From the NCBI GenBank assembly GCA_963920765.1, contig OY987247.1, positions 10,822,471-10,886,470 on the forward strand: a stretch of DNA of 64,000 nucleotides. The letters run 5' to 3'. This DNA comes from Ulota crispa. Its lineage: Eukaryota > Streptophyta > Bryopsida > Orthotrichales > Orthotrichaceae. The notes under the pieces were generated by a model that was not told the origin of the DNA, did no database searches, and saw nothing but the letters and a program-made list of their open reading frames with translations. The position numbers were made by a program, and so were the translations under genes. Of the stretch, positions 1 through 64,000 are shown one piece after another. Position 1 is the first letter of the stretch. Every line of letters begins with the position of its first letter.

Positions 1-1316
1 AACAAGTCATTTTTTCATTTATAAAAAAGTTTAACATTGACATTCAAAGGTAAATATTAATTTCAAACTTTGATTACATTTATTTGCATACAAAAATTAG
101 AAATACTCAAAACTCTAATTTAAATTCCAATTCAAAACTCTAAATTTGCAATGAACAAAACCTCATCTACAAAACAATTATCATACATATGTTTATGAAA
201 ATTGTTGTATTCTTTCATAATTTCAAATTTAGAAAATAATAACATCCAAACTAATTTATAATTGACACCGTTTGAAACTATGAAGTGGTAAGAGATGGAA
301 GGACGCATTCATTGAATATATAAAGGTCAAGAGTTGCACCTTATGGTTTTTGAAGAGGCAAGTAAGGCTCCAAAATATTCATCCATCCTATACTCAACTC
401 AAGCTTCTAGCTTTTCACCCCGTCAATTTTAAATCCCATAGTTCTATAAACAATTTGAAGATCCTCACACGTGAGGAAGAGGAAGGGCAGATTTTTGGTT
501 TTTGAAGGACTTGCGGCATCCATTTGAAGGCTAGGATTTTGAGGTAGTAAATTTTATTGAGCTCCAGAAGATTGACATACCAAAACAATTGAATGAATTC
601 CTTTTATTGAGAGTTACTTCAATGTATTTAAATAAATGAATTTCATTCAAATGATAATTTCATCATGTTAAATAAATTGGCATGGAACCTTGAAGAATAA
701 ATTTTATGAGTGGCTAAGGATAATTTTTGCTATCTAACAATATTCAAAGTTGTATTCAAATACAAAACACCCTATTTCTGTCTTTATTTTTGAACATTTT
801 TTCTGGAGATTGCTATAAAAAAAACCTACTTGAAGTTTTGAAAATAGTGCCATATGTAATACTACCATTTTTGTTCAAAATAAGCTACAAACTCTCATAA
901 GTCCAATAGATATTTGTAAAAATTTTTGAGGCCAAGATGTTGATTTGTCAACAAAAGCTTGTTGTTCCATTCCACAAGAAAGTCACACAAAACCTTTCTT
1001 CTACATGACTTGATGTTGATAAAAACATGCATAGAAGTTTATTTTAGTTGTCATGATCCTAGAAAGTCAAAATAATAAATGATGCAAAAAACTCATAAAG
1101 AAATTAATACACATAGTAGTATTCAATCAATTTTATTTGCCTTTTTGCTCTCTAATTCATGCCAAATTTAATATAAACAAAAAAAACTTTACTTTCTAAG
1201 ATAAGTTACTTATTATTTTCCACGTAATCACATCAATTCTTTTGCATTGATTAAAGCTAGATAAGCAAGAGAGCTTCAACTACGTGTTTGTTATGTTTGT
1301 GTAGGTAAAAAAGATA
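1..1316. other. AT-rich upstream region, no gene seen
   Basis: Strongly AT-rich DNA without a convincing open frame. It presumably contains the promoter and 5' leader of the trihelix-like gene that starts at 1317. A possible splice acceptor (TGTGTAG before GTAAAA, about 1299-1304) lies just before the start codon, so an upstream non-coding exon is possible. No clear TATA box or terminal inverted repeat was found. Confidence 0.5.
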
Positions 1317-3699
1317 ATGGCAAGAGAATGGAGTTTACAAGAAACTAGAGTGTTGGTAGAAGAGCACATTGCTTTGAAAGAAGAGGAAAAACTTGCGAGC
1401 CGAACAGCAAGTGAGCATTGGAACAAAGTAGCCAAGAAACTAAGAGAAAAGGGATATTTCCGAAGTTACAAGAGTTGCAACAAGAGATGGTATAGATTAG
1501 AGCAGTATGAGGTTCAAATTTTTTCTTTCAATATGGAGGAGGGAAAAGATAAAAACTACTGGGACTTAACAAGAGCTGAGAGGGTAGAGTTTCGTGAAAA
1601 ATGGCCCCAACTGCCATCAGGCGATGGAATTGACAAAGAAATGTTTGATTTGTTGAAAAGGTTTTCTCATCAATATGAGAAGAAGGAAAAAGTAGAGTCT
1701 TCAAATTCATCTACCACGGGTGCAGATACCAAGGAAGTGGTGTATTCAAAGTCAAACACCGAAATCACTAGGTACCTTAATTTGCAGTCAGTATTTGTTT
1801 TCAGAATACAGAGTGTCGACTCATTCAAAAATTTAATAACCAATGTATTAGTGCCATATAAAATAACATGTCACCTCCATGAATGTCATCCATGAATGTC
1901 ATTCATAATGTTTTTGTATGCTGCTTGATGACGTCTCAGTCCATAAAAACAATATCATTCATAATAAAGCATGACCAATGCTAACAAATCATGCACAATG
2001 TCACCCCTAGATTTCAAATAATGACTTATGTTCGAGAAAATTTTATTGATACCCTTGAAGTTTGCAATATTTGTATAGATATCCCTAGTTTTTCAGAAAT
2101 TGCATATATATCCTTAGACCATAATTTTCAAATGTTTGTTTGTTTTGCATGCTACTTCTGTCCTTTGTGTGCATGATTCTTCTTTTCTGTTTTATTGCAA
2201 TCTTTGCTTTGAAATTGGTCATGAAAAAAGTAGTATGCACAACAAAACAAACGCTTGAAAAATATGGTCCTAGAATATTTGTGCAATTTTTGAAAAATCA
2301 GAGATATCTATACAAATATCCCAAGTTTCAGGGGTATCCATAAAATTTTCCCATTATATTTATCTTCGAACAACATTTAAAACATCAGTTTTAATTATTC
2401 ACTAATGTTTCCTTGATTGCCAACAGACAAACAGTTCCGCCGCCACCGCCAATACTGGCGACTCCACAGTCAACAACGCCAAGAATACTCCTGTCCCGCA
2501 CCACCATGGCCACCGGAGAAGAACTCTCGAAGCAACAACAAAACGAAGAATCTCAAAAGAAATCCAAACACAACTGGCCTGCACCAATAACAACAACAAC
2601 AACAACCGAACCACAACCACCACCACCACCACTGTCCTCGCAAGCAGGAGCGTTAGACGGATTCAAGCTCCAAGCTCGTGAGCTTCGCAAACGTCGAGCT
2701 GCAGAGTTCCGAAAAAACAACAGAACCGTTCCTTACAACAGCACTCACACAAACTTCACCAAATCCATGCCACCCTTTCTCCCAATCCCTTCCACAAATG
2801 CTGCTATCACAACAACAACAGGGACAACTGCCACAACACCTGAAATAACGACCTTCGGATCCATCACAACAATCCCTTCACAGAACAACACCACCATCAT
2901 CTTCGACGAAAACCCCATGAAAAACCTTCCCAAAGCTCAAACCAAACCTCCGATTCAGTTCAAGAGGCTGTTCCATTCATCTCCAAAACTAGATTCTATG
3001 CCCCCAAATCCAATGCAAGCGGCGGAGAAACCAATCATGTCGGCGAAGCAGATGTTCGAGAAGCACGTGTCTGAGAAGCAAGCATCTGAGAATCGAATGT
3101 CGGAGGAGAAGAAGGGTTACAGTAATTACTGTTCTTTTGCAGAGCCACAACAACAACAGCACCAACAACAACAACCGATTGGAAGTCGATTGAACTTTTT
3201 GAACGAGAAACCGCTGAGTGATCGGAAGCATTTGTTGACGTCGATCAACTCGCACTTGCCGTTGCTTCAACCTCGAGACCACTACTTCGGGAATAGTAAC
3301 AGCAACACCAGCAACAATAGCAACAACAGCAACAATAGCAGCAATAGAGGTGGCATCAACTTGGACGAGAGCACAGACAGGTTTTCGTTGGGGAGCTTGG
3401 ACGAGCAGTTGCAAATGATTCTAGGATTACAGCCAACTAGTGAGGATCAGCAAAAAGCAACAGATGGACATGGACAGCGATTTGATGGAAGGAATGGATC
3501 GTTAGGGGTGGAGAGTTTAGTAAGTTCAAGCGCTGCGGGAATGGTGAGTGTTGCCATTGCAGGACTTGGTGTGCAGCTGGACACAATTGTGAAGCTGTTG
3601 CAGGCGGAACATGCCGCGGAGCAGGAGGTTCGGAACAAGATGATTCAGTTTATGGAGTTCACGATGAAGTCCCTTGCAAATCATGGCTCCAGCAAATGA
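1317..3699 (+). CDS. Trihelix-like (MYB/SANT-type) DNA-binding protein, two exons
   Basis: Predicted 575-aa protein from exon 1 (1317-1771) and exon 2 (2427-3699). The intron 1772-2426 has AG|GTACC and CAACAG| borders, and both exons join in phase 2 to form an Arg codon. Seen: the N-terminal domain (residues about 3-115) has regularly spaced tryptophans W5, W35 and W58, a basic SYKSCNKRW stretch, and an aromatic/acidic helix around YWDL (81-84). This is the pattern of plant trihelix/MYB_DNA-bind_4 domains, which bind GT-type promoter elements in the nucleus. Exon 2 is low complexity: proline runs, poly-Thr, poly-Gln near residues 385-395 and an Asn/Ser run near 440. It ends in a predicted helix (about 520-565) that could dimerise, as in other trihelix factors. 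The ATG at 1317 is the first in-frame start. The family call is inferred from the tryptophan pattern; a transposon-derived MADF/SANT-like protein is the main alternative. Confidence 0.72.
2034..2353. mobile_element. Foldback MITE in the trihelix gene intron
   Basis: About 320 bp inside the intron 1772-2426. The two halves are imperfect inverted copies: GAAAATTTTATTGATACCC at the left pairs with GGGTATCCATAAAATTTTC at the right, and the similarity continues inward for over 100 bp (TATAGATATCCC versus its complement; GTTTGTTTTG versus CAAAACAAAC). No coding capacity. The left and right arms meet near 2190. A related terminal stretch appears at about 62500-62525. Confidence 0.7.
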
Positions 3700-5185
3700 A
3701 GAATTTAGTTAGCAAAGTCTTTTTAATGTACTAGAGTGTTTTTTTATATTCTTTTCGTAAGGAGCTGATTAGGGGTCTTTCTATCTTTGTATAAACAAAA
3801 ATAAATTAGAGCCTAGTTTAGTAGTTTGTGATTAGTGTAGTTTAGTTTAAAACTCTTGTTGTTTGAAGTCTGTAGAAGAACGTTATAAGTTGTTGGATAT
3901 TTGGTAGTAGTTGAACCCAGACAATCAGATTTAGGTCACCGGGTAGATGGATTCCCAAGTGCCTTACTGTTTCCAAATATTGCTATAGACATTGCTAACT
4001 GAATGCCTGTTGCATTAAAGGTTATTCCTTATTAGGTGCATTAGAAGATAAAGAATGTAGATCTAGAGGTTTTTGGGCAAAACAAATAATGGACTAAGAA
4101 GATTCTAGTTGTAAGATTTATATTTTTGTAATTTTTTTCTTCTTTGTGGCCATCAAATCATCAATCACCTAGTTGCAGAGTAGAGAAAATTGCTTTCTAA
4201 AGCATACTTGGATGTATTTGATACTTTTCATACAGCTCCTACTAGTATAGATTTTTGAAAACATTCATTGTTTATCACTATTAGTATTAGGGGTTAAGAA
4301 TGTTTACATATGTTTCATATTGAATGTGCAATTAAAGAATTCATGCTCGAGAGGCTTATTTTTATTTTTAAGCAGTGTCGATTATTCCTGCAAAGATACT
4401 ATCAAATCTATTAATAGTAACGTCATAAAATTGATATTAGATGCACCAATTGGCAATCAAAATCTTGACTAGTTTCTAGTTTCTACGATTGAATTGAACA
4501 TTGTTGTAAATCAATACCCATTTTGAAAAAAAGTAGGGCTAGTGGGACTTATCACTTAATATGACGTGTTTTGGAGGGAGCAAGTTTTGTTGGAGAATAG
4601 CTTCTCATTGTAGGATTCATACACATTGAAGGACTGTCCAAATTGGTTAGTTACTACTGACTAGACCCTTATGAGCCGTATGTCACTACTTTTGAAACAT
4701 GAATACCATCAATTTCACACGATTGACTTCCAATACTCAGCCAGCCAAGTCTCTGCAAAGTGTTGTTTTTTTTTTTTCATTCTCGTGAGCAGAAATAGTT
4801 TTGAACTTTTGAGTCATGAAAGAGACACGCAGTAGAGTTTCAAGGTCAACATGCCAAGTTTAAGACTTGACGTGGACCTCCGTGAAGGTCACACTTTTCT
4901 CACCCACGCGGAACACTGCAGCTTCTTTTCGAACAGAGATTCATGCCAGCAAGCGATGCAACACATTCTTCCAATTTCCCCGGAGCGTTGAAATCCCGGC
5001 AGGGCTACTCGTGACGGTGGATCCGATACATTCGACGCGTCGTCGCAGTTGTTGGCAAAAACGACTGCACCGAATCACCCATCCAGTAATAACCAGCCAC
5101 GACATGTTCATATTTTTCTGCAACTCCTGAGATCACCTTTGAGTTTCACAAACGATTCAAAATCCGATCCGCCTCCAGGTTTTAT
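3700..5185. other. Intergenic region between trihelix and F-box genes
   Basis: Holds the 3' end of the trihelix gene and the promoter of the F-box gene. The stretch 3900-4800 is AT-rich with nothing recognisable. From about 4840 base composition shifts to higher GC, consistent with an upstream regulatory region for the gene at 5800. No repeat ends were found. Confidence 0.45.
3800..3805 (+). promoter_or_regulatory. Possible polyadenylation signal of the trihelix gene
   Basis: AATAAA about 100 nt after the stop codon, in a T- and A-rich 3' region. Plant signals are degenerate, so this is only a candidate. Confidence 0.35.
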
Positions 5186-5193
5186 TATAAATA
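5186..5193 (+). promoter_or_regulatory. TATA box candidate for the F-box gene
   Basis: TATAAATA within a GC-richer context, followed 25-35 nt later by a CA-rich potential start site (GTTCACAAGG near 5213). A transcript from here would give a 5' leader of about 580 nt before the ATG at 5800, or one shortened by splicing. It is the best-formed TATA box near any gene in the window. Confidence 0.5.
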
Positions 5194-5799
5194 CACCATC
5201 CGTGCTGTACAGTTCACAAGGCAATCACCGGCAGTTCCCCCTCCTTGAAAATCCACGTAGCTCTCGGGGAACTTGAAATTTAGCAGCAATTCCTTGAGCA
5301 GGGGGAAGTTTGTGCTTCGTTACCAACAATTCGGTCACTGTATGTTGTCCATCTAGTACTGACACCAATCTCATCAAATTGGCTGTTGCTGTTACGTTGG
5401 CCTGGTTCAGACGGCTTGGCCCAAAACCCAGAGTTCATACCAATTCTAGATTATGAACTGAAATTAAATCTATGAAATGTGTGTCACTCCTGATGCATAA
5501 ATATCGCCAAGTTAACAAATATTGACGTTAACTGCATACTTTTTGGTTCTTTTTCAACATCCTGGGTCAAGTTTTGAGAATCAGTTACTTAAGAAACGGT
5601 GGCAGTGATGCTGAGCTAGATTGCAAAAACTTTCTCAGAAGCCGTTCTTCACAACTATGTGCATGGAGAATACCTTACAGATCAGCCTGTAACCTACATT
5701 TCGGTTGTCTAAACCAGCTTGGTTTGTAAAACTCCGGCATTTCGAAATCAGCTCACTTTGGTAGATCTGTCGGAGCCTTTTCTAGTTGATACTGCAGCT

Positions 5800-8700
5800 A
5801 TGGCGCATTGTGAGAGAAGCGGTGGCGGCGGTGTTCTGACGACGGACGTTCTGCGCGAGGTGTTGAAGAGAGTGAACGGGGTGACCATGGCCAGAGCGAG
5901 CTGCGTGAGCACGCAGTTCCGGAGTCTGGGCGACGAGGAGCCGTTCTGGGAGAACCTTTGTCACCAGCGATGGCCCTCCATCACCGAACTGGCCTCCATG
6001 AAGGAGCTCGTGTCTTCCATGGGGGGTTTCAGAAAGCTGTACAGCAATTGTTTCCCCTTCATTCTCTGCGACTCGAAGACCTCTGCGAGGGCACGGCGGC
6101 AGGACTGTTGCGACGACAGCAGCAAGGTCGTGACGGCAGCGTCGGGGTTGGTGTCGATCGTGGATGTGAGCTGCCATGGCGAGGCTTTGCTCTCGAGGAT
6201 CGTCACTGGCGTGCCTGGTGCCACAGCGGTGTGCGGACGCCTGGTTGACGTGGCCGGGGAGGGAGTCGTCGGTGCCACTGAAAGCATCGTATCTCTGTCA
6301 ACCTTGTGGGAGGTAGCGCTTTGTAGCCAGGTACAGTCTGAAACCTACTGTTTGGATTTTGGAACACGCGACAGCAAATACTAGTCAATGTTTCCAAGGC
6401 TCGGTTTACTGCACATACGTCGATCTGGGGCCCCAGCAGTGTCAGAGCTTAAAAATTTAATATTCCATGGCTGCCCTGCACAGGCCCCAGAGCACCTCAG
6501 AATGAAGCTAAGTAGGCCAGTTCATTTCATCTACAAATCTCCTCATGTAAATAAAAATTCTACTGAAGTACTTCTTGCTCCTCATTTGTATTGGTCCCTA
6601 TTTTTGGAATCTGGAGCACAAAGCCATTTAGGAATCTCTTGATGCACTTCAATAGGGTTACAAAAAATGAAGAAAATCACGCATTGAAAGTTTACTATCA
6701 TGCATGGTCATTGCTTTTGAGTTTTGGGTTCTTTTGATCTAGTAAAAAATGGAACGTTATTCCTTTATTGTGGATCAAGAAGTCTCCAAAAGTTGTACAT
6801 CAAAAAAGTAGAGGTACTCAACAAGTCTTGGATTGCATGCCACACTACATGTAGAAAATGCAATTTTATCATGGTATGCAAGGAACTTTACGTTTTGAAT
6901 TAGTAAGGAATCAAGACTAACAATACTATGAGGGATTGATTATTAAGATTTCACCAAAATTGACAAATAGATTATGCAATTGTTTGCTAAAAGAAATGAC
7001 ATATAGTCTTCTCCATGCTTCAGCTATTGTGAACAATGTATGTTGACCTCCAGGTCTTGTTCCACCAACCATAGAATAAATTGATTTTTTCATAAATTTA
7101 AACAACAAAAAAGAAGATCATTGTACTACTAAAATTACAAGGCCCTTTGTAATATCACATCTTGACCTCCCTGTGATACTATCACATATACACAACTAAT
7201 ATACATGCACACACTTTGAGTGAGTAGGACATGTATAGGTAACGTGATGTTCAACATTTAAAAAACTTAGTGTCTCAATAATTAGTTGGTCTAGAATGTA
7301 ATGTTGATGTACTTCATAGAAAATCAATATCTCATAATTGGTTCAAAATCTAACCTTGATGTATTGTCATTTTAGTCCTTATTTCAAACCAATTCTAATC
7401 ACAATGTTGAGTACCTCTAACTATTTGATGTACAACTTTTGGAGACTTCTTGATCCACAATAAAGGAATAACGTTCCATTTTTTACTAGATCAAAAGAAC
7501 CCAAAACCCAAAAGCAATAACCATGCATGATAGTAAACTTTCAATGCGTGATTTTCTTCATTTTTTGTAGCCCTATTGAAGTGCATCAAGAGATTCCTAG
7601 ATGGCTTTGTGCTCCAAATTCCAAAAATAGGGACCAATGCAAATGAGGAGCAAGAAATACTTCACTAGAAGTTTTATTTGCATGAAGAGGCTTGTAGATG
7701 AAATGAACTAGCCTACTTAGCTTCATTCTAAGGCGCTCTAGGGCCTAGGCAGGGCAACCATAGAATATTAATTTTTAAGCTTTGACACTGCTGGGACCCA
7801 GATCAATGTATGTGTAGTAAACCGAGCCATTTGCTTGGGCTGCCCCTCCCTTTGAGCTGCCTTGTGTGAGACCAGAAAAACTAGTCTAATTGCTTGGTTT
7901 GCAAATACAACACTAAGGTAGCAACACTCATAAGTGTGAAATTAAGGATTTTGTACTAGGAAAATCAATTGATGAACATTGACAAAAAAGTTGTGAAGCT
8001 TGCAAGAGGAAATCAATAATATTAACATCAATTTCAAAGTTCCAATTGCAAGCATTTGTTCACAAAGATTTCTCAAAGTCCTAAATTAATGAAAATGTAT
8101 AGTTGTGTGTACAAGATGTCTTCAATGTGGTCATATGCTCATAATACTAACTTTACGAGTTCTTAAGTAGTGAGATGAGACACCCAAAACCGTCATGCCA
8201 ATCACCCATAACCAATTTTTTTTGTATTTGTAAGTCACTAACGATCTGTCACAAGAGTAGGTAACCCCATGGAGATCCTCGTGAGCATGCGTGTTGCTTT
8301 AGTTGCACAAGTGTGGTTTTAAGGTAGCAGCACCCATGCTCACGAGGGTCTCCATGGGGTTACCTACTCTTGTGACAAACCGTCAATGACTCACAAATAC
8401 AAAAAATTGGTTATGGGTGACTAAGTGATGGTTTTGGGAGATTGGCATGACGGTTTTGGGTGTCTCATCTCACCACTTAAGAACTCGTAAAGTTAGTATT
8501 ATGAGCATATGACCACATTGAAGACATCTTGTACACACAACTATACATTTTCATTAATTTAGGACTTTGAGAAATCTTTGTGAACAAATGCTTGCAATTG
8601 GAACTTTGAAATTGATGTTAATATTATTGATTTCCTCTTGCAAGCTCACAATTTTTTTTTTAAATGTTCATCAATTGATTTTCCTAGTACAAAATCTTTA

Positions 8701-11054
8701 ATTTCACACTTATGAGTGTTGCTACCTTAGTGTTGTATTTGCAAACCAAGCAATTAGACTAGTTTTTCTGGTCTCAAACAGGGCAGCTCAGAGGAAGGGG
8801 CAGCCCAAGCAAATCGTGTATTTGTGGCACTGACAAGGTGGGGCCCAGATTGACATATGTGCAGTAAACCGAGCATGTTTCCAATACCAATTGTCAACTT
8901 GAACATTAGTTGTCAACTAAATTTCCACTTAATAACCTATGTTAGTAAATAGTTTCTACATTAAAGTGCTATTCAACATGGACTCTAATTAAGGGGCTTC
9001 AAACATAAAATCTGGCCTTTGAACTTCTCACCTCACAAGATCTCTACTCATTAGTGAATTGTTTTTGTTCCCTTGCATGCGCAAAGTCTGAGACACTCGT
9101 GAGTTTGTAGAAGTTTCTGCAAAAGAGGTTTTGAAGTTTGAGGACGTAGGTGAATGAGCCACGCAAAGCCACAAAAGTGAGTTTCTAAAGTTCACTCCTC
9201 ACGTGAATCACGTTAGGAGTGAAGTCCAGAGGTGAGTCACCTCGCAGTTCACTAGTGAATTCACAGAGGTGAATTGGGACGTGGGTCACCTGAAAAAGTT
9301 TTAAGTTTGAAGCCCCCTATTATTGTCAACATGAATATTAAGGTACAAGGCTCATAAATTGTCTATCTAAGGGCTGAAATTGAATTTTGGGGAGGTAAAA
9401 CTTTTTGAAATATTTTTCAGGAATTGGCATCTAACCCAAGTTGTTTCATAATTTTTGGAGTTTTGTGATCATAATTATGAAAATTTGAAGTTGAAGTGCA
9501 TAGGGCTCCAAAACCGCCCACCTCCTCAAATGTACTTTCCTTATACATTTCTGAAGCCTACAAAAAATAACATGTACTAAGGGCGTACATTTGAGAAAGT
9601 GGACGATTTTAATGCCCGGACAGTTTTAGAGCCTCCTACCTTAGTTGATAACCAAATGAGATTTAAAGTGAGTTACACGATATTGTAAATAACACTATTA
9701 ATTTCAATATTAATGTATTGCTCTTATCATAATTCTTGCAATGATGCTACAACGAAAAGTACTTGATTATTTGAGACGAGGGCTTTTGGTGCCAGCCACA
9801 CAAGCAATCATTTTATTAACAAAACAAATTAGGTTGATGACTTTTAAATTATGTCAAACAATCAGGCTCTAACATAATGTGACCCTATGGGCTAAAATGT
9901 CATCCAGTTTCCATAATCCATAAACCCAATTGAAGAACTTGGGTCCTATATGTTTATTTGAAACTAGGCCATACCAAGGGCTTTATGCTAGAGTCGACAC
10001 ATAAAGCCAACATCAATTGATTTTCTGACTTGATTGGTGACCTAATGAATTTGTAATTGAAACAACTCCAGATTGGGTTTGATCTTCTATGTAACATGGC
10101 CCTAATTCTTCAAGTCAGTGTAAAGATGATTTGAATACACGAAACTTTTGTTTAATTACTTGTTAAATATATGATGTATTTAACTACTTATGAATTATTT
10201 ATGTAATTATGAACATCTCTTGATGTTTTGTAAGCATTTTTTGATGTTTGCAAAATATTTTCAAATTTTTTATAAAACATAACAAAATTGAAGTTATTAT
10301 TTATAAACTTTGGATAATTCATAAATAGTTAAACATGATATATGCACTTGTAGTTGTCCACTTTCTGTATACTTGAATGTTTGAAAATCTTCTCATGTTT
10401 TGCATGTATTTCTCAATATTTTGTATGATTCTTTTTATTTAGTTATACATCTTGATGTTTTGCATGTGTCACTTGATGCTTTGCAAATCATAGCAAATTT
10501 TTGGATCACTTGTGGACTTTGGAGGAGTGAAATGTTTTGCAAAGCACCAACACAGAACCACAATGTTGTCTTGGCAGATTCGATTGAGCTGGATCTTGAT
10601 CGACAAGGAGACGCACCAGGCGGTGAATCTAAGTAGCTGGAAACCACTCAACGGCGGAGTCCATCGCAACGATGACAATACCGTCGTCCTCCGCTTTGGT
10701 TCCATGCTTCCATCCACCTCCACCACTACTTCTCCTGTCCACTGCAACGTCACCATGCAATGCGCAGCAACAGTGGACATGGACCGTGTGAGAGTGACAG
10801 AGCTAGGGATGCACCTAGAGGATGTGCATGGCGTGCATCTGCGAGGCCTCCACGCCATAGCCGCGTTGTCGAATGCATTGCACTGTTGCAACAAGACTAT
10901 GGAGGAGTGCCGCGTTGAAGAGAGCTTCCGGTCTTTCATGGCTTCTCAGATCTCCAATCAGGAATGGTTGATGCGGCGTGAGATTCACCGCCAAATTGCC
11001 GGCGCTGTCTTTTTTATTTCTGCATTTGTGATTGGGATGAACCTCTTCATCTAG
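5800..11054 (+). CDS. F-box protein of the At2g27310-like family, two exons with a transposon-filled intron
   Basis: Predicted 335-aa protein: exon 1 5800-6330 (177 aa), exon 2 10578-11054 (158 aa plus stop). The borders are CAG|GTACAG and TTGGCAG|ATT, and the join is phase 0. Seen: an N-terminal F-box (residues about 12-54; LTTDVLREVLKRV, ASCVSTQFRSL, EPFWENL), then a QRWPS and GGFRKLYSNCFP segment. Exon 2 starts with LSWILIDKETHQAVNLSSWKP. The protein ends in a hydrophobic stretch (last ~20 residues), a possible membrane anchor. These blocks in this order match plant F-box proteins of the At2g27310/At2g36090 type, and the joined length is normal for that family. Known role of the class: substrate adaptor of SCF ubiquitin ligases through SKP1 binding; no substrate can be inferred. 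ATG 5800 was chosen because no upstream ATG opens this frame. Arabidopsis relatives are, as I recall, intronless, so the intron 6331-10577 is unusual; most of it is mobile DNA. Confidence 0.85.
6399..8874. mobile_element. Composite foldback element with 10-bp target duplication (Mutator-like)
   Basis: 2476 bp in the F-box intron. Both outer ends read GCTCGGTTTACTGCACATA going inward. They are flanked by ATGTTTCCAA (6388-6397 and 8875-8884), a 10-bp direct repeat of the size Mutator-like elements make. Inside are two foldbacks. The first is 6399-7827, with ~430-bp inverted arms (6399-6836 against 7400-7827) around a unique centre. The second is 7831-8818, whose arms (7831-8296 against 8331-8818) leave only a short loop. 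A third copy of the terminal motif lies at about 7810-7827, the junction of the two. No transposase is visible. Confidence 0.82.
7914..8729. repeat. Head-to-head TAAGGTAGC-type MITE copies forming a near-perfect palindrome
   Basis: Forms most of the second foldback inside the composite element. Its outer ends are TAAGGTAGCAACACTCATAA and the reverse complement. A further TAAGGTAGCAGCACCCATG end sits at the centre (8320). The right half (8320-8729) alone resembles the complete element at 30344-30711, so the palindrome probably arose from two copies in opposite orientation. Confidence 0.68.
8992..9318. mobile_element. Small inverted-repeat element (AGGGGCTTCAAAC ends)
   Basis: Ends AGGGGCTTCAAAC and GTTTGAAGCCCCCT are inverted copies, with ATTA directly repeated outside (8988-8991 and 9319-9322). 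The interior is richer in GTGA/TCAC motifs than its surroundings and has no long frame. It lies in the F-box intron. Confidence 0.6.
9339..9643. mobile_element. TAAGGTAGGAGG-family MITE, copy 1
   Basis: 305 bp in the F-box intron. It starts TAAGGTACAAGGCTCATAA and ends GAGCCTCCTACCTTA. The interior (CTAAGGGCTGAAATTGAATT, then a CACCTCCTCAAATGTA motif and its inverted partner) is shared with the copies at 18037-18350 and 43405-43733. Confidence 0.75.
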
Positions 11055-11568
11055 GACGCCCTTTTGGTTAAATTGGTGGTATTCAAGCATCAGAAACTAG
11101 TGACCTAAATCTATCTCTGCACAAAAGTCAAATATTAGTCCTGTATAGATTTTGAGATTAACCCATTGACGTATGTGGTTGATTCTGGGGTGGGCAATCC
11201 TTTGAATAGCCATTTGGGGAAAATTTTAAAACTATTGAAAACAGATGTCTATTACAGATCTGACCATACATATGGAAGTATCTTGCAAGGCTTAGTGTTA
11301 TGCATCATGAATTATGCTTACTCTTTAGTTGTTATGGTCATCTTTTTGCATTTATTGGTGTATTTTCAGTGGTACTCTTTTAGTTTTTTCAACCCTCTAG
11401 CCACATGCCACCTCAGATTGGCTTGATTATTGTCCTAAACTCTTCACTTTCCAATTCTCCATGCCTGTCCCCTTTGCCACGTCATCAAATTCCTTAACAT
11501 GCTCTCTCTACAAACTGAAAAGAGGCAAAATCGACCATAAAATGGTCGACTAGGCATTAATGAATTAA
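11055..11568. other. 3' flank of the F-box gene and a solo right end of a TTAA element
   Basis: Contains the putative 3' UTR. At 11532-11564 lies GACCATAAAATGGTCGACT and then a degraded terminus abutting TTAA. The same palindrome and spacing form the right end of the element at 21182-21719, so this is probably a decayed right end of an older element. It shares one TTAA (11565-11568) with the next element. Confidence 0.45.
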
Positions 11569-12432
11569 CCCTTAAAGGTTTGTGCATCCAAAAAGTGGAT
11601 GCACCTTAGTCAGCCCTAATTGTAACTTTCAAAATATCAATTTTTGGTACATAGTTCAAACTAAGAAAATGAAGCTTGACAAGTTTCCTTTCTATTCCTT
11701 TTTTTTTTTGAAAAATGTCAAAAATCAAAAGAGTTATTGCCGTTGAAAGCTCCAAGTGTTAGAATCCAATTAACACAATATGGTCTATTTTTCATTTGTA
11801 TTTTCCACTCTTTAAATGCATTTTTCATTTAAACTCCAAAACTATGTTTCTCATTCTACCATTCATTTATGGTAGAAATTATAGCTTTTTTTAATATATA
11901 TTCTAATTGATATGATTTTACTTCCATATTTAGCTTTAAAAAATCACAATAATTTGAATATTCTATCAAATTTATTGAAAAAAACAACATAAATAGAAAA
12001 TGAATGTGTCTTCTAGTAAAAAAAATCAAATATTTATAAATTAATTAAATATAAGAATAAACATGGTTTGATAGTCAAATTTGACTATAAATTCTTTATT
12101 GTGGTTGTTTTGGGTGTAAAAAATAAAATAACCAATTGAAAATTTTTCACACTAATCTTTAATGGTGTTTGTACTTCTTTAAAAAATTCAAGTAATTTAG
12201 AATTTTTTTGCTATTTTAACTTATTTATGTTTATTTCATGAAAAAAAAATGATAACAATTATAAATTTTCATGAAACAAATTGAAAATTGAAATTTCTTG
12301 CAGTGATATGTCATTCATAGTTTCAAGCAATAGAAATATAATTTTTTTGTTTGAACACAATTTAAAATCCAAAATTATGCTTAGAAATGAAGTTTGACCA
12401 TTTCAAAATGGATCAAGTCCTTTAGGGGTTAA
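11565..12432. mobile_element. piggyBac-like MITE with TTAA duplication
   Basis: Body 11569-12428 (860 bp) lies between TTAA at 11565 and TTAA at 12429. The left end CCCTTAAAGG and right end CCTTTAGGGG are inverted repeats. The interior is very AT-rich and non-coding. Confidence 0.72.
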
Positions 12433-12839
12433 ACTGCCAAGTGAACGTAAGTTAGGGCAAATTGCTATAATAATGAAACTAGTGCTCATAGTTTTTGTCT
12501 TGGTATTTTGGCTTGGTGGAATGCATATGCGTGTTTGTGGGGACTGGGGACTGGGGACGTGATGAAAAGCTCAAATTTTTCACTAGGCAAAAATTGTAAG
12601 AGTTTTAGAAAAACTATCATTGGGAGATTGAATTTAGGAATCTTGAATTCGTATTTGGATTTAAAGATCCTGATTTGGTGAAGAACGACAGGGGAGGAGA
12701 TAAACTTAACCAATTACAAAATAGGGGCAGATTCTTACTTATTACTCATCTTTGTAGAAAAAGCTGACTATTTCCACCCTGAACCCCTCAAGCACGTATG
12801 AGCAGTCTACCAAGACCTGTTTCCCAGACCAGGAAACAG
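12433..12839. other. Intergenic AT-rich DNA
   Basis: About 400 bp between two MITEs. No gene or repeat end was recognised. Confidence 0.4.
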
Positions 12840-13257
12840 TAGGAGTAGTCACAGGTGCATTTTTACATTCTCAATCTTCACAGAAAACCATTGTAGTGCC
12901 TTCTCCGCGACTTGCGTGAGTGTAGTTCCGTGAAAATTGAGAAATTTTTTATCAGTGCCCAGGCATGAAGAAATGGGTTGAGAAAAATTTTGCGTGAGAA
13001 TTCTTGCCTTGATCCGTCTGTTTACATGCTTGTGAATTGCTTTTCACCCTTGCTTTTTCTGCTCCTCCAATTGATGGCCGTGTTGCCTTCCTTTAAGTAA
13101 AACATTCTCCATTCTTCATTCTTCATTCTCCATCACCCACAAAAGGGATGTCACACCTCCTTCCATGGAGAATTGCTCCCATTGACTCCTACATTCACTC
13201 AGCCATTTCTCAATCTTCACGGAAAATTCTGTCTCAGACCAACCGTGACAACCCCTA
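12840..13257. mobile_element. GGTAGTCAC-family MITE, copy 1
   Basis: 418 bp. Ends TAGGAGTAGTCACAGG and CCGTGACAACCCCTA are inverted copies. The interior has CTCAATCTTCACRGAAAA motifs near both ends and a facing partner, plus a CCAGGCATGAAGAAATG block. All are shared with the copy at 40234-40525. Non-coding. Confidence 0.68.
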
Positions 13258-14327
13258 GTGCACATACCCCACGTTCACCCTACCATCCTGCAGAGTGCAT
13301 TACAATGAGCACTGCACAATGTGCTTTGCCATGTGCTGGATTTCGCAGCACTTAATTAACCACTCATGGCTCACCATTTTACGCTCACAAAATTTTGTCT
13401 TTCCATGAGAAATTGACCATGTATTTAGAAGTGCAATTCCTAGTATATCTTGTAGAGTTTGGAGAGAAAAGGTAGGATGTCATAAAATTGCTCCTCTTCA
13501 AGTCTTCCAACTCAAGAATATATTTCGGAGTTTCCAATGTAGCAGTGGTGAACATTCAAGTAGGGATATCTTTGGAGCATCTTACTCTAATGTCAAAATT
13601 TGTAACTTATTCAATGAGAACTTAAAAACCATAATTCAAAGTACGTAGATTTAGGTCCAGGGTTGCCTCCCTTGTTTGCCTATCGAAGCTTTGCAAAGTG
13701 GATAGATTGTAACTTTTACTTGTACTCTAAGATTGATAGAAAATTGTGTTGAGATATGAAACCCCTTTTGAAAGTCTAAATCGTCACTTGTAGGATACAT
13801 TAGGGACATCCTACTTTAATTAATACTAGTAAGCATGTGTTACATCATAAAGTGTTGGCTGGTTTGAGCTCACAATGAAGGAAGAAATGCACCGTATAGA
13901 AGGTTTCTTCCATATATTCCAGATTTAAAAAACCTCTCAATCTTCACAAGGAAGATCAAATTATTCTTCTTTTTTGGATTTGGTAAATACTCTACTTACA
14001 AAAATGATCTTCCATAAATTAGATCTCATATGACTTTGGTTTGATGAAATTTGGATGGGAATTGGGTAGATCCAAAGCGTGTACCATGAACAAGCTTGAT
14101 GAAAATGGATTTTACTTTGCAATCCTTGTTGTATAGGACTAATATGACAAAATAGTCGATAATGTGCCAAGGCTATTTCTGATCTAGATGAAATTCAAGC
14201 AAGTATGCGTATGACATCTCCTTACATATCAAGAGGTCTAATACGTGGGAAAATTGGATGACATGTTATATATTAAGCCCTTCAAAATATCTTACAAACA
14301 ATTCAACCTATCATGCCAGCAACGATG
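13258..14327. other. Intergenic region
   Basis: AT-rich, no convincing coding frame or repeat ends seen. It ends with GCAACGATG (14319-14327), which resembles GCAACCCTG beyond the next element. Confidence 0.4.
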
Positions 14328-15433
14328 TTAGAGTGTGAGCAGTGAGCAATGAGCGTTGCACGTTGAGCAGTGAGCAGTTGGATTTGAGCAGTGAAAATTC
14401 ATATCTTACTGAAAATAACATATTTTAGAGTATTATTAAGTGAATTTGGGCCAAAAAATAGTAGTGGATAAACTATTAAAGCGGAAAGTTTATTAAATAA
14501 AATTGGAAAAAGAGAGCTTTTATGAACTCATCCAACGTTCAAATAAGGTCACGAAAGGTAGAAATAGTAGAAATTGTACTTTGTGCACATGAAAGGAACT
14601 TTGAACTAGATGAAAAATAAATTTCACTCATCCATGATCAAAAAAATTCATCCAATCATCCATCCAAGTATTATCCAATGAATGAGATTATGACGCAAAT
14701 TTTGGATACAAAAAGAAATGATGTTCAAAAATATGAAATTAAGATAACCTCTTTAGCTTCCAAAGAGATTTCAAGTTATGATATACTAACATTTACAAAT
14801 TCACTTGCACACTACAAACTTCCTCTTCGAAACCAATAAGGTCTCACATAAGACAGCTAAACAAATAGATGTAAAGGCAAAATTTTGAATTTTAGATAGC
14901 CTCTTGGGATTTTGAGAAGGTTGCGGGCTATGATAAACTCACGTTTACAAATTTGTTGGCACATATTAAACCTTCTCTTTGGAACCAAAGAGGTATCAAG
15001 GGAGTTGCCATGAGATTTTTCAAAGACTAAAAAGTTGAATTAGTAAATATAGATATGATACAATGACAACCTCCACAAACTCAAAGGAGGCTTTAACCAT
15101 AAAAACTCATGCTTACAAATTCTGTGACACAAGAAAGTCCTCCATTTTTAAATCTAATAGGTCACAAAAAGACAAAATTGCAATTTGTAAAAGAAAAAAA
15201 AGTTAAACTAACAACCTTAAAAACAATGCATATTAAGCCTCCTAAAAATCCAAAGAAACTTGAGTCTACAAGATAAGTTTGTTTGACTAAGTATATGGTC
15301 AATTGATAACTCCAAATGTGCTTTTGGTATTCCTTGACAAAAACAATAATATAGAGCAATAACTATTACTACTTATGCACATTAAAAAAAAACAATTCAA
15401 AAAACATTATTGATTTGCAACAACTGGTGCTTT

Positions 15434-15633
15434 NNNNNNNNNNNNNNNNNNNNNNNNNNNNNNNNNNNNNNNNNNNNNNNNNNNNNNNNNNNNNNNNNNN
15501 NNNNNNNNNNNNNNNNNNNNNNNNNNNNNNNNNNNNNNNNNNNNNNNNNNNNNNNNNNNNNNNNNNNNNNNNNNNNNNNNNNNNNNNNNNNNNNNNNNNN
15601 NNNNNNNNNNNNNNNNNNNNNNNNNNNNNNNNN
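15434..15633. other. Assembly gap (200 N)
   Basis: Exactly 200 unknown bases, so the size is a placeholder. It directly abuts the tandem repeat that begins at 15634, suggesting the array collapsed during assembly. Confidence 0.99.
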
Positions 15634-16020
15634 AGTCACGCCAAATAATCCGTAAAAAAAACAAAAAAAAAAAAAATTGGTGAAAAAATTAAGAAAATAT
15701 GGAAAAAAAATAGTATAGAACTTGTTAATGAGGGCTCTTTGGAATCCAAAGAGCCCTTTACAAAATTGTGACAAGCACAAATAGGGTTCTTAGGTTTTGA
15801 AGAGGGTCCTAAGTCACACCAACCAATCTGTAAAAAAAACACAAAAACAAAAAAAATTGGTGAAAAACTTAAGAAAAAATGGGAAAAATAAAGTACATAT
15901 CTTGTTAATGAGGGCTCTTTGGAATATGAAGAGTCCTTTACAAAACCCATGACAATCACAAATAGAGCTCCCGGGCTCCAAATAGGGTCTTGCGACACAC
16001 CAACCAAATTTGTAAAAGCA
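15634..16020. repeat. Tandem repeat, unit about 180 bp
   Basis: GAGGGCTCTTTGGAAT recurs at 15729 and 15909 (180 bp apart). AGTCACRCCAAMYAATCYGTAAAA recurs at 15634 and 15811 with a third diverged copy at about 15990. About two full units are present, with poly-A tracts in each, and an internal inverted pair GGGCTCTTTGG/CCAAAGAGCCC in the first. The array continues into the gap. An AAAT microsatellite follows at about 16046-16075. Confidence 0.8.
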
Positions 16021-17249
16021 AAAAAAAGAATTTGAATGAAAATTAAAATAAACAAATAAATAAATAAATAAATAAGTGCTTGTTTAGCCAGTAAAAATGG
16101 AACTTTGTTCAAAACACAAATTAGTTAAACCCCCATATACCCAATCTAGGTTCCAAGTTGGTCCCTTGAAGCCACTACTCTATTTTGCAAAACAATAAAG
16201 ATTGCTCTGAACGTGCTTGTTTCAAAATATTTTGTGTTGCAAAAGCATATGAAAACCTATATTATTTAAGATTCTATACAATTTACCTTAGCATGTAATT
16301 ATCAAAATAATAATTGTTGAAACAAAACTCTCTTCAAATAATTACTACAAGGATCAATGATCAAGTTCGGAGAGGTTTTTGCACCAATTGATTTCACTTT
16401 TTTTATTGCAATTTTTTAGATTACTTTTTGTGTTAAACTTGGTCTTATGCCTAAATGTTTTGTAACATTTTGAATTGAAAAACACATACTAAAAAGCTAA
16501 AATGAGAAGCTTCAAGAAAATTCTCATATAAAACTATTATTTCATTAGTTTTTATTGTCTACATAGATATAAAATTCAAAATGTAAATGCTGAAGTTTTA
16601 GATTTTAGCTAGCTTTAGAAGAGAAACAGAAAGGAGGAATTGGCCAATTATTGTGATTTTGACAATCTTGATTAACATAGGGCCACTTTAAAAAATTGTG
16701 AAGTAAAAGGCAATACGTAGTAGTGCATTGGCAAGATTTTTTATACCATTATGAAGTCCTCAAGATGTTTGATTATCTATTTTAATCTATTCTTCATTTA
16801 ATAGCATTGTGACCATGCCAAATGTTTTCTTAGGGTTTGCAAATGCCCCGATGTGTTTCTAAAGATTTTACAAATTAACAATATATTTATGTTTTTACTA
16901 ATACTTTTTAAAATTTATAATCATTCACAATGAAAAATAATTTTTTTACATTCTTCTTATTTAATAAAGAATAGAAAATGTCTTAGCATTTTCAATATGC
17001 TAAATTACTAAATGAAGAGAATTGTAGTGAATTTTGTGTTTCTAATGATTTTACAAGTTTATTCAAATTTGAGTTTTTTCATCAAAATATGTATTTTGAT
17101 TAAATACTTGTTCAAAATTTATTTGAATTTTTATACAATATATTTTAGGAATTATTATATCAATACTCAAAAGTATTAAAGCGATAATTAAAAGTGTAAT
17201 TTCATTGTAGAATTTGAGATCTAAATTCAAATTTCTTTTTATTGGGATT

Positions 17250-17401
17250 TACTACAAGAAATTGTGTCCTAATTGACGTATTTGAATTGACTAAATGTGT
17301 CCAAAATGACAAAACAACTTGTCAAATTGGACAATTTCTATAGATTTAGCCATGTTGATTTGGACATGTTCTTGTCATTTTGGACAACTTCCCTTGTAGT
17401 G
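17250..17401. mobile_element. CACTA-type MITE, 152 bp
   Basis: Ends TACTACAAGAAATTGTGTCC and GGACAACTTCCCTTGTAGTG are inverted copies of the plant CACTA terminus CACTACAAGAAA, with the first C mutated to T at the left. The 3-bp ATT at 17247-17249 and 17402-17404 is the expected target duplication size. The interior repeats a TTGGACAT/ATGTCC theme. Confidence 0.8.
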
Positions 17402-18036
17402 ATTATAATATTTATTTCACTGCTATTATTGTAGACTTCTATCCTCAAAATTTAAACGTATTCAAAATTGCAAATTAAAAATTAAGGATTTTAGATTCTT
17501 TTGAACTAAGAGTACAGCAAAAATAGAAAAATAATATATGAAATGTTCAATGTAAATTTATTCTTGATTTTCTTTTTTTGAAATTGTTAGTAATGTTGTA
17601 CTTGATTTTTTTTCTTTCAAAAAGTGGGTATTGATGAAATTTTGTATTTTCTAGTTTTGAGTAGTCTCCTTTGATTTTTTTTTATAATGTATCTTCTTAA
17701 ATGTGCTTCCATCATAATTGTTGTCCTATTTTCATCTACATTCATCCATTTTATTTTCATCCATTTAGTATTATTTTTCATTCGTTTGTATCAATGGATT
17801 AATTTCAAATATCATCCAAAATTTCTATTCATGTGGTGACATTTTTGCATTATTTAAAAACGTATGAAAATCACCAAAATATCATTTTCAATTTCTCAAA
17901 TTTCATGAAAAGTCTGCCCACCAATCAATGATCACTGCTCAACACTCAACGCTCATTGCTCCCTGCTCACACTTTAGCAACCCTGTCATGCCAAATTCAA
18001 ACCTGTAGGAAACTGAACTTAAATTAATTCATGTCT

Positions 18037-18350
18037 TAAGGTAGGAGGCTCTAAATTGGAGCACCTTCTCAAATGTACTCTATTTGTACATGTTGTTTTT
18101 CATAGCCCTTCAACAATGTACATGTGATGTACATTTGAGGAGGTGCACCAGTTTAGAACCCTATGACCTTTCCACTTCAAAATTTCATAACTAATTCCAC
18201 AAATTTTCAAAAAATATGAAATAACTTGGGTTAGATGCCAATTCTTCTTGTCTTTCAAGGAAAATTTACTAGAAAATACTTCAAGAAGTTTCACTTACCC
18301 AAAATTCAGTTTCAGCCCTTAGATGCTCCATTCATGAGCCTCCTACCTTA
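18037..18350. mobile_element. TAAGGTAGGAGG-family MITE, copy 2
   Basis: 314 bp between TAAGGTAGGAGGCTC and GAGCCTCCTACCTTA. The interior is the inverse orientation of the copies at 9339 and 43405, including the CTTCACTTACCCAAAATTC and ATTTGAGGAGGTGCACC blocks. Non-coding. Confidence 0.8.
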
Positions 18351-21123
18351 GAGTGCATACGTAACAAATTCTTGTTCTATGTTCTACTTAAAGGTAATAT
18401 TCTTATTGTTCCAAAGATACACTTGACATTAGTAGGTGCCCGGGGTAACAACATTAGTGTGTTTTGCATATAAACTAAAGGAAAATTCCAATTTTAAGGA
18501 AAGCTTTAGAACTTGATCTTGACTGTACGGGCATTCTTTTGTCTTCTTGCTTATTTTTGTGAAGCAAACTATAACATTACCCAACTACACTTTATAGTGC
18601 ACTTAGGTTGTCTTGCCTGAAAGTTGCCTCATGATTTATTGCTTGGTCACTTGGATGCACATGTGACTCTTTAGATACTAGAATTTCACATGGTTTAAGA
18701 TTAATTTGTTGTTTAGCAGCGCTATTGTTGTTGCCAAGCCCTTGTTGTCATCAAAATATATTTATTGCGATTATTGTTAATATGAGTTATTGTAGTATCA
18801 ATAAGTATTAATGTAGTATAAAATGTCAAGAAATTACTGTAGGGCAACCTAAATATACTATTTAATTAGCTAAGGCAATGTGACCATACAATTTCAATGC
18901 CCCATAGATTTTGCAGTGTTCCCAGTCCCACATACTGTAAAGGTTCCATTGAATTCTTCAACCCTAATTGGTCAAGGGGCTAAAAACTGGGAAATCCAAT
19001 TTCACGCTAAGTCCCAAATTGCAGGTCCCAATTCATCCAAAAAAAAAGTGTACAAGGCAACATTTTTGGAAGTTTTAGCACCAACAAAGTGAGAAAATGT
19101 TTTGGCATTAAAAAAATGGAATACAACTTAAAGACCTAGTTCCAACAACTCTTTGAGTACTAATATTTTGTAGTCTTTATTTTAGTCCATAGTTTTGTTC
19201 CTTGACAACCCAATAAATTGGGGCCCATCAAGACATTGGCACATTTGCCAGTTTTCAAAAAACTCTACGTGTCTAAATTAGGAATCTCACAATTGGATCA
19301 TAAACTTGTAAAATAATATGCACACTTTGTAACCACCACATTACACCAAATTTTGCAATAAAATGATGATGATACAAGACATGCTACAATGAAAATGTCA
19401 CATTTATTTAAGCCTAGGATATTCAAGTAAATTTGGACTTTCAAATTTTTCTTTTAATTTTGAATTAGGCAAAATTTCAAGAGATTTCTTGATATCTTGG
19501 CAAAACATTAACACATCTCCTGATATATAAGCAAAACGTGAGGCATTGCTAAATGTTTTGCATTTATCTCTAGAAATCTATTAAAAATGAATTTTTATTT
19601 CAAAATTTTGGACTAACTATATTTAACTAAAAATGGCTTAGAAGCCGTATGCAAGTAATTGTGGTAATGCACTAGATTAAAGATTATCATACATGAGCAA
19701 TTAAGTAAATAATGAATCAAAGACAACAAGAAAAAATTGGAGTGTGGGAAACGCTAGAGAAAGAGAGAAGAAAGCTATTTGGGTTCTCTACAATTAGCTC
19801 ATAGGTTCCTTGTGCAACCACTCTCATTTGCACACTTTGTCATATATTCTACACTACAAACCTTCTTGCTAACAAATTCTCAAGTTTTTCCTCAAGATGT
19901 TTGCACTTTCTCTCAAGAAGGATATTCAAGTTTAATAGGTTTCTCCATTTTTCATTTCAGCCCTTTTTGTGAAACAATGATTTTGACTATACATAGTGGT
20001 TTCATTGCTAATTTGTTTTCCGTTTCCTTGTATTCTCACACAAGACAAAGTCCATGCTTTGCACTTTTCTACACATTGCAAAGTGTGCATAATTTCTAGT
20101 TTTCTCATGAGGAAACTTGATTTTGCATGACAAACACTCCAGAATCTCCACCTTGAAAATATTTTCTTTCCCCCCTAAGGTTTATAACTCCCTAAGAAGA
20201 GGCAAAGCCCTTATGTGACATCAACAACCCATTTTGAAGTTGCAATAAGAACCGCCTCTAAAATAACAAGCACCAAGCAACAATACCACAAGAGGCTTTC
20301 TCCTTGTAGCATTATGGCTAGTTTCTTGAGTAAGGTACCTACTCAAACTTCATCAAGTTAACTTCTCTCCAATGTCTGGAGAAATTTTGAGCTTCATTAC
20401 AAACAAAAAAAAAAAAAAACCCCAAAGTTTTTCATTTTCAATTGGTCTTTCAAGTGCATGCACCAAACATTGCCTACCTATCTATACGATAATTTTTTTT
20501 TATAGATTAGACCAATTTTTATCCAATAAATCCAAACTTCAAATGATGATTTGATCATGTTGTTTAACTGATTTTCTGTTTTCTTTTTCGGATATCCCTG
20601 CCCATTGCTTCTCTCAATGCAAAGAAAGCCTCCTCCTCTGCCGTCCAGAGCCAATAAGTTTGTGTACAGAGACATTGATAGGCCCTTCCTGGAAAACAGG
20701 ACAACTTGCCATAATGCAACAAAAATTACAGGAAAAAAGAAAAAAACATCATGCTAGCATATGACAACATTTAAGTGTCAGTTGTGAAGGCTGGTCCATT
20801 GATTTGTATGCAAGCCTGGCTGCTGGGCTGGCCTCCCCTGGCACTTGCCCACTCATCACTTCACACCCCCCTCACTGAAGATGCAACCGCTTAGCCCCCA
20901 AGTAACAAAGGACATACATCAATTTCACAACAAGGTAAAGATATCTACAAGAAGAAGATGATGAAAAAAACAAAAAACAAAAAACAAAAAGAGAAGAACC
21001 ATTATGTATTCAAAAACTTGCTTCAAACGCTTAGACTATGACAAGAGACGCGTGGCAAAATGTTTGGCACATTTGGATGTATTGAAGTATTGATTACAAA
21101 AAAATTAGTAATATGTGTAGATA
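18351..21123. other. Gene-free AT-rich region
   Basis: About 2.8 kb. Short chance frames exist but none has domain-like sequence, and composition is uniform. A poly-A run lies at about 20405-20420. Around 20600-20880 the sequence is somewhat more GC-rich without a recognisable product. No inverted-repeat boundaries seen. Confidence 0.45.
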
Positions 21124-21920
21124 CAACGTGTTATTAGTTAAATTGGGAAAAACGGAGGTACCATTTTGTACTCCATCTTAACCCCTAAAGGTCTAAGGGG
21201 GTAAGAGCAAAACACAGATGTGTTATAAAATGGTATTTTTGTAACTTTGATGAAGTTTGTTTCAAAAGAGAAAATAAGAATCATAAGATTTAGTAATTAT
21301 CCATACAGTCAAACACTCAAAAAAAGTTTTGGATTTTTATGTAATGATTTAGAAGCATTTATCATTTAATATTCACTAGAATTACAAATTTTATTCATAG
21401 ATCTCAAAATTTGGTATGATTGGTTAAAAATAGACATTCTATCATAAACTTCAAAAATACAATTTTTTGAAAGGAGAGAACATCATTAGTTTCCTGAAAT
21501 AGTAAATTTTACAACATTAGCAAATATTGAAGTGTTTGTCTTTGAAAAATTCTCCTTGGTGGAGTTTAACTTGGATTGACATGATTCAAGTTAAGTTGGA
21601 AAGTAGACTTGATTTTCTATTACAAAAAAAAATGTTCATAGTAAAAAGGTTTTTTTGGTCTCTGGGAGCCCCAAAAAAACAAGTAGCGACCATAAAATGG
21701 TCAATTGGGCACTTAGGAGTTAAACCCAAAAAGTCACCTTAAACCAGATTCAAAGGTATTAGATTCAATATGAGCCACTAAGATTTTTTCTCTCACAAAT
21801 TCCTTCTCTCAAGTGAGGGCACGTGTACCAAAAAAACACTATGAGCTTGATTTCAAGTGGTCACCTGAAACCTTCAAAAGTCCCAAAATGCAATGTTTTT
21901 CCCAATTTGACAAATAATGC
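21124..21920. mobile_element. AACACCATATTA-family MITE, copy 1, split by a TTAA element
   Basis: Outer parts are 21124-21177 (TTAAATTGGGAAAAACGGAGG...) and 21724-21920 (...GTTTTTCCCAATTTGACAAAT), an inverted pair. The parts align to the uninterrupted copies at 23210-23464 and, inverted, 60890-61143. All three share GAGCCACTAAGATTTTTT or its equivalent and the GGGCACRTGTACC block. The interruption is the piggyBac-like element 21182-21719. Confidence 0.75.
21178..21723. mobile_element. piggyBac-like MITE nested in another MITE
   Basis: Body 21182-21719 (538 bp) between TTAA at 21178-21181 and TTAA at 21720-21723. It starts CCCCTAAAGGTCTAAGGGGG and ends with GACCATAAAATGGTC and then CACTTAGGAG. 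Its interior is shared with the element at 37232-38005 (AAAACACARATG, TTGTAACTT, GAAGTTTGTTTCAAAA). The host repeat has an intact copy at about 61.09 kb in which this position is a single TTAA. Confidence 0.85.
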
Positions 21921-21923
21921 CTT

Positions 21924-22794
21924 ATACATATTATAACTTTTGCATATAATGCACAAATGGCACTCTAGAACTTTACATACTGTATTTCACTAATTCTGAT
22001 GAATCCAAATTTCATAAATAAAAGTCATGTATAATGTGACGAAAATTTGGACATTTTAATTAAAAAATGGAGGAGATTTCTTACTAGGGTTTTGTTTATC
22101 TTAAAAAGCTTAGGTCTACAATAAGTGCATGCTATTTGAATGACTCTCAATCAATATGGCTCTATCCTTGTTTATATTTGTTTCCAAAGTCCATGTTCAT
22201 TTTAATAAAAAAACCTAATTATGCTTATAGCTATCTTTGTGTGACTAGAAAATTACACCTCACTAACACAATCATGGCTTAAAATTGCACCTACTTGGTT
22301 TCTACTTAAAACACCAAATATTTGCTAGTTAATGCTTTACTAAAGTTCTGATTTTTTACCACTAGAACAAAAATGACATTGATTGAAAAAGGGTCTCAAC
22401 GGTGACACATGCAAAATCCTAGAAATAGGCCATGCAAAAAACCTGTTTTAGAGCACTCATTGTAGCATGCGACTTAATGGTCCTGGTAATTCACTCATGT
22501 CAGAACTCAGAAGACTATTCAGTAAATAAATAGATTAATATATAAATAAACAAGTAAGTTAATGTCCGATATCTCAGTCTGAGTAAAATGTCTTGAAAAC
22601 TACCGGATAGTTTGAGCCACAGTTACCAATCATAGAAGCCAGGAATTAATCCATAACAGAAAAGATTGCACTTGGAAGTACTGAAAATTGATGGTTTCTG
22701 CCACGTCATTTGTTAGTCTCGTTCTCACTTCTCACCAGCCGTTCCTTTTTCAACTAAACATCGCCGGTCTACAACAGACATCTTTGGGTCTAGC
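21924..22794. other. Intergenic AT-rich region
   Basis: Nothing recognisable; no long frame. A GC-richer stretch at 22680-22800 precedes the next MITE. Confidence 0.4.
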
Positions 22795-23180
22795 TAAGGT
22801 AGCCGCCCCCATAAGCGTGAGTTTAAACACATGGTTAGGGTAGTTGGAGAAGAGCAAAAATTATATCGTTAGATTGGAAACAGAGAACAAAAAAATTTAG
22901 TTTACTTTGGGAAGTTATCCACATAATCATGTGTGCGTGGGTACTTTTCAAAATGCTAAATCATTGAAATTGTAAGAATCATGTGAAAGAGATGTTAAAA
23001 ACAAGGCTTGTTGGTTCTTAAATAGTGAGATGGGTACTCAAAACCGTCATACCAATCACCCACAACCATTAGTTTGTCACCCATAACCATCACTTAGTTC
23101 ACTCATAAGCATTTGCTTTTGTAATTATGATGTCAGTGACTCCCATAGGGACGGTCACACTGATGGGTGTGGCTACCTTA
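22795..23180. mobile_element. TAAGGTAGC/CCCAT-family MITE, copy 1
   Basis: 386 bp. It starts TAAGGTAGCCGCCCCCATAA and ends ATGGGTGTGGCTACCTTA. The interior contains CAAAACCGTCATACCAATCA and CATAACCATCACTTAG blocks, shared with the palindrome at 7914-8729 and the element at 30344. Confidence 0.75.
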
Positions 23181-23209
23181 CCAATCTGAAAGAATTATCA
23201 GAAACACAA

Positions 23210-23464
23210 AACACCATATTAAGTAAATTGGGAAAGCAGGGGTCCCAATTTGTACGTCACTTGGATCTAGAGAAGTCACCCAAAACCATATTTGAAGGTA
23301 TCAGATACAATCTGAGCCACTAAGATTTTTTCCCTTGCAAATTCCTCCTCTCAAGTAAGGGCACATGTACCAAAAAAAATGTTGCACTTGGTTGTAGGTG
23401 ATATGTATAACCTTCAGAAGTCCTAAAATATACCCTTTTTCCCAAGTTCCCTAATATGGTGTTA
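23210..23464. mobile_element. AACACCATATTA-family MITE, copy 2
   Basis: About 255 bp. It starts AACACCATATTAAGTAAATT and ends with the inverse (CCTAATATGGTGTT). It is an uninterrupted copy of the repeat at 21124-21920, diverged at the position where that copy carries the nested element. Confidence 0.75.
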
Positions 23465-23584
23465 CAATGCAAATACACAACCATGTCCCAACAAAAATTA
23501 TTTAATTTATGAAAAACTGCCAAAACTTGTATCATAGCTATCAAAAATTTGAAAATTTAACAAAACTCATCAAAATTGATAGCC

Positions 23585-23948
23585 TTAACCCCTAAACGTT
23601 GAGGAGGACAAAAATTGTCCTTCAGCTCTCCAAAAGATTCTGTAATTAAAAAAAAGTCATTTTTCATCTGATTTTTTTTAGACGTGTCCATAAACATATG
23701 GTCAATCATGGAAGACAAAAAATTATCTCTTGAGAAGAATTCTTTTTTTTTGTTACCCAAAGTGTAATAAGATTCAGAAACATGGTGTTAGCTCCTAAGC
23801 TACCCTTCTTGCAATTTTCATGAGAGCACCATGCACTATTGACTTTTCCAACTTTTTGAAGCAATACTACTCGTGCCCATGCGCAAAACATTGTAGAATT
23901 CTACATGCCGGGCAAGCCACGGTGATCCATCCATCCTTTAAGGGTTAA
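23585..23948. mobile_element. piggyBac-like MITE
   Basis: Body 23589-23944 (356 bp) between TTAA at 23585 and TTAA at 23945. Ends CCCCTAAACGTTGAGG and CCTTTAAGGG. Non-coding. Confidence 0.68.
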
Positions 23949-24767
23949 CTAATATCTTGAAGTCACCTTAAAAACATGAAAAAAAATGGTTGATGTTCAT
24001 GATCATATAAAAAAAACATAATTGTGATGGTCCATAACTAAAGTTTCACTAAAAACTGACAGTTAATGTATTCTTAGCCAATGAAAATGCAAAAAAAACC
24101 AACTAAACTATGAAACCAAGAGAAGATAATCAGCTAAGTTTTCAAAAAAAGGTTTAATTATATTATAAATGTAGGGAATATCTGGTGTAGACACGTGAAA
24201 AACAGGTTGGAAATGGAAAACGAAGAAATAGGTGAAGCTCAAGAACCTCAAATAACATTGCTCACGTATAATATTCACTATTACAATTTAATGTAATAAG
24301 TACAAATGTGATAATCGTAAACAGCTCAAGTTGCTAACAGCACTGCTAAATGTGCAAAATTTTGAAACGGAACACTCAGGTTTCCACTCCTTTCTTTTAT
24401 TGTAGTGTAGCTACAACTATAAATTTGGTAAATGTTTTGCTAAACCTAGATATGTCTGATGACACTGGTAGTAAAGTTGGGGTAAGCAAGTGGTGCTGGG
24501 ACATTATTGTAAGAGAAAAGCTGACAACTAGGGTGTACTCATAATAAAGACTCTCTACAGCTTCCAACTCCTTCCGGTGCTGGAACATCCTTCTCGGCTC
24601 TGTGGAACATGTACACTAATAACAGGTCCTGTACTTACACTTACAGCAATTTGGTATGTAAGGGTGAGAGTTCTACGCACCCCAAATAAATGAGCACAAC
24701 AAAAAGTTTGTAGAGCTGGAAACAGGAACCTAGCACAATTTGTACAGGGACAAAGCAGGGCCTCATG
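23949..24767. other. Region downstream of the peroxidase gene
   Basis: AT-rich; contains the probable 3' UTR of the minus-strand peroxidase. TTTATT at 24396-24401 (AATAAA on the minus strand) is a candidate polyadenylation signal about 370 nt after its stop. Otherwise nothing recognisable. Confidence 0.35.
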
Positions 24768-27690
24768 CTATACCGGCGTCAGCTGCAAACAAAAATACCC
24801 ATCACAGTTCCATTAGTTCAAAAGTCATCCAGAAAACCAAAATCCAAACTTGATTCAAGGGGTTTGAAAAGTGATAAAATCGTAAAAGAGCTCCAAAAAC
24901 ACACCAAAGGCTTGCAACTCATTTTCTAGACATTTAATCCCATAATTCTTAGAAATTGATAAACTAGAATGTTTTTATTATTATTTTAGAAATCCAAACC
25001 GTTGATATTGTACACTACAATCGTGCATTTAGGTTGCGCCACACTAATTTCTCAACATTTTATACAACATACTTATTGATATTACAATAATATTCATCAA
25101 TAATTACTCGAAAAAACCATATTTTTTAAGGGTGTAGCAACAACAACAAAGTTGCAAAAACATAAACTAGCAACGTCCAAGTCATAAGGTCATAAACCAT
25201 GTGAACCCTTAGTATTGAGAGAGTTGCAAGCGCTTCCAAGTGGCCAAGCAATGAGTCATGACGTAACTTTTCAACATAAGGCAACCTAAATGTCATATTT
25301 TGTGTAAGAAGCTTGTTGCTCAATCTATACTAAAAAAATCAAGGGAAGATGACTAAGGTAGGAGGTTCATAAACCAACCATGTTCTATATGCATTCCCTA
25401 TCTAGGAATGAGTGACATGTTCCTTAAGATATTGATTATTGTCATTGGTGATTTAGGTAGGCTTACATGGTCAGTTTACGGACCTCCTACCCCTAAAGGA
25501 CATAGTGTGCCATTGCGACCAGTAGAATACGAGGTATTTTTCTTGTATTTGGACTAGATTCACACCTTTACTACATTTAAGATCAACAAAGAAGCTGGAG
25601 AATAGATCAAAGCCGTTCTAGTGATCTACTAGACATCCCAAATTAAAACTTCTTTTTGGTAACAAATGCTAGTTATAAGGCAGTGTATATACTATGCCCT
25701 ATGGTCCTTTAAGGATTAAATAGTTAGAAAATGGATGAGTGACACGTTTCTTCAATCTACTACAGTCATTGATGAGTGGGTTAGGTAGGCTTCCATGGTC
25801 AATTTGTGGACCTCCTACCTTAGTTAGAAAATAGCACCGTTGAGATCTAAACACATTGATTGTTGGTTACTCCGGAGGATTTGAGAGTTAAAAATGTTGG
25901 TGCATGTGAGTGAGGGTGAGATGGGGGGGGGGGGATGTTGGAAGGGACGTACCCAGCATTGGTTGCGGATGACGCCGGCGGTGCCGGTGAGCACGCCCTG
26001 GCGCCCCATCTTGAGCGTGGAAGCGATGAAGCTCTCGAAGAAGGCGGTGCGGTTGGCCGCCAGGCTCGTGACGAGGGGCTGCGTGCGAGGGTCGTTGTAA
26101 AGGGCCTGGTCGGACGTCATGACGCCGCGCCCGATGATGAGGTTGACGAAGTAGGAGGTGTCGAAGCTGTTCGGCGTCTGCAGGTCCATGAACGTCTTCA
26201 GATTCAGCGTCGCGAAGTCCGTCGCCTCGCCATTCCGCGTGCAGAAGTTGTACAACTCCTGCCCGAACTCCGCGTCCGGAAACGAGCTGTTCGCCGCCGC
26301 CTGATACCGGTCCTCGAAGTTCGTGCAGTGCACCTCCCCTATCGTGTGCGCCCCTGCCACCATCCCCCGCCACAAAACATTAGGTCATATGCAACCCCCT
26401 TAAACCCCTAAGCGTCACAGCGGATGTTTTCCGGATCTAGATTCCAAGAGCAGCTGAGTAATCAAACGTTACGATCTTAGCATCCATACGGTAGATTTTC
26501 ACAAACATTACAGATTTGCACTTGCTGGTAAGTTGGTAACAAATATCTATGGTGAATTTTTTCAATTATGGCTTACACTCTGTGACGGTTAGGGGTTAAA
26601 CCCCCGCAACTACTTCCATCTCTCCTCGTCTCCTCGCTTTTGGCAAATGCTTACGCATTTTAACTGAAACGCTTTCGAGACCTAAATCCGACCCCAATTC
26701 TTCGGGCAGAGAGTGCGTTAAGAGCGTTTTCTAGCTCACCTGAGAGGACGACGAGGTCGGTCTGATCTAATCCAGCGAGCGCCATGGACGCCAGCAAAGC
26801 GTCCACTTTCATTGTCGACAGGGGTACGCTGGCAGTCGCGGCGGCCAAATACGAGACGACGCCATCTCGACGCCCCAGATCGATGTCAAAGCTCGGTCCT
26901 CCCGACTGCATCACAAATATTAAATTCCACAGCTCCAGTCAGTACACTAGACTCACGTTCTGCAACAGCCCGCGTGGAATCAACACCCCTCCGTCATTGA
27001 TTTGGGTGTGATTGTAATCCCAGCGGAATCTTCTACTAAAAACCTCTAAATTCACTTATGGTCTCCCTTTCGGAAATGTTGCAAAAATCTCCGTGAGATG
27101 GATTTGAGCACACGGGGAGAGAAGATGGTGTCTTTGTGGAGACTAGACGTACACCGGAGTGGGTAATCTAGCAAAATGAGGATCTAGACAAGGTATAGAT
27201 GGGCTATGGGCGGTACCACGAAAACGGAGTTGACAGCAGCGAGGGCGAGAATGTCAGCGCAAGAGACGATCCCGGGACACGCGGCTTCGACGTTGGCTTT
27301 GATATCGTCGATCACCTCGAACTTCCCGAGCGTCGCACTGATGGTGGCGTCCTTCTCCGCTTGCACGGTGGCGGTGGAGTTGAGTAGAATGGACGCGTCG
27401 CACCCTGCCGCGACGCAGTCGTGGAAGAAGAGGCGCAGGAGCTTCCCGGGCGTCTGAATGTCCTGCAACACTGCGGCGTTCACTCGGTCCGCCACAATCT
27501 GAGTCAGGTTGGGACACGTCGTGGCGTAGAAGCCGAATTGCAACGCCGGTGCCGGCGATGGCGATATCGCCTGCTGCAACGAGCGCCGACCCCCGAACAT
27601 CGCACCCATGGGACATCCCACAACCTCGTCCACCACGCACAGAATCGCTACCACCACCAGTGACTGCCAGCACCGCAAAACCATCCTCAT
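24768..27690 (-). CDS. Class III secretory peroxidase, four exons
   Basis: Predicted 351 aa. Exons on the minus strand: 27690-27217, 26905-26740, 26353-25953, 24782-24768; phases 0, 1, 0; all borders GT/AG. Seen: a signal peptide (residues 1-25), a Pro/Ser linker, and the distal haem site with Arg86 and His90 (LRLFFHDC). The proximal site is His216 in LSGAHTIG. All eight structural cysteines are present (59, 92, 97, 138, 144, 223, 251, 346). Class III enzymes oxidise phenolics and other donors with hydrogen peroxide in the cell wall or vacuole. The second exon is 166 nt, exactly the size of the conserved third exon of classical plant peroxidase genes. The usual first intron is absent, so exons 1 and 2 are fused. 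The last exon is an inferred 15-nt microexon coding LTPV and stop, chosen because QCW is followed at once by a strong GTACGT donor and TTTGTTTGCAG precedes it. If unspliced, the frame would read on into a C-rich tail ending at 25824. Start ATG 27688-27690 fits the signal peptide. Confidence 0.92.
25354..25822. mobile_element. TAAGGTAGGAGG-family MITE, interrupted and partly duplicated
   Basis: In peroxidase intron 3 (24783-25952). It starts TAAGGTAGGAGGTTCATAA and ends GGACCTCCTACCTTA. A second right end (GGACCTCCTAC) occurs at 25490-25500, and the 85 bp before it recur before the final end (GAATGAGTGACATGTTCCTT against GGATGAGTGACACGTTTCTT). Between the two copies sits a CCCCTAAAGGACA...GGTCCTTTAAGGA element (about 25499-25715). 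Confidence 0.65.
25499..25719. mobile_element. piggyBac-like MITE nested in intron 3, left TTAA lost
   Basis: Starts CCCCTAAAGGACATAG and ends ATGGTCCTTTAAGGA followed by TTAA (25716-25719). The left flank is CCTAC rather than TTAA. A second, decayed copy of the same interior (ACACCTTTACTACATTT, CCCAAATTAAAACTT) lies at 44709-44940. Confidence 0.65.
26400..26599. mobile_element. piggyBac-like MITE in peroxidase intron 2
   Basis: Body 26404-26595 (192 bp) in intron 26354-26739. TTAA lies on both sides (26400-26403, 26596-26599). Ends ACCCCTAAGCGTCACAG and CTGTGACGGTTAGGGG are inverted repeats over about 16 bp, with one extra A at the left end. Its CTAAGCGTC end resembles the element at 35236-35471. 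Confidence 0.75.
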
Positions 27691-28674
27691 CGTGCGTGGA
27701 TTCCACTAATCTCCCACCGCGCCCCCTCTCAAATCGACACAGAATTCCTACAATAATACCTTTCAAGCTCGCAATCAGAAATCCAAAAGTGTTCGTCACC
27801 CGCGTCGGTGGGCCTCACACACACACCACGGTTCGGATTCCAACCACTCGATACCGAAACTCCACACCCGTGCTTCAAAATCTAGACGCTCGGGTACGGT
27901 TCTATCAATCACGTCCAGTGTAGCTTTTACTCGCTCTAGCTCGCTCACCACAGCGCATGCAATCGCCGTGCAATCTACAGCGGAGCCAGCTAGTAAGGAG
28001 CGCGAGTATGATTGCGAAGCTGACGTGCCACTCAATCCAAATCCAAGTCGCGTCCCAACCTACGAACAGAGGTTTACTACCACCCTAGTGAAGGCGATGG
28101 CGACGAGCTGCGAATCAAGGTGCAATTAACTGACCCCACTAAATCTCAAAAGTCTTGATAGGAGCGAGCGAGGCATAAACTTAATGCCCAGTTCCCTATG
28201 CACCGTTGAGACTAGAAAATGATAAAAAAATGAGTTTACAGTGGCGTCGTCTAAACCGAGCTGAAACGGGCGACCGATTCGCCTGGGATTCGATGTCGCA
28301 GGAGGCACGCTGTGGGGCCCAGAGAAAAGATGGCTGGATAGGCGCTTTTTGTTTGTAGGCATGGCGAGTGCTGGAAACGCGTGCTCTTTCGGAGCAACGC
28401 TCATCAGCAACCTGCCGAAAGTCCAAACCGATTGTCTGGTGCGAGTCAACGTCGCAGGGATCATCGCTCTTTCTTCGCATTTCTTCGTGTTTTAGCGACC
28501 GTCGCTCACCAACCGCGGGTACCAGGTCGCCGGGCTTTTGCGCTCTTCGTCAGTGCACGGCGTTCGCTTTGGGGCCAGATCTCGTCACTACCAGCCTGTC
28601 CGAAATTCACTTAACAAAATGCGTTTGTCTAGACTCTATCATCTTTGTATACAATAAAACGGGGTTTTTTGTAC
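27691..28674 (-). promoter_or_regulatory. GC-richer upstream region of the peroxidase gene
   Basis: About 1 kb with many CpG dinucleotides and clearly higher GC than the surrounding DNA, directly upstream of the peroxidase start on the minus strand. It is probably its promoter and 5' leader. Frames on both strands here have no domain-like content. No clear TATA box was found. Confidence 0.4.
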
Positions 28675-29112
28675 GGTAAAGTTTAGGGAATTGATATGTC
28701 TACCACACCCTTTCAGCTTTTCTACCACCCTCCCGGGCTAAATTTGAGATTTCTACCATCAGAAAGAAGAATTTGAGAATTTTGAGTTCAGATTTGGACT
28801 TAGAGATCTTGATTTTGTGTAGAATCACAAAAAAAAGTTGTAATTGCACAACACTCAATGAAAAAGCTTAGCTAGGGCAAAAAGTGTTACTTTTACTTTT
28901 GTTTATAAAAAAAAGATAAGTTTTTTTATTGGATGTTGTTCAATTGCAACTTTTTTTTATGATTGTAGGCTAAATCACGGTTTCTAAGTCCAAATTTGAA
29001 TTCCAAATTCTCAAATTTAACTTTTTGATGGTAGAAATCTAAAATTTACCCCATAGGGTGGTAGAATAGTTGAAAGGGTGTGGTAGGCATATCAATCCCC
29101 GAAAGTTTAACG
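28675..29112. mobile_element. Foldback MITE with GATATGYCTACCACACCCTT ends
   Basis: About 438 bp. AAAGTTTAGGGAATTGATATG at the left pairs with CATATCAATCCCCGAAAGTTT at the right. Pairing continues through CTACCACACCCTTTCA, the TTCTACCACCCT block, and AATTTGAGAATTTTGA against its complement. The centre holds two facing AAGTTGTAATTGCA/TGCAACTT motifs near 28835 and 28950. No coding frame. Confidence 0.78.
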
Positions 29113-30343
29113 TGCCTGAAGATTGAGATTTTTATGTGAAATGGGGTTTTTCTGTGTAGGGAAATTGTTTGTTCTTCGGAAGTCAAAGGATTTTGTGTGC
29201 CATGTGAGAAGGCTTGATATCATGTAAATTCCACTATAGTTTGATGATTTAGCTAAATTGTAAAACTTCATGTGCCAAGAAGTGGTATCATGGAGCCTCC
29301 ATTACCTCACGATGGTTTTAGTTTAGCTGTGATTATGTGCAATCATCAACGCTATTGTTGCTCGATAAGCGTAATTTTGCTTAAAGTTTGAACTCTATAT
29401 GGTTTTAGCTAGTTTTCGTGATTACCCAGTGCATGATGTTTTTATAATTTTCCAATAATGCAAAAACAAGATCCATATATATCATGGTCTTCTCTGCACA
29501 AAGCACAAACCTGCACACCACTAGTTTTTTTTGAAAGGACGTAGAAAATATGTGGTAAATCAAAAGAAATTGTTTAACATTCTTACAGCAGTTGAAATAT
29601 TTTCTTGGAAGCATCATGTGCATTGCTATGAGGAGTCATGAGATGATGGAGTAAATAATAGAGAAGATGGTAGGAGTCATGAGATGATGTAGTAATAATA
29701 GAGAAGATGGTAGAAGAATATGATGGCTAGTTTGAGAAATTGGATAAGAAAAAATCAAAAGAACAAGAAAGAACTTTGTACGGGCTGGATATGGTTTCTT
29801 TGTGTGCATTAAATCTTGTTTTGAAATATATAGTATTGTATTCAGTGATTACATACACATTTATTGAGCTTTAAAAAATCTCTGGGTTGTTCCTTCATAA
29901 AAAAAATTCTAAGGCTTGCATGAAAGTTATGTCACTAAAAATACATGATTGCTTGGTTCAACCTTGACTCACTTCTGTGCTTCCTCATTATAGTGAGCAA
30001 AGCTTGTGGGATTCTGTAGATTTTTAAAGTCAAGTTTTGTGATTTGTTTCCTTGTAGTTATTATAATAAGTAAAAATTATATTTGCTATGACTGATAACT
30101 TGATCTGAGTTCTAAGATTACACCTTAATAGATAAAAATAGGAAATTAAAACCCAATAAGGGTCAAAATTGGACAATAGAAGGGGTTTTCAAAAGTTGAA
30201 TTTATAAAAACTGCCCTATTTTCAGGGAGAGTCAACTAACACGGAAAACTTGGATTATCAAATGAAGGTCTTCTTATCTCCTCTTCTCTTTGTCCCATTC
30301 AAAGATTGAACCATCTTGGGTGTAGCTTCAACAACACTTGTCT
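29113..30343. other. Intergenic AT-rich region
   Basis: About 1.2 kb with no recognisable gene. A short direct duplication around AGTCATGAGATGATG...GAGAAGATGGTAG (about 29635-29670 and 29671-29712) is the only local structure seen. Confidence 0.4.
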
Positions 30344-30711
30344 TAAGGTAACAACACCCATCTCCATCATGTTCCCGTGGGCGTCACCTAGCACTGTCAA
30401 TGATTGACAAATACAAAAATAAATGATTATAGTTGACAAAGTGATTGTTGTGGGTGACTAACATGATAATTTTGAGTGTCCCATCTCACTATTTAAAACC
30501 AATATGCATTATTTTTAGCATCTCTTACACACAACCATACAATTTTAGTAATTTTGGACTTTGAAAAATTATGCTTACAATCGGAACTTTGATATAATGC
30601 CAATGTTTTTGGTTTTCTCTTCCTAACTTGACAATAAATTTTCTGAAGTTCATCAATTGATTTTCTTACCCCAAAATCCTTAGTTTGACGCTTATGGGTG
30701 CTGCTACCTTA
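30344..30711. mobile_element. TAAGGTAGC/CCCAT-family MITE, copy 2
   Basis: 368 bp. It starts TAAGGTAACAACACCCAT and ends ATGGGTGCTGCTACCTTA. The interior (CATCAATTGATTTTCTTACC; CACACAACCATACAATTTTA) matches the arms of the palindrome at 7914-8729. The next element begins immediately after it. Confidence 0.78.
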
Positions 30712-30712
30712 C

Positions 30713-31334
30713 CCCCTAAAGGACTAAGCACCCTTTTTGGGGACAAATGGGATTTTGGGCATGTACCTATGGCTAAACTACTTTGCATGATTTTTTGAAA
30801 ATTTTATGGATGATGGGGAATTCAAAGATCTATGTGGGCATCTAACTATTTCTTCATTTTGACGTTTATTGAAGAAGTTAAAAATGAAGTTCTAGGAAAG
30901 GGTCCAGATTGGGCAGCCTAAAAACTTCTTTAACCCCTAAAGGACCAATTGTCCCCTCACGGGACAAATGAATTTTGGGCATGTATCTACATCTAATCTA
31001 CTTTTTGTGATTTTTTGAAACTTTTATTGAAGGTGTGGAATTCATATATCTATGTGGGCATCTAATTTTTCCTTCATTTTGACGTTTATTGAAGAAGTTA
31101 AAAATGATTTTTTGGAAAACAGACGAGATTGGGCAGCCCAAAAACTTCTTTAAAATTTGAATTTAAAAAATACATATATGAAATAGGTTCCTTAGACTTA
31201 TATATACAGAGGGAGCTTTGAATCATTCAATTTTGATAAAATTTTCAAAAAATCTCACAAAGTAGTTAAGCCATAAGTACATGCCCGAAATCCCATTTGT
31301 CCCCTAAAAGGGGGCTTGGTCCTTTAGGGGTTAA
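30713..31334. mobile_element. piggyBac-like MITE with a tandem half-copy joined at TTAA
   Basis: A complete copy, body 30934-31330, lies between TTAA at 30930 and TTAA at 31331. Its ends are CCCCTAAAGGACCAATTG and GGCTTGGTCCTTTAGGGG. In front lies the left part of a second copy (30713-30929) that aligns with 30934-31146 and stops exactly where the sequence reads CTTCTTTAA. The join therefore falls on a TTAA that both copies contain. Shared interior: GGGACAAATG, TTTTGGGCATGTA, TTTGACGTTTATTGAAGAAG. Confidence 0.82.
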
Positions 31335-31586
31335 CCATCATTGTAAAACCAAAACTAACTTCCAAATTTGACGCTACTAGTGATCAATGCAACCATAACA
31401 TTGTTCACCAGGACTTATACCTCCCCTCAGCTATGGAGGAATATCCCTCCCTATATACCTGGGGGAGGATTTAGTTATAAATTTTGAATGTTGATTGATC
31501 CTCACCCAAAGGAGGCCAGAGCTAGCGAAGATCATTCACTGGAGATCCTCATATTTGGGGAGCAAGAGGACCCCAGTGAAGGTTAA
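31335..31586. other. Short intergenic stretch
   Basis: Contains CCTCCC/GGGAGG-rich sequence (31409-31470), but no complete element or gene. Confidence 0.35.
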
Positions 31587-31900
31587 GGGCATCTCCACCA
31601 GTGGCTTGGGCATGCTCAAAATGGATGAAAAGTAGCCAAGCCCCTCTTAGATCCCTCTCAAACTCTCTTATGTGGCAAGTCTAGCAGGCCACTCTCCAAG
31701 GCACTATTCATGCACTATTCACCCTAACTTTAGTAATTTTTATTCTCTACTTCCCTAAATAAGTGGTCAACTACTTATTTATGGGGTGTCTTGGAGTGTT
31801 AAGCCACCTTTTCAAAAAGCATGGGTGAAGATTGAGAGCCTTCCGGCCTAGTTACACCAGATGGAAAACTTTGAGCGAGTCTGCACCGGTGGAGATGCCC
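31587..31900. mobile_element. PIF/Harbinger (Tourist)-like MITE
   Basis: 314 bp. Ends GGGCATCTCCACCAGTG and CACCGGTGGAGATGCCC are near-perfect inverted repeats. TAA is directly repeated outside (31584-31586, 31901-31903), the target size of PIF/Harbinger elements. GGGCATCTCCA-type ends are common among plant MITEs. A solo GGTGGAGATGCCC end occurs at 46239-46251. Confidence 0.83.
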
Positions 31901-33838
31901 TAACAATGTTATGACCGTAACGGTTGATTCCGACGTTATGGTAAGTCGCCCGGCTATTCCGGCATCGAGGGCGCCGAGGCCAACGCTGGACGGCGACTGG
32001 CAGACGACGCTACGGTCGACGGATGGGTCGGTCGGTTTTTCAAGCCCGTTAATATTCCCGGTGGCTGGAGCGTCGACACGTGTCACATCACGCATAGATG
32101 AAGCAGAAGTTTGTCATATGTCAGGGGACTAAACTAACAAGGCCCATCCGCACGCACTTGTAGAGTCGGAGCAGGAGGAGCGCTGCTAGTCTGCTCCAGT
32201 GTTGTTTGCCGGGCAGGAATCAGCTCCACCCAATCAGCCCTGTATCTGGAAAGCTCGCGGCTCCTCCAGGATTTTCTCTCCCAGTTTCCGGAGGTACGTT
32301 TCATGTAACTTGCAAGATAAGTTTATTCAGCAATAAAGTAAGGGTATCACCTGAATCTATGTAAATTAATATATTATTTTAAGCATTTAGTGACGGCTTT
32401 ATTATCTAACTCCATTATCCAAAATCAATTTTCTTGTATATCGCCAATCCTTTCTTTGATTCTTCTTGACTGTATAAATTTCAATTGCTGGTTTTTGTTC
32501 TGTTTTAACAAAAGCGTGCTTAAAAATCTTAGCCCCTAGTTATGACAAAATGTTTTTTGTCTTTGGATTTTAGTGTGGGTGTTTTTTTAACCTTATTTAA
32601 TAATGTGATGGATGTTTTTTGGAAGGATGGAATGTCGTCATTTGTAACTCTTTAAATATAAAGAAATGCACCATTCATGTTCATGTGCATCCAAAGTGGC
32701 TATGTTATATAGTTTTGGTATTAATTCAGGTGGGTTTTGGTAATTTTATCCACTCGAATATGACAGGTATTTGTAGAACGTTCTCAAAAAATTCCAAAAT
32801 GGAAGACCTGCAAAACAATGGCATGGAGGGACCTGACTTTATGTTTTTGCTTTCTATATTTTTTGCAATCTTTGAAAGGAGACAGGCTTTTGAATATCAG
32901 CTTGGAGCTGGGCTCACAGTGTGTGAAGCCAAGTGGGTGCATCTCTCCTTGTCAGTGGTATTTTTGATGGTTACTTTTGTGCCCCACAAGGTTTGTGGTG
33001 TATTTCATAATTATTTCAATGTAGATGGCAACATAATACCTCACTTGTGATGTTGATGCACTTGGCAAGCCTATAATTCTGATTTCTTTAATTAATTCAT
33101 AGCACTCACCATGAGTGTACCCTCGTGAAATTAACACAGGCTACCTCGAAATCTTATGGAATTAAACCAAATTACCTTTCATCAATAATTGGTGCCTTCA
33201 ATATGAATGCCATATGTGACTAAATTTGGATTTTTCATATATTTATGAACTTTGTTTGCAAAATATAGGAAGATCTCTTGATATTGAGGGACATATATCT
33301 AATCATGATTTTCTGTATAAATCTCTCAACGTTTTACATATATATTGTTTTTCTAAACTTCTGATAGTCTTGAATTCATGAAAAAGGTAAATTAAAACCT
33401 TGGGCTTATTTTCTTGTTCTAATGGTGAATAGGAACTCCACTCTTGTTTGAATTATACAATGGGACTTGAAATTCCTTTTACTCGAGTCATTTGCTAAAA
33501 TGAAATTACACCAAAGACAACGAAATTGTAGTATAAGAATTTGTAGCGGAGATATTGTATAACTTGAACAAAAAAACAAAATCGCGTATTAAAGTTGGAT
33601 TATCTCTAATAGAGTAAGTTTCTCTAACAACCATGGTTGACTAGTAAGGTTTGGATATTTGTCTTGATTATGTCGACAAAAATTTCTTAACTCAATTCCA
33701 AGAATGACATATGAATATTGAAAACACAAGCAATGAAAATATCAAAATTTGTTGATGTTTTTTTTAAAATTTGTGACCTGATTTTAGTATCTTAATGTTG
33801 AACATTCTCTCATGAGAATCTGAGTACAGCCTATATTA
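31901..33838. other. GC-rich island with possible 5' exon, no identified gene
   Basis: 31905-32300 is markedly GC- and CpG-rich. It ends in GGAGGTACGTTTC, a good splice-donor context at about 32294, resembling a promoter plus first exon. Downstream DNA to 33840 is AT-rich. One open frame (32619-33050, 143 codons) has no domain-like sequence and no clear continuation. The region could be a non-coding transcript, a decayed gene, or a promoter whose gene has been lost. Confidence 0.3.
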
Positions 33839-34423
33839 CTCCCTCTGTCCCAATATAAAGCTCCAAATTAGGCATAGTTCTTGTCCCACTAACAAGCTTC
33901 CGTTTTTTGTTAATTTCAATTGTTGAGAAAATGTTTGTCATGTCCAATGGTCTCGTGGGGGCAAGTTAAGCAATTAAAGAGCATTCCTCTCTTAACAAGC
34001 TTGACCTTGCCCATATGAGGTACCATAGTTGCTACTAATCTTTAAATCATCAATAATGAGGAGCTAGCAACATGTACAAATATGGTACTTTTTGCATGGA
34101 ATTTGAGTGCCCAAACAGCAACATCAAAACTAAAAAATTTGCACACATTTGATAGATGGTATATTGATTCCCAAATGCATGTGTTATTAGTACAAAGACT
34201 AAAATAATGAGGAGTTGGCAGCCTTCACAAACTATACACAAATATGATACTTTTTGCATAAAATTTGGGTGTCTAAACGACAACATAAAAAACTGGAATT
34301 TTACAAATATTTGGTAGGTAGTATATTGATTCTTGAATACATTTGTCACTACCATAATGATTAAAAATACAGTAAATCCCTCATGGAGAAGTTTTTTGGA
34401 ACTTTATAATGGGATAGAGGGAG
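33839..34423. mobile_element. Stowaway-like (Tc1/mariner) MITE
   Basis: 585 bp. It starts CTCCCTCTGTCCCAATATAA and ends TTATAATGGGATAGAGGGAG. TA lies directly outside each end (33837-33838, 34424-34425). This matches the Stowaway terminus CTCCCTCYGTYCCA. An internal direct duplication of about 150 bp (34050-34200 against 34204-34350; AATAATGAGGAG, TACTTTTTGCAT) makes it longer than usual. Confidence 0.88.
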
Positions 34424-34425
34424 TA

Positions 34426-35235
34426 CTTTTTTTAGGGCTTGCTTTTTGTTACACGGTCCTTTCTGGGTATGCGACCTCTATCTTATGGGTACTAGATTTC
34501 CTATGCCTTATCCTACCTGATTATCGTTATCTTTTTTTAGTAAAAACAAAGTTGATTAAGGTTGGAGGCTTGAAAATAATTTGGGTTCTAAAAACGTTTA
34601 CTAACATACAGATAGATATTGGATTCAAAAAAGTCCATATTATAAGTTTTAATGTACTAGCAATGAACATTTCAAGATGTGGACGTCTGTAGAGCCATTC
34701 CCATGATTAGAACTTCAGAAATTCATAACTAATTTTGCTAGAGTTCAAACAACGTCAAACAACTTGGATTGGATGTTACTGTAATTCCATTCATCTTTTT
34801 GAGAAATTTTCAATATTCTAACGGTTTTAACTACTCCAAAGGCACAGATGAGCTATTAAGGGTTGCTTTTACCCTTGAATGCCTAGCTGGTAACCTTGTC
34901 TGCCTTTTACTGTGACGTTACATTGGAGTGGCAAGTGTTCAAGTATTATAATACTATTTCTAAAAGTTGCAAAAATTGGTAGTGAATGTTGTCCTCACAA
35001 AATTGTTAGAATGGTAACATGAGACCTAATGCCATATTTTTTAATCTTCTCACAATTCACGTCACCTGAAAATATGAATGCATTTAATGAGGTTGTATTT
35101 TGCCTTCCATGGTAGATCATGTTTTTGTGATCACTTCAAACAAATATCAAACTAAAAATGGCTTTTCTTCATCTTATAGATTATTATTTCTTTGTTATTC
35201 TTTGGACAAAAGTTGTTCACCTTGGTGTTTATGGG
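34426..35235. other. Intergenic region
   Basis: No gene seen. TTAAGGTTGGAGGCTTGAAA at about 34557 resembles a left end of the TAAGGTAGGAGG family, but no matching right end was found. Confidence 0.35.
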
Positions 35236-35471
35236 TTAACCCTTAAGCGCCCCAGCAACAGGATCATGTCATTGGGGCCCAAAACTTTATCTCACTTTTT
35301 CTCTTACTTTGTACAATGAAAACAGTCATGGCTGGTCCACATCAGCAGAGAAGATAGTCCTTTTACAAACCCTGCAGGCACTTTTTCTGAATGTAATTTT
35401 CCAAACTGTGGTGGCCATTATACCGCATTTTCTCAAAAATCCTAAAATAAGTATGGACGCTCAGGGGTTAA
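35236..35471. mobile_element. piggyBac-like MITE
   Basis: Body 35240-35467 (228 bp) between TTAA at 35236 and TTAA at 35468. Ends CCCTTAAGCGCCCC and GGACGCTCAGGGG are inverted copies with mismatches. Confidence 0.75.
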
Positions 35472-36182
35472 GGAGTAAGGACCTTGATCCTTACAAGTTT
35501 TCTAACAATCAATCAATCAATCAATCCTGATAGAACTTTCAGAAGCTCGTTTGACATAATCCAGATAGAACCTTGCAGAATTCGTACTATGAAGTTGCTT
35601 TTGCGATGACACATAGAATTGCAGCTTCTGTTGCATCCGCATACCGGCCTTGAAATGCACCCAACGCCTGAAGGCCGGGTCAGACACCAAAATACAACGC
35701 CACTTTAAAACAACATTTTGTAAGGAACAAGTGGCTGCCCCCTTATAACTTTGAGTAAAAGTAGATTCCTTAAAATTTTACCCACTTGTTTATGTTTCAT
35801 TTGAAACCAGCCATTTTCACACTTTAGAAATTGTCGTCTCCAAACTCTTGGCTTTGAATGACGCAGAGATTAGAACAACACATGGAAAGAAGTGGGTGTC
35901 CCCCGTTACTCCAGAAAATATATTTCTCTTCTTTGGCTGATTCATACCAACTACTCTAACATGTGTGGCCTTGGCATGAATCTATCTTTGCAAAGGTTAT
36001 GAGTTGCGCTAATATTAGGGCAAACTTCCATGTTGGGCCTGGACTAGAAAAAACCAGAAAACAACAAACAAGTTTACGCTGCAAACTTGTTTTTTGTTTC
36101 TAAGTCTTGTGTTCAAGGCCATCGTGGAAATTCAGTCTACAACAATTTAATCAAAAACCTTGTTTCATTCAAACTGTCTCCA
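35472..36182. other. Intergenic region
   Basis: Includes a short CAAT repeat (TCAATCAATCAATCAATCC, 35509-35527). No gene recognised. Confidence 0.4.
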
Positions 36183-37102
36183 TTAACCCGTACATGACCG
36201 TTGTCTCTTCTGGGGACAAATGGGATCTTGGGCAGGTATTTGAGGGCTCAATTTTTGTTTAGTTTTTTTGAAATTTTTGTTGAAGATAAAAAAAATACAT
36301 TAGCTTTTGGGGAAATATAAGTTTTATTTCAATACATGCCCATGAGCAAAATTTATGCCCAAATAAGCACAAATTTGGGGAGACCAAGAAGCAAATTTTA
36401 TTTTACAAAACATTGGATTCTTTTAAATTTTTTTCTTTTAGGTTTTAGTTTTGTCTACATCTGAAGCTTTGATTCATTCCATTTGGACTAATTATGAGAA
36501 AGTTATGGACAATCTTGTTTTTTGGGCAATTCAAGCATCTTCTTGAAAAAATAACTTACAAACTTCATTTTTGAATGTAAGCTTAACATTTTTTCAAAAA
36601 AAACTGTTAGGCAGAGTGAAGTTTGCTTTCTAGAACAATCTCACCATTGGGATTATTGTGTTCAATTCCATTGTAAGGTTTGAACAATTTAAGTTTTTGT
36701 TCAATCTCATACCTTCTTCTACCTAATTTTTTTTAAGAATGAAAATTAAGTATCTTTTGTTTCAATTTTTTTCCAAAGATTCTCAACTCAATTTCCCACC
36801 ACAAAAAAATAAACCTCCAAACTCTGTGGTGCTAAAATTCAAGTTAAGAAAGTTCAAAGTCAAATAATCTAATCATGTAAGGTACAAAAAAATTATTTTT
36901 TACACTTTAAATGCAAATATCTTACAATTTGTGAGGTGAACAATTTTGAAAAAAATTATACATTTTTATACTAGTCTAGTACAAGATCCTATGATTAGAT
37001 ATGAAAAAAGACAAATTTTCAAACTTATTTACGCTTTGCCATAGAACTGGTAGTGTTTAGTGCCTTTTGATAAAATACAGGCCCCAGTCCTTTAGGGGTT
37101 AA
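36183..37102. mobile_element. piggyBac-like MITE, 912-bp body
   Basis: Body 36187-37098 between TTAA at 36183 and TTAA at 37099. It starts CCCGTACATGACCG and ends CAGTCCTTTAGGGG. The left interior (GGGGACAAATGGGATCTTGG, GGCAGGTATTTG) matches the elements at 30713-31334. Its length equals that of the copy at 56914-57825. Confidence 0.8.
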
Positions 37103-37227
37103 GGTGTCACACTTAGGTTTGAGGATGTGACATCTATTTGTAAACTAATGTCAACACCATCCTTTGATAGGCTCTGAAAACTAGTTAGGAGTACCCTAAA
37201 ATTGAGAAGGGTAGAAACGTATGTACC

Positions 37228-38009
<782 letters not shown>

Positions 38010-40233
38010 GGTATTCGCATTTGATTGTAATTATAGTTTCAAGACTTACCCCTTTAGATTTTTCTTCACTGAAATGTTTGAATTTTGAAAATTGAGAGCC
38101 TAGGTTTTATTTTTAAAATGCATATACCCAACACTTGAAAATTTATACTTTGTTCACAAAATGTCCAAAAAAACGTATGTTAAAAGATTCAAGAGTATTA
38201 TTTTCAATGCTTATGATTAAAGGATAAAGGCATTACGGTTCTGTTGTTGGTGATACAATTGTACAAGTAGGACTAGTAGTCTCTTCAACTTTGATTGTCA
38301 CGTTTAGTTGATCATAGTTGCGTGATTTCATTGCAAAAGAATCTTTGGATTGTGTACATTCCAAAGTATGAGTTTCAAATCATCACTATTGACGCTAAAT
38401 CTCAAAACTTTAGTCATTCTCGTTCATTATATTAGAGTTATTTTAGACCTTTCAAAATGGAACTTTGGCAGTCGATGATACGTTTTAATGGGCAAATAAA
38501 CACCAGTAGTAATGCAAGAAAAACCTTTGTGTTTCTGAAATTTGGATGAAAAATTGCGCATGTAATGCTTGGTTACCTTCAAATTCTTTAAGCCTTGCCT
38601 AAATTATCTTGAGCTTTACTGGAAGAGTTGGCAACTCCTACATCGTTTACTTTCTTGTCCCTACTTTTAGCAAAAGACCTTCATATGCTATGCTTTTTGC
38701 TTTTGCGCACTAGAAGACTTTAAATTGGTTTAAAAATTAACACATCAAATTGCATTAAAGACAAATTAGTGACCTTGTTTCTTCTAAATCTTACCACAAA
38801 ACTTCACATGTGAGGTAGTGAACATGTCTTTACAAAGGGATGTTCATTTTAATCAACAGGAAAATATAGTTTTTTTGAGTTGGTTTTATTGCAACAACAG
38901 AAGTTTTCTCATCTAAATTTACAGTTTGTCAAGAGAAAACTAAAGCAGATTGCGCACCTAGAAAGGTGTGCAAAACAATGAATATGGGCTCTTTTTGGAG
39001 CAAAAACAAGAAGCATGGACCTTCTTGTGAGAGAAAACGATAAAAAGACACAAATAATTCTTTAAACCAACTAGAAAAACCTAATTTTTTTCCTTGCATA
39101 AAGGAATGGAAGGAAAAACAGATTTAGTTGCAAAATGTACTAATCTTTGAAACCCCAATATTGTTGGCCTCATGCCATGTTGTTACCAAGAGCTCATTTG
39201 AGTATGAAAAACGTACATAGAATCATTCACATGTGCATATTAACTCCTGAATGCCTGAGGCCTTTTTTGAGCTTCTAGGAATTATCTCTAACTTGAACAA
39301 AAGGCCAACATTTCAATAAGTTGTCTCTAGCTTTTTAAAATTGTAATTGCACAAATTCAAACTAGATGTGTTAGAGATTATAAACAAAAAGAAAACACAA
39401 CAATATCACTTGTGGATTAAAAGATTATAATGTTTGATCATGAGGGTGTTAAAATTGCAAATATGACTTGTAGTCTTTCAATCCTCTTTCACATGTTGGA
39501 TCTAAAAAGTTGATCACCAAAAACATATAAGATTAAAAGAACACACCATATGTAACTCTAATCACTTTATGGCTTTTCAAAATCTCTTTTAAATTTTTTT
39601 TAAATGAATTTCTAGTGTAAATTTTCTTACAAAATCTTGAATAAAACAATCATAATTAATAATTTTCAAAATCAGATTCTTGATACTAAAATTAGACTTC
39701 ATGAAGAACATTGCAAACATGTGAAAGACTAAAAATAGAAACTTAGTTAGGTTTAATGAACTTCAAAGTATTATCAACACCAAAATTTGGTGCCTTAAAC
39801 ATTTAATGCAACAAATTGACTGTTACCAATAAATTAATTCCAATTATTGACAACTCTAAAATTTCTCTACAAGGAGCTTGACAACTTCATCCAATTTTTC
39901 ACTAGTCTTTAAAAAAATTGAAGCATCATTTTTTTTCTTTTGGTCAAGGTAAAGCAACCCGCCTCCAAAAATGCAAGAAAATAAAAAAAAATTGGCTTAA
40001 ATTGGTAAGAATAAACAACATATGCACATTCATTCAATTTTTTTATTAGAGCTACTTTCACCCAAAGTCAAGGAAACCGGGTGTTTGCTAAAGGGAGGGT
40101 GTGGTCATTTCATCCACTTTTTCACCCAAATTTCTTAACATAAAGGTTGCCAACATGAGATTGAGTTAAGATTTAGGTCAAAAAAATTGCCAACAAAATA
40201 AACCTGTTTTTGAGGTACTTTGTGTCAAAACAA
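38010..40233. other. Gene-free AT-rich region
   Basis: 2.2 kb without a plausible gene, inverted-repeat element or domain-like frame. TTAACTCCTGAATGCC at 39240 weakly resembles a TTAA-element end, but no partner was found. Confidence 0.4.
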
Positions 40234-40525
40234 TAGCGGTAGTCACGGTTTGATTTTTATCATTCTCAATCTTCACGAAAACCGACGTGGTTGTCAATCC
40301 GCGACTCGCGCAATAGGTTTTCCGTGAAGATTGAGAAAACAAATTATCCTTGCCCAGGCGTGAAGAAATGACGTTTTTCAAGTTTTTGCGAGAGAACTTT
40401 TACTTCTCATAATTCTGTGGGTTCATCTTGCGTTGATGCTCCCATCGTATTGGCTTGTACTTTCACTGTACCTTTTCTCAATCTTCACGGAAATCTGAAT
40501 CTCATACCAACCGTGACTACCACTA
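40234..40525. mobile_element. GGTAGTCAC-family MITE, copy 2
   Basis: 292 bp. Ends TAGCGGTAGTCACGGTTTG and CAACCGTGACTACCACTA are inverted copies. Internal CTCAATCTTCACGGAAAT and its inverse occur twice. It shares CCCAGGCRTGAAGAAATG with the copy at 12840-13257. Confidence 0.8.
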
Positions 40526-41372
40526 ATGTAAAATTGTGGCAAAGGAAATTAGCTGGCGCTTTGGATAGATGCTGCAACAGTTTTGTGAGGCAGGTGGCAG
40601 TTTGCACTGCAAAACAGCCTTTTGCAACAAAAGGAGTGGTGACTGGTGAGTTGGGTTTCACGGACTTCTATGACGACAATTCGCAAAGGTTGTCCTGAGC
40701 CACCCTGCATGTCGCACACGACATGTGACATCAGCTTGCGCCGTCCTTAAAGGCTGTCGTGCGCTTGAAGCTTTTCCGAACAGCAAGTCATGTTGGACTG
40801 CGCCTCCCAACAACAAGAAACAGGGTTTTGTGAGTTTGTCATTCACCAAATAATAATAGGGGGTTTTAAAGCTTGGTACGATTTCGAATTTGGTACATTT
40901 TCAAAAGTTTACACTTTTTGTAGCTAAATGTGTTCTTTTCTCCTCCGATCCCTTTTGTGAGGTTTTTTTTATGGGTTTTCATGAAGGTTTCAAGGCATAT
41001 GAGTGTCTTTTTCCTTGTCTTTTCACACATGAGGGTCCATGCTTCTTGCTTGTACTTTTGCGCACATTGCTACTTGCTCAAACTTTTTGGGATTCGCACG
41101 AAAAAAAAGAAAAAAGAAAGAAAAAAGAGGCAATTTTCGTGTGAGAAAACTGGAAAACCCCTTGATAAAGCTGTTTTTCCCGTTTTAAAACTCTCATGAG
41201 CAAATAGAGATCATGGTATTTTTTGGTAGAATATAAGTAATTTGATTTTTGGGAAATCCCTGTGTTAGGTCACCTTGAGTGAGGTCATTTTGGCAGCACA
41301 ACCGCAACCGCAACCGCACCTGCTTTTGGGCAAGGAACGCTAGGGCCACACAAGCCAAACATGTTTTTGGAG
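40526..41372. other. Intergenic, moderately GC-rich at its start
   Basis: 40526-40850 is GC-richer, but its frames carry no recognisable domain. An AAAG-rich purine tract lies at about 41100-41128. No gene called. Confidence 0.35.
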
Positions 41373-41690
41373 TAAGGTATGTACACCCATAAGCGTTAGT
41401 GTGTCCATAATTGTCACCTCTGAAATCTTGAAAAATCTGTGGAAGTGAATAGATGTAATGATAAGGATGTATAACATGTGAACACAAAATCTTGAAAGTG
41501 ATTATGGGTGCAATGGCAGTTTGCTCTTTAAAAATTCACAACTTATTCTCATAGTATCCAAATAATACATTCGAAAGTGCAAACTTATTACTTTTTTGTT
41601 CCTAGTAGGATCCTATAATTTGTTAGCTATTTATTAATACTCATCATGTTCAAAACACTTAAATTGACGCTTATGGGTGTACATACCTTA
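41373..41690. mobile_element. TAAGGTA/CCCATAAGCG-family MITE, copy 3
   Basis: 318 bp. It starts TAAGGTATGTACACCCATAA and ends TTATGGGTGTACATACCTTA, a perfect 20-bp inverted repeat, continuing into AGCGTTAGT/AAATTGACGC. The interior differs from the other copies, suggesting a subfamily. Confidence 0.82.
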
Positions 41691-43404
41691 TCGGCTAAAT
41701 ACTGTTTTGCTCAAGATTTCATGCATTGTTCTAGTATAGATAACATTTCTAGTTTCCACCATTTAAATACAAAAGGTTTTGAAACAACAATTTTTACAAA
41801 CTCAAACCTTCCAATAGAAGATGAGTGTAAAATTCAAGAAACCACTTTTACACAAAGAAGTAAATTTTGCCACTTGTTTTTTTAACAAAACTCTACTTTG
41901 GAATGGCCCGTTTTATACTAGTGTAGCCCAATTTGTAAAAATGAGTCTTTAAATTTGAATTTTTGAATAGACATTGCAAGGCTTGCACCATCATATTGTG
42001 CTTTGGATGCTATTTGAGCAACTAGTAAATAGTCTTGAGACATGGAATATCCATTGTACATGCACCACCCCCTTCTTAGCGCTTCCAAACAAAGTCTAGG
42101 CTCAAACATGGATCTAGAAGGGGCTAAAATTTCTACAAGTGCAAAAAAAAATGTACTCAACATCTTCCTCACTAGAATTAGGTGAACTCTTCCCCCAAAA
42201 TTTGCAATGGGGCTCTTTTGACAGAATCCTTTGTAGTTTATTAGTGAAATTTTGAATTGTGCATATTAATACACTAATCGTTTTTTTGGTTCATTCAACT
42301 TCAAATTTAATTGATTTTTCAAAATACTCAATTCTTTCATAAATGATTAGGTGTTTTGAAAGCAGCTGCTTGCAGTAGCTCACACATAAAATGAGCAAAT
42401 TACATATTAATGTTTTGAAATGAAAAACACAAACCAAATTCTTAATTGATACACAAGAATTTAAACATGGAATTGTGCATGAGTAAATAAAATAGCATGT
42501 AAATTTAAAAATGCATTTTTTATAAAATTTGTTTTTAGAAATGATACCAATTATCGTAATAGTAGTGAACAACAAGGTATAATAAGTGTTGAGTCACATG
42601 ACTAGTTTTTTTAACAAACCTCGGCTTCACCAACTCTTGTCATATGTCAAGAAACCTAACTGTTCAACCACAAACTTGTTTGTAATTGATAGAAGGGTAG
42701 GTTGATGGGAACATAGTTGAGAAGCCAAATGAATCATCAAATTAAATTAGTATTACTCTAAAGTATCATTGACCATAACTAGCACACCAAATTCTTTTAA
42801 TTGAGTTTAATTAAAATTTTATTGCCTTTTTGGCTTCAAAATCATCAAACAAACTGAAGATTGTCTTGAAAATACAATTGTAAGCGCTTCATTCAATATG
42901 ATTATAATTCTGGCTTGCTTTGAATTTTTGAAGCAAGATAATTTGGTAGTACAATTAAAACTCAAGAATCTTGATAATTATTTTATTTTTCTAAAATAGA
43001 TTTATTTTACAAGCTGTATTTTCACGAAATACCAAAGAAGTGTTTTCTTTTCCCTAGATAGCAATTAAAATCAAAATTTGGTAAGCATAAACTACTGCTT
43101 ACATAAATGAAAGAATCAAAAGATGTACGCAAATATGTTATTAAAGTATTTCCCTGATGATTTAGGGAAAATCGTTTTTAGAAGTCTATGTTTAAAATGA
43201 TGTTTATCCAGTGACAAAATTTGTTACATTATCAAATTAAAATTGACGAAACCAAGTTGGGAGTGGGCATTGAACTAGGACCTGTAAAACTGGAGACAAG
43301 GAACATATTGTAATTTGAACACTTCCAAGTCCCAAATTATTAACTTAGAAATCAATGAAAGTAGGGAATCATTGGGACTTACTATCTATGGAGATTTGAG
43401 CTTT
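41691..43404. other. Gene-free AT-rich region
   Basis: 1.7 kb with only short chance frames and no repeat ends recognised. Confidence 0.4.
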
Positions 43405-43733
43405 AAGGTAGGAGGCTCATGAATGGATCATCTAAGGGCTGAAAATGAATTTTGGGGAGGTGAAACTTCTTGAATTATTTTTCAATACAATTTTTTTGAA
43501 AGACAAGAAGAATTGACATCTAACCCAAGTTATTTCATATTTTTTGGAGCTTTGTGAAATTAGTTATAAATTTTTGAAGTGAAAAGGTCATAGGGCTCTA
43601 AAATGGTTCACCTCCTCAAATGTATTCTGCTTATTCATTTTTGAAACTTATGAAAAATAGCATGTACACATGAAATACATTTGAGAAGGTGGACGGTTTT
43701 AGAGCCTGAGCAAAATATGAGCCTCCTACCTTA
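43405..43733. mobile_element. TAAGGTAGGAGG-family MITE, copy 3
   Basis: 329 bp between TAAGGTAGGAGGCTCATGAA and ATGAGCCTCCTACCTTA. Nearly the whole interior matches the inverse of 18037-18350 (GACAAGAAGAATTG, CATCTAACCCAAGTTATTTC). The two copies are well conserved, suggesting fairly recent spread. Confidence 0.83.
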
Positions 43734-45411
43734 CCATCAAAATTTAGGCATTTCTCATTTTTAATTAATTTTCTAATTACATGCATTTAACATTTCACAT
43801 ATATACTTATGTTATAGTTAGACACAATCAAAAATCTAGCTGGTTATCATACACTAGATTCAAAAATTGACCACATTTTTGGCTATTTCATTCAACAAAC
43901 TTTCTATTGTTTTCTGGATCTTAACTTCCCGCTCATTGTTGGAACTCAAAACAATGCGTAAACGGCTTCTTTTATATAGAGATGGGGACACAAAGATCCA
44001 TTCCTACATCATACCCCTCCCATGCACTCAATACTTCATTAAATTCAAATTTTTTAATCATATCTCTTAAAATTTCTAATAATAAATTGCGAATGTATTG
44101 GTTTTAGATTGAGGGTGGATTTATAATGATTTTAAAAGTAATTTAATTGTAATTTGATGTTTTTTTCAAGTGTTTTTTTATTAACACTTCTCCTAATTCG
44201 ATTCAAGTCAAATTTTAGTGCATTGTGTTCCTCTTTCTATCTACAAGAAGCTCACTGGAGTTGAGACAATTTCAAGCTCTAAAAGGTGGTTAAAAGCTAA
44301 AAAAAAAGTTAGTGGAAGACTAGAAGTTCATGAATTTAGTGTACTTGATAATGCCTAATTGCGCTTGACATGGATTAAAGGCATGGAGTTAGAATAGTCT
44401 CCACTTCAAATTTTAATGCATATTGTCTCTTGTCATAAGCTTTTAAAACATGTAAGTGGTTTAAGATTTGATGAAGAATTGAATACAAGGGAAAGATTTG
44501 AGTGAGGAATGGATCTTTTTGTCCACATCTCTAACTATGTACAATGACAAGGTAAACAAAAGAATTAACTTCCAAAGTCAACCGCAAAATTCTTGCACGA
44601 TTTTTGGAGAAGGTGGTTTTTTCTCATACTAAGGGCAAACTTCCATGTTGCATCAAAATTAGTCACAATGACTAGCGTTATTTCAACTTTGAAAATCCAA
44701 ATCCTTAGCCCTTAAACAACCAATCGACCACAGCAATCAGTACAATACAATATGTTTTTTGTGAATTTGGAATGCATCCACACCTTTACTACATTTGAGA
44801 TCATCAAAGAAGTTAGAATATAGATCAATACGGTACGGTTCTAGTTAGCTAGTCAAGATCCCAAATTAAAACTTTTTGTTGGTAGCAAATGCCAATTGTA
44901 TAGCAGCGCACATACTATGTCCTATGGTCGGTTGGTCGTTAGTTTGCTTTGGTTCTTCTCGCAAGAAACTTGCCAAAACACCACTTTCAATCATTTCCAA
45001 TTTTGTTATTTTCTGATACACTTCCATGCATGGCACAATAATTCCTTTGCGGTTTATGTAGTTCTCTCATGTATTATTTTTCTATTAGATGCATAATGGA
45101 AGTTGGTCCATAGAGCATTATTTTGTACCCACACAAGAAAACAATAGGCTCAAAATATTTTTTGGGTGAAAAAGATCAATCAATGCATGAACTTGTCAAA
45201 ATACACTTTTTGGCATGGCAAGAAATGTAATTCCCTATGCATAACAACTCAGTTAAGTATAAAATTTTCTTCCACAATTAGTAGGTTGAATAATCAACAA
45301 TGGAGAAACTATTTGCTTTTGCAAACAAGGAGATTTGTCATTCATTGAAAGTTGATGTACCTAGTTGGATTAGTGAGGAAAACATGTGATCAATACTAGA
45401 AATAAGAAATA
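43734..45411. other. Intergenic region with a decayed TTAA element
   Basis: 44709-44940 is a diverged copy of the element at 25499-25715 (left end TTAGCCCTTAAACAACC). The rest is AT-rich without a gene. Confidence 0.45.
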
Positions 45412-46206
45412 TTGGGGGTAGTCACATCTTTCTCATCTTGTTCTTAATCTTCAAAGAACAAGGATGTGTCATTCTCTCCTTGATTTGCAAAAAGCCTCAT
45501 TATTTGAAGATTGAGAAGTTTATTTCCTCACTTTCAAAGGAGAAGAATGAACATGAAGAAATATTAGCATGTAAAACCTTTACCAATGTGTGTCTCTTTT
45601 TCATCTTACTCTTTTTGCTTTCACTCTCTTTGTAGTTGGAGACCTCAATTGAGTGTGTGAATGCAATTTGGTTTCATTTCGCATCACCATTTTCTAAGTA
45701 TAGTGAAACCTCCCATAATGAAAATTCCCTATTTGCATAATTAAATGTAGTTCTTAAATTGCATACTCCCAATGTGCATAAAGTGTGGTCCAATAACCAT
45801 GAATGAAGCTATTTTTTTTAGTGTGGGACCACCTGAAAAGTACATCTATAATCCCATTGGTGACTCATTTTATGAATGATTGTTAATATTAGAAGGAAAT
45901 CAACTACTAGTATTTTTTAAATAAGCCACCTACCAATTGTGCAACACGTGCATGTTGAAATAAATGACTTGTGGCACTTGAAACTCTTTGTGTGCATATT
46001 ACTAAAACACACTCCCTACCGTTCCCATGCAATAAGAGAGGTTTCATTGTAAACTCATTCTCTATTCTTCAATGCTCATAGAAAGGAAATTACACCTTCT
46101 TCACAAAGAAGTGCTCCCATGAGATTGTATTTCCACTCCATAACTTCTCATTCTTCATAAAAGTCTCATTCCTGGAGAAGGTCTGAAGAAGGTGTGACTA
46201 CCACTA
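45412..46206. mobile_element. GGTAGTCAC-family element, copy 3 (795 bp)
   Basis: Left end GGGGGTAGTCACATCTTTCTC and right end GAAGGTGTGACTACCACTA are inverted copies. Internal repeated TTCTTCAATGCTCAT / CATTCTTCAT motifs are found near both ends. It is longer than its relatives and ends only about 310 bp before the start codon of the next gene. Confidence 0.72.
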
Positions 46207-46518
46207 TTGCGTTTCCCAGTGATGAACATTTCGAGGTCGGGTGGAGATGCCCTGATAGTGCTTACACTGAACCCTAAACCTGAGCCAGCGAGTTCGCTTC
46301 TGCATCCCCAAATCTACACCGTCCCTAGATGACAGAAAGTCCGCCTCGGCTACAACGGAGGAGGCTCCCCTCGCGGCACGTTTGCAGATTGATTGCGAGG
46401 GTGCCGGACACAACAACACACGCACACACCCATCGAGCCAGCGAGCAAGAGAGAGAGAGAGAGCGACAGAAAGAACGAAAGAAAGGAGGGGATTGCAAAG
46501 GAGGGCTCCATTGGAGCC
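46207..46518 (+). promoter_or_regulatory. Promoter and 5' leader of the UPF0174 gene
   Basis: GC-rich 310 bp between the MITE and the ATG. It contains a solo GGTGGAGATGCCC motif (46239-46251) and a GAGAGAGAGAGAGAG tract (about 46447-46462) typical of plant 5' leaders and GAGA-binding factor sites. No TATA box was evident. Confidence 0.5.
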
Positions 46519-49500
46519 ATGGAGCTTGGTTGCGCCGTCGCCTCAGCTCGCCACTCGCCTGCCCTGCCTCCTCGCCTCGCCCCCCGCCACTTCCACCACA
46601 ACAACAACAACACTTCCCCCCTGGTCAGTTGTCCAATCACCAATCTCATGCACTCGCCTTCACTGCTCTTGAATTGATCAACGATGTACACTTGCGACAT
46701 TTCTTTTGCTTTTCTTATAATCCACGCTCATGCTCTCACTGAACCGCATTTTCCGACTCTTTTTACTATTGTCGAGATATGGCTTAATACTTACATCAAA
46801 TTTGGACCTCTATAAAACCACGAGGCTCAGATTGAGCTTCAGCTGTTTTTAGTATAGTCATTTCGAAAGCTCTCGTTTCTCCATTTTGCAATGTTCTTCT
46901 TTATTCGTCCTGGTACTAGTAAAGTTGAATTCTGTTTTTTCACATAATGATTAATTCCATTGGTTATTTTGAATGCATGTGGTTTATTTTTTGCATAGAT
47001 AGATGAGTAGTTGAGGATGTTGTTGTATTGTTGATTTAAGAGGTGGATTAGGACTTTCTAGGTTGCTTTTTTTAGTTTTGTTGTGAAATCTTTTCATAGC
47101 ATTGCTTGGTGATGGTTTAGAGCCTCTGTTAATTTAAGTATGTGAGTTTGTGAGCAGAGGATTTGTCTTAGCAGCTTAGGGTAGGTCAGACGGGGACTTG
47201 CTTCTGTTCAATTGTTATTCATTTGTAGAACCAATGCAATGTGGTTGTGGTATTTTGAAACTTGGCTCGGTTTGAATTATATGTTTTATGATGTTATCAA
47301 ATGGAACTGGCCATTTGCAAACCCTAGGACTTTTAGGGTTCAAGATGCTCACTGCTACGTCCTTAGCCTCCGAAACGTGCGATACAGTACGTGATCGTGT
47401 GGACAGGACCACTTGCCTTGTGTTTTAACGCTAATTTATATGGTGCAGGTTTTTAGTTGGAGTGCAAAGAGCTCCTTGAAGAGGGATTTTATACTTGGGA
47501 CGCAGTTGAGACTGAATACACGACTTTACCAGACAGGCATATTTGTTCAAGGAAGAAATGCGTTAAGAACGATTACAGGTACCAGTTCTTATATTTTGTG
47601 TATTTCTCGAACTAAGTCAACATCGAACATGTATCAAAGCTTGTTGTGTATGTCTTTGAACACGCTCCAATCAAGCATTTAACAATACGTTTGGGCCTAT
47701 GTTACAATTTATGTAAGAATTCGTAGGGGTTACTTCCGGTAAGGATTGTAACCAGGTGTACTAATCTTCGTATGAACACATCTCAATTTTCTGGAAATGA
47801 TGTAGCAATTAGAGGTTTTTTTTTTTGCTTTTTAGCGACTGTTTAGGGTTTATCCTCATTTGCGAAGGTTATGTTTGTTGTGTGACGCAGCTGCCTTTGA
47901 CCCAGAGTTGCATTCTGTGCTGGAGTTAGCTAGTGATGCTGAGCTTTCCGAGCTTTCCAGCATATTATATGGCCAGAGGTCATTTTCCTATTCTTTCATA
48001 TTGCATTCCTTTTTATGTCTATATCAGACTGCTCTTTAGGTTGTACTAAGCACGCATATGGATACGTCTCAAGTTATATGTTATGAAGAGTAGTAGAACA
48101 TTTCAAGTAATCTAGAAAACTTAGCTGCAATGGACCCTGACCAAGGTCGTTGGCTTACACTGTTAATGCTCTTTGGGGACTGACATTCTTTGTCTTTGCT
48201 TTTCAGCCCACTGAGCCCCCTGCTCAAATCAGTGGCTCCTGGAGATGGCTCCAACAGGGGCAGTATTGCAGAGGCAATGCATGAACAAGAGTATGGAGGA
48301 CGAGATGCGCTTATGGAGAGGCTAGAATCAAGATTCATGTTTTTGGCTGCAGATGCTAAATCCACTCTTAGGTAGTTACTCTAAGACTTTTCCATGTTTA
48401 CAATACAAAATGGTTCTATTTCTGACACCTTCTTCAAAAGTTTCATGAATCTGAATCATGATCTTAATATACTGTTCAATCAAATTTTCCTTTGTTTGTA
48501 TCAAGTAAGCTTTTACAGTTTTTCTGTTTGTTTTATAATTTGAGAAGGGAATTGTGGTAATGTCAGTGGACGGAGACCAACTTACCGTGACGTTCTTTTG
48601 AGAGTGCGGTCAAAGCTGAACGTGCCTTGTTCTGTCAAGTTGTCCACGGAAGACATGGAGGCTGAAATTTTTCTACATTTGCTTCAAGAGTATTCCAGGT
48701 ACTTGCTCATGGCAGCTTTGATGATTTTGTAACTGAAGAATCTGTCCTTTTTTTAATTTTCGTATGTTTGCGCTGCTAGTTAACTTGGAGTGTGCTATGG
48801 AGGTTACCATCATGGAAAACTAAGCGCTGTTTGTGTGGGATGTGACAGTCAACCTAAAAAGCGGCCACAATCGAAGAAGCGAAGAGTGCCATACTTGGAA
48901 GCTATTGACAGAGCCAAGGGCAGTCGTTTTCGAGATAACATTTCTTCTGCCATTCGGCTAGGAAGTGAGGAGTTGCTTACAACCATCCTCAAGGTATGCA
49001 GAACATGGTCATTTTCTTTTTAATGTCCTAATAATTTACTGTATTAGAACTGTTCTTAGCGTTTTTCTCTATTCTTAGGGCTGACGAAATGGGCTAGTTT
49101 GTTCTAGAGAGTAGCCGAAGGAAGCAATCCGGCCTACTATTGAATTTCTTATTTCGAGCTTGATGTTTTGAGCTCCTCCTGTTGGTGATAACTCCTATCC
49201 TTGTTTTAGGGTACTCTTCATAGACCCTCATAAATCTCAACTCCTACAAAATAGAGTAAGCTTTTTATAGGTTTGGAACAGTTGCAAGGCTATGCTGGCT
49301 GTCCTGTTTCGGGCCTACAAATTTCTAATGAAAAAGGGTCTTCTAGGTTTAAACATATTGACCTTTAATTTTACAAATGCACTGACTTCATGTTTATTTT
49401 GGATATGTATAGTACTGTCCCACAACATGTCATGGTTCATTCAGTATTATTACTAGGTTGAAGCTCGAGTTGTTGAAAATGATTAAATTTATTTCAATTC

Positions 49501-51612
49501 GTTGTTATCCTGTTTTGATATTTTTTTACCTTGTTCTTCTTTTCCTCTTAGGGTAGCAGTGCAGTTACAATGTCCACGCTTCAGAGATTTGTAAGTTCCT
49601 TTTTCTTCATCTCATTTTTCCTTTAACAAATTTCTCATACGTTCGCTTGTGGATACCATTAAGTACGGGATTTTCAGTTGCTTTGTATTGTGATCTCATT
49701 CTCGAATAAAGCTAGTTAATATGTTATCAATGCAGATAACAAAGAAGCTCTCGGGTAAAGTTATAGTGGAAACTGCTCGTTATCAGCTTGCGAAGGAGGC
49801 TTTGGTGAAGGTATGTCCTATGAAAAGCAACAGGCAACGTCTTATATTGGTCAAATTCTTGCCTACAATGCAGTGAATTGTCATGACTCATGTCTATGTT
49901 TACAGTACTTCTAGAGAGGACTAGTGCGAGTATATTATGCGGGTTGTCCGTTCAAGATTCAATATTAAGACCAGACTTAAAAGTTTTTGGTTTAGGGTTT
50001 AGGATTTAGGGTTCTCAAGCGCAACATCAATAATTAGATGCTGTGCATTACTTCGTTTTTCATGGGTTAACATACAAATATCCAACTACCTTTGTAGCAT
50101 TTTTTCTTGCACAAAGCTGTGACGTTAAAGCTATTTCCTTGTTGGTGAAGCACAGGGTGGTCAAGTTGTGGCTGCTAAATTGGAAAGTCAAGTAGCAATG
50201 TTGGCAGCTAAACAGGTAAAACTTCGACAATTCCCATCTAGGACATGTAAAATATATTTCTTCCAAAACCTTCTAGAGGTTTCGTAATCTTACTTTCTCT
50301 CCTTCTTTTGTGTTGTTTCGCAGACACTCGCAGGAGCAGCAGCTCGGTACATGACTCTACGAAGCACTATGATGGTCCTTGGGCCTTTGTACGTGTCCAT
50401 GCTCTTCTCTTTGCCTTCTAATTTTGACCAAGTTCCTGATATTTTTCCATTCTAATTGACTTCAATCTACTGATGTTTTTAGTATGTATTGTGGTGCAGG
50501 TTGTGGGGTACTTTTCTAGCAGATGTAGTCATCAGGTCTATTGGAACGGATTACGCAAGAGTAGTGCGGGCCATCTATGCATTTGCCCAGGTATATCTTT
50601 ACTCTGTATTGTCACATTTGTACTCTACTCTCAAGAATAGAAATATTATTAGAGTCGGGAACAAAAAGTTTTATTCGTCACTCAGACCCTTCCCCATACA
50701 GTGTATTTGTCATCAAACATAAGACTAATTGCATATTTACCACATATTTTGAAAGCTGAGAAAGAGACAAAAGATATATTCAAATTTGAGGTGTATCAAA
50801 CAAGGAAAAGTGGTAATAAAATGATCTAATTTTTGTATATAAAACACAGTTAGATGGCTTTTGAAATCACTACGAGTCCACCACCAATCTGTTCTCAACC
50901 TACAAGTTGCTTACTTGAGTTGAGATGGTTTATAAGAGCGATCCACAACCAAAAAGGTGTTGGTGGACACTGATGAGCATGGCATGCTCATTTGGAGTTG
51001 TAGGTGCTTAATTGCACTTGGCAAGGATGAAAGACATGGCATAGTGTAGCAATAGTGTACCCCTGAAGTGTTGATACTTTGTCCTCCTTTCTCAACTTTC
51101 AAATTATGTAGTTAGTTTTAAATATGGTTTGGAATTCTCTCTGTAAGGAATATTTGAATAAGGACTGAATCTTCTTGACTAAGTTTGCATTATCAATATG
51201 CAAGGAGCATATGATATAATAGAGGATGCTAGTTGCTTCAGTTCAAGCATTTTAGCCGTGTGTGAAAGTGTGGTTTTTGGGAAGTATTTTTGGTCTTGGA
51301 GAGATCACGTTCGACCAAGAGATATGTTTGTTGACATCGAATTTTCTATCGGTATACAAGAATATCAGAAGACTTCCCTAAGGAACTGCAGTAAACAAAT
51401 AACCATAGCCATAGACATTCATGCTTACATCTTCCTATTGGTTTTACCTTATTTTTCCAGCACCTCAGACGTTTGGGCTCTTGTGGAGTCTTGCTTAACT
51501 TGTGTTTTCTCTGTAAAAACTCAGGCTTTTTCTGATGTAGGTTTTGGACTGGGGTGTGCAGATAAGGCTATCACGAACATATGGGTGGACGCATGCTGCC
51601 GAAATTGTTTAA
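46519..51612 (+). CDS. Plastid-type UPF0174/YaaW-family protein, twelve exons
   Basis: Predicted 381 aa. Exons: 46519-46623, 47449-47578, 47891-47978, 48207-48371, 48567-48698, 48849-48993, 49552-49590, 49736-49810, 50156-50215, 50334-50398, 50500-50590, 51562-51612. All are GT/AG and every junction is phase-compatible. Seen: residues 1 to about 75 are rich in Ala, Ser, Arg, His and Asn and poor in acids, as in a chloroplast transit peptide. Next come AFDPELHSVLELASDAEL, LSPLLKSV, RRPTYRDVLLRVRSKLNV, and an Ala-rich helix (about 300-325). A hydrophobic segment (MMVLGPLLWGTFLADVV, about 329-345) precedes RAIYAFAQIRLSRTYG. The block order matches bacterial YaaW (UPF0174/COG4735) and its plant homologues such as, as I recall, At5g37360. 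Biochemical function is unknown; a plastid membrane-associated protein is inferred. Exon 1's donor is CTG|GTCAGT, the least canonical; the first ~80 residues are therefore less certain. ATG 46519 opens the transit peptide; an upstream in-frame ATG at 46393 exists. Confidence 0.86.
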
Positions 51613-52973
51613 CATGTTTCTGGAAAATTCTCCTGCAAGTGTACATATCTTGTATCATGATAATAGCTTGAAAATTTTATGCAGGGGTCTGTTGGAAGGT
51701 CATGCTGTGAACTGTTGGAATCCCGGTTTTTTATTCAACTGATTTCCCTATTTGGCACTTTCTTATGCCAGAGTTGCTTGAATGTTTCATCATTTTTAGT
51801 TGTCTCAAGAGGCCCTGGGTAGATGAAGTTTGAAAGGAATCTTTATTTAATCGGGAATATCAATGCTAGAATCAGTAGTTCATGTAGTGCATGACACTTA
51901 TAACTAGCAACTCCTGAATTTAAACGGCCAGTCTACTGCTCAATCCAAAAAAAAGCTATAAAAATTTCAAGACTACCGTAATGAAGCCTGGATTCTGTTC
52001 TTACTGGTGGAATTGATTTTGGGCTAATGGATGTTATGCTTTAGTATTTTTTGTTGTGGCAATTTAGTTGTTTACAAGTATCATGCACTATAGCTAGCTT
52101 TTAACATTAAAAGTTGTTGGAAGTTTTGCGTGGATGCTGTATTTAACTGAATCTGGACTATTCATGTAATTTTGTACTTTGTGTAAAATAGAGGGAGATT
52201 TCTCAATGTTTAGAGATGTAGGTCCTTTAATGTTTTGTATAGATCTCCCAGTGTTTTGCATATGGATTTTTATTTTTGGACTTTGTATACTTTAGAATCA
52301 GTTAAACACATCCAATAGAGACTCTGAAATTGCTATTCAGAATTTGTTGTATAAATTAATAGGCCATGGAAAAAGTGAGTTTGATTGCAAAATCGTAATG
52401 CGCGATAATTTGAGTGTAGGAAGTGTGAATTTGTTTCACAATTTTCAACTCTTTTTTTATATTCTTATAGATAATACATTAATAAGAATCTTGAATCATT
52501 AGGATTGTTTATTTAATTAATGAAAGAAGACTGTTTTACCCTCACCTTTATCTCGTTTTAAAAATAAAAATCTTGTAATCTTGTTCATGAGTTTCTTGCA
52601 ATCATATTCAACATTTTGAAGATGCAAATTAGTTAGAAATGAAAAAAGCTTAGCATAGAAGAACCTAAAGTATCTATATAAGAAATCCAATATTATCTTT
52701 CAACTCTACATAGCTATTGGTGCTCAATTATCAATATTACCATCTTTTTGTTAGTGAAAATTTGTCCACACAATGTAAGCTATTGTAGAGGGTTTACTAA
52801 TTAATTGAGGTAGTTAATAAGTCATTAAAAGATAGAAATCTTGTTTCTTGGTTGGATATTAGGTGTTATTAATTTATTGGTTTGTTTTGCCTTTTCTTAA
52901 ATCTCCATTGTTTTAATTTGTAAACTTTGTGACTTCTAAGACTATTTAAGGTAGTATCTAATTGTTGAGATTA
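51613..52973. other. 3' flank of the UPF0174 gene and intergenic DNA
   Basis: Includes the putative 3' UTR. AT-rich, no further gene. Ends with TTA (52971-52973), the target duplication of the next element. Confidence 0.4.
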
Positions 52974-53324
52974 CACTAGAAGAAAATGTGCAAAATAAGA
53001 CTCTATAAATGACTCATTTTTGAGTTGTTTAGGATACAAACAACTCTTTCATGACTATACAAGTGCGCAGTTATGTCCCAATTCTAGAAAACCTGTCATT
53101 TAGGACATTCTAGCGATTCGATAGTTCTCATCCGTCTGACACAACTGACATGGTATTAACTTCTCTTTGTCAGATTTTTTTTCCAATGGATCATCAAGTA
53201 AGTGCCTGGATAAATACTATATTTTCTATTCACATATGACTATTCATGAGTACGGTTACAACTCGCGGTAGGACCCACTTTCTTGTGGGAGTACTCTGAG
53301 TTGTGTTTGTGTAATTATGTACTC

Positions 53325-53465
53325 ATAGTTGAGTCATATTTGAGTCATAGTTGAGTTGTAGTTGAATTGTAGTTGAGTCGGAATTGAGTTGTAGATGAGT
53401 TGTAGTTGAGTCGTATTTGTGTCGTACTTAAGTTGCAGTTGAGTTGTAGTCTAGTAATCATCTTA
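53325..53465. repeat. Degenerate short tandem motif GAGTTGTAGTT
   Basis: About twelve consecutive variants of (T)GAGTTGTAGTT/GAGTCGTATTT in roughly 12-bp steps, in the left subterminal part of the CACTA element. Probably a transposase-binding array. Confidence 0.75.
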
Positions 53466-54149
53466 TTGTCATAGAGTCATGTAGTGGTTCTTGTTCAATT
53501 ATGGCTTATGGATAATCTAGTGCCCATAGAATCATGGCAGAGTTAGTATTGTCATAGTTTAGTCGTTAATTAGATACTACAAAGATCAATGGGTCATGCT
53601 ATAGTACTACCTCAGTGGCCATTGAGTCATATTAGAGTCATATTTTATTGGCCATTGAGTCACAGCAGAGTCATAATTCATTGAACAAGTAGTTATTGCA
53701 AAAGTGATTTTGTAGTCAAAAAGTCATGGCATAGTAGTAACGCAATGAACACTAAGCAATATGAGAGTCGTATTGTTATACTAGTTATTGAGTCACAAAA
53801 TAATAAGACCCTATTTGCTATAAACACATCTTGATTGCCATTGAGTTATACTAGAATTGTAGTTTTTTGGCACCTGAGTTCAATCACACTTCACATGAAA
53901 TCTAGGAGTTGTCATCTAGTCGTCACTTACTCCATAATTGATACACACAGTTACTTCAGAGTGATCTTGTACACCAGATCAAAAAGCTTCATACATATCA
54001 AAAACTCATAACGTATCCACTACTTATTTAACAATTATAGACTATCACACATCATCTTTTGTATCCACTCAACATCATGTGCACACACTTGCAATTCCAT
54101 ATAGACAACAAAAACAAAACCTCAAAATTAGTTACAATGTGGTAGAGCT

Positions 54150-54425
54150 CGGAGCCAAAAAGCCCTGATAAGTGTGCGGAACAAGTAAACTTGCAAAGAA
54201 TACGAAGCCAACAAACCTAGAGAAGAGTACGGAGCCAACAAACTTTAACAAGTGCGCGGTGCAAGCAAACCTTAGAAGAGCGTGGAGCAAGTAAATCTAA
54301 AAAAATTGCAGCGCAAGTAAACCTCAGGAGAGTAAGCAAACATGAGAAGAACAAGGAGTCAACAAACTTTGACAAATGCACATTCTCAACAAATCCTCAT
54401 AAGAGCACGGAGCTAGCAGACCAAG
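54150..54425. repeat. Degenerate tandem repeat, unit about 40 bp
   Basis: Repeated variants of GAAGAGTRCGGAGCCAACAAAC followed by YTTRACAAGTGCGCGG, about seven copies with drift, in the middle of the CACTA element. No coding function apparent. Confidence 0.65.
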
Positions 54426-56057
54426 GTTGCATCTTCACCCTACAAACTACCAACCCTAATCTCAAAATGAAGGCTCTAAACTTATTCTAAAACTACAACT
54501 CAATTTTAGGGGTGATTGCTATAAACACTTAAATAATTTTTTTGTGTGACAAAATTAACATTGACAATGTGTCTAAAACACATATTTACCTCAAAATAGA
54601 CTATTTACATGCTAAAATTCAAATTGTAAAGCATTAGAAATAAGTTTTTTGCAAATTTTAAAATTCTAACTTCTAATATATGAATGTGTTAATTTTCTTT
54701 TTTAAAACAAATCATATCTTTTTTATTTATGTCTTCTATCTTTAAACTTTAATAAAATAATGAAAATAATAATTACTATTATTATGAAACATAAATTTTT
54801 AAGCTTTCAAAGAGTTTTAATTGTAGCTTTTAAACTGATGTTAATAACAATAATAATAATAATTGAATTTATGACTCAAATACAACTAAGTTACAACCAA
54901 CACATGCTTGGAGAAGATCATAATGATCTCACTACAACTCATGTAAATCTAAAATACAATTAAACCGCTAAACCTACAGTTTAATAAGTTAACATAAATA
55001 CACTCATTTTAAATAGTCGGTTGGAATTGGAGTAGGAAGAGCATAACATTTCTTGTTTTGTAAACATTCTCTGGTAGGTGCTATTGAATTGTCCGCCAAA
55101 GATGACTTATTAGCATGTGCAAGGTATTAATAAACATTTGGTTATTGGCACTCTATGTAATGCACTCATTACTAACATTGATGAGATGAGCTAGTCCAGA
55201 CATTTTAAACAACTCAAGAGAATGTGTTGAAGAAGAACAAGCAATAAACAACTGAACTAGAACAACTACATAACAAGTACACAACAATTGCAAGAGTAAC
55301 TGAGTCAGTTTGTAGTCGTTTAGTAGCCAGTGTATAGTTTTGTAGTTGTTGTTTAGTTGATGTAAAGTCGGTGCTTAGTCTTGTAATTGTTGTATAGTTG
55401 ATATCAAGTCAATTTACAATCAAGTAGTTTTTTAGTAGTGGCAATGATCTAGTTGTTTTCATGACCAAATTTGAAGATGGAATTCTCAAAAATATATCAC
55501 AAATGCCGCAAAATAGTTCAATTGAGAAGAAAGACATATTGCATCTATAATATAACCGCATCAATATAGTCCCTAATTAGATGTAGCATTCCAACACTAA
55601 TCAGCAACTGTGGAACAACTAGGAAACCACTCATTAATGTGCACATCTTCCAACCAAAATAAGAATGGTATTGGGAGTTGCAACACGGGCAGCCTAAATA
55701 TGAGTTTTATTAGTTGTTTAATTTAATTCGACCAAGAGTCGTTTTATAGTTGTTCTATAGTAATATTGTAGTAGTAAAAAAGAAGAAGTCGTTTATTCAT
55801 ACCACTCACATACAACTCTAAGTCAAAGATGTCAAACTGCTCTGACGGCAGCAAAGATTTCATCTGATCATGGACCCAAAATCATTCATCCCAAAATATA
55901 TACAACAGACCTCATCCCCCAAGTCAAATAAACAACTACACTACAATTGTTACAACTTTAGCCATGACCAGAGTCGCTTTGTTGTTGTTGTGTAGTTGTT
56001 TAGGATAGTAAGTTGTTTATTGTCAGTCAGATTTACCAATGTTTTCTTCTAGTGTTA

Positions 56058-56909
56058 AAGGAATGTTGACATTTTGACAATGAGTGAGTGACAAAGACCA
56101 TATTTATTGAAAAATAGAATGTTCAAAGCCATAATTTTCCAAAAAAGTCCTCTAGCTTTGCAAATGAGTAGTTTTTACTTTGGCATATGCCAATAGAGTA
56201 GCTCTATAATACAATATGGATAGCAATAAGGCAAGTTCTTGTATTGGTACAAGTGACTTGGTCCAAAGGTTGACTTACCTAGCCCATGTAAAAGAACCTT
56301 CCACATAAGGAGCTTGAGAGAAGAACATTCTTTTTGTTAGGTTTCTTCCTCTTCAAATTTTTTTTTTTTTTTTTGGAATGAATTTGAAATGTTTGACTCT
56401 TCAAGAAAAATAATGACATGTTGATCCACAAGAGTGTCAAAATATGTTATTTTCACATAATGTAGAGTATGAAAATATCATATTTGAATATAAGATCTTT
56501 TTAAGACTTGTCAAAGTTAATAATGTCAACAATAGAATTGGTTGTTCAAACTCAATATAATCTATATAACATGTTATAAGATTATTTCAAAATCAATGCT
56601 CTTTTCCAAGAATAAAAATGCACATTACAATTGTCACAAACTATGACAAGATTTTGTTGAACTTGCAAAAATGTCACATATGATGTTTTCATAAACTATG
56701 TAAAGTTTTCATGAATGTTGTGTTGCAACAAAGCTTTGCTTCATAGTAACTTGAGGTAACTTTAGTGTTAAGATTTTGTTCAAACAAGCTCAAGCAATAG
56801 TGGAAAAAGATGTCCACAATGATTGTGAACTTTGCCCTCAACAACTGCAAATGAATCATAATGGAGTTTTCTTACTTTGTGGACATGTTTTTGCTAGTGA
56901 ATCAAGAGT
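56058..56909. other. Intergenic AT-rich region
   Basis: No gene or repeat end recognised; a T run at about 56359-56375. Confidence 0.4.
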
Positions 56910-57829
56910 TTAACCCCTAAAGGACCAAGGAGCCCACTTTGGGCTTTATGAGAACTCGGGCAGGCTCTATTGACTTCATAATTTGGATATTTTTCATGAA
57001 ATTTTTAGGATGGAGGCTACTCATCATAATCTACATGTGAAGCTTTATTTCATGTCATTCCATTAAGTAATGCAAAAGTTATAAGGTTTTTTCAATTTCA
57101 ATGTCAAACCAGGCAGCAAAAAAAATATTCTAATATTTTTATTTTTTTATTTATAGAATTGTATAGATTGATACCTACTCAAAAAAAATTGAATCACTCA
57201 ATTCCAAATAATGAGGTAAGAGTTAAAAGGAGTTTTATTTTGCGGGCAATGAAGGTAGGAAGAGGGTAGAAAATACATATAAAGTTATCTTTTACTCTCA
57301 ATTTTGAAAGTTTTCAAATGAAAATGAAAATTCAAGTTATGAATTGCTTGTTAGAGCATTCTCACCATTGGGATTAACAATTTTTAAATTCTTCCAAAAC
57401 TTATTAGCATATTAGTTGAATCTCTCATTCATCAATACCTTTCACTTTACAATTTTTGTAAAAATGAATCCAATTTTATTTTGGTTAAATTTTTTTATAT
57501 ATGCTTTCAATCCATTTTCCAACATATTGCCAAAATTGGACAAAAAATACAACATACTTGTTTTTCTCTAAAAGGTTTGTAAAACAAAACTTCACCTTCT
57601 TGAAGGACTAGAAAAGCCTACATTTTGAAATGTAGGCACATTGATCTTGCAATTGGTGGGGATGTTCATTCTGAAATTTTGGAACGATGTACTTGTGCAA
57701 GTTAACCAAAAGATCCTACGGTTAGATTTGTTAAAAAATAAGTTTCAATGAAGATTTTGGCCTTGCTTTGGGGATTAATATTTTGAAGCAGTTTTGGGCC
57801 TCTCAACACGAAAGAATTTTAGGGGTTAA
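56910..57829. mobile_element. piggyBac-like MITE, 912-bp body
   Basis: Body 56914-57825 between TTAA at 56910 and TTAA at 57826. It starts CCCCTAAAGGACCAAGGAGC and ends GAATTTTAGGGG. The interior (ACTCGGGCAGGCTCTATTGA near the left; GTTAGAGCATTCTCACCATT in the middle) parallels the 912-bp copy at 36187-37098 (GGGCAGGTATTTG; TAGAACAATCTCACCATTGG). Confidence 0.82.
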
Positions 57830-60800
57830 AATGAAAAATACTACAAGGCTATATAAAATTTTCTTTGGTCTCTATTCTACTTTAAAAAAATCAATAATCC
57901 TTGGATTAGGGTCCTTCTCAATTTGTACACTATATTTTTTTGGCCAAAATTAATACACCACTTTTGGACATTTAGGAATCGATCCTTAAATGCATTGAAG
58001 TGATTGACAGTCCCTTGCCAAACTCAAAAGTACACTCAAAATTCTTTTTGTGATCACAGAATCATATAATAATAACTATAGGACCTTGAAGAAGGTTCAA
58101 TTGCGCACTGTTCTACCAATTTTCATTAGGATCCAACCTTATCACATGATTAGAATTGACCAAGATAGTTAGTATGAGTTGTCCAATTCAAAACCCCTAA
58201 AAAGAAGGGTCCAATTTTCTTTTAATTTTGTGCTTTTAAAGGAGTGTAAAGCATAATGCCAACTGTAAAAACGTCAAAAATTTTAAGAACTCCAAAAAGA
58301 AAGTACAGTTTTTTGAGCGAGAGGAGGTGTAAGTCGATATTTTGAGAGACCAATAAATTTTAAGAAGCTCTTAACCTTAATGGATTGTGCCCATTCAAAC
58401 TTTATGTACTGTGTACAAAATTTGAGGCTTTCCATACCAAGTGACCCGTATTTTCATGTAGTTGGGATATTTACATAAAAAATAAAAAATAAAATCACAT
58501 GAGCAAAGTGGTAATTATGGACAATGAGTGACAATTGCCATCCATAAGAGACGAGGTTGACAAGCAAGCAAAGTATTCTAAATCACATATACAACTTTTT
58601 TTTTGGGATAAATATCTAGAGTTGTACGTGTAGTTTAAATGCACATTTGAGTTAAATGTTGCATCTTGTTGCAAAGGGTTGGAAATAACTAATTTTATGT
58701 ATAGCATAAATGCTTGATAAAGAGAGTTAGTGAGTCAAGTATTACCTAACGTAAAACACTTCATGAAGAAATGGATGAAAAGTACTTAATTCCCACTGAA
58801 AAAATACATAATCAAAATTTTGCAAGAAAACTTGCATAATGCTTGTGAAATCCTGATACTATGAAGTCATCGCCGCACACAAATTTAAAAATATGCAAAG
58901 AATTGTACTCACTCCAAAGTTCAAAACCAATGATTCATTTTTTTTATGTTCGTACATATACATGCAAAACAATGAGAGATTTCCCAATGTTTTGCTTATA
59001 CAAATACATGACTAAGTACACGAGTTTCCTTCCCTTTATGCCCCTTTCTAAGACTTTGAGGGTAGGTTGTGAGAATAAAGGACGCCTCCCAAGTATAGAA
59101 GGACCCCACAACCACATACATTCAACTAGCAAAAAGCGCGTGCCCATGTGATATTTCAATATTTTGTTTAGACATCAAGAGATCTTCAGGTGGTTTGCAA
59201 AGTCCAAAACTGCATGGATAGTCCAAAGTTAAATATTAACGTACAAATGAAAGTGAAGACTATGACTTTGATTCTACACTTCACAACTGGAGGCATATTT
59301 CCGCATCTCCCTCAGACTGCTACCAAAATCCCGGCAGCATCTTCACACATGAGTTCGAAAAATATATTGCACAATTAACAAGTAAATATCCTTTGTTGTG
59401 GGGCCTTTGAAAATGCAATAAGTCTCTCTTTATGACCGGTGTCCAGGAAAACTTTGAGTTTCACTGCGAAAGATTATTTGGCATCTTTTATTTTCTACCA
59501 GTTGTTTTTGAATGCATGAACCAATTTTTGGTTATATATAGTCATATTATAATTAGACAAAATTTGAGAATCTAGACGGTTTCTGTCTTGCAGATTCAAC
59601 TTTTGATTGGTTTATTTTTGCCATTTCATTTTACTAAGTTCCTATTGTTTTTTTTTATCTCTCCATTTGTTGATATAAAACATTGTAGTTGTGATTTATG
59701 ACTATGACGTTCTTATTTTCAATAGAGCGTTGAGTGCTTGCTTTGCTATGGTTGAATTATGCTTGTAAAGATATGTAGCAGGGTTTGTAATTTGTGTAGT
59801 AAATGTACAACCTCAATGCCATATTCAACTTAATACGGATTATTCATGCAATTACAAATTATGTGTATTATCATGGACTATGAAAAAGATTAGGAATCTT
59901 TTTCATGTTTAAATAAAACAAAGCAAAATATCAAGAGATCTCCCCATGTTTTGGATGCAATTTTCAGATTTCAGTGTTATTGTTATTATTTATGGCTTTG
60001 CAAAATGTAGAGTTAGTTAAATTTGGCATACTCAATACAGCATGGTCAAAATGTGCTTACTCCTTTACGAGTTACAACTTGAGTTTTAATTGAATTAGAG
60101 TTACTCCAGCAAAAGATGAGCCATTGAAGCTCTTGGGCAACTCCACTTAGTCCGTGCAACAGTTTTACAATATATTATATTCTCGAGAAACATTCTAATT
60201 CGATTGAAATTCATGTTTTATGATACTGAAGGTTCAGAAAGCTCAGCGTTTAGTGCAATCCAATGAGTAGGGAGATTTTTAAAAACCATAGAAAGTCAGC
60301 CAAATGAAACATAAAAAAAACTGGTTGACGTTTGAATCAACCTGATAAAAACTGGTTGGATTTTCAAAAACTTCTAATCATAATATAAGTATATAGGCAA
60401 TATCTAGTGCATATACTAAAAAAACCGGTTCGAAATGAGAAATGTACGATTTTTATCAACGAAGCTCAAAATCTCTCTGGACACTAGTGCAAACTAGTGA
60501 TGGGGAAGAATCATCAATTAGTGTATTGTAAGTCAGATGGTATGCCAGAAAGACCGGTTGGATTTTACATTTGTAGGTTGCAAAATTAAATGTAATAAGA
60601 GCAGAAATCAATCAATAAAAGAAAACAGTTGTGGGAAAACTACTTGGGTGATACTGTGAAGGGACGGATCTTTGCTTACCCATTTCCTAAAACACTAGAT
60701 ACATGTCATTTTGATAATAACCAATTGGTTAATAACAAGAGTCAGAAATTGAAACACATCCTAATCTGCTTATTCTTCCCAAAAGAGTACAACATCCTTT

Positions 60801-60889
60801 AAAAGGCCTTTCTTTACGCAAAACCACATTAAACAAAAGCAACACACTTGCATGACTATCACAAATTTAGAAGGTGCTATGCCTATAAA
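57830..60889. other. Gene-free AT-rich region
   Basis: 3 kb with only short chance frames and no recognised element. A few GC-richer patches (59040-59130) have no domain-like coding. Confidence 0.4.
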
Positions 60890-61143
60890 AACTATATTCG
60901 TTAAATTGAGAAAAACAATACATTTTGGGACTTTTGAAAGTTTTAGGTGGCCACCTAAAACCAAGCTTGCAGCTTTTTTTTGGGTACATGTGCCCTCACC
61001 TAAGAGGAGAAATTTGCAAGGGAAAAAATCTTAGCAACTTAGATTGAATCTGATACCTTCAAATTTGGTTTAAGGTAACATTTTGGGTTTAAGTGGAGTA
61101 CAAATGGTACCTAGGTTTTTTATAATTTAACAAATATGGTGTT
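60890..61143. mobile_element. AACACCATATTA-family MITE, copy 3 (inverted; empty site)
   Basis: About 254 bp, inverse orientation to the copies at 21124 and 23210, ending CAAATATGGTGTT. At 61089-61092 it has one TTAA flanked by GGTACCATTTGTACTCCAC and ACCCAAAATGTTACC (reverse strand). This is the unoccupied version of the site that holds the nested element at 21182-21719. Confidence 0.78.
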
Positions 61144-64000
61144 TACAGCTATAGAGGGGATGTATATTGATTATAATAGTATTTTGACTGATGAAATTGT
61201 TTTGTGGAAAAATGCAGCAAAATTTCAATATTTAGTTACAAATCTTGAAAAAAAATCTTGGAGGAGATTTAGGATTTTTACTTTATGAAAGTGATAACTC
61301 TAAATTCTAAATTTTACATTGATTTACTAAAAACTTTTTTGTTTTCAATCCCATTTCCATTTTTTGGAATTAGGAGTATCTTCAGCGTCTTTGTAGTGGA
61401 GGGCTATGCTAGGTTCAATTCTTACGAAGGTTACAAAGTAATTGATCATAAACCATAAAAAACTTTTTGGTTGGCTAATGAATGTTTTAAAACAAAGAAA
61501 GCTAGCTCATTCTAAAGTGATTTAAGAGAAATTGACAGGAAGACATTAAAAAAATTCCAGCTAAAACCGACCAATGTATTAAGTTGAACTCACCAAACAC
61601 CAAAAATTAGCAGGCAGAGCTGAAATTACACCCCGACCACTGGTGCGAATTTCTTTGTACGAGCACATAAGCCGGAGCACGTAAGGTCTATCCAAGATTT
61701 CTGCACGCATGCCAGAAATTCCCAGAATGTGAGCAAAGTCAAGTGTGACTACACTCAAAAGATCTTACTCCTAATATGTGAAGAAACTTCATATGACAAG
61801 TTTTTAAAAAGTGAAAAAGAAATTGGTAATGGGAAAGTTATATATATTTTTCTTTGTTTAAATATTTTAGTTGCTAAAAAAGAGTATTAAAGAAATGAGA
61901 AAATTTGTTGGATGTTCTTAAAAAATTTAATACCGATATATATTCAAAAAAATCAGACCCAAATCAATAATATCATGTTGATTTAGGTTTTTTGATTAGG
62001 ACATTTTGAACATAGTAGTGTTGGTTAGGACATGTTTGTGTTGATTAGGACGGCTTGGATTGGACCCATTTTCTACTAGTTATAGATGCCCTTAATTTTT
62101 GAGAAACTACACAATCATACTTGACATACTTTCACATTGATAGCAAAAAATGCACTTCTTCACAATTATCAAAGATGCATATCAAGTACTTTTGGGTAAG
62201 ACTTGTGTTAGGATTTGCCTTTTAATTTCTTGGCAAGTGATATGCACCTTTGATAATTGTGAAAAAGGATTTCTTAACAATTATGAAAGTGTTGAGCAAG
62301 ACTTTTTTTTTGTCAAATTTCCAAATCTTTGATGTCCACATTCCATTGGATAATAAATGAATGGACCAACCTACATTGGTCTAAATCTGTCAAAGTTGTT
62401 GCCAACTAGCGACATTTAGCCAAAAGAAAAATACCTTCATGTCGAGTATGTTTATGTACTTTCTGAAAATCCAGGGGCATATGTACAAATATTGCAAATT
62501 TCTAGGGTATCCATCATTTTTTACCTTAAGAAATACCAGCTGATACATGTGCCAAAACCCACTACTGTACTGTCTGGGGTTGTGTACGACAGAAAGTTGC
62601 AAATATCAAAGGCATTTAGGGAGATATGCAAGCTCCTACACAAGGCCAAATGAAACAACTGTTCCTTATTTTATTTGGCATTGCTTGGCATATACCAGCA
62701 AGGACCAGCAAGTAGCAATAATCTAACATAGAATCAATATTGTAAAGAATCATTCATAAAAAGGAATCCTCAAGGACAATCATTGGCACAGTGCCAGCGT
62801 TTCCAACCCACACGCTGTCCACGTGGATATGTATTTTGATTTTTTTAAGGGGCTCCACTGCATGCCAGCATATTTCATGTCCACAAACTCATGCTCATGT
62901 TAACGTTAGTTTTGCTATATTGGCGGGATTCATTCGCCAAAGGTTGTGACATATATCTTCAGAAAGATCTAATTTCAGTCCCCAAACTAGATCGGTATAG
63001 CCAAAGTAATGGAATATTGCCAATTTATCAAAATCGATAGTTAATATTTTGAATGGAGTTTAAAGGATTGCCACGTAATGGTCCACTGTAAGTTGCATAA
63101 CCAAAAACTAACCTAAAAAAATATCAACAAAATCTTTTAGCTTATGAAATAGGCCATCATGCTTTGAGCCTTTGACCATACACATTTTATGTTGTAGAAT
63201 CTACCTCTAAAAGGCATCAATATACCACAGTCAAGCTATCTCCATCCATGTAATGGAGTTGTTAAAACTACCCCAAGCATGCTCTTCATTTACATTAATC
63301 TACGGACCAAACTTGTTCCACTTCTTCTACAACACAATGACGTAAGCCTACATGATATCATGACATCATGAATACAATGACGCACCCCAGGGTTGCTTTT
63401 TGGGCCTTATGGGGCCAGATTTGAACTTGCCTGATTCAATTTCGGCGGCCAATGCACCTGCCCCCTCATAACACTCTCCGTACTTAGGAGGGCACGAAGG
63501 CTCTTACTATTCATTTATATACTATTCATTTATAGTACCAAGAAAAAAAAAAGGTTGTACTGCAACTTTCTCAAATCTAAGCAATACAATTTTACACATT
63601 TTGAAGAAAAGATACCACATTTAACTAAGTATGGACTATCAAAAGTGTCAAAGTAGTAACTAGTAAACTATTGTGGTTTGCAAACGCTGGGAGGTACTTG
63701 TACAACATTCAAAGATATACCCAAATCAAAAGGCGTACACAACTTCAGAAAAAATCATATGAAATACCGGTACATTGAAAAATCTTTGATATTTAGGAAC
63801 ATGAGAAGTGTCTGTAATTACCTTGATCGTCCATAAATAGTTAACTGTGTGTCAGAAGAGTCACATTTAACAATTTATAGATTATGAAAACAAAACTAGA
63901 CTACACAAAGAAGTGGTAGTAGGCACACAATCTCCAGAACTAAACTCTCCAAACATGAATTAACCCCTTGAAAACCAATCTTTCAATCATAAATTTTCAA
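61144..64000. other. Gene-free region to the window end
   Basis: No convincing gene. GTATCCATCATTTT at about 62515 resembles an end of the foldback MITE at 2034-2353. GAATTAACCCCTTGAAAACC at 63957-63976 may be the left end of another TTAA element cut by the window edge. Confidence 0.4.

Follow-up and report, generated by a model that had tools for sequence, protein, structure and literature searches.

The TTAA-bounded elements of the window (the whole 64,000-nucleotide stretch of Ulota crispa DNA that was analysed) are, with little room for doubt, non-autonomous elements (MITEs) that descend from DNA transposons of the piggyBac superfamily; their host is a land plant. The 4-bp TTAA target duplication of this superfamily is present, the ends begin CCC (CCY), as in the piggyBac superfamily, and a PF13843 transposase is located between matching ends. 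These features, together with the conserved outer bases of the TTAA, uphold the original prediction of piggyBac-like elements. The genome contains a genuine piggyBac expansion.

Elements of the window

Facing pairs of ends 100-1000 bp apart were identified using an exact TTAA and up to 3 mismatches to CCCCTAAAGG. Nine pairs were found, representing eight distinct elements, as the element at 56910 is counted in two pairs (same left end, two right ends). In 100 dinucleotide shuffles of the window, the mean number of pairs was 0.03 and the maximum 1. With 4 mismatches allowed, discrimination is poor (10 window pairs, compared to a mean of 1.62 and a maximum of 8 in the shuffles). The coordinates of the eight copies first reported are exact, with TTAA at both sides in 8/8. 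Within each copy, the two ends agree at 11 to 14 of their 14 outermost positions, counting the TTAA. A ninth copy, 26400-26599, had been assigned the same design. Its TTAA boundaries can be accepted as probable but not as an exact match, because there is an extra A on the left (TTAA-A-CCCC) and the two ends, compared in register, match at no more than 8 of their first 14 bases; a one-base shift gives more in common (CCTAASCGTCACAG, by eye). The copies at 25499 and 44709 were rightly described as decayed, since 25486-25719 and 44709-44929 are 77% alike over 25520-25706 and both have a dispersed relative in locus L028 (80.5% and 75%, respectively).

The window elements had been treated as a single MITE family, but comparison within the window separates them into several. 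Family A consists of 21178 and 37228, family B of 30709, 30930 and the ends of 36183 and 56910, family C of 25486 and 44709, and family E of 23585 and 35239. No relative of their own was found within the window for 11565, 35236 and 26400. Three features are additional to those originally listed: a partial copy (30709-30929) immediately upstream of 30930-31334, a minus-strand relative of 23585-23948 at 34958-35169 (70% over 213 bp), and a paralogue at 60888-61144 in which the insertion site of 21178-21723 is empty. The second of these adjoins an end-like site at 35239, whose TTAA is common to 35236-35471. The features are as follows, with strand given where assigned.

11565..12432: TTAA-bounded MITE, 868 bp; palindromes at left TIR bp 25 (~11582-11604) and right bp 24.5
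21178..21723: family A MITE, 546 bp; sits in a dispersed repeat, with an empty site in paralogue 60888-61144
23585..23948: family E MITE, 364 bp; left-end palindrome ~23605-23621 (TIR bp 17-33)
25486..25719: family C MITE, 234 bp, with a decayed left TTAA that now reads CCTA; relative L028:8208-8438, 80.5%
26400..26599: probable MITE, 200 bp; between two peroxidase exons, extra A after left TTAA
30709..30929, plus strand: incomplete copy of family B consisting of a left end, with TTAC; aligns with the L025x left end over 180 bp (83.9%)
30930..31334, plus strand: family B MITE, 405 bp, in which two left ends form a fold-back; palindrome on the left at ~30946-30970
34958..35239, minus strand: family E relative ending near 35239; 70% over 213 bp; shares TTAA 35236-35239 with the neighbouring element; no second end found
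35236..35471: TTAA-bounded element, 236 bp; ends CCCTTAAGCG / CCCCTGAGCG
36183..37102, plus strand: MITE, 920 bp; retains the autonomous-type left end and some of the corresponding right end
37228..38009: family A MITE, 782 bp, internal (AAT)n expansion; aligns with 21178-21723 over 456 bp (82%)
44709..44929: decayed family C copy; relative in L028, 75%
56910..57829, plus strand: MITE, 920 bp, B-type left end; palindrome ~56931-56945
60888..61144, minus strand: paralogue of the 21178-21723 host repeat, without insertion; single TTAA at the site

Several of these elements have relatives at other loci. A second full-length copy of the 21178 element is found at L023:182-726 (78.8%), and 37228..38009 is 80% identical to L023. 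Relatives of 23585..23948 occur in L014 (75% over 317), L018 and L034, while 36183..37102 is 76.7% identical to L039 over 903 bp. The ends of 35236..35471 resemble, by eye, those of L010 (CTCCTAAGCG / CCCCTAAGCA). No curated RNA family was detected in the window at gathering score.

Ends and target site duplication

The exact sequence TTAACCCCTAAAGG occurs 15,411 times in the 275-Mb genome, whereas the reversed pattern occurs once. The end consensus is CCCCTAAANG[AC]CCAAG (61 ends, chosen for similarity to the first ten bases). The outer bases of TTAA, T and A, are each conserved in ~96% of the genome-wide ends; this was one of two points on which the piggyBac reading had been staked beforehand. 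The empty site at 60888-61144, paralogous to the host of 21178-21723, has one TTAA; a second paralogue, 23209-23463, is diverged at the site and has no TTAA there. Among facing pairs with an off-consensus 4-mer, the same altered 4-mer is present on both sides in 11/15 (20% expected by re-pairing) and the two sides disagree in 4/15. Eight of the 11 matching pairs were confirmed by reading the sequence. As altered 4-mers are duplicated whole, the duplication is 4 bp and not TA.

These data bear on three other classifications. A Tc1/mariner (Stowaway-like) origin would involve a TA duplication with a preference for TTAA, such that the element itself starts with A and ends with T. Because TTAA is a palindrome, the single-TTAA empty site taken alone is compatible with both this reading and a TTAA duplication. 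However, the 96% conservation of the outer bases and the duplication of the altered base on the other side are not expected from TA duplication, and elements with shared ends encode PF13843; a Tc1/mariner origin is therefore extremely improbable. PIF/Harbinger (Tourist) elements have a 3-bp TWA duplication. They were rejected as well, as the 4-mers are duplicated including the outer base and TTAA is found at both sides. Finally, the end core contains CCCTAAA, the plant telomere word, and the ends could in principle be telomere-like or simple repeat words paired by chance. The probability of this is close to nil given the count of the reversed pattern, inverted pairing far above that in shuffles and end conservation over 100-180 bp.

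Transposase-bearing elements

PF13843, the piggyBac transposase family, has 120 matches in the U. crispa genome, compared to none in any of 14 control genomes. In three elements of 8.0-8.8 kb, one of them L025x, CCCCTAAARG ends flank the transposase; all three carry in-frame stop codons. The expectation that a longer element with the same ends would encode a piggyBac-type transposase, rather than another type, is supported by PF13843 in these shared-end elements. The ends of the CCCCTAAARG partners can be aligned with window copies 30709, 30930 and 36183 and with 9/12 further MITEs. The left 171 bp of 30930..31334 is 86% identical to L025x (E-value: 2.6e-52) and its right 122 bp corresponds to the left end in inverted form (82%). 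The 36183..37102 element matches the two L025x ends over 105 bp (78.5%) and 124 bp (68.5%), while 56910..57829 matches L025x over only 32 bp and 18 bp. Twelve window sequences were compared with 11 transposase-bearing elements, most of whose end pairs are best guesses by sequence. Long matches are absent for eight of the 12, among them 11565..12432; 35236..35471 gave no blast match. The long end matches suggest piggyBac ancestry for 30709, 30930 and 36183, as does a short match for 56910. The remaining window families are putatively assigned to piggyBac from their TTAA and CCCYTAA end, and in the case of 11565 and 23585 also from a palindrome at bp 25.

It is conceivable that another TTAA-duplicating superfamily (Kolobok or Sola3) with look-alike CCC ends mobilises some of the window families. 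Sola3 elements duplicate TTAA and carry a Sola transposase between TTAA ends. This explanation would account for the TTAA target and for the lack of matches for families A, C and E and singletons 11565, 35236 and 26400 among the 11 transposase-bearing elements. Against either superfamily, the CCCYTAA end is common to the window families and 11565 and 23585 share the bp-25 palindrome. Kolobok elements have 5'-RR / YY-3' termini (PMC9587614, in the portion available), in contrast to the 5'-CC / GG-3' termini found here, and Kolobok was rejected for the CC-ended elements. Overall, involvement of such a superfamily is very unlikely.

The U. crispa frames identified as piggyBac transposases are similar to the solved transposases of Trichoplusia ni piggyBac (E-values: 4.1e-20 and 1.8e-17) and piggyBat (E-values: 5.8e-17 and 1.2e-11). 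The three catalytic aspartates (numbered D268/D346/D447) are present. In the alignment, their contexts are ATIDEM / LTLDNFF / GVDVADQ in the L011 frame and LTIDEQ / ITCDNWF / GVDTLDQ in 6x67. The L011 and L012 frames have C-terminal Cys/His-rich tails (by eye), and Pfam zinc-finger models gave no match to these Cys-rich stretches at E 1. Seven ORFs upstream of the transposases match no Pfam family (7/7 at E 0.1). Reading of the L033-L035 transposase loci, which have few or no stops, for ends revealed no convincing end pair and no intact element.

Left-end palindrome

Many left ends contain a palindrome centred on TIR bp 24-25. Near bp 25, it scores at least 5 in 6/11 left ends and at least 6 in 4/11, compared to 0/11 right ends; among random TTAA sites, 2/200 score at least 6 with an axis at 24-26. 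In an independent set the palindrome is less pronounced (mean z -0.60), and bp 25 is outscored by an axis at bp 15.5. In T. ni piggyBac, the cysteine-rich domain binds a left-end palindrome at bp 17-33 (described in part of PMC7351741); this position is found in only part of the elements here. Hairpin enrichment beside the ends was at first considered a sign of another element type, but a dimer-binding palindrome is the better explanation, given that the hairpins lie at TIR bp 25 of left ends. There is an even chance that several old, diverged native piggyBac lineages in a land plant seeded thousands of MITEs and that the palindrome changed in sequence while its two-fold axis was kept at TIR bp 25, where insect piggyBac has it too. 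In that case the geometry of docking would be conserved, and the sequence recognised by the cysteine-rich domain dimer of the transposase would co-evolve.

The proposed model for mobilisation of these elements is as follows. Transposase is, or was in the past, supplied by elements of ~5-9 kb with TTAA-CCC ends; their presence, shared ends and PF13843 domain with three aspartate contexts are observed. MITEs arose either by internal deletion that keeps the left and right ends or when the left end was doubled to form a fold-back, as the alignments of some copies show. As in its insect piggyBac homologue, the transposase would grip the first bases of each end, and a dimer of its C-terminal cysteine-rich domain would grip the bp-25 palindrome of the left end. 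Excision would be seamless, with a hairpin intermediate, if it proceeds as in insects. The excised element would then join a new TTAA, producing the observed 4-bp duplication at the observed target.

Relationship to known systems

piggyBac is best known from insects and other animals and is a workhorse of animal genome engineering. The U. crispa elements resemble T. ni piggyBac (PDB 6x67/6x68; PMC7351741, in part) in their TTAA target and duplication, CCC ends, DDE_Tnp_1_7 transposase and palindrome near left bp 25. Unlike T. ni piggyBac, the palindrome sequence differs and varies between families, the transposase-bearing elements are longer (8.0-8.8 kb), the host is a plant and the MITEs have thousands of ends. 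piggyBat of Myotis lucifugus (PDB 9c0f) has the same transposase family but simple 15-bp TIRs (PMC8086355), to which many left ends here add a palindrome.

It had been stated that piggyBac elements are not known as abundant MITEs in land plants. A partial literature search found no record of such abundance, although piggyBac-like elements themselves have already been reported in plants (PMC10813416 and PMC8086355, in part, among the sources). In the plant literature found, piggyBac appears at most as a short annotation or a borrowed tool. The fern Ceratopteris richardii likewise has piggyBac-classed DNA (1,230 copies, 122 kb; available part of PMC6890710); that trace annotation, which in the part available has no end or transposase analysis, differs from the 15,411 exact ends and 120 transposase matches found here. 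A plant genome rich in genuine piggyBac copies offers natural plant-derived ends and transposases and suggests that end geometry has been kept between insect and plant. It is also a warning that plant MITEs flanked by TTAA may be wrongly classified under Stowaway or Tourist. A further likeness concerns the rare target duplications: TTAG and CTAA, which are among those of animal piggyBac families (PMC10813416, in the portion available), are the two commonest of the rare ones in the U. crispa genome, although the hosts differ.

Element ends and target site duplication

Allowing three or fewer mismatches, the window has 32 matches to the end sequence TTAACCCCTAAAGG (6.4 expected). With an exact TTAA and at most three mismatches over the following ten bases, nine facing end pairs (8 distinct elements) are found, whereas 100 shuffles yield 0.03 on average. 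The eight TTAA-bounded copies of the original prediction are correct in all of their coordinates, but they do not form one MITE family: self-comparison of the window separates several. Family A (21178 and 37228) has a full-length relative in locus L023, family C (25486 and 44709) has one in L028, and for family E (23585 and 35239) the relatives, in L014, L018 and L034, are partial. Sixty-one ends, selected for likeness to the first ten bases, have the consensus CCCCTAAANG[AC]CCAAG; the flanks beyond TTAA have no comparable conservation except for an excess of T immediately before TTAA (29/61 ends). At 35236-35239, 30930-30933 and L023:723-726, one TTAA is common to adjoining piggyBac-type elements, as would result if one element had used its neighbour's duplicated TTAA as a target.

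These elements target TTAA and duplicate 4 bp at insertion. Element 21178-21723 is inserted in a dispersed repeat with further copies at 23209-23463 and 60888-61144 (inverted ends AAACACCATATT...). At 60888-61144 the repeat is free of the insertion, with just one TTAA at the site, and the copy at 23209-23463 is diverged at this spot and uninformative. Because TTAA is palindromic, the empty site alone fits a TTAA or a TA duplication equally. Genome-wide, the exact 14-mer end has 15,411 occurrences and its reversed control has 1, while versions with any of the three other first bases total 654 (control: 2) and those with any of the three other fourth bases total 595 (control: 8). The outer T and A are thus each approximately 96% conserved, as predicted. 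Among 189 of 200 listed off-consensus ends, the same altered 4-mer flanks both sides as a direct repeat in 11 of 15 facing pairs (20% expected from random re-pairing; binomial p ~1e-5). The duplicated 4-mers are TTAG (five pairs), CTAA (four), TTAT (one) and GTAA (one); eight of these 11 pairs were fetched and all eight sequences were as listed. As altered outer bases are repeated on both sides, the duplicated unit is 4 bp and TA duplication is ruled out. The four disagreeing pairs, two of which have one left end in common, count against a 4-bp duplication. A longer duplication has no sign in the 60-nt flanks of the eight fetched pairs (best 11 to 13 of 20 ungapped bases at every offset). Two MITEs among the disagreeing pairs have mirror-image flanking 4-mers rather than direct repeats (TTAG...CTAA, TTAT...ATAA):

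C1:16651906-16652837, MITE L046
C1:36270978-36271901, MITE L047

Transposase-bearing elements

The piggyBac transposase family PF13843 has at least 120 matches in this genome (best E-value: 1.3e-73) and none across 14 control genomes. The transposase frames match the solved structures of Trichoplusia ni piggyBac (E-values: 4.1e-20 and 1.8e-17) and piggyBat. Three catalytic aspartate contexts align with solved piggyBac, and we take these residues to correspond to D268, D346 and D447.

Transposase flanks were read at 21 loci, plus three others in less detail. TTAACC-type end pairs were assigned to 11 elements among the 21, most being the best pair by sequence without confirmation from a second copy. 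The L009 element (5027 bp) has a counterpart in L018 with 90.5% identity over 5029 bp; similarity starts and stops at the L009 TTAA ends, and the L018 copy has an intact right TTAA and TTCA on the left. In three elements, L025x (8829 bp), L026x (8530 bp) and L011x (8033 bp), the transposase lies between two CCCCTAAARG ends. All three have in-frame stops, which, with the approximately 70-90% identity of the family B MITE copies compared, speaks for an old amplification.

ORFs of 322-539 aa lie upstream of the transposase in L012, L013, L014, L015, L023, L026 and L029. None has a Pfam match; they may represent an N-terminal portion or a second gene, or may be due to chance. Some transposase matches form pairs in opposite orientation, 15-109 kb apart, with equal or near-equal scores and the same stop counts, possibly inverted segmental duplications:

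C7:18203169 and C7:18223004
C2:36765124 and C2:36779670
C10:676128 and C10:785346

Relationship of the MITEs to transposase-bearing elements

MITEs and transposase-bearing elements have ends in common, and the MITEs include deletion and fold-back structures. The predicted longer partners with these ends and a piggyBac transposase do exist, as seen from PF13843, the CCCCTAAARG ends and MITE alignments to L025x. Element 30930-31334 starts with 171 bp that match the L025x left end at 86% identity (E-value: 2.6e-52) and finishes with 122 bp of this left end in inverted orientation (82%); judged from these alignments, it is a fold-back built from two left ends. Element 36183-37102 retains 105 bp of the L025x left end (78.5% identity) and a 124-bp piece of the right end (68.5%). 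Over 903 bp it shows 77% identity to L039, a MITE with TTAG on either side. In L017, a 939-bp element retains 216 bp of left end and 460 bp of right end.

Nine of 12 MITEs fetched from the genome match L025x ends (each best E-value: 7e-32 or better); L037 and L044 have no match and L045 matches just an inner stretch of L011x. Three of 12 window sequences (30709, 30930 and 36183) have long matches to transposase-bearing element ends, and 56910 has end matches of 32 and 18 bp. The other eight (11565, 21178, 23585, 25486, 26400, 35236, 37228 and 44709) have no match over 34 bp to the 11 elements; their piggyBac assignment is based on TTAA and a CCCYTAA end, joined in 11565 and 23585 by a palindrome at bp 25.

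Subterminal palindrome

Compared with shuffles, end bases 15-50 show better folding within the window (22 ends, mean z -1.27). The effect is weaker in an independent set (63 ends, mean z -0.60, s.e. 0.16; p 0.011 versus a control offset). Of the palindrome axes scored, TIR bp 25.0 ranks first for the 25 window ends. For the 63 fetched ends it takes second place, and high scores there also fall on axes 14-15.5, which lie within the fixed TIR or next to it. Among the 11 transposase-bearing elements, six left ends have their best palindrome at bp 24-25 with a score of at least 5, and four of at least 6; none of the 11 right ends has such a palindrome. Random TTAA sites have an axis 24-26 palindrome scoring at least 6 in 2 of 200 cases. 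Family B left ends usually have TTGTCCC-n-GGGACAA, which is missing in some copies (e.g. weak or shifted in L026x, 30709, L038 and L039). Palindrome arms in other families are unrelated to these.

The position is the same as in T. ni piggyBac, in which a cysteine-rich domain dimer binds a palindrome that spans bp 17-33 and has its centre near bp 25 (PMC7351741). By analogy, the cysteine-rich domain of the transposase may bind the left-end palindrome here. If transposition follows that of the piggyBac superfamily, a dimeric transposase would act on the element ends, a hairpin intermediate would form and excision would be seamless.

Occurrence in plants

Two papers place plants among the hosts of piggyBac-like elements (PMC8086355, PMC10813416), and a third places such elements in most eukaryotic lineages (PMC9499001). 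Presence in plants was therefore already known; it is the abundance in a land plant that is unexpected. For a fern, 1,230 repeats totalling 122 kb are classed as PiggyBac (PMC6890710), and a plant review names PiggyBac as a superfamily and as a tool (PMC10794571). The term "piggybac" is absent from the main texts of selected moss, fern and lycophyte genome papers. As the literature was covered in part, priority is not claimed.

Window setting and other repeats

The window (C6:10822471-10886470) comes from an assembly of 157 contigs totalling 274.8 Mb and includes an assembly gap (15434-15633, 200 N). Its plant origin shows in a class III peroxidase (Pfam PF00141) encoded by two exons, for the first of which the peroxidases of peanut and banyan are the closest solved relatives. 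Another frame has an F-box domain match (Pfam), and a Myb/SANT-like match is slightly under the Pfam cut-off (26.3 versus 27 bits). A large nested inverted-repeat structure at 6398-8874 has arms 6398-6823 and 7405-7828 (92.7%), an internal near-perfect palindrome (7829-8814, 90%) and ends GGCTCGGTTTACTGCACATACG; it resembles a long-TIR or fold-back element, different in kind from the piggyBac-type MITEs. A separate dispersed repeat family (9338-9643, 18046-18353 and 43401-43733; mutual likeness 73-84%) has ends of approximately TAAGGTAGGAGGCTC. Element 37228-38009 contains a long (AAT)n microsatellite (37759-37940).
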